Source: Parapedobacter composti
Lineage (GTDB): Bacteria > Bacteroidota > Bacteroidia > Sphingobacteriales > Sphingobacteriaceae
DNA length: 64,000 nucleotides
Direction of reading: 5' to 3'
Assembly: GCF_900112315.1 (NCBI RefSeq)
Contig: NZ_FOLL01000001.1
Coordinates: 310,001-374,000 of the forward strand
Notes under the pieces: model-generated
Databases searched by the model: none
What the model was told of the DNA's origin: nothing
Seen by the model: the letters and a program-made list of their open reading frames with translations, nothing else
Made by a program: the position numbers and the translations under genes
In this document: positions 1 through 64,000 of the stretch, in pieces
Numbering within the stretch: position 1 is the stretch's first letter
How the letters are laid out: each line of letters opens with the position of its first letter

Positions 1-4
1 CTTT

Positions 5-1204
5 ATGACGATGACCAAAAAAAGGCTTAGGCGCCTCCTTACGTCCTATTGGAATGGAAATATCTCTTCGCAGGAGTACGAAGAGCTGATGAATTTTTTA
101 TCAGAACATCCGGATAATACCGAGATGGAGGCCGTCATGGATGAGATTGCCGAATGGACCGGACGTGGTCAACCGATCAATATCCCCACATGGGAGATGT
201 ATGCAGATATCATTGGGGACAATAGGTATAAAAAAAGTCTTGCCAGACAACAAGATAGGAGAAGGATGTGGCAAAAATGGCCGTTTGCGGCTGCGATAGC
301 CGCTGGCATCATGCTTAGCCTGTTATTTTATTTTTGGCAGCGCACTGAACATGAATTGGTTGCACGAAGCGCGGGAGACGTTGGGATACCTGCTTCCGTA
401 TCGACTGTACTCCCAGGGCACAAGCAGGCAACGCTTACATTGGCAGATGGTAGCACTATTCCGTTGGATAGTCTTGAAGGTCGTGTAGTACAGACGATGG
501 ATGGCGTCCGGTTGAGCATAAAAGCGGGGCGGCTGATATATGATATGGATAAAGTCGTGGCAAAGCCAATCATGAATACGATCAGCACACCACTCGGCGG
601 CGAGTACGGTGTCACATTACCCGATGGCACGCAAGTATGGCTTAATGCGGCGTCATCGATAACCTACCCCATCATGTTTACTGAGAATGAACGGACAGTG
701 ACGATTAGCGGGGAGGTGTACTTCGAAGTAAAGCGTTTTAAGGACATGGCGTTTGTAGTTACCGCGGGAGATACCCGCATCAAGGTGCTGGGTACTCACT
801 TCAATGTGAGCGCTTATGAAGATGAGCCGTCCGTGCGGACCACATTACTGGAAGGCAGTGTGCAGGTGCAAAAAGGCAGGGAATCACGCTTGCTCAATCC
901 TGGCCAGCAGGCCGAGACTTGGCCTAACCAAGATAAAATCACCATCCGGAAGGTCGATGTGGAGGAGGCCACCGCATGGAAAAACGGCTATTTCCTTTTC
1001 AATAATGAACCGGTGGCCGATGCCATGAAAAAGATTGGCCGGTGGTATAATGTGGATATCCACTACGAGGGTAATATTCCGCAGAAAGGGTTGGATGGGA
1101 CCATTTCGAAAATGGAAGATATTCGCCAACTGCTTAAAGCACTGGAAATTACCGGTACAGCGCGTTTTGAACTAAAAGAAAGGAGGATTATCGTGACAGA
1201 ATAG
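5..1204 (+). CDS. FecR-family anti-sigma factor
   Basis: Inner-membrane anti-sigma factor that would hold an ECF sigma factor inactive until the partner SusC receptor signals. The 399-residue protein has a cytoplasmic N-terminal helical region (about 1-90), one membrane span (about 92-111, rich in A, I, L and F), a periplasmic FecR domain (about 191-290, with the typical run STPLGGEYGVTLPDGTQVWLN), and a C-terminal DUF4974-like region (about 328-397, beginning FLFNNEPVADAMKKI). The length is normal for Bacteroidota FecR proteins. ATG codons at 5 and 11 are both possible starts. The matching ECF sigma gene normally lies just upstream and would be outside the window. The next gene, 139 bp downstream, is a SusC that carries an STN domain, which is the receptor type that signals to FecR. 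Family and topology are clear; the sigma partner and the inducer are inferred. Confidence 0.93.
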   Translation: MTMTKKRLRRLLTSYWNGNISSQEYEELMNFLSEHPDNTEMEAVMDEIAEWTGRGQPINIPTWEMYADIIGDNRYKKSLARQQDRRRMWQKWPFAAAIAAGIMLSLLFYFWQRTEHELVARSAGDVGIPASVSTVLPGHKQATLTLADGSTIPLDSLEGRVVQTMDGVRLSIKAGRLIYDMDKVVAKPIMNTISTPLGGEYGVTLPDGTQVWLNAASSITYPIMFTENERTVTISGEVYFEVKRFKDMAFVVTAGDTRIKVLGTHFNVSAYEDEPSVRTTLLEGSVQVQKGRESRLLNPGQQAETWPNQDKITIRKVDVEEATAWKNGYFLFNNEPVADAMKKIGRWYNVDIHYEGNIPQKGLDGTISKMEDIRQLLKALEITGTARFELKERRIIVTE

Positions 1205-1246
1205 ACTGACGATTAATTCATACAAAGAAGTCTCAATAGGTAAAAA

Positions 1247-1270
1247 CCGGGAGTGGTGGGACACCCCCGG
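1247..1270. terminator. Hairpin between fecR and susC
   Basis: A compact inverted repeat: CCGGGAGTG pairs with CACCCCCGG around the 6-nt loop GTGGGA, giving nine positions with one A-C mismatch. No T-run follows, so a classical intrinsic terminator is doubtful. It may attenuate or separate fecR from susC transcription. A TACGTTTA stretch at about 1313-1320 resembles the Bacteroidota -7 box TAnnTTTG with one mismatch and could start a separate susC transcript. Confidence 0.35.
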
Positions 1271-1343
1271 AGAAAGAACCCATTAGGACTCCGAATTCAA
1301 CTTTATCAATGATACGTTTAACCAATTAATAAAGCTGTTTCAA

Positions 1344-4300
1344 ATGTATAAAAAAATAACCAAAAAGATCCCGATAGCATCCAGCATCGGTGGATCCAGA
1401 TTATTCCTGATTATGAAATTGACTTTGTTTTTAATTATCATGAACATGCATCTGGCTGTAGCGGTAGGATACGGCCAGCGCATCAACATTGTCAAGAAGC
1501 AACTTCCATTGCATCAGGCGTTCAAGGAAATACGGGAGCAAAGTGGGTATAATATACTTATCAATTCTGAATTGCTCAAAACCGCCCGGCCCGTGAACCT
1601 TAATCTTCGCGACGCGACCTTGCAAGACGCCTTGCGCGAATGCCTGAAGGAACAATCGCTTGCTTATGAGATTATCAATAAGAATGTGATTATCAAGCTT
1701 GCTCCGAAAAACACATCCCCCGTCCAGCAGGAGCGCCAAGTCAAAGGGAAAGTGAGGGACGCCAATGGGCAGCCGATTGTTGGAGCATCGGTCGGTTTGA
1801 AGGGAAATCCCCAACGCGTAACGAAGACTAATGACCATGGTGAGTTTTTGCTGACTGTGCAGGATGGCGCAGTCATTGTAGTCAGTTACCTTGGTTTTAC
1901 AACTCAGGAATTAGCACTGGGAGACCGCTCGGAGGTGTCCATCACTTTGGAAGAAGAGGAGGCCGCGTTGGATGAGGTGGTCGTCGTTGGTTATAATACT
2001 GTAAGGAAAACCGATCTGACAGGTGCGGTTTCGAGCATTAGCGCTGAACAGGTGCGCCGGATGCCCGTAACCAACGCCTTGCAAGCTATGCAGGGCATGG
2101 TGGCCGGCGTAGATATTACGTCGAACGAAAGACCTGGTGAGATGGGGAACGTGACAGTGCGAGGTATACGCTCATTGAGTGCAAGTAATTCGCCTCTTTA
2201 TGTAGTGGATGGCATTCCACTTGCAGCAGGGGGAATTGAGGCCATAAACCCGTCAGACATAGAATCCATAGATGTATTGAAAGATGCTTCCGCTACTGCT
2301 ATCTTCGGTTCGCGGGGTGCAAACGGGGTCATCATAGTCAACACCAAACGCGGGAAAGAGGGAAGATTGTCGCTCAACTACTTGGCTGTAACCACTATAG
2401 AGCGTATGTCGGATCTAACCGAGATGATGGACGCTGCCGAATACATTGAATTCAGGCGAGATGCCTTCCGGAGACTTCCGGCAGGAAACCCTAACCGATA
2501 TCCCGAGGTACCGTCAGAAGATGCAGATGCCCGTATTTTCGCGAACGACAGCCATGCATGGGCCAATATCGCCCGAGGGTGGCAGGGGGGAACCTGGAAT
2601 CCCGGTTTGGTGGCAACAACTAACTGGACAGATATGGTGCTGAGGACCGGGGTCACGCACGATCATTCGCTTAATGCGAGCGGAGGGACGGATAAGATGC
2701 AGGCCTATGGTTCATTCGGTTACCTCAATCAAGGGGGAACACAACTGGGGCAGGATTATCAACGCTATACCGGTAAATTTACGGTAGATCTAACACCCGT
2801 GCCATGGTTTAAGATGGGGGGGAGCTTAACAGCAACCTTTGGCGATCAGAATTATGGTTATCAAGGGAGTGGATCGCAAGGTGCGCCCAACCTGTATTTT
2901 GCGGCCCGGAGTATGTTACCCTATGCGGTCCCGTTCGATGATGAGGGGAACCGTATTAACTTGCCTGGTGGCGACGTTAATATCCGTAATCCGATAGGCG
3001 AACATGAATATACTATTAATGAACGTAAGGTGCTCCGTACGCTTGGCAACATTTATGCCGAAGTTAACTTTCTCGAAGGGTTGAAATACCGGGTTAATTT
3101 TGGCCCCGATTTTTACAATTTCCGCAATGGACGTTGGATGGACGCCATGGCGACTGAAAGGGGGGCGGGTGAACCGGGCTCAACGAACTTCGCGGAGCTT
3201 GGCCAAACCATGCGCTTTTCCTGGACGCTTGACAACTTACTCTATTACAACCGGACGTTTCAGGATAAACATGATCTTGGTGTCACGTTATTACAAAGTG
3301 CTTCAGCGAACCGTACTGAAACGTCACTAATGACTGCAACAGACTTACCTTGGGACAGCCAGCGCTGGTATCAGCTCAATTCGGTCAGTGAACTGGACAG
3401 ATTCGGCACTGGACTTTCCGAATCTCAGTTGTTGTCATATATGGCACGGGTTAATTACGGATTTAACGACCGTTATCTCTTTACCGGATCGGTGCGTTGG
3501 GATGGCGCATCGCAATTGGCAGACGGGAACAAATGGGACTTTTTTCCTTCTGCTGCAGTAGCATGGCGGATGGATCAGGAGTCGTTTATGCAAAATGTTA
3601 GCTGGGTGGACCAATTGAAGCTGCGTTTGGGCTTCGGAACTACGGGAAATGCAGCTATCGAACCCTATATGACCAAAGGTGGCGTTGAGACCTTATATTA
3701 CACATGGGGCGGTATCGTTGAACCAGGTTATGTGTCTTCAGACGCGTCTTTGGCCAATCCCGCTCCCATGGCTAATTTGGAGCTGGGATGGGAACGCACA
3801 ACGCAATGGAATCTTGGAATCGATTTCAATCTTTTGAACGGACGCCTAAACGGAGCACTGGATCTGTATACCTCCAAGACAACCGACCTATTGATGGAGG
3901 CGGCTATTCCTTCGGTTACCGGTTACACACGAACTTGGGCGAACATCGGCTCGACCGCTAATAAGGGGGTAGATCTATCGCTGAATACGGTGAACGTCAG
4001 TAGCGGCAACTTTTATTGGGAATCGGGACTGAATTTTACCATGACTACTGATCGGATCGTAGAATTATCCAATGGAAAAGTGGACGATCCGAATAACCTG
4101 TGGTTTATCGGTCGGCGTCTTGCGGTATTTTATGATTATGAAAAAGTGGGCATCTGGCAGGACACGCCGGAAGACCATGCGGAAATGGCCAAATTCTTGG
4201 AAGCCGGAGGGCACGAGTACCGTCCTGGTGATATTCGGGTGGCCGATTTGAACGGAGATTATATCATCGATGCCAATAATGATCGCAAGATCGTAGGGCA

Positions 4301-4751
4301 TTCCATGCCTAAGTGGACCGCAGGATTGAACAATACAGTACGGTATAAAAACTGGGATCTTACGTTCTTCTTATATGGACGTTTTGGCTTTACCATAGAA
4401 GCGGGCGGTGAATACATGCAAGGTCGGTTTGCCCAGCGTAGGGTGGACTACTGGCGCCCTGACAATCCGACCAACGAATACCCTGCACCTAATTATGGCA
4501 ATGCTGGCGGCGATCAATATCGCACGTCTATGAATTATCAAGATGGATCATTCATTAAATTGCGCAACGTGTCACTGGGTTATACGCTTCCTCAGTCTTA
4601 TGCGCAGCGACTAGGATTGGGCAATATGAAAATTTTTGCCCAAGCAATGAACCCCGGATTGATTTATTCCAAGGTGGATTGGCTTGATCCGGACTTAGGT
4701 GGATCAACATTTAACCGAGGTTTTGTTATAGGATTGAATGTTGGATTTTAA
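1344..4751 (+). CDS. SusC/RagA-type TonB-linked outer membrane transporter with STN domain
   Basis: Outer-membrane barrel that imports a ligand captured by the SusD partner, energised through TonB. In the 1135 residues I see a hydrophobic signal segment (about 20-45; a start at the second ATG, 1413, would give a more ordinary signal peptide), an STN domain (about 46-117), a carboxypeptidase-regulatory-like beta-sandwich (about 130-215), the conserved run DEVVVVGYNTVRKTDLTGAV, a plug with YVVDGIPL and DVLKDASATAIFGSRGANGV, and a long barrel ending in an aromatic residue (GLNVGF). The STN domain is the module that contacts FecR in trans-envelope signalling, and fecR lies directly upstream. The two other SusC proteins in the window lack it. 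The substrate cannot be read from this segment because no enzyme gene accompanies the pair. Confidence 0.95.
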   Translation: MYKKITKKIPIASSIGGSRLFLIMKLTLFLIIMNMHLAVAVGYGQRINIVKKQLPLHQAFKEIREQSGYNILINSELLKTARPVNLNLRDATLQDALRECLKEQSLAYEIINKNVIIKLAPKNTSPVQQERQVKGKVRDANGQPIVGASVGLKGNPQRVTKTNDHGEFLLTVQDGAVIVVSYLGFTTQELALGDRSEVSITLEEEEAALDEVVVVGYNTVRKTDLTGAVSSISAEQVRRMPVTNALQAMQGMVAGVDITSNERPGEMGNVTVRGIRSLSASNSPLYVVDGIPLAAGGIEAINPSDIESIDVLKDASATAIFGSRGANGVIIVNTKRGKEGRLSLNYLAVTTIERMSDLTEMMDAAEYIEFRRDAFRRLPAGNPNRYPEVPSEDADARIFANDSHAWANIARGWQGGTWNPGLVATTNWTDMVLRTGVTHDHSLNASGGTDKMQAYGSFGYLNQGGTQLGQDYQRYTGKFTVDLTPVPWFKMGGSLTATFGDQNYGYQGSGSQGAPNLYFAARSMLPYAVPFDDEGNRINLPGGDVNIRNPIGEHEYTINERKVLRTLGNIYAEVNFLEGLKYRVNFGPDFYNFRNGRWMDAMATERGAGEPGSTNFAELGQTMRFSWTLDNLLYYNRTFQDKHDLGVTLLQSASANRTETSLMTATDLPWDSQRWYQLNSVSELDRFGTGLSESQLLSYMARVNYGFNDRYLFTGSVRWDGASQLADGNKWDFFPSAAVAWRMDQESFMQNVSWVDQLKLRLGFGTTGNAAIEPYMTKGGVETLYYTWGGIVEPGYVSSDASLANPAPMANLELGWERTTQWNLGIDFNLLNGRLNGALDLYTSKTTDLLMEAAIPSVTGYTRTWANIGSTANKGVDLSLNTVNVSSGNFYWESGLNFTMTTDRIVELSNGKVDDPNNLWFIGRRLAVFYDYEKVGIWQDTPEDHAEMAKFLEAGGHEYRPGDIRVADLNGDYIIDANNDRKIVGHSMPKWTAGLNNTVRYKNWDLTFFLYGRFGFTIEAGGEYMQGRFAQRRVDYWRPDNPTNEYPAPNYGNAGGDQYRTSMNYQDGSFIKLRNVSLGYTLPQSYAQRLGLGNMKIFAQAMNPGLIYSKVDWLDPDLGGSTFNRGFVIGLNVGF

Positions 4752-4783
4752 CCCCTTTCATTACTAATTTGGACTTTACGGTT

Positions 4784-6751
4784 ATGAAAAATGTATATCA
4801 GTTTTTTAGAAATGCTTCGTTGATTGCTGCAATCCTTACAGGGGCATCATGCAAAAATTTTTTAGACGAGCAATTGATTACGGCACGTAATACCCAGGAT
4901 TTTGAAACAGAAATTGGCTTGGAAGGTTTAGTGACGGGTATGTATCAGAGCCTTCGGTTTCACTTCAACTATGAGTGGGCTTATACCACAACGAACTATG
5001 GCGTGGATGAGTTCTCCGTAGGCGGAGACCGAGGCAGGCAGATTTGGAACTCGTATGACGCGGGGTTGAACTCAATGACAGACGATGTAGCTATTGTATG
5101 GGATAACATGTATGGAAACATCAATACCGCTAACATTGTGATTCAAAATGTGCCACAGTACTATGGTGACGGCCCTAATAAGGACGTGCGTTTAGGCGAA
5201 GGTTATTTTATGCGGGCTTTTGACTATTTTAAATTGGTCAAACAATATGGAGGCGTGCCGTTAAAACTGGAGCCTTCTACAACAGTTGAACGTGAGTTTT
5301 CCCGCAATACCGCTCAGGAAGTGTACGAACAGATTATTGCAGATTTTACACGGGCTTACGAATTACTGCCTCCCACACCTGCGCAGCAGGGGAGGATAAC
5401 CAAATGGGCTGCCGCCCATTTTCTGGCAAAAGTGTATCTTTTCCGGGCAAGCGAACGCTATGCCGACTGGAATGCGGAAACCCGGGAAAGCGACTTGAAC
5501 AATGCGGTTAATTACGCGAGGACTGTTATAGAAGACAGTCCGCATACCTTGGCGGCTGATTTCCGGGAGCTGTGGCATTATACCGAAGTTAACGGGCCGA
5601 ACGAAAGCCTTCCGGAAATCATTTTGTCCGCTCAATTTTCGGATAATGAGGCCACACAGGGCCGCTATGGAAATCAAGTCCACCTTTATTACCTTTCAGT
5701 CTATCAGAATTTGCCGGGGATGCAACGGGATATACCGGGCGGGCGAGAATTCCAGCGCTTACGATCGACTGACTACGCGCTCGATGTATATGATCGAGTG
5801 AATGATTCGCGTTTCTGGAAAAGCTTTAAAACCTCTTATCTATGTAACAACCCCAATAGTGCGCCTGTTTGGACGGCGCAGTATGCCCCAAGCCCGGATT
5901 TGGTTAACCAACGGAAATTCACGGGAGGACAAGAAGCCGTGCGTTACATCGTGAACGATGCCGGTGATCCGCGCTTTACCGAAGAAAACATACAACGTAG
6001 GGCACCCCACATGTTCGTGAGGTACTTTGCAGGTGAAAGCGAAAACATGAAGGGGGGACACGGGAATTTCGAGGCAAGTCGGTTTGTTGCACTTTCTAAG
6101 TTCACCGACGGTTCTAGAATCAACGTCGCTTCGCAGTTCGGGCGCCGGGACGGAATTCTGGCTCGGTTGGCTGAAACGTATTTGATAGCCGCTGAAGCGC
6201 TGGGCCGACTGGGGCGTTATGATGAAGCGCTGCCTTATATTAACGAGCTGCGTGTACGTGCAGCGTATAAGGAAGGAGAGGATCGATCTTATCATTCAGA
6301 TGGCGGCTTAGCTTATCGGAATAACACCGCAGCCAATACGGCAGCCTTCGTGTCTTATTCCGATCGGAATACTTATTTTGAATCGAACGATATGTCCGAA
6401 ACTAATGGATCCACGTTAAATGAACTACGTTTTAACAGTGTTGCTGACATATTTAATTCGACCAATGATTTTTTTGATAAGTTGGGGGTAAGCTCGGACG
6501 CCGATAAATTTCTGCACTTTATTTTGAATGAGCGTTCGCGCGAGCTGATGGGTGAACTGATGCGCTGGGAAGATCTAGCGAGAACCAACACGCTCGTATT
6601 ACGGGCCACTTTGTTCAACGATGAGGCTAGACCATCTGCGAATAAGCATTACTTGCGACCGATACCGCAAAGCTTTTTGGACGCTATACAGCGAAATGGA
6701 AGACCATTAACGCCGGAAGAGAAGGCAGCGATGCAAAATCCGGGATGGTGA
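4784..6751 (+). CDS. SusD/RagB-family surface lipoprotein
   Basis: Surface glycan-binding lid of the SusC channel encoded 32 bp upstream. The reading frame is open from a TTG at 4769, but the ATG at 4784 gives a proper lipoprotein signal (MKNVYQFF...LTGASC, lipidated Cys 23), so I use it; the protein is 655 residues. SusD hallmarks are the N-terminal FLDEQ motif after the Cys, TPR-like helices (for example GEGYFMRAFDYFKLVKQYGGVP), the mid-region RLAETYLIAAEALGRLG, and the C-terminal ERSRELMGELMRWEDLAR run, followed by YLRPIPQSFLD. A strong hairpin follows the stop and probably ends this transcript. The ligand is unknown; it need not be RG-I, because this pair lacks the operator found before the three RG-I units. 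Confidence 0.94.
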   Translation: MKNVYQFFRNASLIAAILTGASCKNFLDEQLITARNTQDFETEIGLEGLVTGMYQSLRFHFNYEWAYTTTNYGVDEFSVGGDRGRQIWNSYDAGLNSMTDDVAIVWDNMYGNINTANIVIQNVPQYYGDGPNKDVRLGEGYFMRAFDYFKLVKQYGGVPLKLEPSTTVEREFSRNTAQEVYEQIIADFTRAYELLPPTPAQQGRITKWAAAHFLAKVYLFRASERYADWNAETRESDLNNAVNYARTVIEDSPHTLAADFRELWHYTEVNGPNESLPEIILSAQFSDNEATQGRYGNQVHLYYLSVYQNLPGMQRDIPGGREFQRLRSTDYALDVYDRVNDSRFWKSFKTSYLCNNPNSAPVWTAQYAPSPDLVNQRKFTGGQEAVRYIVNDAGDPRFTEENIQRRAPHMFVRYFAGESENMKGGHGNFEASRFVALSKFTDGSRINVASQFGRRDGILARLAETYLIAAEALGRLGRYDEALPYINELRVRAAYKEGEDRSYHSDGGLAYRNNTAANTAAFVSYSDRNTYFESNDMSETNGSTLNELRFNSVADIFNSTNDFFDKLGVSSDADKFLHFILNERSRELMGELMRWEDLARTNTLVLRATLFNDEARPSANKHYLRPIPQSFLDAIQRNGRPLTPEEKAAMQNPGW

Positions 6752-6767
6752 GTGCCTAGACAGATAA

Positions 6768-6815
6768 GCGGTTATACCGACCGGAGGTATTACTTCCGGT
6801 CGGTTTAGTAACCGC
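6768..6815. terminator. Long two-step hairpin after the first SusC/SusD pair
   Basis: Outer arms GCGGTTA (6768-6774) and TAACCGC (6809-6815) enclose inner arms ACCGACCGGA (6776-6785) and TCCGGTCGGT (6795-6804), all perfectly complementary. A T-run (TTTTT at 6820-6824) follows after AATA, which fits an intrinsic terminator for the susD transcript. The same T-run is the first base block of the operator-like repeat of promoter A. Confidence 0.7.
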
Positions 6816-6819
6816 AATA

Positions 6820-6880
6820 TTTTTACCCGGAATTTGAATGATTTTTACCGGCAAATTAAACAGCCTCACCGTAGGTTTGC
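6820..6880 (+). promoter_or_regulatory. Promoter/operator module A (putative hybrid-regulator site)
   Basis: Two decamers, TTTTTACCCGG (6820-6830, one extra C) and TTTTTACCGG (6842-6851), start 22 bp apart. Exactly 20 bp later comes TAGGTTTGC (6872-6880), which fits the Bacteroidota -7 consensus TAnnTTTG. The same arrangement occurs at 18547-18607 and 41610-41670. A 22-bp direct repeat (two helical turns) suits the paired AraC-type DNA-binding domains of the hybrid sensor encoded at 14685-18413. Transcription would start near 6886 and run rightwards, antisense through the DUF6250-like gene, into the PL26 gene. The module is seen directly; regulator and start point are inferred. Confidence 0.72.
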
Positions 6881-6894
6881 AATGAGTGAACTGG

Positions 6895-7593
6895 TTATTC
6901 TTCGAGTTGGTAAACTCTAACGTTGTCTATACATTGGCGTGACCATGTGGAACGAAAGCCGAAATAACCACGGGTCAATGGCGAAGGGTCATGGTGGCTG
7001 AAAATTACCTGGCCGTCTACAGAAAATGTGGTCACACTGTCTTTGACAACAGTGCGGATATGGTAAGTGCGGTTGGCTTCCAGTAGGTGGTCATTCCGTT
7101 CGTAAAGTAAGGGTTTGCTTCCATCGCCCTCGTATTTACGGAAACGGGTCGTGGTATTGGTATTACCACCCATACCAACATAGTAAAGTGATAATGAATC
7201 ATAGCTTTCAAAAATACCGGATCGGGAAAACAGTTCATGGCCAGACGGATCAGTGGCCATCCAGAACTGATTCAGGTCAGACAGCCGATCATTTGCGCCA
7301 CTGTCCACAACGACGGTACGCTCATATTCAATGGCGATGTTGCCTTCCAGTGGCTTGTTCAGCCATACCGTCACGCCGCCGTAGGTGTCCAGCCACAGTT
7401 TGCCGTCCTGCACGTACACAGAAGAGTTGGGTTCAGGCGCAATTTCAGAAATCCAAAGCGATGTATCCAATCCTCGGCCAAAGTCATCTTCAAGAATCAG
7501 TCGCTGTCCGTTTTTTGTGCCGGATTCCGGCGGCTGGCAGCAATACAAGGTAAAAAAGGAAAGCAGTAGACCAATGGAAGAATAAGGTTTCAT
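6895..7593 (-). CDS. DUF6250-like (concanavalin-type fold) lipoprotein
   Basis: A 232-residue predicted lipoprotein with a hydrophobic signal ending in Cys 18/Cys 19 and a single beta-sandwich domain. Conserved-looking runs are LEDDFGRGLDTSLW, GVTVWLNKPLEG, DLNQFWMATDP, YYVGMGGNTNTTTRF and GYFGFRSTWS. I recognise this pattern as the DUF6250 family, found beside rhamnogalacturonan-degrading genes; the exact activity (lyase, hydrolase or binding) is not established by the sequence. It is inverted relative to unit A, its start lies only 21 bp from the PL26 start, and no obvious promoter fits in that gap, so its promoter probably lies inside the PL26 coding region. A transcript from promoter A would be antisense to it. 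Confidence 0.75.
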   Translation of the reverse strand: MKPYSSIGLLLSFFTLYCCQPPESGTKNGQRLILEDDFGRGLDTSLWISEIAPEPNSSVYVQDGKLWLDTYGGVTVWLNKPLEGNIAIEYERTVVVDSGANDRLSDLNQFWMATDPSGHELFSRSGIFESYDSLSLYYVGMGGNTNTTTRFRKYEGDGSKPLLYERNDHLLEANRTYHIRTVVKDSVTTFSVDGQVIFSHHDPSPLTRGYFGFRSTWSRQCIDNVRVYQLEE

Positions 7594-7614
7594 GTCGCTA
7601 AAATAGGGAATCAG

Positions 7615-10341
7615 ATGTTTATTCGAAATACTATATCACGAAGAAAATTTGTTAAAAGTACACTCGCCCTTACCGCAACATTACCTATAGCCGCGCCCCT
7701 GCCTTCGCTTCGGCCATCAAGGCCCGCACACACTGGCGAGGGCGTGTCCCTGCATTGGCTGCGTGGCGAGGCACCGACCGTTCCGCGCGGCATTACCTGG
7801 GGCGTGCCTTGGCCCAAGGGCGAACTGGACAACGTGGATAAACTAACGTTTGCCACGGCCGAAAATAAACCGGTACCGGCACAGCATTGGGTGACGGCCC
7901 GGTGGTCCGACGGATCGGTAAAATGGTCAGCACATGCGGCCAGTGTATCGGCATCTGAAGCGTCCAGGTATGTCTTGCTCCGTGCTAGTGGTACATCTTC
8001 GGCGCAGGCAGACGGCCAAATTGTGGTTACGCAGCACGATGAGGAGATTTCCGTGGATACAGGCGGCTTGCAGTATGTTTTTCCCAAGGCTGGCAACGTG
8101 TTGGTAAAGTCGATAAGCAATGGTAAACGGGTATTGGCCGCGGATGGACATTTGGTGCTACAATGGCAGAATACGCCGGAACCGATTAATGGTGAACCGC
8201 TCGAAAGCGATTCACTGGAAAGTGAAATCCACGAAATGCTGGTAGAGCACGTAGGCCCGATGCGTGCAGTCATCAAGGCAACGGGTATCCATCGCTCTCA
8301 GGCGACAGGGCGGGAGCTGCTGCCTTTCACGTTACGTTTTTATTGTTACCTTCATACACCTTCCCTCCGATTGGTCCATACCCTGGTGTATGATGCGGAT
8401 GAGTACAAAGACTTTATCAGCGGAATAGGGCTTCGGTTTGCTGTGCCGATGGTGGATGAGCTGCATAATCGGCACGTTCGGTTTTGCTCGGCCGATGGTG
8501 GGGTCTTTGCTGAAGCCGTTCGGGGGCTTACCGGCTTGCGGCGTGATCCCGGTAGGGCGGTAAGGAAAGCGCAGGTTGCTGGGCAAGCCACGCCGCCGGT
8601 TGCTGAGTTCAATCCGGTTGTAGCCAATGGATTGCAATACATTCCGGCATTCGGCGATTATACGCTTTGTCAGAATACGCCAGACGGGTTTGAAATCCGT
8701 AAGCGGACCGGCGCTGGCCATGGATGGATAGCCTCCGCATATGGAGATCGCTCGGTGGGGGTGGGGTACATTGGCGGCGCTTCGGGAGGGTTGGCATTTG
8801 GTATCCGTAATTTCTGGCAGAGCTTTCCGGCACAGGTGGATATCCGGCATGCGCACACGGAAGCGGCCGCATTGACGCTTTGGTTATGGTCGCCCTCCGC
8901 TCCGGCGATGGATCTTCGGTTTTACCACGACGGGATGGGGCAGGATACGTATGCTGAACAACTCGGCGGCTTGGACATTACCTACGAAGACTATGAGCCG
9001 GAATTCGGCACACCCCAAGGTATCGCCCGCACGAGTGAAGTTGAACTGTGGGCGATGGAACAGACGCCGCGCAACAACGAGCTCGCGGATATCGCCGAGC
9101 AGATACAGGATCCGTCGATCTTGGTTTGCGAACCGGCCTATTACGAGCGGTGCGGCGTGTTCGGTAAGGCATTTTCCGCAGCACCGGCAACCAACGAGAG
9201 GGAAAAGATGATTGAAAAACAGCTGGATTTTTATGTCGACTATTATAAACGGCAGATAGCACAACATCGTTGGTACGGATTCTGGAATTATGGCGATGTA
9301 ATGCATACCTACGATGGCGACCGCCATATGTGGCGGTACGACGTCGGCGGCTATGCATGGGATAACTCGGAATTATCAACCGATCTTTGGTTATGGTACT
9401 ACTTCCTTCGGTCGGGAAGGCACGATGTGTTCCGCATGGCGGAAGCCATGACGCGACATACCGGTGAGGTTGACGTGCACCATATCGGCCGTTTCGCTCC
9501 GCTGGGTTCCAGGCATAACGTTCTGCATTGGGGTTGCAGCGCCAAGCAACTACGTATCAGTACGGTAATCAATAGGCGCTTCTTTTATTACCTTACAGCA
9601 GATGAACGCGTGGGAGATTTGATGCGCGAACAGATCGACGGGGCCGAGGCCCTTAAACGGGTCGTTCCGGGCCGTAAAGTAGGACAGGTAGCGGCCACCG
9701 ATGAAAACAAGGTAAGTGTATCTTTTGGTACTGATTGGGGATCGCTGGCGGCTGCCTGGTTCACGGAATGGGAACGGACGGCCGACGAGCGGATGAAGAA
9801 CCGACTGATTGGTAGCATGGAAAGTATCGGCAGGCAGCCCCGTGGATTTTTCACGGGAACGGCAGATATGCAGTTGGAGAGCGGCGTATTTGATCGGGTT
9901 AAGCACAACGCCATTTCGGTGTCACACCTGAGTGCTGCATTCGGGCTCGCCGAAATCTGTGCTGAGCTGATCGATGCGTTCGATGTCCCCGAGTTTACCG
10001 AGGCCTGGTTACAGTATTGCATAGCTTATAATGCAGGCAGCGAATGGCAAGAACAGCATCTCGGTCGCGCATTAGGTAAGCTGAATCTGGAACAGGGGCA
10101 TAGCCGGCTGACCGCCTATGCCGGATGGTTCCTGAAAAACCGCACGTTACAGCAACGGGCTTGGGATGAGTTTTACGCCGGAGGCAGTGGGTTAAAGATG
10201 GGCGTCCCGGAAATGGCGACCATTGCACCTCCCGAAGTACTCAGTAAGCGGGATGAGGCACCTGCGGTTTCTACCAATGCGGTGGCTCAATGGAGTTTGG
10301 CGGCTATGCAATGTATGGCCTATGCAGGGGAGGCCCGTTAA
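7615..10341 (+). CDS. PL26-like rhamnogalacturonan exolyase (YetA/PcRGLX type), Tat-exported
   Basis: Predicted exo-acting lyase that releases unsaturated disaccharides from rhamnogalacturonan chains in the periplasm. The 908-residue protein begins with a twin-arginine signal (SRRKFVKS, Arg 9-Arg 10, then a hydrophobic stretch to about 30). The N-terminal beta-rich domain carries RGEAPTVPRGITWGVPWPKG, a run I associate with the YetA/PcRGLX family. A helical middle region (about 520-830) contains YDVGGYAWDNSELSTDLWLW and the His-rich TRHTGEVDVHHIGRFAPLGSRHNVLHWG. The family includes the Penicillium rhamnogalacturonan exolyase that founded PL26 and B. subtilis YetA from the pectin cluster. It is the first gene of unit A and is followed by GH105, which would act on its unsaturated products. 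Family assignment is by recalled motif, so exo-lyase activity is probable rather than certain. Confidence 0.78.
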   Translation: MFIRNTISRRKFVKSTLALTATLPIAAPLPSLRPSRPAHTGEGVSLHWLRGEAPTVPRGITWGVPWPKGELDNVDKLTFATAENKPVPAQHWVTARWSDGSVKWSAHAASVSASEASRYVLLRASGTSSAQADGQIVVTQHDEEISVDTGGLQYVFPKAGNVLVKSISNGKRVLAADGHLVLQWQNTPEPINGEPLESDSLESEIHEMLVEHVGPMRAVIKATGIHRSQATGRELLPFTLRFYCYLHTPSLRLVHTLVYDADEYKDFISGIGLRFAVPMVDELHNRHVRFCSADGGVFAEAVRGLTGLRRDPGRAVRKAQVAGQATPPVAEFNPVVANGLQYIPAFGDYTLCQNTPDGFEIRKRTGAGHGWIASAYGDRSVGVGYIGGASGGLAFGIRNFWQSFPAQVDIRHAHTEAAALTLWLWSPSAPAMDLRFYHDGMGQDTYAEQLGGLDITYEDYEPEFGTPQGIARTSEVELWAMEQTPRNNELADIAEQIQDPSILVCEPAYYERCGVFGKAFSAAPATNEREKMIEKQLDFYVDYYKRQIAQHRWYGFWNYGDVMHTYDGDRHMWRYDVGGYAWDNSELSTDLWLWYYFLRSGRHDVFRMAEAMTRHTGEVDVHHIGRFAPLGSRHNVLHWGCSAKQLRISTVINRRFFYYLTADERVGDLMREQIDGAEALKRVVPGRKVGQVAATDENKVSVSFGTDWGSLAAAWFTEWERTADERMKNRLIGSMESIGRQPRGFFTGTADMQLESGVFDRVKHNAISVSHLSAAFGLAEICAELIDAFDVPEFTEAWLQYCIAYNAGSEWQEQHLGRALGKLNLEQGHSRLTAYAGWFLKNRTLQQRAWDEFYAGGSGLKMGVPEMATIAPPEVLSKRDEAPAVSTNAVAQWSLAAMQCMAYAGEAR

Positions 10342-10386
10342 CCGTAAGGGACATCAATAACCGAATTTTAAGTGGAAAAACTAAAT

Positions 10387-11769
10387 ATGATGATTAAATC
10401 TTGCTTTCTGAATGTATCTGTAGTTGTGTTGTCCATAGCGGGTTGTCTATCTTCCTGTGGCGGTGGAGGAACGGGTCAAAAAAACGAAGTGACCAACGAT
10501 GTGAATACGCCGCTGCACTTGCTGAAGCCGGACTATCCGGTGTTTTATGGCGAAACAACGCCTGACGATGTGAAAGCGGTACTCGACCGCATACATGGCT
10601 ACCTTGATGATGCCACGCCGGTAGCCGTGATTAACAAAGGTAGTAAACGCCCGGTAGACGATCTTTCGTCGATTGATACGAATACCATATTTCAACAGGG
10701 TGATTTCCGGTTGATCAGCTATGAATGGGGAGTGACGTATGGCGCTATGCTTACTGCTGCCGAATCGACTGGAGACGAACGCTATCGGCAATACACGCAG
10801 CGGCGTATTGATTTCATCGCCGATGTTGTTGCGGCGTTCGAGGCGCTGCCTGAGACAGCGGGTGCTGCTTACCGTTCGCCCGTTCATTCCGTGACCCATC
10901 CGGGTGCATTGGATGATGCCGGGTCCATGTGTGCGGCCATCATTAAGGCGCATCAGGCGGGGGCGACAACGAAGGAAGTCCGGCCAATTGTCAATCGTTA
11001 TATCGATTATATCTTAAACAAAGAATTCCGGCTGGAAGATGGTACATTGGCGCGTAACAGACCGCTGCCGAATACCTTGTGGTTGGATGATCTGTACATG
11101 AGCCTTCCCGCCCTGGCACAGATGGCAAAGCTAACCGGTGAGACAACGTACTTCGATGAAGCCATCAGGCAGTTTTGGTTGTTTGCTGACCGGATGTTCG
11201 TTGCCGAAAAAGGACTTTACATGCATGGCTGGGTACAGGATATGGAACCGCATCCGCATTTCCATTGGGCGCGTGCCAACGGCTGGGCATTGCTTACCAA
11301 CGTTGAGCTGCTCAGCGCTTTACCGGATAACCATCCCGCACGCGCGAGATTGCTTGATCAATTCCGCGCGCACGTGCGGGGACTTGCCGCACTCCAGGAT
11401 GGTACCGGCTTTTGGCATCAGCTGTTGGATCGCAACGATACGTACCTCGAAACCTCCGCCACGGCAATTTATGCCTATTGTATCGCACATGGTATCAACC
11501 AGGGTTGGCTCGACGCCAAAGCTTATGGCCCAATGGTGCTGCAGGCATGGAATGCAGTGAGTACCCAGGTCAACGCGCAGGGGCAGGTAGAAGGAACCTG
11601 TGTCGGCACGGGTATGGGGTTTGATCCGGCCTTCTATTACCACAGGCCGGTGAATAAATATGCTGCGCATGGCTATGGCCCGGCCATCCTTGCCGGTGCC
11701 GAGGTTTACCGCTTACTCCGGAATAAACCTTTTGAAATCAATGACAGTGCGGTTATGTTTGCGGATTAA
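10387..11769 (+). CDS. GH105 unsaturated rhamnogalacturonyl hydrolase (lipoprotein)
   Basis: Removes the 4,5-unsaturated galacturonyl residue left by rhamnogalacturonan lyases. The frame is open from a GTG at 10372, but ATG 10387 gives a clean lipoprotein signal (MMIKSCFL...CLSSCGGG), so I use it (460 residues). The (alpha/alpha)6-barrel signatures are LWLDDLYMSLPALAQMAKL, with Asp 234 at the position of the GH105 catalytic Asp, HFHWARANGWALL, GFWHQLLDR, ETSATAIYAY and a C-terminal GTGMGFDPAFYYHRP. The next gene follows after 3 bp, so it belongs tightly to unit A. It resembles the GH105 at 47910 more than the one at 46515. Confidence 0.88.
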   Translation: MMIKSCFLNVSVVVLSIAGCLSSCGGGGTGQKNEVTNDVNTPLHLLKPDYPVFYGETTPDDVKAVLDRIHGYLDDATPVAVINKGSKRPVDDLSSIDTNTIFQQGDFRLISYEWGVTYGAMLTAAESTGDERYRQYTQRRIDFIADVVAAFEALPETAGAAYRSPVHSVTHPGALDDAGSMCAAIIKAHQAGATTKEVRPIVNRYIDYILNKEFRLEDGTLARNRPLPNTLWLDDLYMSLPALAQMAKLTGETTYFDEAIRQFWLFADRMFVAEKGLYMHGWVQDMEPHPHFHWARANGWALLTNVELLSALPDNHPARARLLDQFRAHVRGLAALQDGTGFWHQLLDRNDTYLETSATAIYAYCIAHGINQGWLDAKAYGPMVLQAWNAVSTQVNAQGQVEGTCVGTGMGFDPAFYYHRPVNKYAAHGYGPAILAGAEVYRLLRNKPFEINDSAVMFAD

Positions 11770-11772
11770 TCG

Positions 11773-14688
11773 ATGATGTCACTAACGAACGGAAAACCGG
11801 TATTACGTGCCGCCCGGAAACTATTTCCGGTACTGGTTCTCGTATTGTGGATGATGGGGGGTATTCCATACCAGGCGTTTTGCCAGCATCCCGCCACGGA
11901 GGTGCATTTTCTTTCCGGTACGGATAATGAACATACCGTAACATGGGACTTTTGGTGTTCCGGAGGGAGGAACAGCGGCACATGGGGTAAAATAGAGGTG
12001 CCATCCCACTGGGAGCAGCAGGGATATGGAAACTACAATTATGGACGCGATTACGTTACATACGGCAGAAATTTCCGGTTCCATGATGAAAAAGGGGTAT
12101 ATCGGCACGCGTTCGGCCTGCCCAGGGGATGGCCCGGGAAACGGGTATTCATCGTGTTTGAAGGGGTGATGACCGATGCTGAAGTTAAAATCAATGGACA
12201 GCTGGCAGGTCCCATACATCAAGGAGCTTTTTATCGGTTCAAGTATGATATCACGGATAAACTTCACGCCCATGGCTCGAACCAACTGGAGGTAGTCGTC
12301 AGTAAAATGTCGGCCGACCGTTCGGTAAACAATGCGGAGCGATTGGCGGATTATTGGATTTTCGGTGGCATTTACAGGCCAGTATACCTAGAGGCTGTTC
12401 CGCACACATTCATCGATTGGACTGCAATCGATGCGAAGGCCGACGGCACGTTTGCCATGCGGGTTCACATCGGGGGCGCCACCGCCGATCTTTCGGTGCA
12501 ATGCGAAATCTTTGATTCCAATGGCTTGACGGTAGGTAGCGCGAATGCCGCAGTCAAGCTGGGTGATTCTGTCGCCTTGCTGAAGACAGCAGTGACAGCC
12601 CCGGCCTTATGGACGGCCGAAACGCCGACACGGTATAACGTGCGGATTCAGTTGTTAAAAGAAGGGCAGGTTATTCACTCCAGCCAGGAAAAATTCGGAT
12701 TCCGGACCGTCGAAATACGGAAACAGGATGGCATATACATCAATGGCACTAAAGTGAAGATGAAAGGGGTGAACAGGCACGTATGGTGGCCTGAAACCGG
12801 GCGATCGGTCAACCCAACGATCGATCTGAATGATGTCAAGCTGATAAAACGCATGAACATGAATGCCGTGCGTTGTGCGCATTATCCGCCCGACAGGTCC
12901 TTCCTGAACGCCTGCGACTCACTGGGCTTGTATGTGCTGGATGAACTGGCAGGCTGGCAGCAGGCATACTCCACCGAAGTCGGCGCTAAGTTGGTGAAGG
13001 AAATGGTTATCCGTGACGTAAACCATCCTTCCGTGATTTTCTGGAGCAACGGCAACGAAGGAGGGCATAACTTCCGACTGGATACCGTTTTCGGCTACTA
13101 CGACTTGTCTAACCGTCCGGTCATCCATGCTCATCACCGCCCGGGAAATGCATTCAACGGGATAGACTGCAACCATTATGAGGATTATTACAGTACCGAA
13201 AAGATTCTGGCAGATACCAATATTTACATGACCACGGAGTTCCTGCATGCGCAGGACGATGGGGGCGGGGCGGCTGGCTTGGCAGATATCTGGGAGTTGC
13301 ATTGGCGCTCCAAGTTGGGTGCGGGTGGCTTTTTATGGGCGCTGGTTGATGAAGGGATTGTGCGCACCGATGAGGGAGAAACCATCGATGTCAACGGCGT
13401 AAATGCGCCGGACGGACTGGTGGGGCCTTACCGCGAAGAAGAGGGAAGTGTCAATGCCATACGGGAAATTTTTTCGCCCATCAACATATCACTACCGCGC
13501 TTGCCAGCTGATTTCTCAGGACGGATACCTGTGGAAAATCGCTATCATTTTACTGTTTTGGACGCGTGTACGGCAGCTTGGGAACTGATCGACTTTGATT
13601 TGCCTTTGTCCGGGGGCAGCGGCTATACGGTTAAACACCGGGGGAATGCGGCATTTCCCGCCATCGCACCGGCAGACAGCGGGCAGTTGCTACTGGATCT
13701 GCCGCGCAACTGGCGCGATTATGATGCACTTTCCCTGCGAGCCATTGATCCGCATGGGGATGAGGTTTATCGCTGGACGTGGAAGATACAGCCATCGGAA
13801 AAATTGGCTGTAAACCGTTTTGCTGAACCCGCAGACAGTGTGGTGCGGGTTAGCGATATGGATAGTGTTTTCTTGCTGCAGGCCAATGGTATCAGTGTGG
13901 CTATTCATAAGAAAACCGGCTTGCTGGCCGGGCTGAGTAACGTGAACAGCAAAAGCTTGTCTTTTCGTAATGGACCTGTCCTTGTGCAGGGCGAAGCCCT
14001 TCCTGAACGGGTGGAGTATACCATGGAAGATGGTGCAGCTGTAGTGACGGCCGCTTATAGCGGAAACCTGAAGTACATCACGTGGCGTATGGAGAAGACC
14101 GGGTGGCTGGAACTCCGTTACGGTTACCAGTTGGAAGAAGGCGAATACCCCTTCGCCGGGGTCAGCTTCAATTATCCCGAAAATTACGTACTCGGCGTTA
14201 AATGGCTCGGAAAGGGGCCTTACCGAGTCTGGAAAAACCGGTTGCAGGGGACCACTTATAGCGTTTGGAAAAATCGGAACAATAATACACAGACCGGTAG
14301 TTATCCTTGGGTTTATCCGGAGTTCAAGGGCTACTATGCTGACGTTTCGTGGATGGAATTCAACACGGTGGAGGGCAAATTTTATGTTAGCTTTCCCACA
14401 GAAGGCATGTATGTAAGGTTGTTTGACTTTTACGGCATCACCGGTCCTGAATCATATCCGGTATTGCCCTGTGGAGACGTTTCGTTTTTGGATTATATCC
14501 CTCCTGTTGGCGGTAAACTGGCACTTAACATCACCAGTGATCCCCGTGGGTTCGGGCCGAGCAGCGAACCGAACCGGCTGAACAACCGACTGATTGAGCG
14601 ACGGGTATATTTTTACTTCGGTTTACCGAAGGTGGATGACGGGAACAAGCAGTTCGAGATGCCCAAAGTCAACGTATTGACCGATTAG
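11773..14688 (+). CDS. GH2 glycoside hydrolase, beta-galactosidase-like
   Basis: Probably trims beta-linked galactose from RG-I side chains in the periplasm. The 971 residues hold an export signal (about 13-37), a sugar-binding jelly-roll (EVPSHWEQQGYGNYNYG, about 70-205), an Ig-like domain (about 210-315), and a TIM barrel (about 316-600) with MKGVNRHVWWPETGRSV and AVRCAHYPPDRSFLNACDSLGLYVLDE. The acid/base is Glu 429 in SNGNEGGHN and the likely nucleophile is Glu 489 in TTEFLHA. A beta-sandwich small-chain-like region ends the protein. It starts 3 bp after GH105, and its stop overlaps the convergent sensor gene by 4 bp, so there is no room for a terminator between them. Galactosidase specificity is inferred from family and context. 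Confidence 0.88.
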   Translation: MMSLTNGKPVLRAARKLFPVLVLVLWMMGGIPYQAFCQHPATEVHFLSGTDNEHTVTWDFWCSGGRNSGTWGKIEVPSHWEQQGYGNYNYGRDYVTYGRNFRFHDEKGVYRHAFGLPRGWPGKRVFIVFEGVMTDAEVKINGQLAGPIHQGAFYRFKYDITDKLHAHGSNQLEVVVSKMSADRSVNNAERLADYWIFGGIYRPVYLEAVPHTFIDWTAIDAKADGTFAMRVHIGGATADLSVQCEIFDSNGLTVGSANAAVKLGDSVALLKTAVTAPALWTAETPTRYNVRIQLLKEGQVIHSSQEKFGFRTVEIRKQDGIYINGTKVKMKGVNRHVWWPETGRSVNPTIDLNDVKLIKRMNMNAVRCAHYPPDRSFLNACDSLGLYVLDELAGWQQAYSTEVGAKLVKEMVIRDVNHPSVIFWSNGNEGGHNFRLDTVFGYYDLSNRPVIHAHHRPGNAFNGIDCNHYEDYYSTEKILADTNIYMTTEFLHAQDDGGGAAGLADIWELHWRSKLGAGGFLWALVDEGIVRTDEGETIDVNGVNAPDGLVGPYREEEGSVNAIREIFSPINISLPRLPADFSGRIPVENRYHFTVLDACTAAWELIDFDLPLSGGSGYTVKHRGNAAFPAIAPADSGQLLLDLPRNWRDYDALSLRAIDPHGDEVYRWTWKIQPSEKLAVNRFAEPADSVVRVSDMDSVFLLQANGISVAIHKKTGLLAGLSNVNSKSLSFRNGPVLVQGEALPERVEYTMEDGAAVVTAAYSGNLKYITWRMEKTGWLELRYGYQLEEGEYPFAGVSFNYPENYVLGVKWLGKGPYRVWKNRLQGTTYSVWKNRNNNTQTGSYPWVYPEFKGYYADVSWMEFNTVEGKFYVSFPTEGMYVRLFDFYGITGPESYPVLPCGDVSFLDYIPPVGGKLALNITSDPRGFGPSSEPNRLNNRLIERRVYFYFGLPKVDDGNKQFEMPKVNVLTD

Positions 14689-17600
14689 GTATGTCGTTCA
14701 TGCTTGGCCAGCATATGCTTACTGTATTCAGATGGTGAATAACCGAAATGAGATTTGAAGCATTTCCGGAAATAATCCGGGTCATTGAAACCTACAAGGA
14801 AAGAAATTTCATTAACGTTGAACTTCCGGTCTGTAAGCAGTTGCTTCGCACGCTTCAACCGGATTTCCTTGACGATATCAACGATGCTCAAACCCGTCAG
14901 CGCCTTCATTTTCCGGTATAGCTGAGCTCGGCTCAGGCCTATGTGTTCACAGATGTCATCAACATTCAGGTCCGAGTCGGAAAGCCGTTCATCAATGAAA
15001 CTCAATACCTTTTTAAGCAGCTTTTCATCCGGCGATTCAAGATTGAAGCCGGAGGGCTCCAGTGTAATCTTGGTTTTGAATTTCTCCTGCAACCGGGTTT
15101 TATTCAGCAGCATGTTTTTTATTTTTAGCAACAACAGGGTCAAATTGAAGGGTTTTACGATATAATCATCCGCACCTGTTTCCAAGCCTTCAATTTCGTA
15201 CTGGATAGGTGTTCTGGCAGTAAGCAATATAAACGGAACGTGGCTGATGAGCATATGCTCCTTCACCCGTCTGCATAATTCAAATCCATCCATTTCGGGC
15301 ATCATGTAATCGCTGACAATCAGGTCCGGCGCATGGGCAAGCGCTAGGTCAAGTCCCTCAGCCCCATTGGCTGCTTCCAGCACGTTGTATTCATGGCTCA
15401 GGGTGTCGCTGAGATAACGACGCATGGCGTCATTGTCCTCCACCACAAGCAATGTATACGGTTTGCTGGGGTCTACTACTCGGGTATGCTGGCCTTGGTG
15501 CGCCAAAGGGAGATCTGGCTTTCCACGTAGCTGCGGGGTTTCTCCCGAATCATTTAAGCGGAACTGCTCGGTGGTGTTATCTTCGGTAACCGGAATACGC
15601 ACAAAAAAAGTGGTCCGGTTCGGTTTTCCTTTGCCGCGGTTGCTGGATACCGAAATGGTCCCCCCATGCAGCTCAACCAATGATTTGCTGTATGCCAGTC
15701 CGATTCCCGTGCCATCGCTTTTATTTACCGACCCCCGTTGGAACGGCTGGAAAATCCGTTCCATCTCGTCTTCCCGAATACCAATGCCATTGTCGCTTAC
15801 CGTTATGACGGCCACTTCCGGTGATGACGACCTATCCAATGTCAACGAAACCCGTATTTCCCCGCCTTCCGGTGTAAATTTAAACGCGTTAGACAAGAGG
15901 TTGTTAATAACCTTTTCCAGTTTGTCGGCGTCAAAGTCATTGACAAGCACCGCCAAGGGCGTGACGGTTTCCAGCTGAATGTGCTTCTGTTCGGCCATCG
16001 GCCGGAACGCCTCCACCGTATCCTCCACGAAGCTGACCATATCACGTTTTTCGGCCAGCAGATGCTCATTTCCGGTTTCAAATCGGCGCATGTCCAACAG
16101 CTGGTTAATTAGCTTAAGAAGCCGGTCACCGTTTTCCTTCATTGTCTGCAACTGCTTCTGGATGGCTAAATTATCTTTGCAAAAGGTTGTCAGTTGTTCA
16201 ATCGGGGTTAAAATCAACGTCAATGGCGTCTTGATTTCATGCGATATGTTGGTGAAGAACTGCACCTTGCTTTCGTGCAGCTCCCGTTCTTTTTCATGGA
16301 GAATAGCTTCATAAGCCAATCTGTTTTTCAATTTGGCGTACCGTACCACATAATAATAATAGGCATACAGTAACGATACGATAAAGAGTACATACACCAC
16401 ATAAGCCCACTTGCTCAGCCAGAATGCCGGCGCAACGGAAATCTTCAGCGTTTTCGGCACGGGGTTCCATATGCCGTCGCTGTTAGACGCCTTAACTTTG
16501 AAAACATAATTGCCGGCGGCAAGATTGGAATAGGTGGCTACCCGATGCGAAGCGTCGGTGTAAATCCAGTCTTCATCGAAACCCTCAAGCATATACGCGT
16601 ACCGGTTTCCCACTGGATTCGTATAATGCAGCGCAGCAAATTCTATGGCAATGCTTTTGTCACGGTGGGTGAGCGCGAGCTCCTCAGTGAGGTAGAGGGG
16701 TTTTTCCAGGAGGACTCGCCCGTTGATTTCGCGGTTTACGCCAATCTGCTTGTTGAGAATCTGAAGTTCCGTAAACACGATTTGTGGCGGGCGTTGGTCG
16801 CACGTAATGCTGTCGGGGTTAAATACATTGTATCCTTTGGCTCCTCCGAAATAGAGGTTGTTGGTAAACCGGCTTTTCAACGCTGCTCCTTCCAGAAATT
16901 CATTGCTTTGCAAGCCATCCTGTTGCGAGTAGTTTCGGATGGAAAGTGATTTCTTGTCTATCCGCGAAATGCCGGCCTTGTGACTTACCCAAAGAAACCC
17001 ATTGTTATCCTCAAGGATTCCGGCTATCATCCCATTGGGAAGTCCGTTTGGCGAAATGGAAAAACGCCGGAACGTATTTTGTCGGGGATCATAGCAGTCC
17101 AGTCCGTTCCCCGTACCAATCCAGATATACCCCTCGCTGTCTTCGTATAAGACATAAATGCGGTTGTCGCTGATGCTGTTTGCCGAGTCGCGCTTGTGGA
17201 TATAATGTTCCACAAGTGTAACCTCTCCCGGGGTGTCTTTATTCAGGACGCTGATCCCGCCGCCCTCCGTCCCTACCCAAAGCTTGCCGTGGCTGTCTTC
17301 CATAATGGTCCAGGTATGTTCGGTAAATAAGGTTTCCGATGGATTAAAATGGATCACGCTGTCTGTGGCCGGTGAGTATTGGTAGATACCGCTCCAGGTT
17401 GCAAACCAGAGACACTGCTGCCGATCTTCAATAATGCCGAATACAGCGGTATGACCGGGCGTAAGCTGGTCATAATGGCGGATTTCTCCGGTTTTGGGCA
17501 GGTAGCAGTCCAGACCCGATTTGGTGCCGATCCAGAGCCAGCCCCTTGAATCGCAGTAAATCCTGCGTATCTGGTCGCTTCGTAACGAATGCGGGTCAGC

Positions 17601-18413
17601 CGGATCGTGCCGGAGATGCCGATAGGTGCCGTTTTTCCCGATAATGGTGATGCCTTTATCCCGCGTACCCACCCACAGGTTACCCTCGTTGTCCTCACAG
17701 AGTGTCCGCACATTGTCATCGATGATAGAGCGGTTGCTTGTGGGGTCAAAATGATGGTAATGGAACGGATTGGCATTCAGGTTGGCCTTGTTAATGCCGT
17801 TGCTGTAAGTGCCTACCCATAGGATATCCTGATCATCGAGATAAACATCGCTTACGTAAGAATCATTCAGTGACCCACGGATACCGGGATTCGCCGAATA
17901 ACGTTTGATTTCCCTGCTGGGGAGATAAGTTTCTACCAACGTATTACTGCGGCGTTCAAGTCGCCATTCGTAATCTTTGAACTTGAAAGTGGTATGTTGG
18001 TGATGGTTTTTCCGGAAGATCGACTTTTGTATGTCATCAGGCACGCGCTCCAGCGGAACACGCTCAAAATCGTCGGTCTCGTAATTGTATTTGCAAAGTA
18101 TCTGTTCATCGAACGTCATCACCCAGATATCTTGGTTGTTATCTTTCAAGATGTTGTGGATACGGTTGTTATTGACGCTTTTGGGGTTTTCAGGGTCATA
18201 CCGGTATATCTTGAACCGGTATCCGTCGTACCGGCATAAACCGGACCACGTTCCGAACCACATAAACCCGTATTTATCTTTCGCAATACCATGGATGGTA
18301 TTTTGCGGCAGGCCGTCCTCTGACGTGATATGCCCGAATCTCAGGTTAAGCGACTGGCCTATGGACCACGGCGCATAAAGTAGTAAAAACAGGGTTAAGT
18401 AGCGATAACGCAT
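14685..18413 (-). CDS. Hybrid two-component system (HTCS) sensor/regulator of the RG-I locus
   Basis: A one-protein sensor kinase and transcription factor of the kind that controls Bacteroidota polysaccharide loci. The 1242 residues contain a signal peptide (1-19), a periplasmic double propeller of Reg_prop repeats (about 25-590, many D...G.lWiGT units), a Y_Y_Y domain (about 595-660), a membrane span (about 668-690), a HisKA domain with phospho-acceptor His 725 in NISHEIKTPL, a HATPase (NNLLSNAFKFTPEGG, DNGIGI, GTGIGLAYSK), a receiver with Asp 1035 in VSDYMMPEMDG, and a C-terminal AraC-type DNA-binding domain (about 1140-1240; LSRAQLYRKMKALTG, FNDPDYFRKCFKSHFGYSPSEY). All catalytic residues looked for are present. 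Its position between units A and B, and the three matching operator modules, point to it as the locus activator. The ligand, probably an RG-I oligosaccharide, is inferred. Confidence 0.96.
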   Translation of the reverse strand: MRYRYLTLFLLLYAPWSIGQSLNLRFGHITSEDGLPQNTIHGIAKDKYGFMWFGTWSGLCRYDGYRFKIYRYDPENPKSVNNNRIHNILKDNNQDIWVMTFDEQILCKYNYETDDFERVPLERVPDDIQKSIFRKNHHQHTTFKFKDYEWRLERRSNTLVETYLPSREIKRYSANPGIRGSLNDSYVSDVYLDDQDILWVGTYSNGINKANLNANPFHYHHFDPTSNRSIIDDNVRTLCEDNEGNLWVGTRDKGITIIGKNGTYRHLRHDPADPHSLRSDQIRRIYCDSRGWLWIGTKSGLDCYLPKTGEIRHYDQLTPGHTAVFGIIEDRQQCLWFATWSGIYQYSPATDSVIHFNPSETLFTEHTWTIMEDSHGKLWVGTEGGGISVLNKDTPGEVTLVEHYIHKRDSANSISDNRIYVLYEDSEGYIWIGTGNGLDCYDPRQNTFRRFSISPNGLPNGMIAGILEDNNGFLWVSHKAGISRIDKKSLSIRNYSQQDGLQSNEFLEGAALKSRFTNNLYFGGAKGYNVFNPDSITCDQRPPQIVFTELQILNKQIGVNREINGRVLLEKPLYLTEELALTHRDKSIAIEFAALHYTNPVGNRYAYMLEGFDEDWIYTDASHRVATYSNLAAGNYVFKVKASNSDGIWNPVPKTLKISVAPAFWLSKWAYVVYVLFIVSLLYAYYYYVVRYAKLKNRLAYEAILHEKERELHESKVQFFTNISHEIKTPLTLILTPIEQLTTFCKDNLAIQKQLQTMKENGDRLLKLINQLLDMRRFETGNEHLLAEKRDMVSFVEDTVEAFRPMAEQKHIQLETVTPLAVLVNDFDADKLEKVINNLLSNAFKFTPEGGEIRVSLTLDRSSSPEVAVITVSDNGIGIREDEMERIFQPFQRGSVNKSDGTGIGLAYSKSLVELHGGTISVSSNRGKGKPNRTTFFVRIPVTEDNTTEQFRLNDSGETPQLRGKPDLPLAHQGQHTRVVDPSKPYTLLVVEDNDAMRRYLSDTLSHEYNVLEAANGAEGLDLALAHAPDLIVSDYMMPEMDGFELCRRVKEHMLISHVPFILLTARTPIQYEIEGLETGADDYIVKPFNLTLLLLKIKNMLLNKTRLQEKFKTKITLEPSGFNLESPDEKLLKKVLSFIDERLSDSDLNVDDICEHIGLSRAQLYRKMKALTGLSIVDIVKEIRLKRAKQLLTDRKFNVNEISFLVGFNDPDYFRKCFKSHFGYSPSEYSKHMLAKHERHT

Positions 18414-18463
18414 GAGCCTATAATTAGATCCGATATGGACTGGTTAGCGATAATTGGTTATCA

Positions 18464-18471
18464 CAAATATA
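18464..18471 (-). promoter_or_regulatory. Probable -7 box of the hybrid sensor gene
   Basis: On the minus strand this reads TATATTTG, a perfect TAnnTTTG. It lies about 50 bp upstream of the sensor start codon, giving a leader of roughly 45 nt. A clear -33 TTTG was not seen, so the call rests on the -7 box and position only. Confidence 0.5.
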
Positions 18472-18546
18472 ACATATCCAGTTGAAACATGCATCCCGTA
18501 CTATCATGCATTATTGTGTTATAGACACTTTTTCGATGGAGATACA

Positions 18547-18607
18547 ATTTTACCGGAAATTTGAATGATTATTACTTATCCCTTGCCGCTGTTCTGCGTA
18601 CGTTTGC
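18547..18607 (+). promoter_or_regulatory. Promoter/operator module B (putative hybrid-regulator site)
   Basis: ATTTTACCGG (18547-18556) is followed by TTTGAATGA and, 22 bp after the first decamer, by the weaker copy TTATTACTTA (18569-18578). After exactly 20 bp comes TACGTTTGC (18599-18607), matching the TAnnTTTG -7 consensus. The spacing equals that of modules A and C. It would start the 10-gene unit B with a leader of about 380 nt. The second half-site is the most degenerate of the six, which may mean weaker or differently tuned binding. Confidence 0.7.
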
Positions 18608-18993
18608 ATAAGTCACTGATTCTTGGTGGTTGTCCAACGGAGAGGGAACAAAAAGTGCAACAAATTAAACCAATTGCTATGTTATGATAATGTACTTCAA
18701 AACTTCACGAAAAGGAAATCTTTCATGCTACTTGGGTAGGCCGGATTTTTAGCGGCCGGAACTCAATCGGGAGTGTCCGGTATGATGCCGCGGCAGGAAG
18801 GCCGAGGGCGTTGCCCGCAGTTTGCCTGCATAGCCTGGGCATACCCTGAGAAGGTGTTTCTGGGTGGCCTCTTCATGAGCCTATTTTGAGCGACCTAAAA
18901 CGCATGTGATTGCCGTAAAGATGACAGGGAATGCCGGCCCTGTACTTGCCAACTAAACTGAAAAGTACTAACGTCTTTTTAAAGACCTGAAGA

Positions 18994-21198
18994 ATGACAA
19001 GAAGATACACAGCTCTAGGGTTCGCGGTGTTATGGTGCACCGCGGTACTGTTTAATGCCTGCAAAGACAAAGCATGGGACGAAATGTACGGTCGCCCTGA
19101 TTGGTTGGCCGATCCCATTTATCAACAATTGGAATCCCGGGGTAATTTCACGTCTTTCCTCAAAGTAGTGGAAAAAGCAGGCTATACAAATACGTTGGGG
19201 AAGGCCGGCTATTGGACGCTTTTTGCACCCAACGATGAAGCTTTTCGGCTATTTTTAGCTGAGAATCAACTGGCCAGCGTAGACGATATCGACGATGTTA
19301 CCGCAACGGCAATCGTCAAGTATGCATTGGCGTACAACGCCTACCGGAGCGACCAGTTGCACCAGTACCAACAGCCGGGAGGGGCAATCGATAGGCTGGC
19401 CTATAAACGCAAGACCGCATATTACGATTTTGTAAAGCCCGGCCCCTCGCTTCGATACCCGCGGATCATCAATAATAATACCAACCTCGGATTTTACAAT
19501 GTGGGCGACAACAACTATAAACATATTCCTTTTTTTCTGAAGAGTTTTATGGATGCCCAGCAATTGACAGCCGAAGACTATAATGCCTTTTATCCCGATA
19601 GGCCTTACACCGGCTTTAACGTAGCGGGCGCCGGGGTGGTCACGCCGGATATTTTGGCAGAAAACGGCGTTATCCATGAAGTGGATCGTGTGATACTGCC
19701 ATTACCGAGTATTGAAGATTATCTGGCTGCGAATCCGAAGTACTCCTATTTCAAGCAACTGCTGGATGAATTGTTGGTCAGGTATGAAGGTAATGCTGAC
19801 ATTACGCATCGCTTCCGCGTCCTGACAGGTCAGCCCGACTCGGTATACACCAAGATTTACAGCCCTGATTTGGCCTTTTCGCTGAACAATGAAAACCATA
19901 TCAATAACACGACAGCGGGGCAGATGGAAGGATACGCACTTGTGGCGCCGGAAAACGAAGCATTGCATGCGTACGTTCATGGCCCGGAAGGTATTTTGAT
20001 GCATTACGGCTCGTTTGATCGGGCGCCCACATCTATTTTGGTCGATTTAATTAATGCACACATGTGGGGGCAAAACCTATGGCCCAGCAAATTCCATACG
20101 GTATACAACGCGCATCAGGAGCTGGCCTCTTTTGACCGCTCGCATCTTGTCGAACGGAAACTTGCCAGCAATGGCTTTTTCTACGGAACCAATAAAGTGC
20201 AGGAAGCCAATGTGTTCCGTACCGTGTATTCTAAGATCTACCTGGATCCTAAATATTTGTTGATGAACAGAGCGGTGGGAACCGCTGGTATCAGATTTTC
20301 CATGACCAACCCGTTGCTCAACTATTCGGTATTCATGATGTCTGATACGCAGATACGGGGTGCTGGTTACGACTTCAATACGAACACCGATGCCTGGACA
20401 TATACGGTTAATGACGTAGTTCAGTCAGGTATCGTTCCCCAAAACAGGATACTCCGCATCTTGCAGACGGCGGTGGTGCAGCAGAACATCACGGACCTCA
20501 GCGGGGAAGGGGTGCTGCAAACTTTCAACGAAGAATACATCAAATACCGGAATAACCAAGTATTCGCAGCGGGGAATGAAGACCACGGTACGGTGGTCAC
20601 TATTGACAGCGTCAAGACAACCGTTAATGGAACCGTATATTATACCAAAGGAATATTACAATTTACAGAAAATGAGATTGGTTTTCATATCGAAAAGCTG
20701 GCGGCGCAATATCCCCAGACATACGGCCATTTTTTCAACTTTTTATTGAATTCGCCTTCCCGGTACAACGCCACTACCAAGCAACTGAACGGTACGAGTG
20801 CCGGTGTCATGTATACCGTGTTGGCGCCTTCCAACGCTGCGATAGAAGATGCAGTGAGACGGGGCGATTTACCGGGCGATCCGGCCACCGGTGTCCCCAA
20901 CTTTACCCCGCCGGTTGGTCCGAATGCGGATAAGGTGTCCCGTTTCCTCCAGTATCATATACTGGATGGACGTACCGTGGCATTGGATAACCGGAGTGAT
21001 GACCCGATGGCGGTCGCCACATTGTACAAAACTGATCTCGGCGACCCCACTTACATTACGGTGACCAAAAGCGTGGGGCAACTTTCGTTCCGCGACGAAC
21101 AAGGCAATGTGACGCAGGCCGATGCGGCTTTCAGCAATAATTTGTCGAACCGGACATTAATCCATTCCATTAACCATGTATTGAATTACCGAAATTAA
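18994..21198 (+). CDS. Multi-fasciclin (FAS1) domain surface lipoprotein
   Basis: First gene of unit B: a 734-residue lipoprotein (Cys 23 in LFNACKD) with several FAS1-type domains. The first (about 38-195) has the run FTSFLKVVEKAGYTNTLGKAGYWTLFAPNDEAF and ends in ENGVIHEVDRVILPLPS; a divergent second follows (about 200-460), and the C-terminal one (about 565-732) shows YTVLAPSNAAIEDA, FLQYHILDG and LIHSINHVLNY. FAS1 domains mediate binding to proteins or glycans. Such proteins recur beside SusC/SusD genes in pectin loci, where a surface glycan-binding role is plausible, but no binding residues can be named here. The gene sits 12 bp ahead of susC. Fold and lipidation are confident; the role is inferred. 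Confidence 0.85.
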   Translation: MTRRYTALGFAVLWCTAVLFNACKDKAWDEMYGRPDWLADPIYQQLESRGNFTSFLKVVEKAGYTNTLGKAGYWTLFAPNDEAFRLFLAENQLASVDDIDDVTATAIVKYALAYNAYRSDQLHQYQQPGGAIDRLAYKRKTAYYDFVKPGPSLRYPRIINNNTNLGFYNVGDNNYKHIPFFLKSFMDAQQLTAEDYNAFYPDRPYTGFNVAGAGVVTPDILAENGVIHEVDRVILPLPSIEDYLAANPKYSYFKQLLDELLVRYEGNADITHRFRVLTGQPDSVYTKIYSPDLAFSLNNENHINNTTAGQMEGYALVAPENEALHAYVHGPEGILMHYGSFDRAPTSILVDLINAHMWGQNLWPSKFHTVYNAHQELASFDRSHLVERKLASNGFFYGTNKVQEANVFRTVYSKIYLDPKYLLMNRAVGTAGIRFSMTNPLLNYSVFMMSDTQIRGAGYDFNTNTDAWTYTVNDVVQSGIVPQNRILRILQTAVVQQNITDLSGEGVLQTFNEEYIKYRNNQVFAAGNEDHGTVVTIDSVKTTVNGTVYYTKGILQFTENEIGFHIEKLAAQYPQTYGHFFNFLLNSPSRYNATTKQLNGTSAGVMYTVLAPSNAAIEDAVRRGDLPGDPATGVPNFTPPVGPNADKVSRFLQYHILDGRTVALDNRSDDPMAVATLYKTDLGDPTYITVTKSVGQLSFRDEQGNVTQADAAFSNNLSNRTLIHSINHVLNYRN

Positions 21199-21210
21199 AC
21201 GCTTTTTTCC

Positions 21211-24200
21211 ATGAACAAACGAGTAAAATCGATACAATATCCGCTCTTACTGGTATTCCTGCTGCTTGCGGCAATGACGGCGGGCCAGCCGTCGGAGAAG
21301 ATTTCCGTTAGGGGCCGGGTAGAGGATACTGATGGGAATGTGATTGCCGGAGCATCCGTCGTTGAACTGGACAAAGACGGGCGCACGGTTTCCGGCACTA
21401 CCTCCGATATGACCGGTAACTTCGTGCTCCGAGTAGCACCGGGTCACCGCATCAGCGCCTCCATTATCGGGTATCAGACAGCGGTGCAGAATATCAACAA
21501 CCGGACGTTCATCGTTTTCCGGTTAAACCCTGCGCAAACCGCCCTGGAAGAGGTGTCTATTGTAGCCGAAACCAGACCGAAGATCGACTACGGCACAGGG
21601 CTGCAGATTGCAGAACGGGATCTCACTGGAGCCGTATCGCGGGTTAGTGCCAAGGATTTGGAGGAACTATCCGCGGCCTCTATCGACCAGGCGTTACAGG
21701 GACGGCTCCCCGGAGTGGATTTCGGTGCCACTTCCGGCGACCCCGGCGCGGGCATGTCCATCCGGATACGGGGTACAGCATCCATTAACGGCTCGGCCGA
21801 CCCGCTTATCGTGCTGGACGGGATGCCGTATGAAGTATCTATACCGGAAGACTTCAATTTCGGCTCGGCCGATGAGCAGGGATACGCGCAATTGCTGAAT
21901 ATCACACCGGCGGATATCCAGGATATCACGGTACTGAAAGACGCTGCCTCCACGGCCGTGTGGGGTGCGCGTGCTGCCAACGGTGTATTGATTATCAATA
22001 CGAAAAGGGGACAGCTGGGTAAGCCCGTGGTTACCTATAACCTGCGGGGCATCGTACATCAGCAACCTCAGGCTATTCCGTTGCTCACGGGCGACCAGTA
22101 TTCGATGCTGGTGCCAGAGATGGTGATGAATGCTAATGGGCTGCCGTTAAACCTGCAAAACAATAAGGAATTCCTTTACGATCCCAACGATCCCTACTGG
22201 TATCACAACTACAGCCGCAACACGGATTGGATTCAGGAAATCACCCAAATCGGGTATACGCATGACCATAACTTGTCTATGACCGGAGGTGGACAGAAGG
22301 CCAGGTACTACGCTTCTGTAGGCTACCTGAACACCGTGGGAACCACCAAAGGGACAAACTTGGACCGGATTACCACAAAAATCAACTTGGACTACACGGT
22401 GTCGTCACGCCTCCGGTTCCGGACGGACGTAACCTATGCGTACATTAACAACCGGCTGAATTATACAGGCGGAATACGAGGCGTCGCTTACATCAAAATG
22501 CCCAACATGGCGGTCTATGAATATGACGAACACGGACTACAGACGCCCGTTTATTTCTCGCCTGCACAAAATATCCAAGGGCAATATTCACGAACTTACA
22601 ATCCCTTAGCCATGGCCGAACAGGGATACGGTCGCCAGATTGGCCAGCGGATTACCCCGCGGTTTAACCTCCAATATGACATCATACCCCGAACGTTGTT
22701 TACCACGTTTGACCTCCAGTTCGACATCAACAATACAAAATACAACAGCTTCCTGCCGCAGGATGCCACGGGCCGGCCGTTTACCGAAACGGTGGTAAAC
22801 CTGGCTACCGACGAAGAAAATGACTTCATCGCCGTGGCGTCTAAGCTGAACCTGTTGTATACCCCGCAACTGAAAGGGGAGCATACGCTGCAGTCCTTGC
22901 TCTCCATCCAGACACAGGACGATCGCAACCTGTTCCGCTCCGCACGGAGTTCCAATACAGCGTCGTCCGTCCTGCGTGATCCGGCTATCCCGGGCAGGCA
23001 GATTACCGGGGCGCTGAATGCCTTTGGCGACCAATACCGCAATATCGGCGTGCTGCTGAACGCCCAGTATGGGTTCAAAGATCGGTACATCATCAACGGA
23101 AGCATCCGCATGGACGGGAATTCCCGCTTTGGCCCCGAAAACCGCTATGGTTATTTCCCTGCCGTTTCGGCCCGCTACCGGATTTCCGGCGAACCGTTTA
23201 TGGAAAAATATGCGCACTGGCTGGATGACCTCAGCCTGCGTGGCAGCTATGGCCAAGCTGGTAAAGCACCACAGCACAACTACATGTTCTATAATAGGTA
23301 TGCCAACTACGCATGGAGTTACCTCGATGAAGCGGCCGTGTTCCCGGCCAACATCGAGCTCAGCAACCTCCGGTGGGAGACGCTCGTGGGCAGCAACATC
23401 GGCTTCAATCTCTGGATGTTCAAGGGACGTGTCCGGTTGGATGGCGAACTCTATCGAAACCGTACAAAAGATTTGATTTTCAACAACCTTCGACTGCCCA
23501 CATACAGCGGCTACAACACAGCCACGTTCAACGTGGGAACCATGGATAACCAAGGGTGGGAGCTCATGCTGAACACACAACCTTTCCGTTCGGAAAACTG
23601 GAGTATCGGCGTCGACTTCAATATTGCCCGTAACTACAACGTGGTGCGCGAAGTGTCGGAGTTTTTCCCGCGCGAAAACGATGCGCGCATTGGTGAGAAC
23701 GGGGTATATAAAACCTATCTGCAAATCGGGAATCCGTTCGGGTCGATCTATGGCTTCCGGTACAAAGGCGTGTACAGAGACGAAGAAGCCACCGTCGCCA
23801 GAGATGCAAACGGAAACCCCATCACCGGACTGGACGGGCAGCCGGTATATATGCGGTTCAATTACCCGTTTACCGATTATGTGTTCCAGCCCGGCGATGC
23901 CATGTATGAAGACATCAACCACGACGGTAATATCGATGAAAACGATATGGTGTATATCGGCAATACCGTACCCAAGTATACCGGCGGTTTTGGCTTTAAT
24001 GTCACCTACAAAGGAAACCTCCGGCTCATGACATTTTTCAGCTACCGGCTGAAGTACGATATGATCAACGGCGGGATGATGAATACCACGAACATGTTCG
24101 ATTTTGATAACCAAAGCACCGCCGTATTGAAACGGTGGCGCAATCCGGGCGACGAGACGGATGTACCCCGCGCGCTGTACCGGAGCGGTTATAACTGGCT

Positions 24201-24474
24201 GGGCTCCGATCGCTATGTAGAAGACGCCTCGTTTGTGCGCTTACGGTCCGTCACCCTGAGGTACAATCTGACCAACAGGCTACTGAACAGGCTGGGACTG
24301 CGGAGTGCGGGCTTATATGCCACGGTTGAAAATCTGTTTACCTGGACCCGGTATACCGGGCAGGATCCGGATATAAGCATCCGGGGCAATGTAGACCCTT
24401 TTAGGTATGCGCAGGATAATAATTTAACACCCCCCACGAAAAACTTTTTGTTCGGGATTTCGGCGGGCTTTTAA
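21211..24474 (+). CDS. SusC/RagA-type TonB-linked transporter (RG-I locus, copy 1)
   Basis: 1087-residue outer-membrane importer. It has a signal peptide (about 1-25, LLLVFLLLAAMTAGQ), a carboxypeptidase-regulatory-like domain (VRGRVEDTDGNVIAGASVVELD, about 30-115), the SusC plug (RIRGTASINGSADPLIVLDGMP, DITVLKDAASTAVWGARAANGVLIINTKRG) and a barrel ending LFGISAGF. There is no STN domain, in keeping with control by the hybrid sensor rather than by a FecR/sigma pair. It lies 12 bp after the fasciclin gene and 11 bp before its SusD partner. A calcium-like DINHDGNIDENDM loop occurs near residues 908-920, as in many SusC proteins. RG-I fragments as substrate are inferred from the locus. Confidence 0.95.
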   Translation: MNKRVKSIQYPLLLVFLLLAAMTAGQPSEKISVRGRVEDTDGNVIAGASVVELDKDGRTVSGTTSDMTGNFVLRVAPGHRISASIIGYQTAVQNINNRTFIVFRLNPAQTALEEVSIVAETRPKIDYGTGLQIAERDLTGAVSRVSAKDLEELSAASIDQALQGRLPGVDFGATSGDPGAGMSIRIRGTASINGSADPLIVLDGMPYEVSIPEDFNFGSADEQGYAQLLNITPADIQDITVLKDAASTAVWGARAANGVLIINTKRGQLGKPVVTYNLRGIVHQQPQAIPLLTGDQYSMLVPEMVMNANGLPLNLQNNKEFLYDPNDPYWYHNYSRNTDWIQEITQIGYTHDHNLSMTGGGQKARYYASVGYLNTVGTTKGTNLDRITTKINLDYTVSSRLRFRTDVTYAYINNRLNYTGGIRGVAYIKMPNMAVYEYDEHGLQTPVYFSPAQNIQGQYSRTYNPLAMAEQGYGRQIGQRITPRFNLQYDIIPRTLFTTFDLQFDINNTKYNSFLPQDATGRPFTETVVNLATDEENDFIAVASKLNLLYTPQLKGEHTLQSLLSIQTQDDRNLFRSARSSNTASSVLRDPAIPGRQITGALNAFGDQYRNIGVLLNAQYGFKDRYIINGSIRMDGNSRFGPENRYGYFPAVSARYRISGEPFMEKYAHWLDDLSLRGSYGQAGKAPQHNYMFYNRYANYAWSYLDEAAVFPANIELSNLRWETLVGSNIGFNLWMFKGRVRLDGELYRNRTKDLIFNNLRLPTYSGYNTATFNVGTMDNQGWELMLNTQPFRSENWSIGVDFNIARNYNVVREVSEFFPRENDARIGENGVYKTYLQIGNPFGSIYGFRYKGVYRDEEATVARDANGNPITGLDGQPVYMRFNYPFTDYVFQPGDAMYEDINHDGNIDENDMVYIGNTVPKYTGGFGFNVTYKGNLRLMTFFSYRLKYDMINGGMMNTTNMFDFDNQSTAVLKRWRNPGDETDVPRALYRSGYNWLGSDRYVEDASFVRLRSVTLRYNLTNRLLNRLGLRSAGLYATVENLFTWTRYTGQDPDISIRGNVDPFRYAQDNNLTPPTKNFLFGISAGF

Positions 24475-24485
24475 TCGATGACAAA

Positions 24486-25985
24486 ATGGCAATGATAAAG
24501 AATATATTCTACGTCGGCATAGCACTTGTTGTATTGCTGACCGCCTCATGCGACAAGTGGCTGGAATTGAAGCCGGAAGACGGTCTGATCCGGGAAGATT
24601 TCTGGAAAACCAAGGAGCAGGTCGCTGTGGCTGTAAACGGCATCTATGCCTCCTTGCTGGAAGACCGGCTGGTAACCAACCTCTTCGCGTGGGGCGAACT
24701 GAGAGCCGATATGGTTGCCTATACCGGCTTTGCTACAATAGAAGAACTGAATCTCATGCGGGGAAATATGCTTCCGTCCAATGCGCTCAGCCATTGGGGG
24801 CAACTGTATTTTTCCATAAACCTTTGCAATACAGTCATCGCGTTCGCACCCCTGGTGCTCGAAAACGACCCCACTTTTACCCAGGAGCAGCTGGCAGCTT
24901 ACCAAGCCGAGGCCTATGCGGTTCGGGCATTATTGTATTTTTACCTTTATCGCACCTTCGGCGAAGTGCCACTTCAGTTGACACCAACCTACAACGATGC
25001 AGCCATTGAACGGAAAGGCAAGAATACGAAAGAAGAAGTGTATGCGCAGATTGTGAGCGATTTGCAGTGGGCGGAACAGCATGCGCCGTTGTCGCATGGG
25101 TCGATAGCGAAAGATAAGGGACGGATAACCAGATATGCGGTACACACCTTGATGGCCGATGTTTTCCTGTGGGAAGACCGGTTTGAAGAGGCGCTCGCTG
25201 CGTGCGATAAGGTTATCGACTCCCGGCGTTTCGGACTCATCAACGCCGAAAACCAATCCATGTGGTTCAATACCGTGTTTTACGAGGGTAATTCAAACGA
25301 GAGTATCTTCGAATTTCAGTTCCACCGGGGCAAGCTCAATCCGTTTTTTAACGCCTTGATCAATGCCAACCGTCGGTTTACGGCGAGCGAGCTGGTGATG
25401 GAGGAAATCTATACGTACGACCTTATCAATATCGAGAATTATGATCGCCGGGGTAACGGCGCGGCGGTACGGAGTTCCGATATGATCATCTGGAAATTCG
25501 CCGGTGCTTCCGGTGGGCAGCAGGATATGCGAATCCGGACCGCCGATGAGTCGTTCGCCCATTGGTTTGTGTACCGCTACCCGGATGTTCTGCTCATGAA
25601 AGCCGAGGCTCTGGCTTGGCTGAACCGCGGCGCGGAAGCGCTTGAACTCGTCTATCAAATCCGGGAGCGTGCATATGCATTGGAAACGACTGATTTAAAT
25701 CCCTCGCCCAATTCGGCAGAAGACATCGCTTATTTTATCCTGCAGGAACGGGCAAGGGAGTTTGCTTTTGAAGGAAAGCGCTGGTTTGACTTACTCCGCT
25801 ATGCAAAGCGAAACAACTATGCCGGGATCAATACCCTGTTGGAAGCGGTACTGGTGAATGTGGAGGCCAACAGCTTCAACTCAGTACGTAACAAATTCAG
25901 GGACCCGAACGCGCATTACCTACCGGTCTTTGTCGATGAGCTTGAGCGCGACCCCTATATGGAACAGAATCCATTTTACAGATAG
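24486..25985 (+). CDS. SusD/RagB-family lipoprotein (RG-I locus, copy 1)
   Basis: 499-residue surface lipoprotein (Cys 22 in LLTASCDKW) that would close over the SusC encoded 11 bp upstream. SusD features are LELKPEDGLIREDFWKTKEQV, the TPR-like QAEAYAVRALLYFYLYRTFGEVPL, YPDVLLMKAEALAWLNRGAEALEL, the C-terminal ERAREFAFEGKRWFDLLRYAKRN, and a final YLPVFVDELERDPYMEQNPFY. The ATG at 24486 is used; another at 24492 would remove two residues. Part of unit B. Confidence 0.95.
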   Translation: MAMIKNIFYVGIALVVLLTASCDKWLELKPEDGLIREDFWKTKEQVAVAVNGIYASLLEDRLVTNLFAWGELRADMVAYTGFATIEELNLMRGNMLPSNALSHWGQLYFSINLCNTVIAFAPLVLENDPTFTQEQLAAYQAEAYAVRALLYFYLYRTFGEVPLQLTPTYNDAAIERKGKNTKEEVYAQIVSDLQWAEQHAPLSHGSIAKDKGRITRYAVHTLMADVFLWEDRFEEALAACDKVIDSRRFGLINAENQSMWFNTVFYEGNSNESIFEFQFHRGKLNPFFNALINANRRFTASELVMEEIYTYDLINIENYDRRGNGAAVRSSDMIIWKFAGASGGQQDMRIRTADESFAHWFVYRYPDVLLMKAEALAWLNRGAEALELVYQIRERAYALETTDLNPSPNSAEDIAYFILQERAREFAFEGKRWFDLLRYAKRNNYAGINTLLEAVLVNVEANSFNSVRNKFRDPNAHYLPVFVDELERDPYMEQNPFYR

Positions 25986-26014
25986 TAAGCATGTAAACAT
26001 AAAATTAGTTCGAT

Positions 26015-27706
26015 ATGGAAACGCATAAAAAAATATCCAGCAACGTATTGGCGTTGGTATTCGCATGCTTGGGGATGATCCTGGGTTGCGTGAAGGAGAA
26101 TATCGTGGTCGAAACCACTGAGCAGGTCAGCATAACGGGCTATTTCGAAGCCAATCCGGATAAATTCTCGGAGTTTGCGGCCATTCTTGACGCTGCAAAT
26201 GTCTCCAGTGTACTGAACGCCTATGGGCTATATACCATTTTTGCCCCAACCAATGAGGGCGTGAGGGCATATTATCAGCGGAAAGGAAAGCAATCGGCAT
26301 CCGATTTCACCGCCGCTGAATTACGCGATCTGGTACTGTTCCACCTGTTGCCCGATACCATCGGTACCACAGCCTTCACGGATGGGAAGCTGAACCGGTT
26401 GACGTATTATGGGCAACACTTGGTAACCGGTGTAGCCAATGTGGGTGGAGTGAGTAATACCGTTATTAACCGGCAGGCAAACCTGGTAGAAGGGAATATC
26501 GCCGTCAACAATGGAATAATCCATGCGATAGACCAGGTGTTGGAACCCGCCACGCAGACCGTCGCGCAACTCATTGAGTCGAACCCCGACCTGCAGATTT
26601 TCGCACGGGCGTTGCATGAAACCGGATGGTACAACAGGCTGAATGTGCTCCCTGCTGAAAACCCCGATCCCGACAGCGTAAGACGTTGGTTCACCGTGTT
26701 GGTGGAGCCGGATGCTGTTTTGGCCGAAGCCGGCTTCCCCACTTATGAAGCCTTGCGCGAACGGTTCAGCCATACCGGTAATCCGGCCGACCCGACCGAC
26801 AGCCTGTATCTCTATGTCGCTTATCATGTGTTGCCTGATGCACGCTACCTGGCCGATATTGTAAGCCGGACATCCCACCCCACATGGGCACCATTGGAGG
26901 TCATCACATCGAAATATATGGGCCAGGAGGTGTTGATTAACGATGATATCTTCAACGGGATGCACGAACCCGGCATCGGTATTGACCCGGCTGCCAGCGA
27001 CCGGTCGGCCACCAATGGCGTGCTGCATATCGCACAGGGACATTTCAATATCAAGTTACGCAGCCCTATACCGGTGTATTGGGACTTGGCCGACCAGCCG
27101 GAATTTAGGCGGTTGCCCGGCTTCAGGAATGGAAGCCTGGTGCATACGGTTAACCTGGCACAGGGTGGAAGCCATCTCGAAGCCATCCGATGGGAGCGGG
27201 ACCATATTCAGTACCAGGCCAATGCCGGTGAAGGCCACTTCTGGGGCGACCGGATAATGATTCCCATGTCCGGAACGACCAATATCCGTAACCATTGGGT
27301 GGAATTTACCACACCGCTGCTTGTCCGGGGGAGGTATAAAGTATGGGTGTGTTACCGTACAAATCCACGTGCGCCCATTATGCAAGGGTATTTTAACGGT
27401 GTACCCTTGCCCAGAACGCTGAATATGGCTGAGTATAATATAGGGAATACGCCGGAAGGGGAGATGGAAGCACTCGGCTTCAAACGCCATACCAACAGCT
27501 CCAGCAATAACTTTGTAGGGCGTCTTCTGGGAACCATAGACGTGGAAACCACGGACAGACACATCCTGCGCTTCGAAGGCATCGCCGGCGGCGGAGATGC
27601 TAATGGAACCTGGTGGGATATGATCCATTTTATACCGGTTGATATGGATCAACTGTATCCCAAGTTTCAACCCAACGGCGAAATCGTACAACGGCCAGCC
27701 AATTAA
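26015..27706 (+). CDS. Fasciclin-domain lipoprotein with C-terminal beta-sandwich (putative surface glycan-binding protein 1)
   Basis: 563-residue lipoprotein (Cys 25 in ILGCVKE). Two FAS1 domains are visible: about 38-175 (FSEFAAILDAANVSSVLNAYGLYTIFAPTNEGV, then NNGIIHAIDQVLEP) and about 185-345 (TNGVLHIAQGHFNIKL). The C-terminal 170 residues form a separate beta-rich module (about 375-550) with HWVEFTTPLLVRGRYKVWVCYR and NGTWWDMIHFIPVD, which looks like a carbohydrate-binding-type jelly roll. Its position directly after susD is where surface glycan-binding proteins are usually encoded. The gene is followed 26 bp later by a second protein of the same plan. The binding role is inferred; the C-terminal family I cannot name with certainty (a DUF5108-type assignment is possible). 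Confidence 0.8.
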   Translation: METHKKISSNVLALVFACLGMILGCVKENIVVETTEQVSITGYFEANPDKFSEFAAILDAANVSSVLNAYGLYTIFAPTNEGVRAYYQRKGKQSASDFTAAELRDLVLFHLLPDTIGTTAFTDGKLNRLTYYGQHLVTGVANVGGVSNTVINRQANLVEGNIAVNNGIIHAIDQVLEPATQTVAQLIESNPDLQIFARALHETGWYNRLNVLPAENPDPDSVRRWFTVLVEPDAVLAEAGFPTYEALRERFSHTGNPADPTDSLYLYVAYHVLPDARYLADIVSRTSHPTWAPLEVITSKYMGQEVLINDDIFNGMHEPGIGIDPAASDRSATNGVLHIAQGHFNIKLRSPIPVYWDLADQPEFRRLPGFRNGSLVHTVNLAQGGSHLEAIRWERDHIQYQANAGEGHFWGDRIMIPMSGTTNIRNHWVEFTTPLLVRGRYKVWVCYRTNPRAPIMQGYFNGVPLPRTLNMAEYNIGNTPEGEMEALGFKRHTNSSSNNFVGRLLGTIDVETTDRHILRFEGIAGGGDANGTWWDMIHFIPVDMDQLYPKFQPNGEIVQRPAN

Positions 27707-27732
27707 TATATGCCGCTGATAAAAATTGATTC

Positions 27733-29229
27733 ATGAAGAGTATACAACACTTACTATGGGGTTTATTCGCGCTGACAGTTTTGGTACAATCCTGCGAAGA
27801 CCCTTGGAGCAAGCATATAGCCGTTAACGACGAGGCCCTGGCGGGCAACCTGCTGGACAACCTGAAGAAGAATCCGCAATTGAGCCGGTTCGCCCAGTTA
27901 CTTCAGCAGACGGGGTACGACAAGGTTATCGCATCGTCCAAAAGCTATACCGTATGGGCACCGGTCAACGCAGCCATTGATGCCCTTGATCCGGACCTCC
28001 TGGCCGATGAAGCGTATGTGAAAAAGCTTGTGGAGTTCCACTTGGCAGACCAGGCTTATTTTGCCAATAAAATTCCACAGGATTCCACCGTTCGTTTACC
28101 GACATTGGGAGGTAAAGCACTCAATATGACCGCAAACCATGTGGACGGCGTAATTCCGGTAGACAAGGATATTTACGGTGCCAATGGCGTATTGCATGTG
28201 CTCCCCGTATGTTTGACGCCCAAACCCAACGCATGGGAACAGCTCCAGGCGGTAGATGGACACGGCAGTCAGTTGAAAACATTTCTGGAGTCGCTCTATG
28301 CTTTGCAGTTTGATGTCGAGCAGTCCACGCAGATCGGCGTCAATCCGGACGGGTTACCGGTATACGACAGTGTGTTTACCTTACAGAATGTATTTTTAAA
28401 CCAGGTCGCCAATCTGGAGGATGAGATGGGCGAGTACACGTTTTTCGTGGTCAGTGATGAGGTTTTCCAGCGAGAACAGCAGCGGCTATCCCGTTTTTTT
28501 GTGGATAGCACGGCAGAACTTTCGGTTTACCATGCAAGATGGAATGCGGTGAAAGATTTGGTGATTGCAGGCAATGTGCCCGTTGGTGCGCTCAATGCAC
28601 CGCAATATTCCCTAGTGGACAGTGTACTTATCCAGGTTAAGCCGGCAAACGTCATAGCATCCTATGCCGTGAGCAACGGAACCGTCCACCTCGTCAACGA
28701 CTACCCGTATGCATTTGAAACCAAGATCAAGCCCATTATCGTGGAAGGCGAGGCACCGGAGGAGGTCCGCGACGGACGGGGCTTCAGTGTGCGTACGCGG
28801 TTGAATCCAGACGGTCAGGTGTTCTATGATTTACTGATTCAGAACCACGGAGTTAACGGTATGTGGGTGCGGTATTTTCCACGGCTGTATTCAGGGCGTT
28901 ACCGGGTATATTGGCGAGTTATCCGTGATGCGGATCTGGGATTGGTCCCTGCGGCGGATGCGGAAGATCTGGTGCACTTTCCGATGAAGGTGACCTGGGG
29001 AGAAGATCCGCTGACCGCACCGGGCACCGATGGATTCGGCTACCGGCCGGCACCCGTCATCAACAACGGCAACGGCACATTTTCTCCGGACTACAGCGAA
29101 CATTTACTGGGCGAACTGACGGTGGACAGGTACGGGCTTTTTAGCTTATACCTTGTGGGTAATACGACCACGGCGAACGGCACGAATACGTTATTACTTG
29201 ATTACCTGAGGTTGGAACCCATCTATTAA
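27733..29229 (+). CDS. Fasciclin-domain lipoprotein with C-terminal beta-sandwich (putative surface glycan-binding protein 2)
   Basis: 498-residue lipoprotein (Cys 21 in LVQSCEDPW). One clear FAS1 domain (about 38-160: LSRFAQLLQQTGYDKVIASSKSYTVWAPVNAAIDALD, ending GANGVLHVLPVCLTP) is followed by a more divergent FAS1-like region (about 170-335, ending VSNGTVHLVNDYPYAF). A C-terminal beta-rich module follows (about 345-497: GMWVRYFPRLYSGRYRVYWRVI and a final NTLLLDYLRLEPIY). The plan parallels the preceding protein, but the two are well diverged, so this is an old duplication. It starts 21 bp before the second susC of unit B and may serve that pair. Function inferred as in its neighbour. Confidence 0.8.
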   Translation: MKSIQHLLWGLFALTVLVQSCEDPWSKHIAVNDEALAGNLLDNLKKNPQLSRFAQLLQQTGYDKVIASSKSYTVWAPVNAAIDALDPDLLADEAYVKKLVEFHLADQAYFANKIPQDSTVRLPTLGGKALNMTANHVDGVIPVDKDIYGANGVLHVLPVCLTPKPNAWEQLQAVDGHGSQLKTFLESLYALQFDVEQSTQIGVNPDGLPVYDSVFTLQNVFLNQVANLEDEMGEYTFFVVSDEVFQREQQRLSRFFVDSTAELSVYHARWNAVKDLVIAGNVPVGALNAPQYSLVDSVLIQVKPANVIASYAVSNGTVHLVNDYPYAFETKIKPIIVEGEAPEEVRDGRGFSVRTRLNPDGQVFYDLLIQNHGVNGMWVRYFPRLYSGRYRVYWRVIRDADLGLVPAADAEDLVHFPMKVTWGEDPLTAPGTDGFGYRPAPVINNGNGTFSPDYSEHLLGELTVDRYGLFSLYLVGNTTTANGTNTLLLDYLRLEPIY

Positions 29230-29249
29230 TACAATAAGCGGAATAGGTT

Positions 29250-32200
29250 ATGCAAAAACTTCTAAATAGGCGCGATGGTATCTGGTTTGCCACCATGGTT
29301 TGGTTGTTGGGATGCCAGCTTTCATACGCACAGCCAGTGGATTCATTGAACCGGACGCCGGAGAAAACCGGTATCGGCCAACTGACGATTAAGGGGAAAG
29401 TGGTATCTGCTTCCACGGGTGAGCCGATAGCGGGCGTGCATGTTGAGGTGGCGGGCTATTCTTCCGAGTTTACGGATGATGCCGGCGGATTCGTGATCGG
29501 TGTACCCCATACCGATGCCGTGCTGCAGGCATCGGCAGTGGGCTTTCTTCCCAAACGGGTAGCGGTATCCGGAAAGCCGGCCATTGAGTTGTCGCTAATT
29601 GAGGAGGGTTATCCAACGTTTTTTGCGGACGTTCAGACCCCCACGGTAGGGAAACAGCCGTTAAGTACCCAGCCATGGGCAATTCATAACGTAAGCATGG
29701 CCGATAAATGGCCAGCTAACAGTGAAACACCGGATAGCTACCTCCAAGGCCGTGTGGCCGGTCTTCACGCAATCCGCCGCGCTGGAACCCCCGGTTCGGG
29801 AGCAAACTTGTTCCTGCGGGGTTTTTCGTCAATCTATGCGAACAACCAACCCCTCATCGTGGTAGACGGGATGATTTATGACAATAAGATATACGCCCCA
29901 TCCATCATTCCGGGGCATGCCAGCAACCCGTTCGGTATGCTAGACTTGCGCGATATCGATGACATCACTGTGGTCAAAGACGGCGCATCGCAGTACGGCA
30001 CGCGATCGGCAAACGGTGTCATCCTGATTACTACGGCGCGCGCAAAAGAAGAAGCTACACACATTGACTTCGCTGCCTACGGTGGTCTCAATGCAACGGT
30101 AGCCGCACTCCCCGTGATGGGTAGTTCGGATTACCGCGTATTTCTTTCCGACCTGTACCAGAGCCGGGGGATGACTCCCCAAGAGATAGGCAGGATCCCC
30201 TTCATGCGGGACGACCCTAACCCCGATTATTACCGCTACCATAACCATACCGATTGGCAACGCGAAGTGATGAGCAACGGGTATAACCAGAATTATTATC
30301 TGAAGGTAACAGGTGGAGACAATATTGCGACTTATGGCCTTTCAGTGGGGTATAACCATCAGGAAGGCTTGTTTACCAATACCGGCTTAGACCGTTACCA
30401 TACCCGCTTCAACGGTGCGCTGAACCTGAGTCAGAAGTTAGACGCTACGGTCAGCCTTGCGTTCACCTCAACGCAGCAGGACCTTCGCAGTCAGGGCGAA
30501 GATTTCCGTACTAACCCCTTGTTGTTGTCGCAGATCAAAGCGCCTTTCCTTGCCACACATGTCGTATCAGACGAGGGGCAGGTGTCTCCAAACCTGGCAG
30601 AACTGGATATCTTCAACGTGAGTAACCCGATGAGTGTTATCGAAAACATGATCGGGAGTAGCAGTAATTACCGGTTTTTTGGCTCAACAAGTTTCAACTA
30701 TCGGTTTAATGAACAGTTCAGCGCCCATACGTTATTCGGGGTCACCTTTGACAAGGTGCGTGAAACCGTGTTTATCCCTGAACGTGGTATTGCGCCAGAT
30801 ACGATGCGGCGAGCGGTTATCCGCAACCAGTCGGGTGTAAATCTGTCGCGGTATTACGCCTTGTATAACGACACCCGGTTGTCTTTCCGCCGGTCATTTA
30901 ATCATGTAAGCCGACTGACAGCCAGCTTGGGCATACGCTATAACCACAGTCAAAGCGAAAATGACAGTGGATTCGGGTTTAATTCGGCGACGGATGATTT
31001 GGTCACCGTGGGCCATGGGGTGGGTGAACTCCGGCAGTTGGCAGGCAGTTTGGGCCGCTGGAACTGGCTCAATACTTATTTGACGGCCGATTATCAATAC
31101 CGCAACCGCTATTTGCTGTCAATGAATGTTGCCGCGGATGCCTCTTCCAGGTTCGGTACCGAAGTAAACAGTCTGCGGATAGGCGGTGTGCCGTTTGCGG
31201 TATTACCCTCCTTGGCGGCTGGCTGGCTGCTGTCTTCTGAACCGTTCATGGCGGCAGCCAATGGTATAGACCTGTTGAAGCTCCGTGTGAGTTACGGTTT
31301 AACCGGCAATGACGACATCGGGAATTATACGGCGCGCAAGTATTATACTTCCCAGAATCTGCTTGGCATGCAAGGGTTGGTACGGGGAAACATCGGTAAT
31401 CCCGGTTTGAGGTGGGAAACCGTAGAAAAGGTGAACGTAGGGATAGATATGGCGTTTTTCAACGAAAGATTGCAGTTGACCGCTGACGTGTACCGCAGCC
31501 ATACGCGCGATTTACTGATTTGGCAACAAGTGCCGGCAGAAACAGGTATGCAGCATATGCTTACCAATCAGGGTGCCATGCGTACACATGGAGTCGATGT
31601 GTATGCCTTCGGCCGTCTGGCCCGCGCGGCGCTGAAATGGGATATGGGTATCCTGTTCAGCATGTACCGGAACCGCGTTGTAGACCTGCCGCTGGGGAGC
31701 ATCGTCACCACATTCGGAGGTGCAAGTTACGTGACGGCCGAAGGGCAGGCCGCCAACCAGTTCTACGGTTATAAAACCGATGGATTATTCCTTACGCAGC
31801 AGGAAGCCGCAGACGCCAGGCAGTACAACCGCCAGAACGGGGTGTTGGTTGAGGTGGCCGGCGGGGATGTCCGTTTCGTCAATATACACGATGCACCCGA
31901 AGATCAGGCAGCCGGTATCACCGTGATTGACGAAAACGACCGGCAGGTGATTGGCGACCCCAACCCGGATTTCACGGGTATGTGGAGCAACCACTTAAAA
32001 TGGCATCGCTGGGCGCTTGACGTTCATGTGGCCTTCAGCTATGGAAATGACATCTATAATGCGCAACGGGCAGCGCTTGAAACCCAGGCCAGCACCGCTA
32101 ACCAATCGCTGGCCGTCAGGAACCGCTGGCGAACCGATGGCCAGGTCACCGATATGCCGCGTTTGGCATGGGGTGATCCGCTCGGCAATGCTCGTTTTTC

Positions 32201-32453
32201 CGACCGCTGGATCGAAGACGGCTCGTTTGTCCGGTTACGTACCGTGGCACTCAGTTATACCATCCCGGGCGGGCTGAAATTCATCAATAACCTGTCGGTT
32301 TACCTGACAGCCAATAACTTGTTTACATTGACCCGGTACAAAGGATACGATCCCGAGATGAGTGCCGCGCCAACGATTTTCGGCCAAGGTGTGGACATGT
32401 GGGGCGAACCGATATTCCGGAGTACGCAACTCGGAATACGGATTGGGTTTTAA
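29250..32453 (+). CDS. SusC/RagA-type TonB-linked transporter (RG-I locus, copy 2)
   Basis: 1067-residue outer-membrane importer without an STN domain. It has a signal peptide (about 1-28), a regulatory-like beta-sandwich (IKGKVVSASTGEPIAGVHVEVAG, about 47-125) and a plug with LFLRGFSSIYANNQPLIVVDGMIYD and DDITVVKDGASQYGTRSANGVILITTARAK. The usual DEVVVVGY run before the plug is replaced by an unrelated ADVQTPTVGKQP stretch. The barrel ends LGIRIGF. It is clearly different in sequence from the SusC at 21211, so the two pairs probably take up different RG-I fragments. The SusD partner begins 20 bp downstream. Confidence 0.94.
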   Translation: MQKLLNRRDGIWFATMVWLLGCQLSYAQPVDSLNRTPEKTGIGQLTIKGKVVSASTGEPIAGVHVEVAGYSSEFTDDAGGFVIGVPHTDAVLQASAVGFLPKRVAVSGKPAIELSLIEEGYPTFFADVQTPTVGKQPLSTQPWAIHNVSMADKWPANSETPDSYLQGRVAGLHAIRRAGTPGSGANLFLRGFSSIYANNQPLIVVDGMIYDNKIYAPSIIPGHASNPFGMLDLRDIDDITVVKDGASQYGTRSANGVILITTARAKEEATHIDFAAYGGLNATVAALPVMGSSDYRVFLSDLYQSRGMTPQEIGRIPFMRDDPNPDYYRYHNHTDWQREVMSNGYNQNYYLKVTGGDNIATYGLSVGYNHQEGLFTNTGLDRYHTRFNGALNLSQKLDATVSLAFTSTQQDLRSQGEDFRTNPLLLSQIKAPFLATHVVSDEGQVSPNLAELDIFNVSNPMSVIENMIGSSSNYRFFGSTSFNYRFNEQFSAHTLFGVTFDKVRETVFIPERGIAPDTMRRAVIRNQSGVNLSRYYALYNDTRLSFRRSFNHVSRLTASLGIRYNHSQSENDSGFGFNSATDDLVTVGHGVGELRQLAGSLGRWNWLNTYLTADYQYRNRYLLSMNVAADASSRFGTEVNSLRIGGVPFAVLPSLAAGWLLSSEPFMAAANGIDLLKLRVSYGLTGNDDIGNYTARKYYTSQNLLGMQGLVRGNIGNPGLRWETVEKVNVGIDMAFFNERLQLTADVYRSHTRDLLIWQQVPAETGMQHMLTNQGAMRTHGVDVYAFGRLARAALKWDMGILFSMYRNRVVDLPLGSIVTTFGGASYVTAEGQAANQFYGYKTDGLFLTQQEAADARQYNRQNGVLVEVAGGDVRFVNIHDAPEDQAAGITVIDENDRQVIGDPNPDFTGMWSNHLKWHRWALDVHVAFSYGNDIYNAQRAALETQASTANQSLAVRNRWRTDGQVTDMPRLAWGDPLGNARFSDRWIEDGSFVRLRTVALSYTIPGGLKFINNLSVYLTANNLFTLTRYKGYDPEMSAAPTIFGQGVDMWGEPIFRSTQLGIRIGF

Positions 32454-32473
32454 GCATTTTAATGGTGGAAAGC

Positions 32474-34237
32474 ATGAACATGAAAAAGACAACGATAAAA
32501 ACGAAGCCTGCACTGTTGCCCTTGATTGCGGTGCTGATCAGTATGGTCAGCCAATCGTGCACGAAATTTTTCGAGTTGCTGCCGGAAGACGCCGTAGACG
32601 AGTCTCAGATGTACCGGCATGTGTATGACGCTGATGCGGCGGTCATCGGCATCTACGGCAAATTACCGGAACTGGCCAGGCAGTATCTCGTATGGAATGA
32701 GCTGCGCGGCGACTTGATGGACGTGACCATGAACAGCGATCACCACCTGGTCCAAATCAACAATCATCAGGTGCAGCCGGATAATCCCTACGCCAATCCG
32801 CGGGATTTCTATGAAGTGATCCTGAACTGCAACGACGCGCTTGCCAATTTTGCGGCCATGCGAAAGGACGGGCGACTCATGGAAAGCGAATTCGTAACCC
32901 GTTATTCAGATATCGGTATGCTGCGTACCTGGCTATACCTGCAGTTAGGTATCCATTTCGGAACCGTTCCGTATGTGACCCAGCCCGTGGATCGGCCAAC
33001 GCACGTGACCGACCCTTCGTTATTTCCGAAGCTTCCATTCGAGCGGTTGCTGGACAGCTTAATTACTTTTGCCGAGTCGCTCCCTTTTCAGGAAGAATAT
33101 CCTGCCGGAACCACGCTGCTGACGACCGTAGACGGCTATAATACCCGTAAGATATTCGTCATGAAAAGCCTGGTACTGGCCGACCTCCACCTTTGGAAAG
33201 GCAATTACCGGACGGCCGCCACGCACTACCGCAAAGTTATGGAAAAGGGGGGCGAGTATACTAATTTAGACGATTTTTACGGCACATACCGTCTCACTTA
33301 CGTCGCTTTCTTAACCGGAGAAAATTGGATAAACATTTTTAGTGCTCCCTTCGGTGAGCGTGTTTCCAATTACGAGAACATCTGGATGATGCCGTATGAC
33401 CGCAATTTTGAGCCGGAAAATCCGTTTATCCCCTTATTCGCCAATCAGGGTGCGGGGCGTTACCTGTTGCGCCCGTCGGAATTTATCATGCAGTATTGGG
33501 ACGAACAGATGCGGGGGCTGACACCATTTGACCTGCGCGGCCGGACGCGCTCTTACGTCATGAACGGTGGACAGCCGGTGGTTAATAAGCACATCGCTAC
33601 GTATCATGCGGCCGATCCCTTCCAGACCACCGGCAAATGGATCCTCTACCGCGCTGGCGCGGTTCACCTTCGGTTCGCTGAAGCGGCTAACCGCGATGGC
33701 TACCAAAAACTGGCTTATGCGCTACTCAATGGCGGGATCATGTTTACCTACGACCCCACACCCGGGATAAATGGCCGGGATGTTACCGACATCATGAACA
33801 CCTTGCATTACCCCGCGCCTTATGATTTCGACGCCCGGATGGGCGACTTTCCCCGCTTCCGCAGCGACTGGCACCGGAATACGGGTATCCGCGGACGTGC
33901 TGGGTTATCGCATTCATTGATCGCGCCGGCCGATTCAGCGCGGTTTTTCGATATGACCAACCCTGATCCCTACCTGCGCGAAGTGGTGGAGGGTCATGGT
34001 TTAACGCTGTATATGGAAGAAAAGCTGCTGGCTGAAGGCGCACTGGAACTGGCCTTCGAAGGGTATCGCTGGCCCGACCTCCTGCGCATTGCATTGCGGA
34101 GGGAGAAAGAAGCACCCGGTACGGGAGGGCAATTGCTGAAACAGTGGATGGATGCAAAATTCGAACGGTCGGGACAAACGCTTGCGGTGGATTTATCGAA
34201 TCCGCAGCATTGGTATCTGCCGTTTAACTGGCACTGA
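32474..34237 (+). CDS. SusD/RagB-family lipoprotein (RG-I locus, copy 2)
   Basis: 587-residue surface lipoprotein. The frame is open from 32399, inside the preceding susC, but ATG 32474 gives a proper signal (MNMKKTT...ISMVSQSC, Cys 29), so that start is chosen. SusD features are FFELLPEDAVDESQMYRHVYDADAAVIGIYGKLPELARQYLVWNELRGDLMD, the helix YSDIGMLRTWLYLQLGIHFGTVPYV, and the C-terminal EEKLLAEGALELAFEGYRWPDLLRIALRR followed by HWYLPFNWH. It is more divergent from the other two SusD proteins of the window than they are from each other in the N-terminal half. It is the partner of the SusC at 29250. Confidence 0.92.
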   Translation: MNMKKTTIKTKPALLPLIAVLISMVSQSCTKFFELLPEDAVDESQMYRHVYDADAAVIGIYGKLPELARQYLVWNELRGDLMDVTMNSDHHLVQINNHQVQPDNPYANPRDFYEVILNCNDALANFAAMRKDGRLMESEFVTRYSDIGMLRTWLYLQLGIHFGTVPYVTQPVDRPTHVTDPSLFPKLPFERLLDSLITFAESLPFQEEYPAGTTLLTTVDGYNTRKIFVMKSLVLADLHLWKGNYRTAATHYRKVMEKGGEYTNLDDFYGTYRLTYVAFLTGENWINIFSAPFGERVSNYENIWMMPYDRNFEPENPFIPLFANQGAGRYLLRPSEFIMQYWDEQMRGLTPFDLRGRTRSYVMNGGQPVVNKHIATYHAADPFQTTGKWILYRAGAVHLRFAEAANRDGYQKLAYALLNGGIMFTYDPTPGINGRDVTDIMNTLHYPAPYDFDARMGDFPRFRSDWHRNTGIRGRAGLSHSLIAPADSARFFDMTNPDPYLREVVEGHGLTLYMEEKLLAEGALELAFEGYRWPDLLRIALRREKEAPGTGGQLLKQWMDAKFERSGQTLAVDLSNPQHWYLPFNWH

Positions 34238-34299
34238 TGCTAACGGCAACAAAAGGGAATATACCGAATGATTGACCTAACTTTAAAAAACGGAATGCA

Positions 34300-37200
34300 A
34301 TGAACAGGAATTACGCGTGCTTCGCCGTTGTGCTGCTTATTTTGATGCAATTGGGAAACAGGCATTTGTTTGCCCAAAGCACCCCCACGAATCAATGGCA
34401 ATTGCTGGGGAGGGGAGAGGAAATTGCCAGTGGTGCCTCGGCCTTTACTAGTATGGCCGCTGTCACGAATTACGAAGGTAACCGAGAAGCGACACCTTAT
34501 ATCGCCTTTGTCGAAAATAACATTGCCAAGGTGAAGCGGCTGGCGGGCGGGCTGTGGCAGCAGGTGGGTGGCGATGTTTCTCCGGGCAATGCCTCGCACA
34601 CGAACATTTTTGCCGACGGGGGTAACCGGCTATACGTGGCCTACGCGGATCTGGCCAACGGCAATCGTTTGGCGGTTAAGCGGTTCAACGCGGCCACGCA
34701 GGCATGGGAGCCGCTTGGCGGCGACCCGTACGTTTCGGAGGGTTCCATACTGAACGGCACGAGCCAGCTGCGTGTCTCCCGGAATAACTGGATGGCCTTC
34801 GACCGGAACAACGTTCCCTACGTGGTGTACGCGGAGATGGGTTCGGGCGGCCGCCCCCACGTGAAGCGTTTCGTGAACGGTTCATGGGAGCTGGTCGGTT
34901 CGGGCGGATTTGCTGCAGAGCGGGCATCGGGAGTTTGCATAGCGTTCGATGAGGGGGATACGCCTTACGTGACGTATGCCGGGGGCGACGGCAGCACGGG
35001 CGACCTCCGTGCGTTCCGGTTTTCGGGAGGGGCCTGGGCGGCGCTTCCGGCTTCGGGCATCGGCGGAGTGCGTCATGCATCGTCGGTGGTGCTTGACGGT
35101 CGGCTGTACGTCCTGTACATGGACGCCAGCACGAACAGCTTCGGCACGGTGTCGTTTCTGGATCTTTCCACGGGGGCATGGACAGCGGTGTTCGGTGGCC
35201 GTCTTTCGGGGCGCAACACGGAAGTGCTGACACTGGCCAAAGACGGGCTGGGCAACCTGTACGCATCGTTTCAGGACGTCATCACGAACAACTCGGGCCG
35301 CAGCGTGGTGCGGGTGCGCCGGTTGGCGGCAGGTGCCGACACTTGGGATGAATTGACTGCAGGAGGAGCATCTGAATCGGGAGTGGACGAGCCGGGATTT
35401 GAGTCGTTTCTGTATGTAGATAAACAAGGGAACCCCTATATCAGTTATGTAAAGGCAAATGCGGGGGGAGTAAACACCCCTATCGTACGTAAATTTGACC
35501 TCATACAAGTGCCGCCAGCGGCAGAAAGGGGGCCTTACAATGCATGGGAACTGTTGGGAGAAGGGCAACAGGTGGCGTCAGGTGCTTCAACGTATACTTC
35601 GGTGGCCACCATCCGGGAATATGGTACTACAGCAACTTATGTGGCGTTTGTAGAAAATGGCGTGGCCAGGGCAAGGCGGCAATTGTACGGGATGTGGGAA
35701 TGGGTCGGCGGGGATATTTCTCCGGGCAATGCTTCGCACACAAACATTTTTGCCGACGGGGGTAACCGGCTATACGTGGCCTATGCGGACCTGGCCAACG
35801 GCAATCGCTTGGCGGTTAAGCGGTTCAACGCGGCCACGCAGGCATGGGAGCCGCTTGGCGGCGACCCGTACGTTTCGGAGGGTTCCATACTGAACGGCAC
35901 GAGCCAGCTGCGTGTCTCCCGGAATAACTGGATGGCCTTCGACCGGAACAACGTTCCCTACGTGGTGTACGCGGAGATGGGTTCGGGCGGCCGCCCCCAC
36001 GTGAAGCGTTTCGTGAACGGTTCATGGGAGCTGGTCGGTTCGGGCGGATTTTCTGCAGAGCGGGCATCGGGAGTTTGCATAGCGTTCGATGAGGGAGATA
36101 CGCCTTACGTGACGTATGCCGGGGGCGACGGCAGCACGGGCGACCTCCGTGCGTTCCGGTTTTCGGGAGGGGCCTGGGCGGCGCTTCCGGCTTCGGGCAT
36201 CGGCGGAGTGCGTCATGCATCGTCGGTGGTGCTTGACGGTCGGCTGTACGTCCTGTACATGGACGCCAGCACGAACAGCTTCGGCACGGTGTCGTTTCTG
36301 GATCTTTCCACGGAGGCATGGACAGCGGTGTTCGGTGGCCGTCTTTCGGGGCGCAACACGGAAGTGCTGACACTGGCCAAAGACGGGCTGGGCAACCTAT
36401 ACGCGTCGTTTCAGGACGTCATCACGAACAACTCGGGCCGCAGCGTGGTGCGGGTGCGCCGGCTGGCGGCAGGTGCCGACACCTGGGGTGAACTGGACGC
36501 CGGCGGGAGTTCCGAAATCGGTATTGACGAACCCGGTTACGATCTTTTCCTGCATGTAGACCGCTACAATCAACCCTATGTGGCATATGTAAAAGCTAAT
36601 GCCAGCGGTGTGAATACACCGGTTGTACGGCGTTTCAACCTGAATTTATCGCCCGATACGGAAGAACCCGACGAAGTGGTAACCACCCCAAAACAGCTGG
36701 AAACACTGGACAGGGGGCTGGTGGCCGTGCGCACGGCGCCCGATAAGGTGTACATCGGATGGCGGCTGTTTGGTACCGACCCCACGGATATCGCATTCAA
36801 CGTATACCGTGGTGATGAGCGGATTAATGACGAACCGATTGCCAACTCAACCAATTTTGTAGACGAGACCGAAGACTTGACCGCCACGTATGCCATACGT
36901 CCTGTAGTAGGCGGCGAAGAACAGGCCGCAACCTATCCGGTGCGCGTATGGGACAGTAACTTTCTTTCGATACCATTGGATATCCCGCAGGGTGGCACGA
37001 CACCCGATGGAGTAAATTATACCTATACACCCGGTGACGCGAGCGTGGGCGATCTGGATGGCGACGGACGGTACGAGATTATCCTGAAGTGGGACCCTAC
37101 CAATCAGAAGGACAATGCTCATGACGGCTATACGGGCAATGTATACATTGACGCATACCGGCTGGATGGAACGAAGTTGTGGCGGATTGATTTGGGTAAA

Positions 37201-39510
37201 AACATCCGGGCGGGAGCACACTATACCCAGTTCATCGTGTATGACCTTGATGGCGATGGGAAGGCCGAAATCGCCATGAAGACAGCCGACGGCACGGTGG
37301 ACGGTACCGGTATGGTCATTGGCGATGCGGAGATCGATCACCGCAACGAAGCGGGCCGCATATTGGCGGGCCCCGAATTTTTGACCATTTTCAATGGGCT
37401 AACCGGGGCAGCTATGGCTACAACGGACTATTTGCCGGCCCGCGGAAACGTCAGCAGTTGGGGCGACGATTGGGGCAACCGTTCGGAGCGTTACGTTGCT
37501 GCGGTAGCTTACTTGGACGGAGCGCGGCCAAGCTTGGTCATGGGCAGGGGATACTACACCCGGCTGGTGCGTGTAGCCTGGGATTGGCGCGATGGTGAAC
37601 TTACCCACCGATGGACATTCGATAGCAATGATCCCGGCAATGAAGCCCATGCCGGGCAGGGCAACCACCAGATGACCGTGGGCGATATTGATGACGACGG
37701 CAAAGACGAAATCATCAACGGCGCCAGCATCATCAATGACAACGGACGTCCGTATGCCGCCAACGGCCGGGGCCATGGCGATGCCTTACACATGACCCGT
37801 ATGTTCCCCGACCGTCCAAACCAGCAGATTTGGCAGTCATATGAAGATCCGGCAACGTTTGGAGAATATGGGGCGGAGCTACGCGATGCCAAGACTGGAG
37901 AAACCCTCTTCGGTGTGCCGGCCAGCAATGATGTAGGCCGTGCGATGGCAGCGGACATCGACCCCAACTATCCCGGTTATGAATTATGGAGCACAGCCAA
38001 TGGTAATGTGTACAACGGAACGGGAGAGGTTATCAGCACCAACCGGCCGAGCATCAACTTCGGTATCTGGTGGGATGGCGACTTGCAGCGCGAATTGCTG
38101 GATGGAACCGTTATCGATAAATGGAACCCGGTAACAAAGAACGCTCAGCGATTGGTTTCGTTTTTCCAGTCGGCCAACGCCGAAAGCATCAACGGTACCA
38201 AGGCTACCCCCAACCTTCAAGCTGATATCTTGGGCGACTGGCGGGAAGAAGTTATATACCGGACGTCAGACAACTCCCGGTTGCTTATTTTTACAACCAC
38301 CATACCAACGGAATACCGTATCCATACGCTGATGCATAATCCACAGTACCGCACAGCCATTGCCTGGCAGAACAGCGGATACAACCAGCCCCCGTATCCA
38401 AGCTTTTATCTTGGCGAGGGCATGGAAATGCCCGAACCACCGAATATTGAGCTTACGGAGGTTGAAAAGCAACCGCAAGACATCGACTTCCCTGATGTGG
38501 GGTATAAGTCGGTTAAAGATGAACCTTTTGACCCGGGTGCAGTGGCAACATCGGCATTACCTGTCACCTATATGAGCGCCGATCCGTCCATAGCCGACGT
38601 AGTCAATGGACGTATTGTTCCCAAGGGTGTCGGCACGGTCACTATCACTGCAGTGCAGCAGGGAAATGCGCTTTGGTTGCCGGCAGAAACCACCCGAGAC
38701 ATTACGTTCCTCGAACTGATGCCCCAATCCATTGCTTTTGATCCGCTGGATAAACTGATTACCGAATATGACGACCTGGATCCCGGCGCGACCGCAAGCT
38801 CTGGTCTCCCTGTTGCTTACATCAGCAGTGACGAGTCAATAGCCATCATTGTGGATGGGAAAATCCGGGGAATAGCCGGAGGAACGGTAATCATCACCGC
38901 TGTGCAGGAGGGTGACGACTATTGGGAAGCCGCATCTCCCGTATCACATGAACTGCTGGTAATCCCACGGGCCGCCCAAACCATCGCCTTCCATCCCATA
39001 CCGGAACTGAAGGTGGATCACGGCGACTACGACCCGCAAGCGACAGCGACATCGGGGCTGCCCGTTATTTATACGAGCAGCAATACCGATGTAGCCCGGG
39101 TCATCGACGGCAAAATCCGGATATTCCGCGAGGGGACGGCTACCATCGTAGCCAGCCAGCCGGGCGACTCGCTATGGTATGCGGCACCGGATGTTGCGCA
39201 CACGCTCGTGGTAGTTGGTCCCGATGAACCGGAGGTAAGTAGCGCGGTATCGCCCAATGGCGATGGTGAAAACGACATTCTCTTCATCGAGGGTATCCAG
39301 AATTACCCCCAGAACTGGTTGGTCATCATGGACCGCAATGGCGTGGAGGTGTTCCGTATAGCGGGATACAACAACCGAGATAAGGTGTTTGATGGAAGAA
39401 GCAGTACCAACAGATTGCTGCCCCAAGGTACATATTTCTACATATTGGAAACCACGTACAAGGGAGAGACTAAACGCAGGAAGGGGTGGTTCATGCTTAA
39501 ATATCAATGA
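34300..39510 (+). CDS. Giant surface PL11 rhamnogalacturonan lyase with twin propellers, Ig-like repeats and T9SS type B sorting domain
   Basis: A 1736-residue secreted enzyme. Order: signal peptide (1-26); two tandem propeller-like blocks (about 28-400 and 410-780), each with seven units of the form PYVxY...G.W..LGG; a PL11 catalytic domain (about 796-1380) with LDRGLVAV, GDASVGDLDGDGRYEII, LKWDPTNQKDNAHDGYTG and YDLDGDGKAEIAMKTADGT (the D-rich loops are calcium sites in this family); three Ig-like repeats (about 1388-1640, each with a SSDESIAxVxxGKIRG-like strand); and a CHU_C/gliding-motility type C-terminal domain (about 1645-1736, SPNGDGENDILFIEG, WFMLKYQ). The last is a type B signal for type IX secretion. 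The next gene, overlapping by ATGA, is a PorP/SprF homologue, the usual partner of such cargo. Backbone-cleaving lyase at the cell surface is a firm inference; the propeller function is unknown. Confidence 0.92.
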   Translation: MNRNYACFAVVLLILMQLGNRHLFAQSTPTNQWQLLGRGEEIASGASAFTSMAAVTNYEGNREATPYIAFVENNIAKVKRLAGGLWQQVGGDVSPGNASHTNIFADGGNRLYVAYADLANGNRLAVKRFNAATQAWEPLGGDPYVSEGSILNGTSQLRVSRNNWMAFDRNNVPYVVYAEMGSGGRPHVKRFVNGSWELVGSGGFAAERASGVCIAFDEGDTPYVTYAGGDGSTGDLRAFRFSGGAWAALPASGIGGVRHASSVVLDGRLYVLYMDASTNSFGTVSFLDLSTGAWTAVFGGRLSGRNTEVLTLAKDGLGNLYASFQDVITNNSGRSVVRVRRLAAGADTWDELTAGGASESGVDEPGFESFLYVDKQGNPYISYVKANAGGVNTPIVRKFDLIQVPPAAERGPYNAWELLGEGQQVASGASTYTSVATIREYGTTATYVAFVENGVARARRQLYGMWEWVGGDISPGNASHTNIFADGGNRLYVAYADLANGNRLAVKRFNAATQAWEPLGGDPYVSEGSILNGTSQLRVSRNNWMAFDRNNVPYVVYAEMGSGGRPHVKRFVNGSWELVGSGGFSAERASGVCIAFDEGDTPYVTYAGGDGSTGDLRAFRFSGGAWAALPASGIGGVRHASSVVLDGRLYVLYMDASTNSFGTVSFLDLSTEAWTAVFGGRLSGRNTEVLTLAKDGLGNLYASFQDVITNNSGRSVVRVRRLAAGADTWGELDAGGSSEIGIDEPGYDLFLHVDRYNQPYVAYVKANASGVNTPVVRRFNLNLSPDTEEPDEVVTTPKQLETLDRGLVAVRTAPDKVYIGWRLFGTDPTDIAFNVYRGDERINDEPIANSTNFVDETEDLTATYAIRPVVGGEEQAATYPVRVWDSNFLSIPLDIPQGGTTPDGVNYTYTPGDASVGDLDGDGRYEIILKWDPTNQKDNAHDGYTGNVYIDAYRLDGTKLWRIDLGKNIRAGAHYTQFIVYDLDGDGKAEIAMKTADGTVDGTGMVIGDAEIDHRNEAGRILAGPEFLTIFNGLTGAAMATTDYLPARGNVSSWGDDWGNRSERYVAAVAYLDGARPSLVMGRGYYTRLVRVAWDWRDGELTHRWTFDSNDPGNEAHAGQGNHQMTVGDIDDDGKDEIINGASIINDNGRPYAANGRGHGDALHMTRMFPDRPNQQIWQSYEDPATFGEYGAELRDAKTGETLFGVPASNDVGRAMAADIDPNYPGYELWSTANGNVYNGTGEVISTNRPSINFGIWWDGDLQRELLDGTVIDKWNPVTKNAQRLVSFFQSANAESINGTKATPNLQADILGDWREEVIYRTSDNSRLLIFTTTIPTEYRIHTLMHNPQYRTAIAWQNSGYNQPPYPSFYLGEGMEMPEPPNIELTEVEKQPQDIDFPDVGYKSVKDEPFDPGAVATSALPVTYMSADPSIADVVNGRIVPKGVGTVTITAVQQGNALWLPAETTRDITFLELMPQSIAFDPLDKLITEYDDLDPGATASSGLPVAYISSDESIAIIVDGKIRGIAGGTVIITAVQEGDDYWEAASPVSHELLVIPRAAQTIAFHPIPELKVDHGDYDPQATATSGLPVIYTSSNTDVARVIDGKIRIFREGTATIVASQPGDSLWYAAPDVAHTLVVVGPDEPEVSSAVSPNGDGENDILFIEGIQNYPQNWLVIMDRNGVEVFRIAGYNNRDKVFDGRSSTNRLLPQGTYFYILETTYKGETKRRKGWFMLKYQ
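34576..35350 (+). repeat. Direct DNA repeat, copy 1 (propeller block 1)
   Basis: About 775 bp that recur at 35716-36490, offset exactly 1140 bp (380 codons), with roughly a dozen base differences by eye and long stretches (for example 34681-34860) identical. The flanking parts of the two 380-codon units are clearly diverged, so only the core is nearly identical. Confidence 0.95.
35716..36490 (+). repeat. Direct DNA repeat, copy 2 (propeller block 2)
   Basis: Second copy of the 775-bp segment at 34576-35350. Visible differences include Ala to Ser (tttgctgca against tttctgca near 36051), Gly to Glu (acgggggca against acggaggca near 36313) and several silent changes. Recombination between the copies would delete 1140 bp in frame. 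Confidence 0.95.
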
Positions 39511-40439
39511 TAAAAGTTAGAATTATGCTACGAATGATTGTAAAAAACGCCCGGTACCTGCTGACGGCCATCGGACTTATCAGTACAGCGGCCGCTCAGC
39601 AGCCTATCATGTATACGCAATATACGCATGATTTGACCTACATCAATCCCGCTTATTCGCTGATACAGGGTCAGGGGGCTATCAATACCATCCTGCGCCG
39701 GCAGTGGGTGGGTATGGATGATGCTCCCACTACATTTTTTCTGAACGGCTATATACCTATCCACCAATTCGGTGCTTCAGCAGGAATCAACGTCATGCAC
39801 GACCGTCTCGGTCCGGAACGCTTTATGGATGCCGGTGTGTTCGTCGCCAAGTCGGTGCGCCTGTCCGAAAAAACCTACATGGGCACAGCATTGGGCGTAA
39901 GCATCAAACGCTACGAATTGAATGCGTCGCAGTATGCTCCGCGCGACGCGGTGTTCCGCAATGATGAAAGGGAGACCACGGGCAACCTGGCAATCGGGCT
40001 TACCCTGTATGAGCCGGACAAGTTCTATGTAAGCGTGTCGGTACCCCGCATCAATTTCCGGTTTTTGGAAGATGCACGGGAAGGGGCCGAGCAATATTTC
40101 AGGAACAATTATTATGGAGCTGCGGCCTACTTGGTTAACCTGGGGGGAGGGATCAAGCTGAAGCCAGCGATGTTGGTAGCCATCACGCCCGAGCAGCCCG
40201 TGCTGGCCGATTTCGCCGCTACCGCGTATCTGAAAGACTTGGTTGGCTTCGGTGTGAGCTACCGTACCACAGATAACCTCGGCTTCCTGGGGTATGTGTT
40301 TATTGATCGCTTCCGTATCGGATATACCTATCAATTCGGGCTCCATAGCCACTTGGCTTCCGGACGGTTCAGCAGCGCTACCCATGAGGTAGGGCTGGGT
40401 TATCGCTTCGGCAGTGCAAAAAGGGGGGGACTATTATAA
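39507..40439 (+). CDS. PorP/SprF-family type IX secretion membrane protein
   Basis: 310-residue outer-membrane beta-barrel with signal peptide (LLTAIGLISTAAAQ) and the typical start of the family (QQPIMYTQYTHDLTYINPAYSLIQGQGAINTILRRQWVGMDDAPTTFFLNGYIPI). The C-terminal half shows alternating strands and ends HEVGLGYRFGSAKRGG. SprF/PorP-like proteins assist secretion or surface attachment of cargo bearing type B C-terminal domains and are usually encoded right after that cargo. Here the ATG overlaps the stop of the giant PL11, which has such a domain, so the two are translationally coupled. An in-frame ATG at 39525 is an alternative start. Family assignment is strong; the pairing is inferred from position. 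Confidence 0.92.
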   Translation: MIKVRIMLRMIVKNARYLLTAIGLISTAAAQQPIMYTQYTHDLTYINPAYSLIQGQGAINTILRRQWVGMDDAPTTFFLNGYIPIHQFGASAGINVMHDRLGPERFMDAGVFVAKSVRLSEKTYMGTALGVSIKRYELNASQYAPRDAVFRNDERETTGNLAIGLTLYEPDKFYVSVSVPRINFRFLEDAREGAEQYFRNNYYGAAAYLVNLGGGIKLKPAMLVAITPEQPVLADFAATAYLKDLVGFGVSYRTTDNLGFLGYVFIDRFRIGYTYQFGLHSHLASGRFSSATHEVGLGYRFGSAKRGGLL

Positions 40440-40458
40440 AACGGTTAACCATTCAGCG

Positions 40459-41202
40459 ATGAAGAATTTATATTACGTGCTGTTTATCAGCGGGATGCTA
40501 TCGGCGGTAGGTGCGGTGGCCCAGCCACAGACATATGTGCTTGTGCACGGTGCCTGGGGCGGCGGCTGGTCATTCAAAAAGACAGACTCCCTATTGCGCA
40601 CGATGGGCAATGAAGTCTACCGCCCCACGCTCACCGGTCTGGGCGAACGCGTGCACCTCGCTTCCGAAGCCGTTGATTTAGAAACACACATCAAGGATGT
40701 GATAAATGTCATTTTGTTTGAAAACCTGCACAACGTCGTGCTTGTCGGGCACAGCTATGGCGGCATGGTCGTAACCGGGGTAGCCGACAGCCTGCCGGAA
40801 CGTATCGGTAAATTGATCTACCTGGATGCGTTTGTGCCGGACGACGGCCAGAGTGCTTTCTCGGCACGGGGCTCGGATAATCAAGGCAGGGGGATGCGCA
40901 CCGAAAACGGCCTGATTCCGCCGTTTGGAAAAAAGGAGGGACTTCCGCGGGATGTACCGCATCCGGCCAAGACATTTTCCCAGCCAATCCGGCTGAAAAA
41001 CCCCGTACGGCTAAAGCTGCCAACCACCTACATCCTCACTTATGAAGGCGATAATCCGGAAAAAGATACGTTTGCTCCGTTTGCCGCGAAAGCGAAGCAG
41101 ATGGGATGGAAGACCATCAATATGCAGGCCGACCATAATCCGCAGATGACCATGCCGCAGGTACTTGCGGAACTGCTGGAAGAAGAGGGGCGAGCTCATT
41201 GA
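40459..41202 (+). CDS. Exported alpha/beta-hydrolase, putative esterase
   Basis: 247-residue alpha/beta-hydrolase with an N-terminal signal peptide (MKNLYYVLFISGMLSAVGAVAQ). The frame opens at a GTG (40414) inside the preceding gene, but ATG 40459 gives the signal sequence and is preferred. Catalytic features are the oxyanion-hole LVHGAWGGGWS, nucleophile Ser 99 in GHSYGGM, and a C-terminal His in ADHNPQMTMP. The runs RPTLTGLGERVHLAS and LDAFVPDDGQS place it near EstC and plant methyl-esterase-like proteins. As the last gene of an RG-I operon it might remove methyl or acetyl esters from pectic oligosaccharides, but this is inference; family members have many substrates. Confidence 0.8.
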   Translation: MKNLYYVLFISGMLSAVGAVAQPQTYVLVHGAWGGGWSFKKTDSLLRTMGNEVYRPTLTGLGERVHLASEAVDLETHIKDVINVILFENLHNVVLVGHSYGGMVVTGVADSLPERIGKLIYLDAFVPDDGQSAFSARGSDNQGRGMRTENGLIPPFGKKEGLPRDVPHPAKTFSQPIRLKNPVRLKLPTTYILTYEGDNPEKDTFAPFAAKAKQMGWKTINMQADHNPQMTMPQVLAELLEEEGRAH

Positions 41203-41703
41203 TTTAATGTAAAGATTTCAGAAGAAGTTTTATTTTTTCGTATTAGGAAAAATATGGTTGAGGTGATAAACCCTCCAAAGTCAATTCATCTTCGCTCCGA
41301 GGCGCGTTTCAAAAATGAACGGGGTGAAAATTGTTTTCACGCCCGGTGAATCTTCCGATTCAGCCCGTTGTTGCCGGCTTCCGATGCCGACGGTTTGGGG
41401 AGCATTGCATTTTTGGGCTGAATTATGCGCTCTGGCGGCTTTAAATTTTGGATGGGCTAATGTTCCGCCAAGAAAAAGAAAGCCGCATAGGCGATACGTT
41501 TATTTTTTTCATAACAAGAAATTTGTGTTTGGTCGAAAAATCGCCAGTTCCTTTTCCGGCTATCGGATTTCGATCTAAGAATGAGGACAGAATGGGGAAA
41601 AACGAAACATTTTTACCGGAGTTTTGCACGATTTTTACCGGATGCGCAAGGGGTATAGCTGTAGATTTGCAGGAACCCGATTTCTTCACTTCGTGATAGA
41701 CCT
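41203..41703. other. Intergenic region before unit C
   Basis: 501 bp without a convincing gene; two short overlapping reading frames (41315-41578, 41448-41696) have no recognisable features. The region holds a perfect 7-bp inverted repeat GTGAAAA-TTG-TTTTCAC (41324-41340), a wider 9-bp inverted repeat ATTCAGCCC/GGGCTGAAT (41358-41366 and 41415-41423), and promoter module C at its right end. The inverted repeats may end unit B. Confidence 0.6.
41610..41670 (+). promoter_or_regulatory. Promoter/operator module C (putative hybrid-regulator site)
   Basis: The best copy of the module: two perfect TTTTTACCGG decamers (41610-41619 and 41632-41641) start 22 bp apart, followed after exactly 20 bp by TAGATTTGC (41662-41670), a perfect TAnnTTTG -7 box. 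The start of transcription would be near 41676, about 28 nt before the GH2 start codon at 41704. It drives unit C. Confidence 0.78.
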
Positions 41704-44682
41704 ATGATGATATTAAACAATATACGTTTTTTGAAAATTTGCTTGTCGCTGGTTGCCTACCTTGTCTTGGTTTATACCGCGACAGCACAAAACCGCGCCA
41801 AGTATAATTTCAATCCCGGATGGAAGCTGCTCGAGACGGATGCCGCCGACGCCCGGCAGAAAGACTTCGATGAGTCGGGCATGAAGGCAGTGACCTTGCC
41901 CCATGCGTGGAACGAGGATGATGCTTTCCGGCTGGCCATTGACAAACACCGCACGGGGGTGGTCTGGTACCGGAAGCATTTCCGGCTACCGCCGGCCGAC
42001 CGCGGGAAAAAGGTGTTTATCGAATTTGAAGGTGTGCGCCAGGCGGCAACTGTATACATTAACGGCAGGTATGTCGGGCTACATGAAAACGGCGTGATGG
42101 CCTTTGGCTTTGACATTACCGAATTCCTGGACCCCGCAGGGGACAACGTGATAGCTGTGCGTGTGGACAACGATTGGGGTTACCGGGAACAGGCCACCGA
42201 CACCAAATTTCAGTGGGCCGACCGGAATTTCAACGCCAATTACGGCGGGATACCTAAAAATGTGTGGCTGCACGTCACTGAAAAACTGTACCAGACGTTG
42301 CCTTTATACTCCTTCTTGCAAACCACCGGCACCTATATCTATGCCACGGCGCTGGATATCCCGGCTAAGTCTGCTGTGGTGGTGGCCGAGAGCGAAGTAA
42401 AAAATGAATGGGATACGCCCCGGACGTTTACCTTTGAAGTGGCGGTCCTTGACGCCGACGGTAAACCGGTAAAGACATTCGGGAACGACGCGTTTACTGT
42501 TCATCCGGGTGGGACGCACCGTGTATCTGCGCAGGCTAAACTGGAGGGGCTCAATTTTTGGAGTTGGGGATATGGGTACCTGTATACAGTGATTACCCGC
42601 CTGCGGGTGGACGGGGAGATCGTTGATGAATTGTATACGAAGACGGGTTTCCGGAAGACGGACTTCCGTGAGGGCATGGTTTACCTGAACGACCGCGTGC
42701 TGATGATGAAAGGATATGCGCAGCGCACCAGCAACGAGTGGCCTGCTGTCGGCATGTCTGTGCCGCCTTGGCTGAGTGACTTTAGCAACCGCCTGATGGT
42801 GGAAAGCAACGCCAACCTGGTCCGCTGGATGCATGTAACCCCATGGAAGCAGGACGTAGAATCGTGCGACCGCGTGGGGCTGCTGCAGGCCATGCCCGCT
42901 GGCGATGCCGAACATGATGTGGAAGGTCCGCGCTGGGAACAGCGGAAGCAGTTGATGCGCGATGCTATCATCTATAACCGCAATAGCCCCAGCATCGTAT
43001 TCTATGAGAGCGGCAACAAAGGTATCAGTGAACAGCATATGCGCGAAATGAAAGCGATTCGCGACACATATGACCCCCATGGCGGCCGTGCCATCGGTTC
43101 GCGGGAAATGCTGGACAGCGAGGTGGCGGAATATGGCGGGGAAATGCTTTATATCAACAAGAGTGCACGCATTCCCCTCTGGGCGATGGAATATTCGCGC
43201 GATGAAGGGCTGCGGAAATACTGGGATGAGTTTTCGCCGCCCTACCATAAAGACGGCGATGGCCCGCCATACCGTGGCGAGTCGGCCGCGGCCTATAATC
43301 GCAACCAGGACAGTCATGCGATAGAGAACGTCATCCGCTGGAATGAATTCTGGCGTCAGCGTCCGGGCCGGGGCCGGCGGGTAAGTTCGGGCGGCGTTAA
43401 CATCATCTTCTCAGATTCCAATACCCACTTCCGCGGAGCGGAAAACTACCGGCGCAGCGGTGAGGTGGACCCGATGCGGATACCGAAGGATGGCTTTTTT
43501 GCCCACCAGGTGATGTGGAACGGCTGGGTGGACGTTGACGAGCACGGCGCACACATCATCGGGCATTGGAATTATGAGCCGGGCGTCACCAAGCCGGTGC
43601 ATGTGGTGGCTACGGGTGAGCGTACCGAGTTGCTGCTCAACGGGAAAAGTCTGGGATTCGGCGAACGGAGCGAAAATTTCTTGTTTACGTTTAAGGATGT
43701 CAACTGGGAACCGGGGGTGATCAAGGCGGTTACTTATGATGCCGAAGGTCGGACCCTGGCAACCGCCGAAATCAGAACGGCGGGTGAGCCCGCGGCGGTA
43801 AGACTGACGGCCCGGCACCACCCGGAAGGCTTCAGGGCGGACGGGGCCGACCTGGCATTAATTACTGTGGAAGTGGTGGACGCCCATGGCAATCGTTGCC
43901 CCACCGCATTGAATACGATTGAGTTTGAGCTGGACGGTCCGGCGGAATGGCGTGGCGGAATTGCCCAAGGGCCGGATAACTACATTCTTTCCAAGCAGTT
44001 GCCTGTAGAATGCGGCGTCAACCGGGTATTGGTGCGCAGCAGCCCTGTTGCCGGCACCATTACCGTGAAGGCACGGTCCGAAGGGCTGGCGCCTCATGAA
44101 ATCACGCTGAATACCACATCCGTGGAGGTTAGCCATGGCCTGTCGCTGTACAAGCCGGCCGATGGCCTGCGGCCCGTATTCACGCGGGGGCCTGCACCGA
44201 TGGGTGAATCGTTTACTCCGACAAGAAAATCGGCGGTGATCGTCGGTGCCACGGCCGGCGCCAACGCGGTGGAAGTGCAATCGAGTTATGATGATAATGA
44301 ACGGACGGGATGGAGCAATGATGGTAATCTGCAGACGGCGTGGATTACCTACGAACTGGCTGAGGAAACTTCCATCAGCGTGGTGGAACTGAAACTGAAC
44401 AACTTCCGCACACGGAGCTATCCGATCCAAATACTGGTGGATGGTGAAGAGGTATTCCGAGGTAATACACCGCCCAACTTAGGCTATGTCACCCTGCCTT
44501 TCAACGAAAAGCGGGGGAGAAGTGTAACGATTAGGTTGCTGCCCGAGCGTGTCCGGCTTCGGGAGACATCCGTAGGCACGGAGGTGTCGGGAAAGAAACT
44601 GGGTGACGGTTTAGCGCATGCCGATATCAAGGGAAAATATGTGTTGAGTATTATTGAAGCTGAGATTTATGAAATTCTTTAA
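41704..44682 (+). CDS. GH2-family protein with altered acid/base motif
   Basis: First gene of unit C, 992 residues: signal peptide (about 1-29), GH2 sugar-binding domain (about 32-200; VWYRKHFRLPPADRGKKVFIEFEGVRQAATVYING), Ig-like domain (about 210-320), TIM barrel (about 325-600), a DUF4982-like and Ig-like part (about 640-800) and a C-terminal discoidin-like region (about 840-990, WSNDGNLQTAWITYEL). The candidate nucleophile is Glu 496 in LWAMEYSR. Where most GH2 enzymes have G-N-E as acid/base, this protein has YESGNKGIS, with Lys 439 in place of Glu; Glu 435 lies four residues earlier. It may belong to a GH2 subgroup with a different acid/base or have lost hydrolysis. The family is clear; activity and specificity are open. 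Confidence 0.85.
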   Translation: MMILNNIRFLKICLSLVAYLVLVYTATAQNRAKYNFNPGWKLLETDAADARQKDFDESGMKAVTLPHAWNEDDAFRLAIDKHRTGVVWYRKHFRLPPADRGKKVFIEFEGVRQAATVYINGRYVGLHENGVMAFGFDITEFLDPAGDNVIAVRVDNDWGYREQATDTKFQWADRNFNANYGGIPKNVWLHVTEKLYQTLPLYSFLQTTGTYIYATALDIPAKSAVVVAESEVKNEWDTPRTFTFEVAVLDADGKPVKTFGNDAFTVHPGGTHRVSAQAKLEGLNFWSWGYGYLYTVITRLRVDGEIVDELYTKTGFRKTDFREGMVYLNDRVLMMKGYAQRTSNEWPAVGMSVPPWLSDFSNRLMVESNANLVRWMHVTPWKQDVESCDRVGLLQAMPAGDAEHDVEGPRWEQRKQLMRDAIIYNRNSPSIVFYESGNKGISEQHMREMKAIRDTYDPHGGRAIGSREMLDSEVAEYGGEMLYINKSARIPLWAMEYSRDEGLRKYWDEFSPPYHKDGDGPPYRGESAAAYNRNQDSHAIENVIRWNEFWRQRPGRGRRVSSGGVNIIFSDSNTHFRGAENYRRSGEVDPMRIPKDGFFAHQVMWNGWVDVDEHGAHIIGHWNYEPGVTKPVHVVATGERTELLLNGKSLGFGERSENFLFTFKDVNWEPGVIKAVTYDAEGRTLATAEIRTAGEPAAVRLTARHHPEGFRADGADLALITVEVVDAHGNRCPTALNTIEFELDGPAEWRGGIAQGPDNYILSKQLPVECGVNRVLVRSSPVAGTITVKARSEGLAPHEITLNTTSVEVSHGLSLYKPADGLRPVFTRGPAPMGESFTPTRKSAVIVGATAGANAVEVQSSYDDNERTGWSNDGNLQTAWITYELAEETSISVVELKLNNFRTRSYPIQILVDGEEVFRGNTPPNLGYVTLPFNEKRGRSVTIRLLPERVRLRETSVGTEVSGKKLGDGLAHADIKGKYVLSIIEAEIYEIL

Positions 44683-46492
44683 GAAGAAAGCCGTGCAGTT
44701 AGCAGCAAGTATGCTGCTGGCTGCCACACAGCAGACCGTCGCCCAGCGCCAGATGGAGCGCTTGGACAGGGGGGTGGTGGCACTCGCCGCCAAAGAAGGT
44801 GAAGTGTTCGTCTCCTGGCGGTTACTGGCAGATGATCCCCCGGAGGTGGCATTTAATATTTACCGGACCGACGGGCAAGGGAATTCGGAAAAGCTGAACG
44901 GAACACCGCTGGCCGGCCCCACGTATTATGTGGATACAAAGCTTCCCACGCAATCAAGCGCAATTGGTTATTTCGTGAAGCCGGTGGTAGGCCAACAGGA
45001 AGGCGAGGCATCACCGGTATGCCGGGTGGACTTGAATGACTTTGCCAATTACCTAACCATTGATCTGGAGCCGCTGCCGGGGTATACCGCGGGCGATGCA
45101 TCGGTGGGCGACCTGGACGGGGACGGTGCATATGAAATCGTGCTGCACCGTACGGGCAGGGCACGGGACAATTCGCACGACGGATTTACGGATCCCCCGG
45201 TGCTGGAGGCATACAAGCTGGACGGAACTTTTCTCTGGCGCATCTATCTTGGCCGGAATATCCGGGAAGGGGCGCATTACACCCAGTTCATGGTGTATGA
45301 TCTGGACGGCGATGGGAAGGCAGAGGTGGCCTGTAAAACGGCAGACGGAACCATCGATGGCATGGGTGTCACTATTGGCGATAGTACGAAGGACTGGCGC
45401 AACGAGCAAGGGCGGATACTGGAGGGGCCGGAGTTTCTCACCGTATTCGAAGGTGCCTCGGGTAGAGCATTGGCTACCGTTGATTACATACCGGGAAGAG
45501 ACCCTATTGATGGGTGGGGAACGCCGCGCCACACGGATAACCGGGGCAACCGATCCGACCGCTTTCTGGCAGCTGTGGCTTACCTGGACGGCCGCCTCCC
45601 CAGCCTCGTGATGTGCCGTGGTTATTATGCGCGCTCGGTGATTGCAGCATGGGATTTCCGGCATGGAAAATTGACGCAGCGGTGGGTGTTTGATTCCAAA
45701 AATGGAACGGATCCCTATTCCGGGCAAGGATTTCATAACCTGAGCGTTGCGGATATTGACGGCGACGGGAATGATGAGATTATCTACGGGGCCATGGTGG
45801 TAGACCATGACGGGCAACCGCTTTATACAACCGGATGGGGGCACGGGGATGCCCAGCATCTGGGCGACCTGATACCTTCGCGGCCGGGGTTGGAAATCTT
45901 CACTGTGCATGAAAAACCGCCGGTACATCGTCCGGGCGCCGCGTTGCGTGATGCGCGCACGGGTGAAGCGCTATGGCTGGGAGCCTTCGGGCAGGATGTC
46001 GGCCGGGGCGTTGCGGCAAATATCGATGCGGATAATCCAGGGGCTGAATTCTGGTTTTCGGGATCTGGCGGGCTGCTGAATGCGGATGGAAAACGGATAG
46101 GACCGCAGCCCAGTTCAACCAATTTCCTTATCTGGTGGGATGGCGACTTAACCCGTGAACTACTGGATGGCATCACCATTGATAAATACAGGCATGGACC
46201 GATTTTCAGGGCCGAAGGGTGCGTGGCTATCAATGGTACGAAAGCGACGCCCGTGCTGAGTGCCGATATCCTTGGCGACTGGCGCGAGGAGGTGATTTTC
46301 CCCACGGCCGATCACCGTTCGCTGCGCATCTATTCAACCACCATACCAACACCGCACCGGCTGGTTACGTTGATGCGCGACCCGCAATACCGGTTGAGTG
46401 TGGCCTGGCAGAACGTAGCATATAACCAACCCCCGCATACCAGCTTTTACATGGGGGAAGATAGACCACCCAAGAAACCGTCGCAACAATAG
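44669..46492 (+). CDS. PL11 rhamnogalacturonan lyase
   Basis: 607-residue stand-alone PL11 lyase (YesW/YesX type) that cleaves the Rha-GalA backbone by beta-elimination. ATG 44669 is used rather than an upstream TTG; it overlaps the end of the GH2 gene by 14 nt and gives a signal peptide ending about residue 26 (TQQTVAQ). An N-terminal beta-sandwich (MERLDRGVVALAAKEGEVFVSWRLL) leads into an eight-bladed propeller with calcium-type loops (GDASVGDLDGDGAYEIV, YDLDGDGKAEVACKTADGTIDG, VADIDGDGNDEII) and the terminal NQPPHTSFYMGED. The KWDPTN stretch seen in the giant PL11 and YesW is replaced here by LHRTGRARDN, which may shift endo/exo mode. No sorting domain, so it is probably periplasmic. Confidence 0.92.
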   Translation: MKFFKKKAVQLAASMLLAATQQTVAQRQMERLDRGVVALAAKEGEVFVSWRLLADDPPEVAFNIYRTDGQGNSEKLNGTPLAGPTYYVDTKLPTQSSAIGYFVKPVVGQQEGEASPVCRVDLNDFANYLTIDLEPLPGYTAGDASVGDLDGDGAYEIVLHRTGRARDNSHDGFTDPPVLEAYKLDGTFLWRIYLGRNIREGAHYTQFMVYDLDGDGKAEVACKTADGTIDGMGVTIGDSTKDWRNEQGRILEGPEFLTVFEGASGRALATVDYIPGRDPIDGWGTPRHTDNRGNRSDRFLAAVAYLDGRLPSLVMCRGYYARSVIAAWDFRHGKLTQRWVFDSKNGTDPYSGQGFHNLSVADIDGDGNDEIIYGAMVVDHDGQPLYTTGWGHGDAQHLGDLIPSRPGLEIFTVHEKPPVHRPGAALRDARTGEALWLGAFGQDVGRGVAANIDADNPGAEFWFSGSGGLLNADGKRIGPQPSSTNFLIWWDGDLTRELLDGITIDKYRHGPIFRAEGCVAINGTKATPVLSADILGDWREEVIFPTADHRSLRIYSTTIPTPHRLVTLMRDPQYRLSVAWQNVAYNQPPHTSFYMGEDRPPKKPSQQ

Positions 46493-46514
46493 ACTAACCG
46501 CAAACAGATAGTTT

Positions 46515-47675
46515 ATGATTAAATACCACTGGTTATTGGTTACATGGCTAAGCTTGTTCGCATCCGTATCTGCACAGGCTGATTACGGCAGCAAGCTGCC
46601 CGAGCAGGCAGCGGTGCTGCAACAGCTTCGGCGAGCCAATAATTATTTCATGGAAAAATGGCCCGACGCGGGCAAAACCATTGTTACCAACCGTGAACGT
46701 CCGGCCAATATCTGGACAAGGGCCGTATATTATGAAGGATTGATGGCTCTTTACACGATCGATGCCGACAAACGGTATTTTGACTATGCCATTCAATGGG
46801 GAGAAAAGCACCACTGGCAGCCTGCATGGGCACCTATTACGCGGGATGCCGATAACCAATGTTGCGGGCAGACCTACATCGACCTCTATCGCATAGCCAG
46901 GAATCCGCTATATATCCGCTCCATCAAAGATAACATGGACCGTATGCTGGAAAGCGATCGGGTGGACGACTGGGACTGGATTGACGCATTGCAGATGGCT
47001 ATGCCTGTTTTTGCCAAATTGGGGGTGACTCTCCGCGATACGCGTTATTTCGACCGGATGTACGCGATGTACGCGCATGCAAAGTACCGTGAAGGCGGAA
47101 ACGGTCTGTATAATCCCGAAGACAAGCTATGGTGGCGCGACAAGGATTTTATACCGCCTTACACAGAACCCAACGGTGAAGACTGCTATTGGTCGCGAGG
47201 AAATGGGTGGGTGGTGGCTGCCTTGGTACGTGTATTGGATGAATTGCCGGATACCGACCCTCACTACGATGAATACCTGCAGGATTTGAAAGATATGCTC
47301 TCGGCGTTGGTGCCCTTGCAGCGGGCGGATGGGTTTTGGAACGTGAGTCTGCACGATCCCAGCCATTACGGCGGGAAAGAGGCGACGGGGACAGCGCTTT
47401 TTACTTACGGAATGGCCTGGGCATTAAACAAGGAGCTGGTAGAACGTGAGGTGTACCTGCCGATTGTTGCCAAAGCATGGAATGCGCTGGTAAATGAGTC
47501 TCTTCATGAAAACGGCTTTCTGGGTTATGTACAAGGGACCGGTAAGGAACCCAAAGACGGTCAACCGGTGACGTATACAAGCATGCCCGATTTCGAAGAT
47601 TATGGGCTTGGGTGTTTCCTGTTGGCGGGTACGGAAGTATATCAATTAAGTTGCAGCCCCGATGCAGCCGATTGA
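46515..47675 (+). CDS. GH105 unsaturated rhamnogalacturonyl hydrolase (YesR/YteR type)
   Basis: 386-residue exported (signal about 1-21, ending SVSAQ) GH105 enzyme that hydrolyses the unsaturated galacturonyl end of lyase products. Typical runs are RPANIWTRAVYYEGLMALY, WDWIDALQMAMPVFAKLG with Asp 157 at the catalytic position, the YWSRGNGWVVAALVRVLDELP segment, RADGFWNVSLHDPSHYGGKEATGTALFTYGMAWALN and FEDYGLGCFLLAGTEVYQL. It begins 22 bp after PL11. The 234-bp gap behind it separates it from a second, only distantly similar GH105, so the two probably differ in preferred oligosaccharide length. Confidence 0.9.
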   Translation: MIKYHWLLVTWLSLFASVSAQADYGSKLPEQAAVLQQLRRANNYFMEKWPDAGKTIVTNRERPANIWTRAVYYEGLMALYTIDADKRYFDYAIQWGEKHHWQPAWAPITRDADNQCCGQTYIDLYRIARNPLYIRSIKDNMDRMLESDRVDDWDWIDALQMAMPVFAKLGVTLRDTRYFDRMYAMYAHAKYREGGNGLYNPEDKLWWRDKDFIPPYTEPNGEDCYWSRGNGWVVAALVRVLDELPDTDPHYDEYLQDLKDMLSALVPLQRADGFWNVSLHDPSHYGGKEATGTALFTYGMAWALNKELVEREVYLPIVAKAWNALVNESLHENGFLGYVQGTGKEPKDGQPVTYTSMPDFEDYGLGCFLLAGTEVYQLSCSPDAAD

Positions 47676-47775
47676 GACCTGTGTTAGACCCGGAATCGTT
47701 TGCGTAGATTTAGTTTCTGATTTCAGTTTATTGTATATGGTTGTTAATCAGATTTTTGTCTTAATGGTGCGTACA

Positions 47776-47800
47776 GATGCAACAGGATGCAACAGGATGC
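47776..47800 (+). repeat. 2.5 tandem copies of a 10-bp unit
   Basis: GATGCAACAG at 47776-47785 and 47786-47795, then GATGC. It lies in the 234-bp gap between two GH105 genes, which otherwise holds AT-rich sequence and no clear promoter or gene. Confidence 0.7.
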
Positions 47801-47909
47801 TGGATTCTTTTAAACAAATATTATTGTATCCGCTAACCGCTGAACTGATGAGCGGATTTAACTATATAAAATACTTATTGAAGATTATAAACTTTAGATT
47901 AAGTCACAG

Positions 47910-49178
47910 ATGTTATTTTGTCGTTTAGTAAAACGGGATGTTTTAAAGAAATTTAGCGTGCTATTGATTTTGTTGGGCAGCGGTTGGAAATGCATTGCGC
48001 AGGATGAAGACCTGGTTGTCGTACGGCGTGTTGCCGACTACTTACTTAGCCAGGCGGCCTTCGGGTTTGTCGATGAGGGCGGCCGCGTATATGCAAAAGC
48101 CAGCGATATCCCCGAGGGAATTGAGGCGGCATTTCAGACGAGTTACGGCGCCTGGCACTATACCAACGGGGTAATTAACATGGCCATGTTGCAACTGGCC
48201 GATTTTACCGGTGATCAAAAGTATGCGCAGTATGCTCTGGATCACGTCGCTTTTGGATTTGATAATTATAGACATTTTCAACGCATTTTTAAAAACGACC
48301 GCCCACATCACCGGTTTCCATTCGGGCAATTGTGGACGATGCAGGAATTGGACGATTTCGGGGCAATGAGCGCCAGTATTCTGGAAGTCTATAAGCATGC
48401 CCCGCGTGAGGAGTATAAGACATATCTTGAAAACGGCATCAAACGGTTAACTTATGGGCAGGACCGGTTGGCTGATGGCACACTGGTGCGTACCTTTCCC
48501 GTGGATAAGACGTTATGGGCGGATGACCTGTACATGAGCGTGCCTTTTTTGGCGCGTATGGCAGCGTTTACGGGCAATGAGCGGTACTGGGATGATGCCG
48601 TCAACCAAGTGCTGAATTTTGATAAGTATCTATGGCACGATGGCAAGGAACTGTACTACCATTGCTACTATTCGCCGTATAAACGGAATGGCGTAGCCCA
48701 CTGGGGTCGTAGCAACGGTTGGATCGTGCTCGCCCAGCTGCACCTGCTGGACAGGCTGCCTGCCCAGCATCCACACCGCGATGACATCATCGAGAATTTG
48801 CAGAAGCAATTGGTGGGGCTTTCCCGTTATCAGGATGCCGAAGGCTTATGGCACCAATTGCTGGATAAGCCCGATTCATATGCCGAAGCCTCTGCGTCGG
48901 CCATGTTTATCCAAGGGTTTGCCAAGGCTGTCAATGAAGGGTGGTTGGACGAAAATTATGCCTCCGTAGCCTTGGTGGGATGGGAAGGATTTAAAAAGCA
49001 CTTCATCACCGAGGACGGACAGGTAAAGGATATCTGTATAGGTACTGGCATAGCAGACGATCTGCGGTTTTATTATACCCGTCCCGCCCGTGCCAATGAA
49101 AAACACGGCGTAGGGTCGGTCATTGATGCGGGGATTGAAATCGTCAAGCTCAAACAGAAACTGAAAAAAGACCAATGA
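47910..49178 (+). CDS. GH105 unsaturated glucuronyl/galacturonyl hydrolase
   Basis: 422-residue exported GH105 protein (signal to about residue 31, GWKCIAQ). Signature runs are SYGAWHYTNGVINMAMLQLADFTG, LWADDLYMSVPFLARMAAFTG with Asp 205 at the catalytic position, VAHWGRSNGWIVLAQLHLLDRLP, GLWHQLLDKPDSYAEASASAMF and CIGTGIADDLRFYYTRP. It resembles the unit-A GH105 in these blocks. Its stop overlaps the ATG of the GH31 gene (ATGA), so the two are translationally coupled. Role: removal of the unsaturated uronic acid from RG-I lyase products, by family. Confidence 0.9.
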   Translation: MLFCRLVKRDVLKKFSVLLILLGSGWKCIAQDEDLVVVRRVADYLLSQAAFGFVDEGGRVYAKASDIPEGIEAAFQTSYGAWHYTNGVINMAMLQLADFTGDQKYAQYALDHVAFGFDNYRHFQRIFKNDRPHHRFPFGQLWTMQELDDFGAMSASILEVYKHAPREEYKTYLENGIKRLTYGQDRLADGTLVRTFPVDKTLWADDLYMSVPFLARMAAFTGNERYWDDAVNQVLNFDKYLWHDGKELYYHCYYSPYKRNGVAHWGRSNGWIVLAQLHLLDRLPAQHPHRDDIIENLQKQLVGLSRYQDAEGLWHQLLDKPDSYAEASASAMFIQGFAKAVNEGWLDENYASVALVGWEGFKKHFITEDGQVKDICIGTGIADDLRFYYTRPARANEKHGVGSVIDAGIEIVKLKQKLKKDQ

Positions 49179-51604
49179 TTGCAGGAAAGATGATGCGAAG
49201 TGGGCTGGTGTTGGTCGCATTGCTCGTCAGCGCTGCAGCGCTGGCCCAAACGACGGGCGATTACCGTGCCGGATTTACCCAAACGGGAAATGCGTTTTCG
49301 TTCCAGACGACAACAGCTGCCGTGAGGCTGGAATTCTGCGATGCCGGCATGTTCCGCGTCCGTACTTCCTGGGACGGCACCTTTGAGCCGGAAGAACACC
49401 TCATGGTGGTCAAATACCAATGGGAGCCCGTAAATGTACAGGTCAGTGAGGAGGCGAACCGCTTCCTGCTCACAACAGACTCGTTACGTGTTCTACTGGC
49501 CAAGACGCCGTTCAGCCTGCGAGTTTATGATCGGGCGGGCAAATTGCTGTTGGCGGATACTTTGAATGGAGCCCGTCGCAGCGGCGACTCGGTCAGCGTG
49601 ACCAAGCGCTTGCAGGCCGACGAGCATTTCTTCGGCTTTGGCGAGCGCATGGATTTCATAGATCAGCGCAATAAGCAATTACGGCTCAATGTAGGGCGCG
49701 GAAAGGGCCGCCCGCATGAAATCGGAGCATATAACATCTTGGAAGCCAACTATTCGCCCATACCGTTTTTCATGAGTACGCGGGGATACGGGGTTTTCCT
49801 GCATAACTCGTATGAGACGTTTTGGGATATGGGGCTGGGGCAGGGCGATGCGTATACCTTCGGCGCCGTCAACGGCGAGCTGGATTATTACGTGATCCAG
49901 GGACCCAAGTTCAAAGACATCATGGCGCGCTACATCGCGCTCACCGGCCGCTCGCCCTTGCTCCCCCGTTTCGCACTGGGGCTCCATGCGGGAACCTACA
50001 GCGGCGGCACGTGGGGACATGAGCACCTCACGTCAGACCAGTATGTGATTGCGCTGGCACGCAAATTCCGCGAACTGGGTATTCCTGTTGATTTGCTTTG
50101 GCTGGACTCCACCTGGCGTATCTTTGGTACCCAGGGGGGTAAAGGAGCTACCTCGTTTGAATGGCGCGAAACATTCAGCAACCCGCAAGCGATGTTTGAC
50201 AGCCTCTATGCGATGAACTACAGCATGGTAGGGCTGCACCTCCGACCAAGATTTGACAACGGCAAGACGATGAACCTGCTCGACCGGGCACGTGCTGAAG
50301 GATACGTTTACCCCGAGCCGGATGAGTATGGCGAAGAAAAGGGCGAGTTTGTCAATTTCTTTGATGATGCGTCGGTAAACTGGTGGTGGGAAAACGGTGT
50401 GAAGAAGCTGGCGGATACCGGGGCCATGTTTCTCAAAACCGATGAGGGCAGTGCCTTCGGCGGAAAAGCCAATGAAAGCGACAAAACTGGTCCGACGGAC
50501 AAAAAGGCGCAGCAACTGCACAACGTGTTTCCGATAGCTTATGCGAAAGCGCCTTATGAGAAGTTTCAACAGCACAACGGCATCCGCGGACTGAACCATA
50601 CGCGTGAGGGATATGCGGGCATACAGCGTTATCCATTTATTTTTGCGGGCGACTGGCCCAGCGAATGGCAGTATTTCCTGCCCGTCATCAAAGCCGGCAT
50701 CAATATTGGCCTGTCGGGCGTGGGCTATTGGACGCATTGTATGGGCGGTTTTGAGCATCCGGCCGATCCGGAGCTGTACATACGCTGGGTGCAGTTTGGT
50801 ATGTTCAGTCCCATCGCGATGGTGTTCGGCATGGATCACCCGGGTTATAAGGAGCCCTGGAATTACGGTGATGATGCGCTCCGGAATTTTGTCAAGTACG
50901 ATAGTTTGCGGTATCGTCTTATCCCCTACCTGTACAGCCATGCGTATGAATTATACCGCACCGGCACGCCGCTGATGCGTGCGCTGGCGTGGGACTACCA
51001 GGACGACCCGAATGGGTATGACATCGGCGACCAATACCTGTTCGGGGAAAACTTAATGGTGTGCCCGGTGGTGACCAAGGATGCAAAGACGCGGACGGTA
51101 TACCTGCCCCAAGGCGTGTGGTATGACTACTGGACGGGAAAGCGTTATGACGGCAGGCAATACATCCACGTAACCACCCCGTTGGATACCCTACCTATTT
51201 TCGCAAAAGCGGGAGCCATCATCCCCATGCAGACACCCCGGCAATTTATGGAGGAAAAACCGGTAGATACCATAACGCTCGATATTTTCTTAGGTAACGG
51301 TAAGTTTATGCTTTATGACGACGATGGCCGTTCGCTCGATTATCAGAAGGGCGGATATGCACTTACCCCTATTGCCACCCAATGGGATGGAAGCCGCTTA
51401 ACGCTGACGGTTGGGGAACCAGAAGGAAACTACCGGGTTGGCGCACGGCAGTATGTGGCAAATGTAAGAACAAAGGAACGGCCGAAAGCGGTACGGGTGG
51501 AGGGCCGGGAAGCTGATTGGCATTATGATGATACAGCAGGGGCGGTGCAGGTACGGATAGCCGATACCGATCGGCAAATACGGACCATGGATATGGTTTT
51601 TTAG
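49175..51604 (+). CDS. GH31 alpha-glycosidase
   Basis: 809-residue exported enzyme (signal about 8-25, VSAAALAQ). GH31 features are the N-terminal beta-sandwich with [11 protein letters not shown], the barrel start [25 protein letters not shown], the nucleophile Asp 423 in FLKTDEG, the acid/base Asp 493 in [10 protein letters not shown], and C-terminal beta domains with [30 protein letters not shown]. The family includes alpha-glucosidases, alpha-xylosidases and alpha-galactosidases; the KTDEG form at the nucleophile is nearer to the xylosidase/galactosidase branch than to classical WxDMNE glucosidases. In an RG-I locus it would trim an alpha-linked side-chain sugar. Exact specificity is not readable. 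The gene is coupled to the preceding GH105 by overlap. Confidence 0.9.
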
Positions 51605-51623
51605 ACGAAACTCATTGATCGGG

Positions 51624-51941
51624 ATGACAAAGATAGCGTTCAAAATGAAATTGATGCGAGGCTGCAAGGAAGAATACCAGAAGCGGCATGACGCGATTTG
51701 GCCGGAATTGGCTGCCTTATTGCGGGAAAGCGGAATCAGTGATTACACCATCTTTCTGGACGAAGAGACCAATACGCTGTTTGCCGTCCAACGGCAGGGC
51801 GATGGAGCACAGTCGTCTCAGGAACTGGGAAATCATCCCATTGTGCAGCGCTGGTGGGCTTACATGGCAGATATTATGGAAACAAATGCCGATAATTCGC
51901 CGGTGAGCAAACCGTTGATACCGGTATTTCACCTGGATTGA
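51624..51941 (+). CDS. rhaM: L-rhamnose mutarotase
   Basis: 105-residue cytoplasmic enzyme interconverting alpha- and beta-L-rhamnopyranose. The ATG at 51624 is chosen over a TTG at 51615 and fits the family's usual length of about 104 residues. The family pattern is clear: [24 protein letters not shown] with the active-site His 22, [15 protein letters not shown], and the [18 protein letters not shown] segment. It lies between GH31 and the GH106 rhamnosidase, which would supply the rhamnose. The remaining rhamnose catabolic genes are not in the window. Confidence 0.95.
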
Positions 51942-51962
51942 TAAACCGAAATATTACCTGTT

Positions 51963-54701
51963 ATGAAGAAGTGGTTGATGGTTGTTGGCATGTGGGGGAT
52001 ATTGGGTGCCCAAGCCGGTTGGGGGCAGACGGATCCCTGGCCTTCGGTGGGCAATGAAGCTAAACCGTGGGCACGCTGGTGGTGGATGGGGAATGCGATC
52101 AATGAGCAGACCATTACGCAGCTGATGGGGGAATACGCGGATGTGGGTTTCGGTGGATTGGAAATTGCGCCGATATACGGTGCAAAGGGCTATGAACAGC
52201 AATACCTGCCTTACCTTTCGCCTGATTGGATGGCCATGTTGCGCCATGCGGTGAAGCGGGGAGACAGCCTCGGATTGGGCATCGACCTGACTGTAGGTAC
52301 GGGGTGGCCTTTTGGCGGCCCCCAAGTGCGGCTGGAAGATGCGGCAACACGCGTGGTGTACCGGACATTCGAGGTGCAGGCCGGCATGCCCTTTACGAAG
52401 AAGATTGTGCCCGAAGACCCCAAGCAACTGTCGGCCCCCTTACTGTCGCTCACCGCTTATGACGAACGAGGCCATGCAAAGGTGATTACCAATCGGGTAG
52501 CCGCTGACGGCACCTTGAAGTGGCAGCCCACCAACGGGCGGTGGACGCTATATGCCGTATTCGAAGGCAAAACCTTCCAGCGTGTGAAACGCGCCGCTCC
52601 GGGGGGCGAGGGATATACGCTTAACCATTTTTCGCGAGATGCACTGAACCGTTACCTGTCTCGCTTTGACAGTGCCTTTCATCGGAAACCCCAAGGTATC
52701 CGGGCCTTTTACAACGATAGTTATGAAGTGTATGGTGCCGATTGGTCAGCAGATTTCTTTACGGAGTTTAAAAAAAGGCGGGGGTATGACCTTCGGTTGC
52801 AGGTGCGGGAACTGTTTTCGGGCGATACCACGGCCAACACCAGCCGCGTGAAGTCCGATTACCGGGAAACCATGGCGGAGCTGCTGCTTGAGCAATTTAC
52901 GGTGCCTTGGACACAATGGGCGCACCGTTATGGGAGCGCAACAAAAAACCAGGCACATGGATCTCCGGGAAACCTGCTGGACCTGTATGCGGCAGTAGAC
53001 ATTCCGGAAGCGGAAACATTCGGGTCAAGCTTTTTCCCAATCCCCGGCCTGCGCCGAGATAGCGCCGATGTACGCAATGTAGATCCCGATCCGGTGATGA
53101 TGAAATTTGCCTCTTCGGCGGCAAATGTTACCGGCAAGCGGCTCGCTTCATCCGAAACGTTCACGTGGCTGACCGAGCATTTTAAGACTTCTCTGGCGCA
53201 ATGCAAGCCCGAAGTGGAACAGTGCTTTCTCGCAGGGATAAACCATGTTTTTTACCACGGAGTCACCTACTCGCCGGAGGAGGCAGGATGGCCCGGTTGG
53301 CTGTTTTACGCATCAGTCAATTTTGTGCCGAATAACAGTTGGTGGCCCCATCTGGATGGCCTTAACGGCTACATTACTCGTGTACAATCCGTTTTGCAGT
53401 CGGGCAAATCCGATAATGAATTGCTGATGTACTGGCCGGTTTATGACAATTGGGATGATGCCGATGGCCGGATGATGACATTCACCGTGCACCATATTGA
53501 CCGCTGGCTCCAACCAACGCCGTTTTACGAAAATCTGCAGCTGTTGCACAGGCACGGCTATGCTGTTGATTTCATTTCCGATAACCTGCTGGCCGCGGCC
53601 ACGGTGAGCAACGGGCGTATTCGTACATCACCAGACGGCACGCCGTATAAAGCCCTGGTGGTACCGGTGACGCGACGGATGCCGGAAGAAACGTTGCGTA
53701 AACTCATCAACCTTGCCCGGCAGGGAGCAACCATTGTGCTGCAAGCCGTGCCGGAAGACATTCCGGGGCTTGGAAATTATACCAAGCGTCACACAACGTT
53801 CAAAAAGACGGTGGCGGCCCTGCCCGGCAGCGGTGCCGTGATATCGCCGGATGTGGTAAGCGCGTTACAAACCCAGGACATCCACGGGGAACCACTGGCC
53901 GCTCATGGGCTTGGCTTCATCCGCCGCAACGCAGCGGACGGCACGTATTACTATGTGGTCAATCACCAATCCAATGCCGTGGATGCGTATATCCCGTTGT
54001 TGGCCGCCGGCAACGGCATGGCCTTAATGCTGGACCCGCAGAGCGGTGCTTTCGGTAAGACTCCCTGTGTGGCGATGAACGGGCATTATGGTGTCCGTAT
54101 ACAACTGCGGCCCGGCGAAGCCGTCATTGTGAAAGTTGGTGCGGAAACCGGAGGAGCGGTGCCTGATTGGGATTATCTCGGGCAGAAGCTTGACGAGATT
54201 CCGTTAGCCAACCCCTGGCAGCTCGAATTTGAAAATGGCGGTCCAGAATTACCTAAGTCATTGCGGATGGATACCTTACAACTGTGGACCCGCAATCCGG
54301 ATGAAGTGTACCAGACGTTCAGTGGAATGGCATCTTACAGCACCACCGTCACCGTAGATAAAACGGCGGATCCTGCGCTATACGTGCTTGAGTTGGAGAA
54401 AGTGCATGAGAGCGCGCGCGTCTATATCAATGAACAGGAAGCCGGTCTGGTCTGGAGTCTGCCATATCGCCTCCGGATAGGACACCTGCTGAAACCGGGG
54501 GAAAATTCCGTCCGCATTGAAGTGGCTAATCTCATGGCCAACCGCATCCGGGATATGGACAGGAAGGGGATGGAGTGGCGGCGTTACCACGAGATAAATT
54601 TCGTAAACATTGACTATAAACCGTTTGACGCGGCGGACTGGCTTATTCAGCCTTCGGGTTTGGCAGGGCCCGCCAGGATAATTCGCTATAAAAGCGAATA
54701 A
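51963..54701 (+). CDS. GH106 alpha-L-rhamnosidase
   Basis: 912-residue exported enzyme (signal about 1-22) that releases terminal alpha-L-rhamnose from RG-I oligosaccharides after the galacturonyl cap is removed. The start of the mature protein, AKPWARWWWMGNAINEQTITQLMGEYADVGFGGLEIAPIYG, and SLGLGIDLTVGTGWPFGGPQV are typical of GH106 barrels. Further family runs are QGIRAFYNDSYEVYGADW, SSETFTWLTEHFKTSLAQCKPEVEQCFLAGINHVFYHGVTYSPEEAGWPGWLFYASVNF, and a C-terminal jelly roll (about 770-910). It is the last enzyme of unit C, 21 bp after rhaM. Confidence 0.93.
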   Translation: MKKWLMVVGMWGILGAQAGWGQTDPWPSVGNEAKPWARWWWMGNAINEQTITQLMGEYADVGFGGLEIAPIYGAKGYEQQYLPYLSPDWMAMLRHAVKRGDSLGLGIDLTVGTGWPFGGPQVRLEDAATRVVYRTFEVQAGMPFTKKIVPEDPKQLSAPLLSLTAYDERGHAKVITNRVAADGTLKWQPTNGRWTLYAVFEGKTFQRVKRAAPGGEGYTLNHFSRDALNRYLSRFDSAFHRKPQGIRAFYNDSYEVYGADWSADFFTEFKKRRGYDLRLQVRELFSGDTTANTSRVKSDYRETMAELLLEQFTVPWTQWAHRYGSATKNQAHGSPGNLLDLYAAVDIPEAETFGSSFFPIPGLRRDSADVRNVDPDPVMMKFASSAANVTGKRLASSETFTWLTEHFKTSLAQCKPEVEQCFLAGINHVFYHGVTYSPEEAGWPGWLFYASVNFVPNNSWWPHLDGLNGYITRVQSVLQSGKSDNELLMYWPVYDNWDDADGRMMTFTVHHIDRWLQPTPFYENLQLLHRHGYAVDFISDNLLAAATVSNGRIRTSPDGTPYKALVVPVTRRMPEETLRKLINLARQGATIVLQAVPEDIPGLGNYTKRHTTFKKTVAALPGSGAVISPDVVSALQTQDIHGEPLAAHGLGFIRRNAADGTYYYVVNHQSNAVDAYIPLLAAGNGMALMLDPQSGAFGKTPCVAMNGHYGVRIQLRPGEAVIVKVGAETGGAVPDWDYLGQKLDEIPLANPWQLEFENGGPELPKSLRMDTLQLWTRNPDEVYQTFSGMASYSTTVTVDKTADPALYVLELEKVHESARVYINEQEAGLVWSLPYRLRIGHLLKPGENSVRIEVANLMANRIRDMDRKGMEWRRYHEINFVNIDYKPFDAADWLIQPSGLAGPARIIRYKSE

Positions 54702-54764
54702 ATTGACGTAAATATCAGTTAAACCCCTTATCTTAATCCGCTAAAATGCAAAAGGGGATGACGT

Positions 54765-55796
54765 ATGAAACCTGTATCCATGTTTGAGTACATCCATATC
54801 AATGAGTATTCCGCTACACCGAAATACCTGCAATTGGCAAATGCGGTAATTGGCGCCATTGAAGCGGGAAAAATACAGAAAGGGGATATGATGCCGTCTA
54901 TCAACGAGCTTAGCTATGTGCTGGAGATATCGCGTGATACGGCCGAAAAGGGGTATAAGCACCTCAAGCAATTAGGGGTGTTAGGTTCTGTGCCGGGTAA
55001 AGGGTACTACATTACCAATGCCGATTTCAAACAGAAATTGCAGATAGTATTGTTTTTCAATAAATTGAGTGCCCATAAGAAGATTGTGTATGATTCGTTC
55101 GTGGAAGCGATCGGGAGCGATGTAGCCGTTGATTTTTATATATATAATAATGATTTGTCATTGTTCAAGAAGCTATTCCAGAACCTCAAGCAGGAATATA
55201 CACATTATGTCATCATTCCTCACTTTATTGAAGGCCAGGATAAAGCTGCTGAGCTGATTAATACTATTCCAAAAGATAAGTTGGTGCTGCTTGATAAACT
55301 GGTGCCGGGTATTGATGGCGAATATGCAGCTGTTTATGAAGATTTTGAACGGGACATCTATGAGGCGTTGGAAGGCGCCAGGGAGCAGTTAAGCAAATAC
55401 CACACGTTGAAGCTTGTTTTTCCTGACAAGAGTTATTTCCCCAAGGGTATCATCAAAGGGTTTTACCGTTTTTGCCAACAGTATGCGTTCAACCATTTAC
55501 TGGTTGGTGACGTTATGGAGGAACCGATAGCTGAAGGAGAAGCCTATATCAATCTGATGGAAGACGATCTGGTAAAACTGCTGGACAGGGTGATCTCACT
55601 CAAATTGAGCATAGGGAGCCAAGTAGGAATTATTTCCTATAATGAAACTCCCCTGAAAAAATTTATTCTGAATGGTATCACCACAATATCGACAGATTTT
55701 CAGCGCATGGGTGCATTAGCGGCCCAGCTTATTCTCGATAATGCTAAGCGGCATGAAAAACTGCCTTTTTACCTGACGCTCCGGCCTTCGGTTTAG
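54765..55796 (+). CDS. GntR-type winged helix fused to LacI-like sensor domain
   Basis: 343-residue transcription regulator. The N-terminal 80 residues form a GntR winged helix (YLQLANAVIGAIEAGKIQKGDMMPSINELSYVLEISRDTAEKGYKHLKQLGVL), and the rest (about 85-340) resembles the periplasmic-binding-protein-like sugar-sensing domain of LacI regulators (KLQIVLFFNKLS, VIIPHFIEG, LVLLDKLVPG, VGIISYNETPLKKFILNGITTISTDFQRMGALAAQLIL). It follows GH106 by 63 bp, outside the hybrid-regulator operator set. A monosaccharide such as rhamnose or galacturonate is a reasonable effector guess because of the neighbours. In this protein class the sensor domain can be active without being a repressor of its own operon; targets are unknown. 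Confidence 0.85.
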   Translation: MKPVSMFEYIHINEYSATPKYLQLANAVIGAIEAGKIQKGDMMPSINELSYVLEISRDTAEKGYKHLKQLGVLGSVPGKGYYITNADFKQKLQIVLFFNKLSAHKKIVYDSFVEAIGSDVAVDFYIYNNDLSLFKKLFQNLKQEYTHYVIIPHFIEGQDKAAELINTIPKDKLVLLDKLVPGIDGEYAAVYEDFERDIYEALEGAREQLSKYHTLKLVFPDKSYFPKGIIKGFYRFCQQYAFNHLLVGDVMEEPIAEGEAYINLMEDDLVKLLDRVISLKLSIGSQVGIISYNETPLKKFILNGITTISTDFQRMGALAAQLILDNAKRHEKLPFYLTLRPSV

Positions 55797-55812
55797 TAAG
55801 AGCAGCCGGTGG

Positions 55813-56394
55813 TCAGCGCTTGGCTGCCGGAGCCAACGGGAACTGATCCATAATGCCCGACACCACTTCAGGCAGTTTGTTGATGGCCCGTTCCGGATCT
55901 CTTGCTTCCCCTGAGCCGCGCGCTTGCCAGATGACCTTGTTGGAGCGGCGGTCTTTCGCTTCGATGATAATGTGGCTGGCGCGATAGCGTTCTTCTCCTA
56001 CCGGACGGTTCCATCCCCATCCCCAACCCCATCCCCAACCAGGACCCCACATCCAGGGATGATAACCCCACATACCCCAAGGGCCCATTCCGCCGTATAT
56101 GGGTCGCTTCTTGTTGTTCACAATAGCGATGTACCGGAAGAGCAAATCCGGCTGGTTCTTGGTATAAGTTAATCCACGGGCTTCCAATTCGCGGTTTGCT
56201 GTTTCGAGGATATTGGCCTCCGCAATATCGTTATCGAAATACGATTTAGACAATGAGTCTACGGGCGGCAGCCACCCATAGGTGCGGTATTGAGAGAAAT
56301 CCGCACTTTGTATCTTAGTGGTATGGTACCGGTATGCCGAACAAGACGCCAGTGCTACCGCAAGCGGAATAACATATAATAATAACCTTCTCAT
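55813..56394 (-). CDS. DUF4136 lipoprotein with Gly-Trp run
   Basis: 193-residue predicted lipoprotein. The frame extends upstream, but ATG 56394 gives the lipoprotein signal MRRLLLYVIPLAVALASC (Cys 18). The mature part begins YHTTKIQSADFSQYRTYGWLP, a DUF4136 start, and ends KLPEVVSGIMDQFPLAP. A low-complexity stretch of alternating Gly and Trp (about residues 109-126, encoded by CCCCAWCC-type repeats near 56011-56050) interrupts the domain. It is the last gene of a minus-strand set after the beta-barrel gene and nadE. The function of the family is unknown. Confidence 0.85.
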   Translation of the reverse strand: MRRLLLYVIPLAVALASCSAYRYHTTKIQSADFSQYRTYGWLPPVDSLSKSYFDNDIAEANILETANRELEARGLTYTKNQPDLLFRYIAIVNNKKRPIYGGMGPWGMWGYHPWMWGPGWGWGWGWGWNRPVGEERYRASHIIIEAKDRRSNKVIWQARGSGEARDPERAINKLPEVVSGIMDQFPLAPAAKR

Positions 56395-56468
56395 GGTTCG
56401 ATGCCCTCCTATAGTCAGTTTATCCATTAGACGGACCCGAACGGCCAAGGTTTAATCCGTTCATGGAG

Positions 56469-58112
56469 CTAATACGGATACCGTGCCACCAGCGGCATGC
56501 TTCTACCCGTTCCGAAGGCTTTGCTGCTCACACGCAGTATCGGCGGGGCCTGGAAGCGCTTGAATTCCGCTTTATTGACCATATCCAAAACCCGCTTTAC
56601 CAGGGATTCGTCGAATCCGAGCGACACGATTTGTGCGGCGCTTTTTTCATTTTCGATATACTGGAAAAGCACGGCATCCAACAGTTCATATTCCGGTAGG
56701 GAGTCGCTGTCTTGCTGTCCGGGCCGCAGCTCTGCTGACGGTGGTTTGATGATGGTATGTTGAGGGATAACAGGTTTGTCGCGATTAAGGTATCCGGCCA
56801 GTTTATAGACCTGTGTTTTATAGATATCACCGATGACGCCCAGTGCGCCAGCCATGTCGCCATATAAGGTGCCATAACCTACCGCTGCTTCGCTTTTGTT
56901 AGAGGTATTGAGCAAGATGTAACCCCGTTTGTTGGCGAACGCCATAAGCAGCGTTCCCCGGACGCGGGCTTGGATATTCTCTTCCGTAACATCGGGCGGC
57001 AGCCCTTGGAAGGCTGGTGCAAGGCTGATGTTGAAGGCATCGGCGATGGATTGGATGGGGACGATTTCATGGCGGCATCCGGTATTCCGGACCAGTTCCA
57101 GCGCGTCTGTGATGGAGTGGTCGCTGGAATAAGCCGATGGCATGAGCACAGCCATTACATTCTCCGCGCCCAATGCCTCACAGGCGAGCGCTGCCACCAC
57201 CGCGGAGTCTATGCCTCCGGATAATCCTACAACGGCTTTTTTGAAGCCCGATTTGCTGAAGTAATCGCGGATGCCCAGCAGCAATGCCTGATGGATGAGC
57301 GGTGTGTCCAGTGGAGGCTGCACCGTGTATGTCTCATGTAGCGGCGTGACAGTGCCACCCCCCAGTTCGTAATATTTTAAGTCTTCCGCAAAGGAGGCCA
57401 TCATGTCTACGCATCCGCCGGACGCGTCGAGCACGATGGAGCGTCCATCGAATATGATATCGGTATGCGCGCCTACGTGGTTGAGGTACAGGAGCGGGGT
57501 TTGGGTTTGCCGGGCATGCGTAACCAGCACTTCCATGCGTTCACGCAAGTGGTTATACGAAAATGGAGACGCGGCGATGTTGATAATGACATCCGGATTT
57601 TCTTCGCGTAATGCATCCATCGGGTTCCTGCGGTACAGTTTCGGAGAAGCGATGTTCCAAAGGTCCTCACAAATGGTGAGCGCTACGGTATGCCCCCGGT
57701 AACGGACGCATCCGAAAGTGTCGGCCGGCTGGAAGTACCGGTATTCATCGAACACGTCATAATCCGGCAGCAAACCCTTGTGCACTATCCGCTGCACGGT
57801 ACCCTCCGCGATGAACAATGCCGCATTGAACAGCGGTTTCCCTTGGCCGGTGGTATTGCGGACGGGTGCCCCGATGATACAGGCGATGCCGTGGCAATGG
57901 GCTGCGATTTCGGCGATGGATGTCTCGCATTGATTTAGGAAGGCATCGGATCGCAACAGATCTTTTGCCGGATAGCCGCCGATAGCCAATTCCGCGAAAA
58001 CCACCATGTCGGCGCCACGATCTTTAGCTTGCTGTATGGCTCCGGTGATGGCTGAAGTGTTGTATTCAAAATTACCGATATGGTAGTTGAGCTGTGCTAA
58101 GGCAATGATCAT
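56469..58112 (-). CDS. nadE: Glutamine-dependent NAD+ synthetase
   Basis: 547-residue cytoplasmic enzyme that amidates nicotinate adenine dinucleotide to NAD+, using glutamine as ammonia source. The N-terminal nitrilase-type glutaminase domain (1-about 260) has the catalytic triad candidates Glu 41 (VFAELAIGGYP), a Lys in VHKGLLPDYDVFDE and Cys 148 (TICEDLW). The C-terminal synthetase domain has the ATP-binding SGGIDSA loop, SSDHSITDALEL, NTSNKSEAAVGYGTLYGDMAGALGVIGDIYKTQVYKLA and a normal end. The length matches the two-domain bacterial form. It lies 27 bp after the beta-barrel gene on the same strand. Confidence 0.97.
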   Translation of the reverse strand: MIIALAQLNYHIGNFEYNTSAITGAIQQAKDRGADMVVFAELAIGGYPAKDLLRSDAFLNQCETSIAEIAAHCHGIACIIGAPVRNTTGQGKPLFNAALFIAEGTVQRIVHKGLLPDYDVFDEYRYFQPADTFGCVRYRGHTVALTICEDLWNIASPKLYRRNPMDALREENPDVIINIAASPFSYNHLRERMEVLVTHARQTQTPLLYLNHVGAHTDIIFDGRSIVLDASGGCVDMMASFAEDLKYYELGGGTVTPLHETYTVQPPLDTPLIHQALLLGIRDYFSKSGFKKAVVGLSGGIDSAVVAALACEALGAENVMAVLMPSAYSSDHSITDALELVRNTGCRHEIVPIQSIADAFNISLAPAFQGLPPDVTEENIQARVRGTLLMAFANKRGYILLNTSNKSEAAVGYGTLYGDMAGALGVIGDIYKTQVYKLAGYLNRDKPVIPQHTIIKPPSAELRPGQQDSDSLPEYELLDAVLFQYIENEKSAAQIVSLGFDESLVKRVLDMVNKAEFKRFQAPPILRVSSKAFGTGRSMPLVARYPY

Positions 58113-58139
58113 GTAGCGTGTTTATCGTAGAACCAAAGG

Positions 58140-58811
58140 TCAGAAAAAGATTCCGAAGTTGAAAGCCACATACGAGTTGCGGGGCTCGCCTTGTCTAAGC
58201 GTCCGCGTAAAACCATTGTTGAATGTCAGTCCGGTCATCATGACCAGGTTATGGTCGAGCTGCCATTCCACACCTCCTCCGATTTGCAGGGCCAGACGGA
58301 AAAGGTCGGCATTGCTGCCCATTGAGCTGCGCGAAGCTGCCGCAGGCAATTTTTCCTTGGCGTTAAGCTTAAGGCCGCCCGAAAAACCGAACTGCCCATA
58401 ATAGCTCCGGAAATACCGCATCGTACTTTTCAGCTTGAGCGTTACGGGAATCTCAGCATATTGAATGCGGTAATCCGCGTTGATATACGTGTTCGTCGCA
58501 CTGGATAGCGGATCGGGGTACTTAGCCGCACTGTTCAGGGTATTGATTATTAATCCCGTTGAAAAATAGTAATTTTCCGTAAATGCAAAATCGGCCAGCA
58601 AGCCGTAGGCGTAACCGAACTTGGGGGTGCTTTCATACCCTTCGCTATCGCCATACCGCATCCACCCCATGTTAGGGGCAAGCGTGATGCCCAGTGATAT
58701 GGGTTTGTATTGATAGACGGAACTGTAGTAGTCCTGCGCAGCAACCCGTAACGTGGGCAAGGTTAGGAGCAGCAGGGTAAAAAAGGGGAGAAAAGTCGCT
58801 CGTTTTTGCAT
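58140..58811 (-). CDS. Outer membrane beta-barrel protein (porin family)
   Basis: 223-residue protein with signal peptide (about 1-25, LRVAAQ) and an eight-strand-type beta-barrel pattern: YKPISLGITLAPNMGWMRY, FGYAYGLLADFAFTENYYFSTGLIIN, YRIQYAEIPVTLKLK, FSGGLKLNAKE, FRLALQIGGGVEWQL and a last strand NSYVAFNFGIFF. This fits the small Bacteroidota outer-membrane beta-barrel (PorT-like/porin) family. Function unknown. It is divergent from gldB (74 bp apart) and leads the nadE transcription unit. Confidence 0.85.
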   Translation of the reverse strand: MQKRATFLPFFTLLLLTLPTLRVAAQDYYSSVYQYKPISLGITLAPNMGWMRYGDSEGYESTPKFGYAYGLLADFAFTENYYFSTGLIINTLNSAAKYPDPLSSATNTYINADYRIQYAEIPVTLKLKSTMRYFRSYYGQFGFSGGLKLNAKEKLPAAASRSSMGSNADLFRLALQIGGGVEWQLDHNLVMMTGLTFNNGFTRTLRQGEPRNSYVAFNFGIFF

Positions 58812-58857
58812 ATATGTATACCTGTCGATGTAAATTCTACCAAACCGTCAAAATCCG

Positions 58858-58865
58858 TAACTTCG
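58858..58865 (+). promoter_or_regulatory. Possible -7 box of gldB
   Basis: TAACTTCG matches TAnnTTTG in all but one position and sits about 20 bp before the chosen gldB start. It is a weak call supported by position only. Confidence 0.35.
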
Positions 58866-58885
58866 TTGCGGCTAATGAATCAACA

Positions 58886-59920
58886 ATGAAACTCAAAACC
58901 CGTAGTTCGCAAAGTTATCTCTTTTTTTTTATAGTCACCTTGATTTCCTGCAGGAGTGAACAACGTGTGGATGTAAGCCATATCGGTTTGGAGGTCAGTA
59001 TCGAGCGTTTCGATAAGGCGCTGGATAGCCTGCAACCGGATAACATCATTCAAAAGAACCGGGAATGGCTCCGTCATTACGGTTTTTTCTATGTGGATTA
59101 CATGAAACATATGCTGGAGGCTGGGAGTCCTGGCGACAGCGTACAGCTTGCTGCGGTATTGAAGGAAGTTATTGCTACCGACGACTATAAGGCATTGAAG
59201 TCAAGTGTTTACGCGACTTTCCCGGACTTGGCGGTACAGGAAGCTGGTCTTACGGATGCGTTCAGGCACCTGAAATATTATTTTCCCGATATTGATGTTC
59301 CCCGGTTTATCGCGTTTTTCTCGGGTTTCGCTGTTCAGACCCCGATTGGGCAGGATTATATAGGCATCGGCTTGGACATGTTTTTGGGCGCGGATGCTGG
59401 ATTTTATCCGGCATTGCGGGAGAGCATTCCCCATTACATCTCCCGCAGATTCACGCCGGAAAATATTGTGCCCAGGGTAGTGGAGGGATTTATCCGGGAA
59501 GAACTGTATCCGCAGGACGAGCTGGATGTGAGCCTGCTGCAGCACATGATATACCACGGGAAAGTACTGCATATAATGGATAGGGTGATGCCCGACATGG
59601 CAGACAGCCTGAAAATCGGTTACACCAGTCAACAGTGGGAGTGGGCCAATCGCTTCGAGCGCGACATATGGGCATGGTTTCTTCAGGAAAAGCTATTGTA
59701 TGAGGCAGACTACAATCGAATACAGAAATACCTGGGCGAAGCCCCTTTCACGCCGGAACTGGGTGAGCGGAATGAATCCGCACCTAAACTCGGCGTTTTT
59801 ATTGGATGGAATATCGTCAACAAATACATGGATCGGCATCCGGAAACCACATTACAGCAGTTGTTGACGATTGCCGATGCCCAGACCGTGCTGGACGGCT
59901 CGCGCTACCGGGGGAAATAA
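58886..59920 (+). CDS. gldB: Gliding-motility lipoprotein GldB
   Basis: 344-residue lipoprotein; the ATG at 58886 is chosen because it gives the signal MKLKTRSSQSYLFFFIVTLISC (Cys 22), while upstream codons lack a start of that kind. Family runs are VEVSIERFDKAL-like (here LEVSIERFDKALDSL), YKALKSSVYATFPDL, LTDAFRHLKYYFPDIDVPRFIAFFSGF, IGIGLDMFLGAD, YPALRESIPHYISRRFTPENIVPRVVEGFIREEL, LLQHMIYHGKVLHIMDRVMPDM and PKLGVFIGWNIVNKYM. GldB is required for gliding and type IX secretion in Flavobacterium, and is widespread also in non-gliding Bacteroidota. gldC, its frequent neighbour, is not present here; the next genes converge. Confidence 0.93.
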   Translation: MKLKTRSSQSYLFFFIVTLISCRSEQRVDVSHIGLEVSIERFDKALDSLQPDNIIQKNREWLRHYGFFYVDYMKHMLEAGSPGDSVQLAAVLKEVIATDDYKALKSSVYATFPDLAVQEAGLTDAFRHLKYYFPDIDVPRFIAFFSGFAVQTPIGQDYIGIGLDMFLGADAGFYPALRESIPHYISRRFTPENIVPRVVEGFIREELYPQDELDVSLLQHMIYHGKVLHIMDRVMPDMADSLKIGYTSQQWEWANRFERDIWAWFLQEKLLYEADYNRIQKYLGEAPFTPELGERNESAPKLGVFIGWNIVNKYMDRHPETTLQQLLTIADAQTVLDGSRYRGK

Positions 59921-59935
59921 AACGGACAACGCGTT

Positions 59936-60853
59936 TTACTCGTCTTTCACTTCCACTTCGAAATCAAGAGACGTGAACGGAGGCATTGACGATGAGCCGG
60001 ATAATCCGTATGCATGCGTGCTCGGGGTAAAAAATCTGATTTTCCCGCCTTTGTTTACCAAGGGGACAATTTTCGGCCAGGCGGAAATGACGCCGCCCGC
60101 GAGGCTAAATCTGGAATCGGTACCCGAATCAATGACGTTTCCGACAGGGTTTTTAAGCGTGTAGTTAACTGTAACCGTGGAGTCGGCAGTAATGGCATCG
60201 CCTTCCCCCTGTTCGATGATACGGTAATAGATATTGTCTTCCTGTTTGGTGAAGTCTTCAATATTCAAACCGGCATCCGTAATCATTCGCTGGATAACAC
60301 CGTCTTCATAATCTTCAAAGTTGTCATATACAGTCACTACGTAATCCAGTGATGCGTTGGGTGGGATGCCCTGCGAAGGAACGCCGTTACGCCCATACAT
60401 AAGCCGGGAAGGTACAATGATACGAATCTTGCCATTGGTATGTTGCAATACTTCGCGGATTACTTCCTTGAAATCGCCCGTGCGTTCCACCGTAGGCGTG
60501 CCGGCATAAGATGAACCAAATGGGAAATAGCCAAAAAAATCAGCGTAACGGTTGCTGCTGGTCAGTGTATCGGCAGCGTTGTACGAGCCGTCCAGGCTTT
60601 TAACGGTATATACTACCGGATACCGCTTCCTATAGTCTATGGGATTACCGGTACCCGCGTCCAATACCTGATAAAACAAATCAGTTTCCTTGTATTGGTG
60701 CACCTGTCCGGTTAGGTTGTTTTTCTCGATATATTCGCGGATATTTTTGTTGTCCAGCTCCTCAAAGGAGTAATATTCCTTATCGCTGCAACCGATGATG
60801 AATGCGGTTGCAGCGATAGCGGTAGTTAAGATACCAGATGTTGTTTTGGTCAT
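59936..60853 (-). CDS. FKBP-type peptidyl-prolyl isomerase-like lipoprotein (two FKBP-like domains)
   Basis: 305-residue lipoprotein (Cys 22 in FIIGCSDKE). Two FKBP-like regions can be seen: about 55-180 (PVVYTVKSLDGS, FKEVIREVLQHTNGKIRIIVPSRLMYGRNGVPSQGIPPNASLDYVVTV) and about 205-303 (YRIIEQGEGDAITADSTVTVNYTLKNPVGNVID, WPKIVPLVNKGGKIRFFTPSTHAYGLSGSSSMPPFTSLDFEVEV). Aromatic residues of a classical FKBP active site are only partly kept, so isomerase activity is uncertain. It follows another FKBP-like lipoprotein by 24 bp, as an operon, and converges with gldB (15 bp). Confidence 0.85.
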   Translation of the reverse strand: MTKTTSGILTTAIAATAFIIGCSDKEYYSFEELDNKNIREYIEKNNLTGQVHQYKETDLFYQVLDAGTGNPIDYRKRYPVVYTVKSLDGSYNAADTLTSSNRYADFFGYFPFGSSYAGTPTVERTGDFKEVIREVLQHTNGKIRIIVPSRLMYGRNGVPSQGIPPNASLDYVVTVYDNFEDYEDGVIQRMITDAGLNIEDFTKQEDNIYYRIIEQGEGDAITADSTVTVNYTLKNPVGNVIDSGTDSRFSLAGGVISAWPKIVPLVNKGGKIRFFTPSTHAYGLSGSSSMPPFTSLDFEVEVKDE

Positions 60854-60877
60854 TTGTTGAGTAACGTAAAAAACTGA

Positions 60878-61501
60878 TTAATCAGCATCGGGAGCTTCGA
60901 TAGCGACCACTTCGATTTCATAGTACATGGGCGAATTGGCCGGAACACTTCCAACACTTTGGTTTCCGTAAATATAAAAAGAAGGAGAAACAATCCGGAT
61001 GACAGAACCAGCTGTTAATCCCTCCTCCGTCAGGCCTCCGGAATTTGCAAATTTAATAGGTTCATCCAACAACTCGCCGTCTTCGTCATAAAGTATCTCT
61101 TCGGGGAGGAAGGCAAATTGCCAGGCCGCTGGCACATTACCCAGCGATTTTTTATCGCCCCCGTCATCATCGTTTGATTCGACTACAACGTCGGTTTCAA
61201 CGAGTGTTCCCGTATAGATTACGGTAATATCAGGGGCTTCTATCACTCTGTTGCTAGGGTTGTTTGGGTTCGATACCAATTTATACTGATAAGCTCCGTC
61301 ACCGGGGGCTACCACTTCATACCATATTCCCGTTTCCTCATGGAATCGCGGATTACCCAAATTCGCTTCAGCATAGGCTCTAACGATAGGCCGCTCCAGT
61401 TCAAACTGCGCCGCTGGGTCAAACTGATCGCCATCTTTAATACAAGAAGACAACCCCATCGCTACGGCGAATCCCAAAACCAGTGTGTTTAATTTTTTCA
61501 T
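60878..61501 (-). CDS. FKBP-type peptidyl-prolyl isomerase-like lipoprotein
   Basis: 207-residue lipoprotein; ATG 61501 gives MKKLNTLVLGFAVAMGLSSC (Cys 20). The FKBP-like domain is recognisable by GIWYEVVAPGDGAYQYKL, APDITVIYTGTLVETD, FANSGGLTEEGLTAGSVIRIVSPSFYIYGNQSVGSVPANSPMYYEIEVVAIE. An acidic insert (ESNDDDGGDKK) interrupts the strand after the first pair. Typical of paired FKBP lipoproteins in Sphingobacteria. A perfect -7 box lies about 30 bp upstream. Confidence 0.85.
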   Translation of the reverse strand: MKKLNTLVLGFAVAMGLSSCIKDGDQFDPAAQFELERPIVRAYAEANLGNPRFHEETGIWYEVVAPGDGAYQYKLVSNPNNPSNRVIEAPDITVIYTGTLVETDVVVESNDDDGGDKKSLGNVPAAWQFAFLPEEILYDEDGELLDEPIKFANSGGLTEEGLTAGSVIRIVSPSFYIYGNQSVGSVPANSPMYYEIEVVAIEAPDAD

Positions 61502-61529
61502 CTCTTTAGTTGTTTCAACCCGCAAAATG

Positions 61530-61537
61530 CAAAGTTA
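61530..61537 (-). promoter_or_regulatory. Probable -7 box of the FKBP lipoprotein operon
   Basis: On the minus strand this reads TAACTTTG, a perfect TAnnTTTG, 28 bp upstream of the chosen start codon, which leaves a leader of roughly 22 nt. Confidence 0.6.
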
Positions 61538-61569
61538 TTTAAATAAATCAATTAATTAGCTCCTTAACA

Positions 61570-61599
61570 CTATTTAACAAGCAGCTATTTAACAAGCAG
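61570..61599 (+). repeat. Two perfect tandem copies of a 15-bp unit
   Basis: CTATTTAACAAGCAG at 61570-61584 and again at 61585-61599, between the FKBP promoter and the SelW-like gene. No function is evident. Confidence 0.85.
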
Positions 61600-61922
61600 T
61601 GTGCGAACAATGTTTGTTTTTGCTGTTAATACTGTGTAATAAAGATAAACGTTTTTTCGAGCGTATTGCTACACGTAGGTATAAATTCCTTCACGATTTA
61701 AGCTTTTTCGGTGTGGGGAGCTGGTGGCAGAAGCTGCGTGGCGCTAACCGTGAACCGTTCAGACGACTGCGATCGGAGTTGGGCGCGAAACGCCTTTTTG
61801 CCCTGTATACACGGCGAGGACAGAGACATTCGGTGAAACCGTTATGGAAAGACGGTTTGTCAATACGTAGAAAAAATATGTATTTTCGGGAATTGTATTG
61901 TCAGCAAAGGAGAACTTAAACA

Positions 61923-62201
61923 ATGAAAAAGCCGGTTATTACCATAGAATATTGCCCCAAATGCGGTTGGCTGCTACGTGCAAGCTATATGGCGTCAGAG
62001 TTGCTTTCTACATTTACGGAAGAACTGGAAGGCGTGATATTGCGGCCATCGGAGACCGGAGGTAAATTCTGTATTTATATCGATGGGGAGCTGGCGGTAG
62101 ACAGGAAAGTTGATGGTTTCCCTGAAATATCGGCATTGAAACGGTTGGTTCGCGATCGGATCGCTCCCGGTAAAGATTTGGGGCATACGGATAAGCGGTA
62201 A
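61923..62201 (+). CDS. SelT/SelW/SelH (Rdx)-family protein
   Basis: 92-residue cytoplasmic protein with a thioredoxin-like CxxC motif near the start (IEYCPKCGWLLRASYMASELLSTF), the hallmark of the Rdx family; Cys stands where eukaryotic members have selenocysteine. Also seen are GGKFCIYIDGELAVDRK and the closing FPEISALKRLVRD. AAGGAG lies about 8 nt before the ATG and TATTTTCG (61881-61888) may be its -7 box. The redox role is inferred from the family and is not well defined in bacteria. Confidence 0.88.
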   Translation: MKKPVITIEYCPKCGWLLRASYMASELLSTFTEELEGVILRPSETGGKFCIYIDGELAVDRKVDGFPEISALKRLVRDRIAPGKDLGHTDKR

Positions 62202-62458
62202 GGAATGATAGCATCGGATGAGGCCAAAGCGATAATCCAGCCGCGAGTGTTTCCCTTGGATCCGGTTCAAGTCAACCTTGAACAGGCTGACGCCTGCGGC
62301 CATCGGTTTTTTGGCGAGCATCGGTATCGCAGAGGTGCGGGTGGTTCCCCGGCCGAAGATTGCGGTTGCCGGAAATTACCGGTATGGTGCTTTACGGCAC
62401 GTTATGTGGGCAACTTACTGCACTACTGGAAGGACCGCCACCCGTTTAATAACAGACG

Positions 62459-62498
62459 GCGGTCCATCACTACTATCAGCGGTCCATCACTACTATCA
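62459..62498 (+). repeat. Two perfect tandem copies of a 20-bp unit at a receptor gene end
   Basis: A 20-bp unit starting GCGGTCCATC at 62459-62478 is repeated without mismatch at 62479-62498. The second copy overlaps the stop codon (TCA, read as TGA on the minus strand) of the TonB-dependent receptor gene. The 294 bp between the SelW-like gene and this receptor hold nothing else I can support. Confidence 0.85.
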
Positions 62499-64000
62499 AA
62501 AGCGGTACCCCACGGCGAGGTTGAAATTCCGCCCCGGATTGGGTATGGAAAATGCCCGAAGGATGGACAGGTGGTCTACGTACCGCACGTCAAGGGCGTT
62601 GTTGATATGAACGGATGTCGTAAGCGTTCCGCGCGTCAAGGGAAATTCCTGCTGAACCCCCGCATTGAGCAACGTGTAGCCCGGTGTCCGCAGCTCATTA
62701 AAGCCGATCCGTTCCTGGGCAGCAGTATGCTGGAGCGATACGAAGGCTCGCCCACCGGGCATATAGCGCGGTTCATGGGCGAGTTGCAGCGTATAATTGT
62801 CAGCTGGAATAAAAGTCAGATCTTCCGCCGTTGAAGTAAGCTTGCCCCGTACCAGCGCACCTTTCGCCGTCAACTCCAGTTGTTTGTCGCGTAGCGGCCG
62901 GTACGACGCCTCCCACTCTGTACCGTAAAGCACGGCATTATCTTGCCGGAACGCCCAGATTTCCAGTCCATCTTCGGGGCGGACGGTGCCCGTTGCCACG
63001 AAATAAATGTAATTTGAAACGGTATTGTGATACACTGAAGCACCGATATTGAACACGGGTGTGCCAAAAGAATAACTGAGGTCGGCCTGTACACTTTGCT
63101 CCCGCTTGAAGTCGACATTCCCGGTTTCAAACCGGTTGGTCCCCGGATGGGGGCCATTGGAAAACAGCTCGGCGAGGTCAGGTGCCCGGAATCCGGTAGA
63201 AATATTAACCTTGAATTGGTGTTGCGATGCCAAGGTATAGCTGGCTCCCAATGAACCTGAGAACCCCGAAAAATCGACGTTCAGCCTCCGGCTTTGGGGG
63301 TCTCCCGGTAAGGTAAAACCATAGTCTACGAGGTGTGGGGCGCTGGCGTCTGCGTTGACCTTGCGGTAGTCGAACCGGGCTCCCCCTTGAAAATAGAAGC
63401 CCTTCCAGTCTAAACTGCTCAGGTAATAGATGCCGAAGTCAGTCGTACGGGCGTCAGGAATAAGGATCTCCTCGGCGACCGGCTTGTTCGCCGTGGCAAT
63501 GAAGCCGCCTTGCAGGCCGAACGTATGGGAAAAATCCTGGTTCGGATGCAATGTTATCCTTCCGGAATAGAACGTGTTGTGCTGTTTAAGTCCGAGGTCG
63601 ATTTCGTCGAATGACTCCTCCACCTCATTACGGTCATTGTAATGGTGCGACACGTGCAAGTAAGTTTCGAATTTGTCATGCGTGGTTTCCTGGTTGTAAG
63701 AGACAACATAATCCCTTATCTGCTGGTAGGGCAGCTGGATGCTTCGGTCGTTGCGTGTGGTGACCAATGAGTGTCCGTCTTCCAGTTCGTCATCAGAAAT
63801 AATGCCGAGGTCTTGGTTGTGATAGGTAAGCGAAAGTTTGTTCTTGAAACGTTCACGATCTAATCCTGTATGGACACGCACCGTGTGGTTATTGAACCGG
63901 CTGTTGCCGATAAGCAGCCCTTCGCCGGCCTTGTAGTCGGCGTGGTTCTCATAAGCGGCATCCACGTTGATGAACACCCCGCTTTGGAAACGGTTACCGA
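62496..64000 (-). CDS. TonB-dependent receptor, C-terminal part (runs off the window)
   Basis: The C-terminal 500 or so residues of an outer-membrane receptor; the frame stays open to the last base, so the start, TonB box and plug are outside. Barrel strands are regular, with extracellular-loop and periplasmic-turn alternation; STGFRAPDLAELFSNGPHPGTNRFETGN is the conserved late-barrel region of siderophore/cobalamin-type receptors. The end is HINNALDVRYVDHLSILRAFSIPNPGRNFNLAVGYRF with a terminal Phe. It is not a SusC. Substrate (metal chelate or similar) cannot be told from this part. Confidence 0.92.
   Translation of the reverse strand, partial: GNRFQSGVFINVDAAYENHADYKAGEGLLIGNSRFNNHTVRVHTGLDRERFKNKLSLTYHNQDLGIISDDELEDGHSLVTTRNDRSIQLPYQQIRDYVVSYNQETTHDKFETYLHVSHHYNDRNEVEESFDEIDLGLKQHNTFYSGRITLHPNQDFSHTFGLQGGFIATANKPVAEEILIPDARTTDFGIYYLSSLDWKGFYFQGGARFDYRKVNADASAPHLVDYGFTLPGDPQSRRLNVDFSGFSGSLGASYTLASQHQFKVNISTGFRAPDLAELFSNGPHPGTNRFETGNVDFKREQSVQADLSYSFGTPVFNIGASVYHNTVSNYIYFVATGTVRPEDGLEIWAFRQDNAVLYGTEWEASYRPLRDKQLELTAKGALVRGKLTSTAEDLTFIPADNYTLQLAHEPRYMPGGRAFVSLQHTAAQERIGFNELRTPGYTLLNAGVQQEFPLTRGTLTTSVHINNALDVRYVDHLSILRAFSIPNPGRNFNLAVGYRF

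Follow-up and report, generated by a model that had tools for sequence, protein, structure and literature searches.

Does a single sensor govern an entire pectin-digesting gene cluster, and if so, through which DNA site? The question arises in the soil bacterium Parapedobacter composti, where one short module stands at three places in a locus for RG-I. The window analyzed here is a stretch of 64,000 nt of this genome (NZ_FOLL01000001.1, positions 310,001 to 374,000, forward strand), and the coordinates below are counted within it. A sequence-only reading had proposed that the three copies share a fixed 22-bp and 20-bp geometry, head three transcription units, and are bound by the one hybrid AraC-type regulator of the locus. 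The modules are as follows.

Module 1: 6820..6881, + strand; half-sites 6820-6829 and 6842-6851; -7 box TAGGTTTG at 6872-6879; profile E 2.4e-9
Module 2: 18547..18608, + strand; half-sites 18547-18556 and 18569-18578 (weak); -7 box TACGTTTG at 18599-18606; profile E 1.8e-6
Module 3: 41610..41671, + strand; half-sites 41610-41619 and 41632-41641; -7 box TAGATTTG at 41662-41669; profile E 5.3e-8

Sequence and Geometry of the Module

Direct reading bears out the three copies, at 6820, 18547 and 41610, each made up of a direct repeat with a 22-bp period and, 20 bp after it, TAnnTTTGC. The decamers are TTTTTACCCG (6820) and TTTTTACCGG (6842) in module 1, ATTTTACCGG (18547) and TTATTACTTA (18569) in module 2, and TTTTTACCGG at both 41610 and 41632 in module 3. 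In all three modules they start 22 bp apart, and the box (TAGGTTTGCA, TACGTTTGCA and TAGATTTGCA, respectively) follows the end of the second decamer after exactly 20 bp. The second decamer of module 2 is degenerate, with four of ten bases differing and TTAC retained. The spacers between the decamers are alike, as had also been noticed earlier: pairwise identity between the copies is 25/32, 26/32 and 23/32 over repeat and spacer, 9/10, 9/10 and 8/10 in the -7 box, 6/20, 6/20 and 4/20 in the gap, and 22/60, 12/60 and 17/60 in the upstream and 4/60, 16/60 and 18/60 in the downstream flanks. TAnnTTTG follows the site in all three window copies and, outside this genome, in 29 of 29 sites that were aligned, the latter having been picked by scores that include this box.

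Uniqueness in the Genome

Scanned across the 4.62-Mb genome, as the sequence-only reading had suggested, the pattern of repeat, spacer and box gives three matches (reversed control, 0), all in the RG-I locus, and with up to three mismatches allowed the genome still yields just these modules. Copies at many unrelated genes, which would tell against a regulon, were looked for in the genome and not seen. A profile built from the sites of other genomes alone recovers exactly the three modules (E 2e-9 to 2e-6; next match E 0.2). A matrix from 18 other-genome sites scores them at 45.5, 43.2 and 36.5, the next-best values in the window being 4.7 (module 1 shifted by one base) and 2.9, and the best of 30 shuffled windows reaching 8.8. 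The bare 28-mer with three mismatches and without the -7 box matches 33 of 301 genomes, against about 40 by eye for the reversed control, and is thus unselective in the family. No module was found close to any of the six further full-length HTCS genes that the genome encodes (best matrix score 2.9). When the repeat in these six neighborhoods was compared with 300 shuffles, one exceeded chance (reached by 4/300), another was borderline (17/300) and four showed no repeat beyond chance (at least 35/300); that the other HTCS of the genome follow the 22-bp geometry in general is weakly supported.

Conservation with HTCS Orthologues

HTCS orthologues were sought in 301 family genomes, giving 29 full-length loci in 28 genomes, of which 28 loci were scanned. 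This comparison with related genomes, likewise suggested by the earlier reading, places the module beside HTCS orthologues in other genera. The best divergent match upstream of HTCS exceeded all 280 shuffles in 17 of the 28 loci (the window's own included), with a consensus written after some of those sites had been seen; a motif-free search, using TAnnTTTG and repeat identity only, also selects 22 bp at the orthologue sites. In Sphingobacterium the module is divergent from, and adjoins, the orthologous HTCS gene, which is the conserved placement, and in the window module 2 is likewise divergent from the HTCS gene. A held-out matrix from 17 Sphingobacterium sites gives the window modules 43.3, 39.0 and 34.0, while none of 67 control loci scores above 18.1.

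A profile match is present in 23 of 28 genomes with an HTCS orthologue and in 5 of 273 without one; the first figure is largely circular, because the profile was derived from such sites, and the second is not. In one of the five an HTCS is present in truncated form, its receiver and HTH retained. The four stray matches score 22.3-25.8 bits, a level that the counted match of G102, at 22.9 bits, does not exceed; G294, besides its first match, carries a stray one of 25.2 bits. At E 5e-4 (stricter filters) the profile finds no match in five of the 28 orthologue genomes, and in four of these five, G120, G011, G193 and G034, the matrix gives nothing above 11.6 in the stretches of about 20 kb scanned. 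G120 is awkward, in that its HTH1 helix is nearly unchanged (13/14) and yet no site was found. Across 27 genomes, the closer the HTH1 recognition helix is to that of the window HTCS, the higher the site score tends to be (Spearman 0.75, shared ancestry not removed), compared with 0.29 (p 0.15) for the whole protein, while the HTH2 helix runs in the opposite direction (-0.48, p 0.01). This suggests, at the level of sequence, that change in the recognition helix is linked to change in the site.

Within the genus of the window, the module occurs in three genomes with HTCS and in one with an HTCS remnant, and in none of five without HTCS. Its targets in congeners are RG-I-type genes too: G003 has three sites (at SusC/SusD, at DUF6250/PcRGLX/GH105, and at a GDSL hydrolase followed by GH105), P. 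indicus (G093/L077) two (at SusC/SusD and GH105), and G087 one, at GH105.

The Proposed Regulator and Its Predicted Regulon

The proposed activator and target units are as follows.

HTCS gene: 14685..18413, - strand; Reg_prop/Y_Y_Y sensor, HisKA, HATPase, receiver and AraC-type HTH (Pfam)
HTCS AraC-type DNA-binding domain: 14718..14954, - strand; residues 1154-1232 (Pfam HTH_18 and alignment)
Candidate -7 box TATATTTG of the HTCS gene itself: 18464..18471, - strand; between module 2 and the HTCS start, proposed from position only
Unit 1: 7615..14688, + strand; PcRGLX-type rhamnogalacturonan lyase, GH88/105 and GH2 (Pfam); proposed target of module 1
Unit 2: 18994..41202, + strand; fasciclin, SusC, SusD, two fasciclins, SusC, SusD, PL11, PorP/SprF and alpha/beta hydrolase
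Unit 3: 41704..55796, + strand; GH2, PL11, two GH88/105, GH31, GH106 and a GntR-type regulator

The HTCS joins a periplasmic sensor, HisKA, HATPase, receiver and AraC HTH in one chain, and is the sole AraC-type HTH protein encoded in the window. The earlier count of one hybrid AraC-type regulator was therefore right; further regulatory genes of the locus are an ECF sigma/FecR pair and the GntR-type regulator. We hold with high confidence that each module is a predicted activator-dependent promoter with an upstream HTCS site, and that the HTCS would activate units 1, 2 and 3 together. The proposal of one operator and one regulon is supported by the uniqueness of the observed module, the orthologue neighborhoods, the Sphingobacterium-only matrix, presence and absence across genomes, and the poor fit of the GntR-type regulator.

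From this module and its geometry we infer the following route. The half-sites, close to ACRWTTTTACNGG, lie 22 bp apart, that is, two helical turns and on the same face, and each would take one AraC-type domain of an HTCS dimer. The downstream half-site, with 20 bp between its end and the -7 box, reaches about the place of a -33 element, so that bound HTCS could contact and recruit polymerase. The kinase would respond to a ligand in the periplasm, most likely an RG-I oligosaccharide; phosphorylation of the receiver would release the DNA-binding domain, and units 1, 2 and 3 would be activated. Because relatives keep the module beside the same HTCS, it is very probable that the whole pectin-digesting cluster is switched on by one sensor.

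Module 1 and the Opposite-Strand Gene

Module 1 is split from unit 1 by a convergent gene, which the sequence-only reading had overlooked. Two features lie around it.

Strong inverted repeat: 6776..6804; between SusD (ends 6751) and module 1 (direct reading)
DUF6250 gene: 6895..7593, - strand; convergent to module 1, between it and the proposed operon (Pfam E 3.5e-65)

From module 1 to the first + strand gene (7615) there are 735 nt, containing the whole of DUF6250, so that a transcript from module 1 to its operon must run antisense across this gene for about 0.7 kb. The order is seen in the window and in the congener G003, whose site (L193 6637) has the same position relative to DUF6250 and PcRGLX; one spanning transcript would follow from it. 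Between the two genomes, DUF6250 differs at codon positions 1/2/3 by 50/42/122 over 230 codons.

Module 1 might instead yield only antisense RNA against DUF6250, with unit 1 using another promoter. The 735 nt and entire opposite gene before the first + strand gene would fit this, as would PUL-linked antisense RNAs such as DonS, which are known (PMC7366714, available part). We consider it unlikely, however. Neither in the window nor in G003 does the + strand from module 1 to PcRGLX carry an exact TAnnTTTG, the one promoter type covered by the search. G003 keeps the block module-DUF6250-PcRGLX-GH105 despite a different preceding gene, a rhamnosidase, and about 22% of antisense starts in B. thetaiotaomicron serve genes further downstream, according to the same part of PMC7366714.

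If the HTCS activates unit 1 from module 1, it may also, as we tentatively propose, silence DUF6250 there, through an excludon kept by selection: the 0.7-kb leader of the PcRGLX-GH105-GH2 operon would be antisense to the whole gene. A polysaccharide sensor would in this case swap one surface protein for an enzyme operon. The arrangement resembles the noncontiguous operon or excludon, as described in the accessible text of PMC7154746, in having an opposite-strand gene inside what, from the gene order, would be the transcribed stretch; it differs in that this gene would be part of the leader and precede the operon's first gene, and that the promoter is of HTCS type. By eye, the DUF6250 product is a lipoprotein, and the gene's own transcripts would cross the HTCS site. 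The inverted repeat may act as an insulator between module 1 and the SusC/SusD unit; a smaller terminator-like hairpin lies at 6801-6814, one of three such sites in the stretch (1.4 expected).

Other Recognizers and Generic Readings

The GntR-type regulator (54765-55796) could be the recognizer in place of the HTCS, since in 17 of 17 Sphingobacterium (g16) loci the module is flanked by the HTCS on one side and, on the other, by a GntR relative with 53-56% identity. This is very improbable, as 209 of 301 genomes encode GntR relatives, and the congeners G028, G045, G068 and G078 have an 84-91% identical GntR without HTCS orthologue or profile match (G045 has one bare-pattern match with three mismatches, matrix score below 10). 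Moreover, GntR-family operators are usually inverted repeats, unlike the direct repeat of the module. GntR was set aside on its presence without the module in congeners. The gene that comes directly after the module in Sphingobacterium encodes the GntR relative.

A generic strong promoter or dispersed genus repeat without regulon meaning, which would fit TAnnTTTG being the general -7 box of Bacteroidota (PMC7366714, in the part available), is likewise very improbable, and was set aside on the three copies in the genome, all within the RG-I locus, the absence near the other HTCS genes and in the five HTCS-less congeners, and the unrelated flanks.

Relation to Known Systems

AraC at araBAD binds two direct half-sites about 21 bp apart (araI1/araI2), of which the proximal one extends to where polymerase is contacted. 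The window module has a similar repeat and would share the second trait, while AraC, unlike the HTCS, is a soluble arabinose sensor with a sigma-70 promoter, DNA looping and no kinase. Closer to hand, Bacteroides HTCS sites are direct repeats with a mean of 21 bp, and several RG-I operons of B. thetaiotaomicron are under the control of the HTCS pairs HTCS_Rgu-1 (BT4111/BT4124) and HTCS_Rgu-2 (BT4178/BT4182), which use two 12-bp sites spaced by 9 bp (21 bp) or two 14-bp sites spaced by 6 bp (20 bp) (PMC3878776, in its available sections). BT4124, an RG-I HTCS, gives band shifts on its susCD promoter, with phosphorylation-dependent binding (PMC11253607). The likeness to the Rgu systems, compared by geometry, lies in direct-repeat sites before several RG-I operons; the window system belongs to a different family and genus and has a 22-bp period, at its three places before PUL genes and likewise in relatives. 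For the Rgu sites, section 8 of PMC3878776 states no spacing to the -7 box. The novelty implied earlier was thus too high: with such sites already published for Bacteroides, the module adds a clear new case to a known type of control. Among open-license PMC papers, as far as their available text goes, no described HTCS site was found for Sphingobacteriaceae, PMC12125979 and PMC10766802 included. The module supplies a concrete candidate operator for an RG-I HTCS in this family, one whose promoter geometry is exactly defined and whose footprints are seen across several genera, and makes the RG-I HTCS regulon predictable in other genomes. Module 1 adds an HTCS promoter whose predicted transcript must cross an opposite-strand gene.

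Leaders and Adjoining Genes

Module 3 lies 34 nt before its first gene, the sole short leader of the three, and module 2 has a 387-nt leader before its first gene (18994). The latter (18607-18993) was considered as a known RNA and as an unusually stable one, and both were set aside: the window has no Rfam match at gathering score, weak matches being at chance level, and the folding z is +0.56. By eye, it shows no likeness to the leaders before the unit 2 orthologues in G191 and G110, and it is single copy in the genome. Intergenic gaps in unit 2 are below 70 bp, and its PL11 bears a type IX signal; the gaps of 234 and 358 bp in unit 3 may hold further promoters. The SusC/SusD pair adjoining module 1 has sigma/anti-sigma genes in the window and the HTCS module in two congeners.

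Distribution of the Module and Content of the Locus

Three promoter modules had been proposed by the sequence-only reading, at 6820 (module 1), 18547 (module 2) and 41610 (module 3), and direct reading of the sequence bears out both their coordinates and their geometry, namely a 22-bp direct repeat of two half-sites followed, after 20 bp, by the -7 box TAnnTTTGC. Repeat, spacer and -7 box are alike among the copies, and the sequence outside the module is unrelated. A scan of the whole 4.62-Mb genome with the combined pattern of repeat, spacer and box returned 3 matches (reversed control, 0), and allowing up to three mismatches added no site across the genome. The site profile R1, built from 29 sites with those of the window excluded, recovered the three modules at E values of 2.4e-9, 5.3e-8 and 1.8e-6, whereas the fourth-best match in the genome covered just 22 bases and had an E value of 0.22; an 18-site matrix reached at most 2.9 at the six other full-length hybrid AraC-type regulator (HTCS) neighbourhoods of the same genome.

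According to Pfam, the locus contains a PcRGLX-type lyase, two PL11-type lyases, three GH88/105 proteins, two GH2, GH31, GH106 and three SusC/SusD pairs, which supports its assignment to RG-I. The HTCS is indeed, as claimed, the sole AraC-type regulator within the window. The regulatory features are as follows:

14685-18413, minus strand: HTCS
Between the HTCS start and module 2: candidate -7 box for the HTCS gene itself
L243 (stretch left of the window) 5303-5911, immediately left of the window: ECF sigma factor
5-1204: FecR, preceding a SusC with an STN domain
54765-55796: GntR-type protein

Unit 2 has a 387-nt leader (18607-18993) ahead of its fasciclin gene, similar in length to that of the orthologue in L204; it has no Rfam match, and its folding is not unusual. 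Further along, at 34300-41202, a PL11 lyase whose type IX secretion domain is of the CHU_C kind shares its operon with an adjoining PorP/SprF-like gene and an alpha/beta hydrolase.

A Probable Link between Module and Regulator

Comparative support for the HTCS as the probable activator at these modules is strong. A full-length orthologue occurs in 28 of 301 family genomes (29 loci; 46–100% identity), and the group below, from 39% identity down, aligns without the N-terminal region. The closest orthologue (67% identity; L125, G003:C100:44880-48602) is reported with one TAA stop within the aligned stretch. In Sphingobacterium, 17 sites lie divergent from the HTCS start, 141–630 bp off, with half-sites of about WTTTTACNGG, the same 22-bp period as in the window, and the -7 box after 20 or 21 bp. 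A held-out matrix of these sites only scored the window copies at 43.3, 39.0 and 34.0, against a best control of 18.1 among 67 loci of other HTCS relatives (1.43 Mb in total). Behind the Sphingobacterium module, a GntR relative comes first in 17/17 loci and GH2 second in 14/17; since these genes differ from the operon behind module 2, the module tracks the regulator rather than a single target gene.

At E 5e-4, R1 matched 28/301 genomes, including 23 of the 28 with an orthologue. The five others are the congener G087 and four genomes with weak matches of 22.3–25.8 bits (G005, G018, G097 and G293); G102, among the 23, lies no higher, at 22.9 bits. Within the nine genomes of the genus, the module is present in all three with the HTCS and in one with a remnant, and in none of the five without it. 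That remnant, in G087, is cut down to about residues 767–1232 (ATPase, receiver, HTH) and flanked by GH105 and PL11 genes (L154 10050-15531); a good module is kept ahead of GH105 despite the shortening. The likeness of the HTH1 helix, uncorrected for kinship, rises with site score, while that of HTH2 does not. As counter-evidence, five of the 28 orthologue genomes lack an R1 match, one of which (G191) has a weaker site of period 21 bp, and in G120 the HTH1 helix is nearly unchanged, yet the site was not found. GntR as a predictor of the module proved uninformative, its orthologue being present in 8/9 genus genomes.

The kind of site is already known, and this instance new, because direct repeats with a mean distance of 21 bp are published for Bacteroides HTCS, two RG-I regulons included (PMC3878776), and searches of open-licence PMC papers turned up no described HTCS site for Sphingobacteriaceae. 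BT4124 is reported to give band shifts with its own susCD promoter, and binding to depend on phosphorylation (PMC11253607); the -7 box, and antisense starts that serve downstream genes, are described in PMC7366714.

Module 1 and the Opposite-Strand Gene

Module 1 had been placed at the head of a unit; the site itself stands, but the adjacent downstream gene is DUF6250, on the opposite strand, whose start lies 21 bp from that of the lyase gene PcRGLX (7615). Its product is, judged by eye, a lipoprotein. Over 230 codons it differs at codon positions 1, 2 and 3 by 50, 42 and 122 from G003 and by 56, 36 and 138 from G087, a bias that marks it as a real gene. The order module, DUF6250(-), PcRGLX(+), GH105(+) is identical in G003 (L193 6637-7458; proteins 72% and 69% identical), the gene preceding the module being a rhamnosidase there and SusD in the window; in G087, the DUF6250/PcRGLX pair is present but has no module with it. 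Neither in the window nor in G003 does the plus strand carry an exact TAnnTTTG from module 1 up to PcRGLX. For DUF6250, no promoter of its own was discerned, an exact TAnnTTTG being absent from the 400 bp upstream. On this sequence evidence, the best reading is that module 1 would drive a long antisense leader across the convergent DUF6250, an unusual layout (6820-7615) in which a candidate transcript from an HTCS-type promoter crosses an opposite-strand gene. We hypothesize, in the strong form, that leader transcript and DUF6250 may be mutually exclusive.

An Apparent Regulator Swap within Parapedobacter

At 1344-6751 lies a SusC/SusD pair that includes an STN domain and is preceded by sigma and FecR genes (window 5-6751 with L243 5303-7205). 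The orthologous pairs of G003 (75 and 78% identity) and of P. indicus (75 and 77%) begin to align at residue 129 or 115, give no Pfam match to STN, and are preceded by the HTCS module (L167 3821-9122; L169 2-3701). One transporter pair therefore appears tied to two different control systems within the genus, sigma/FecR or HTCS according to species, and its regulator appears to have been swapped inside Parapedobacter.
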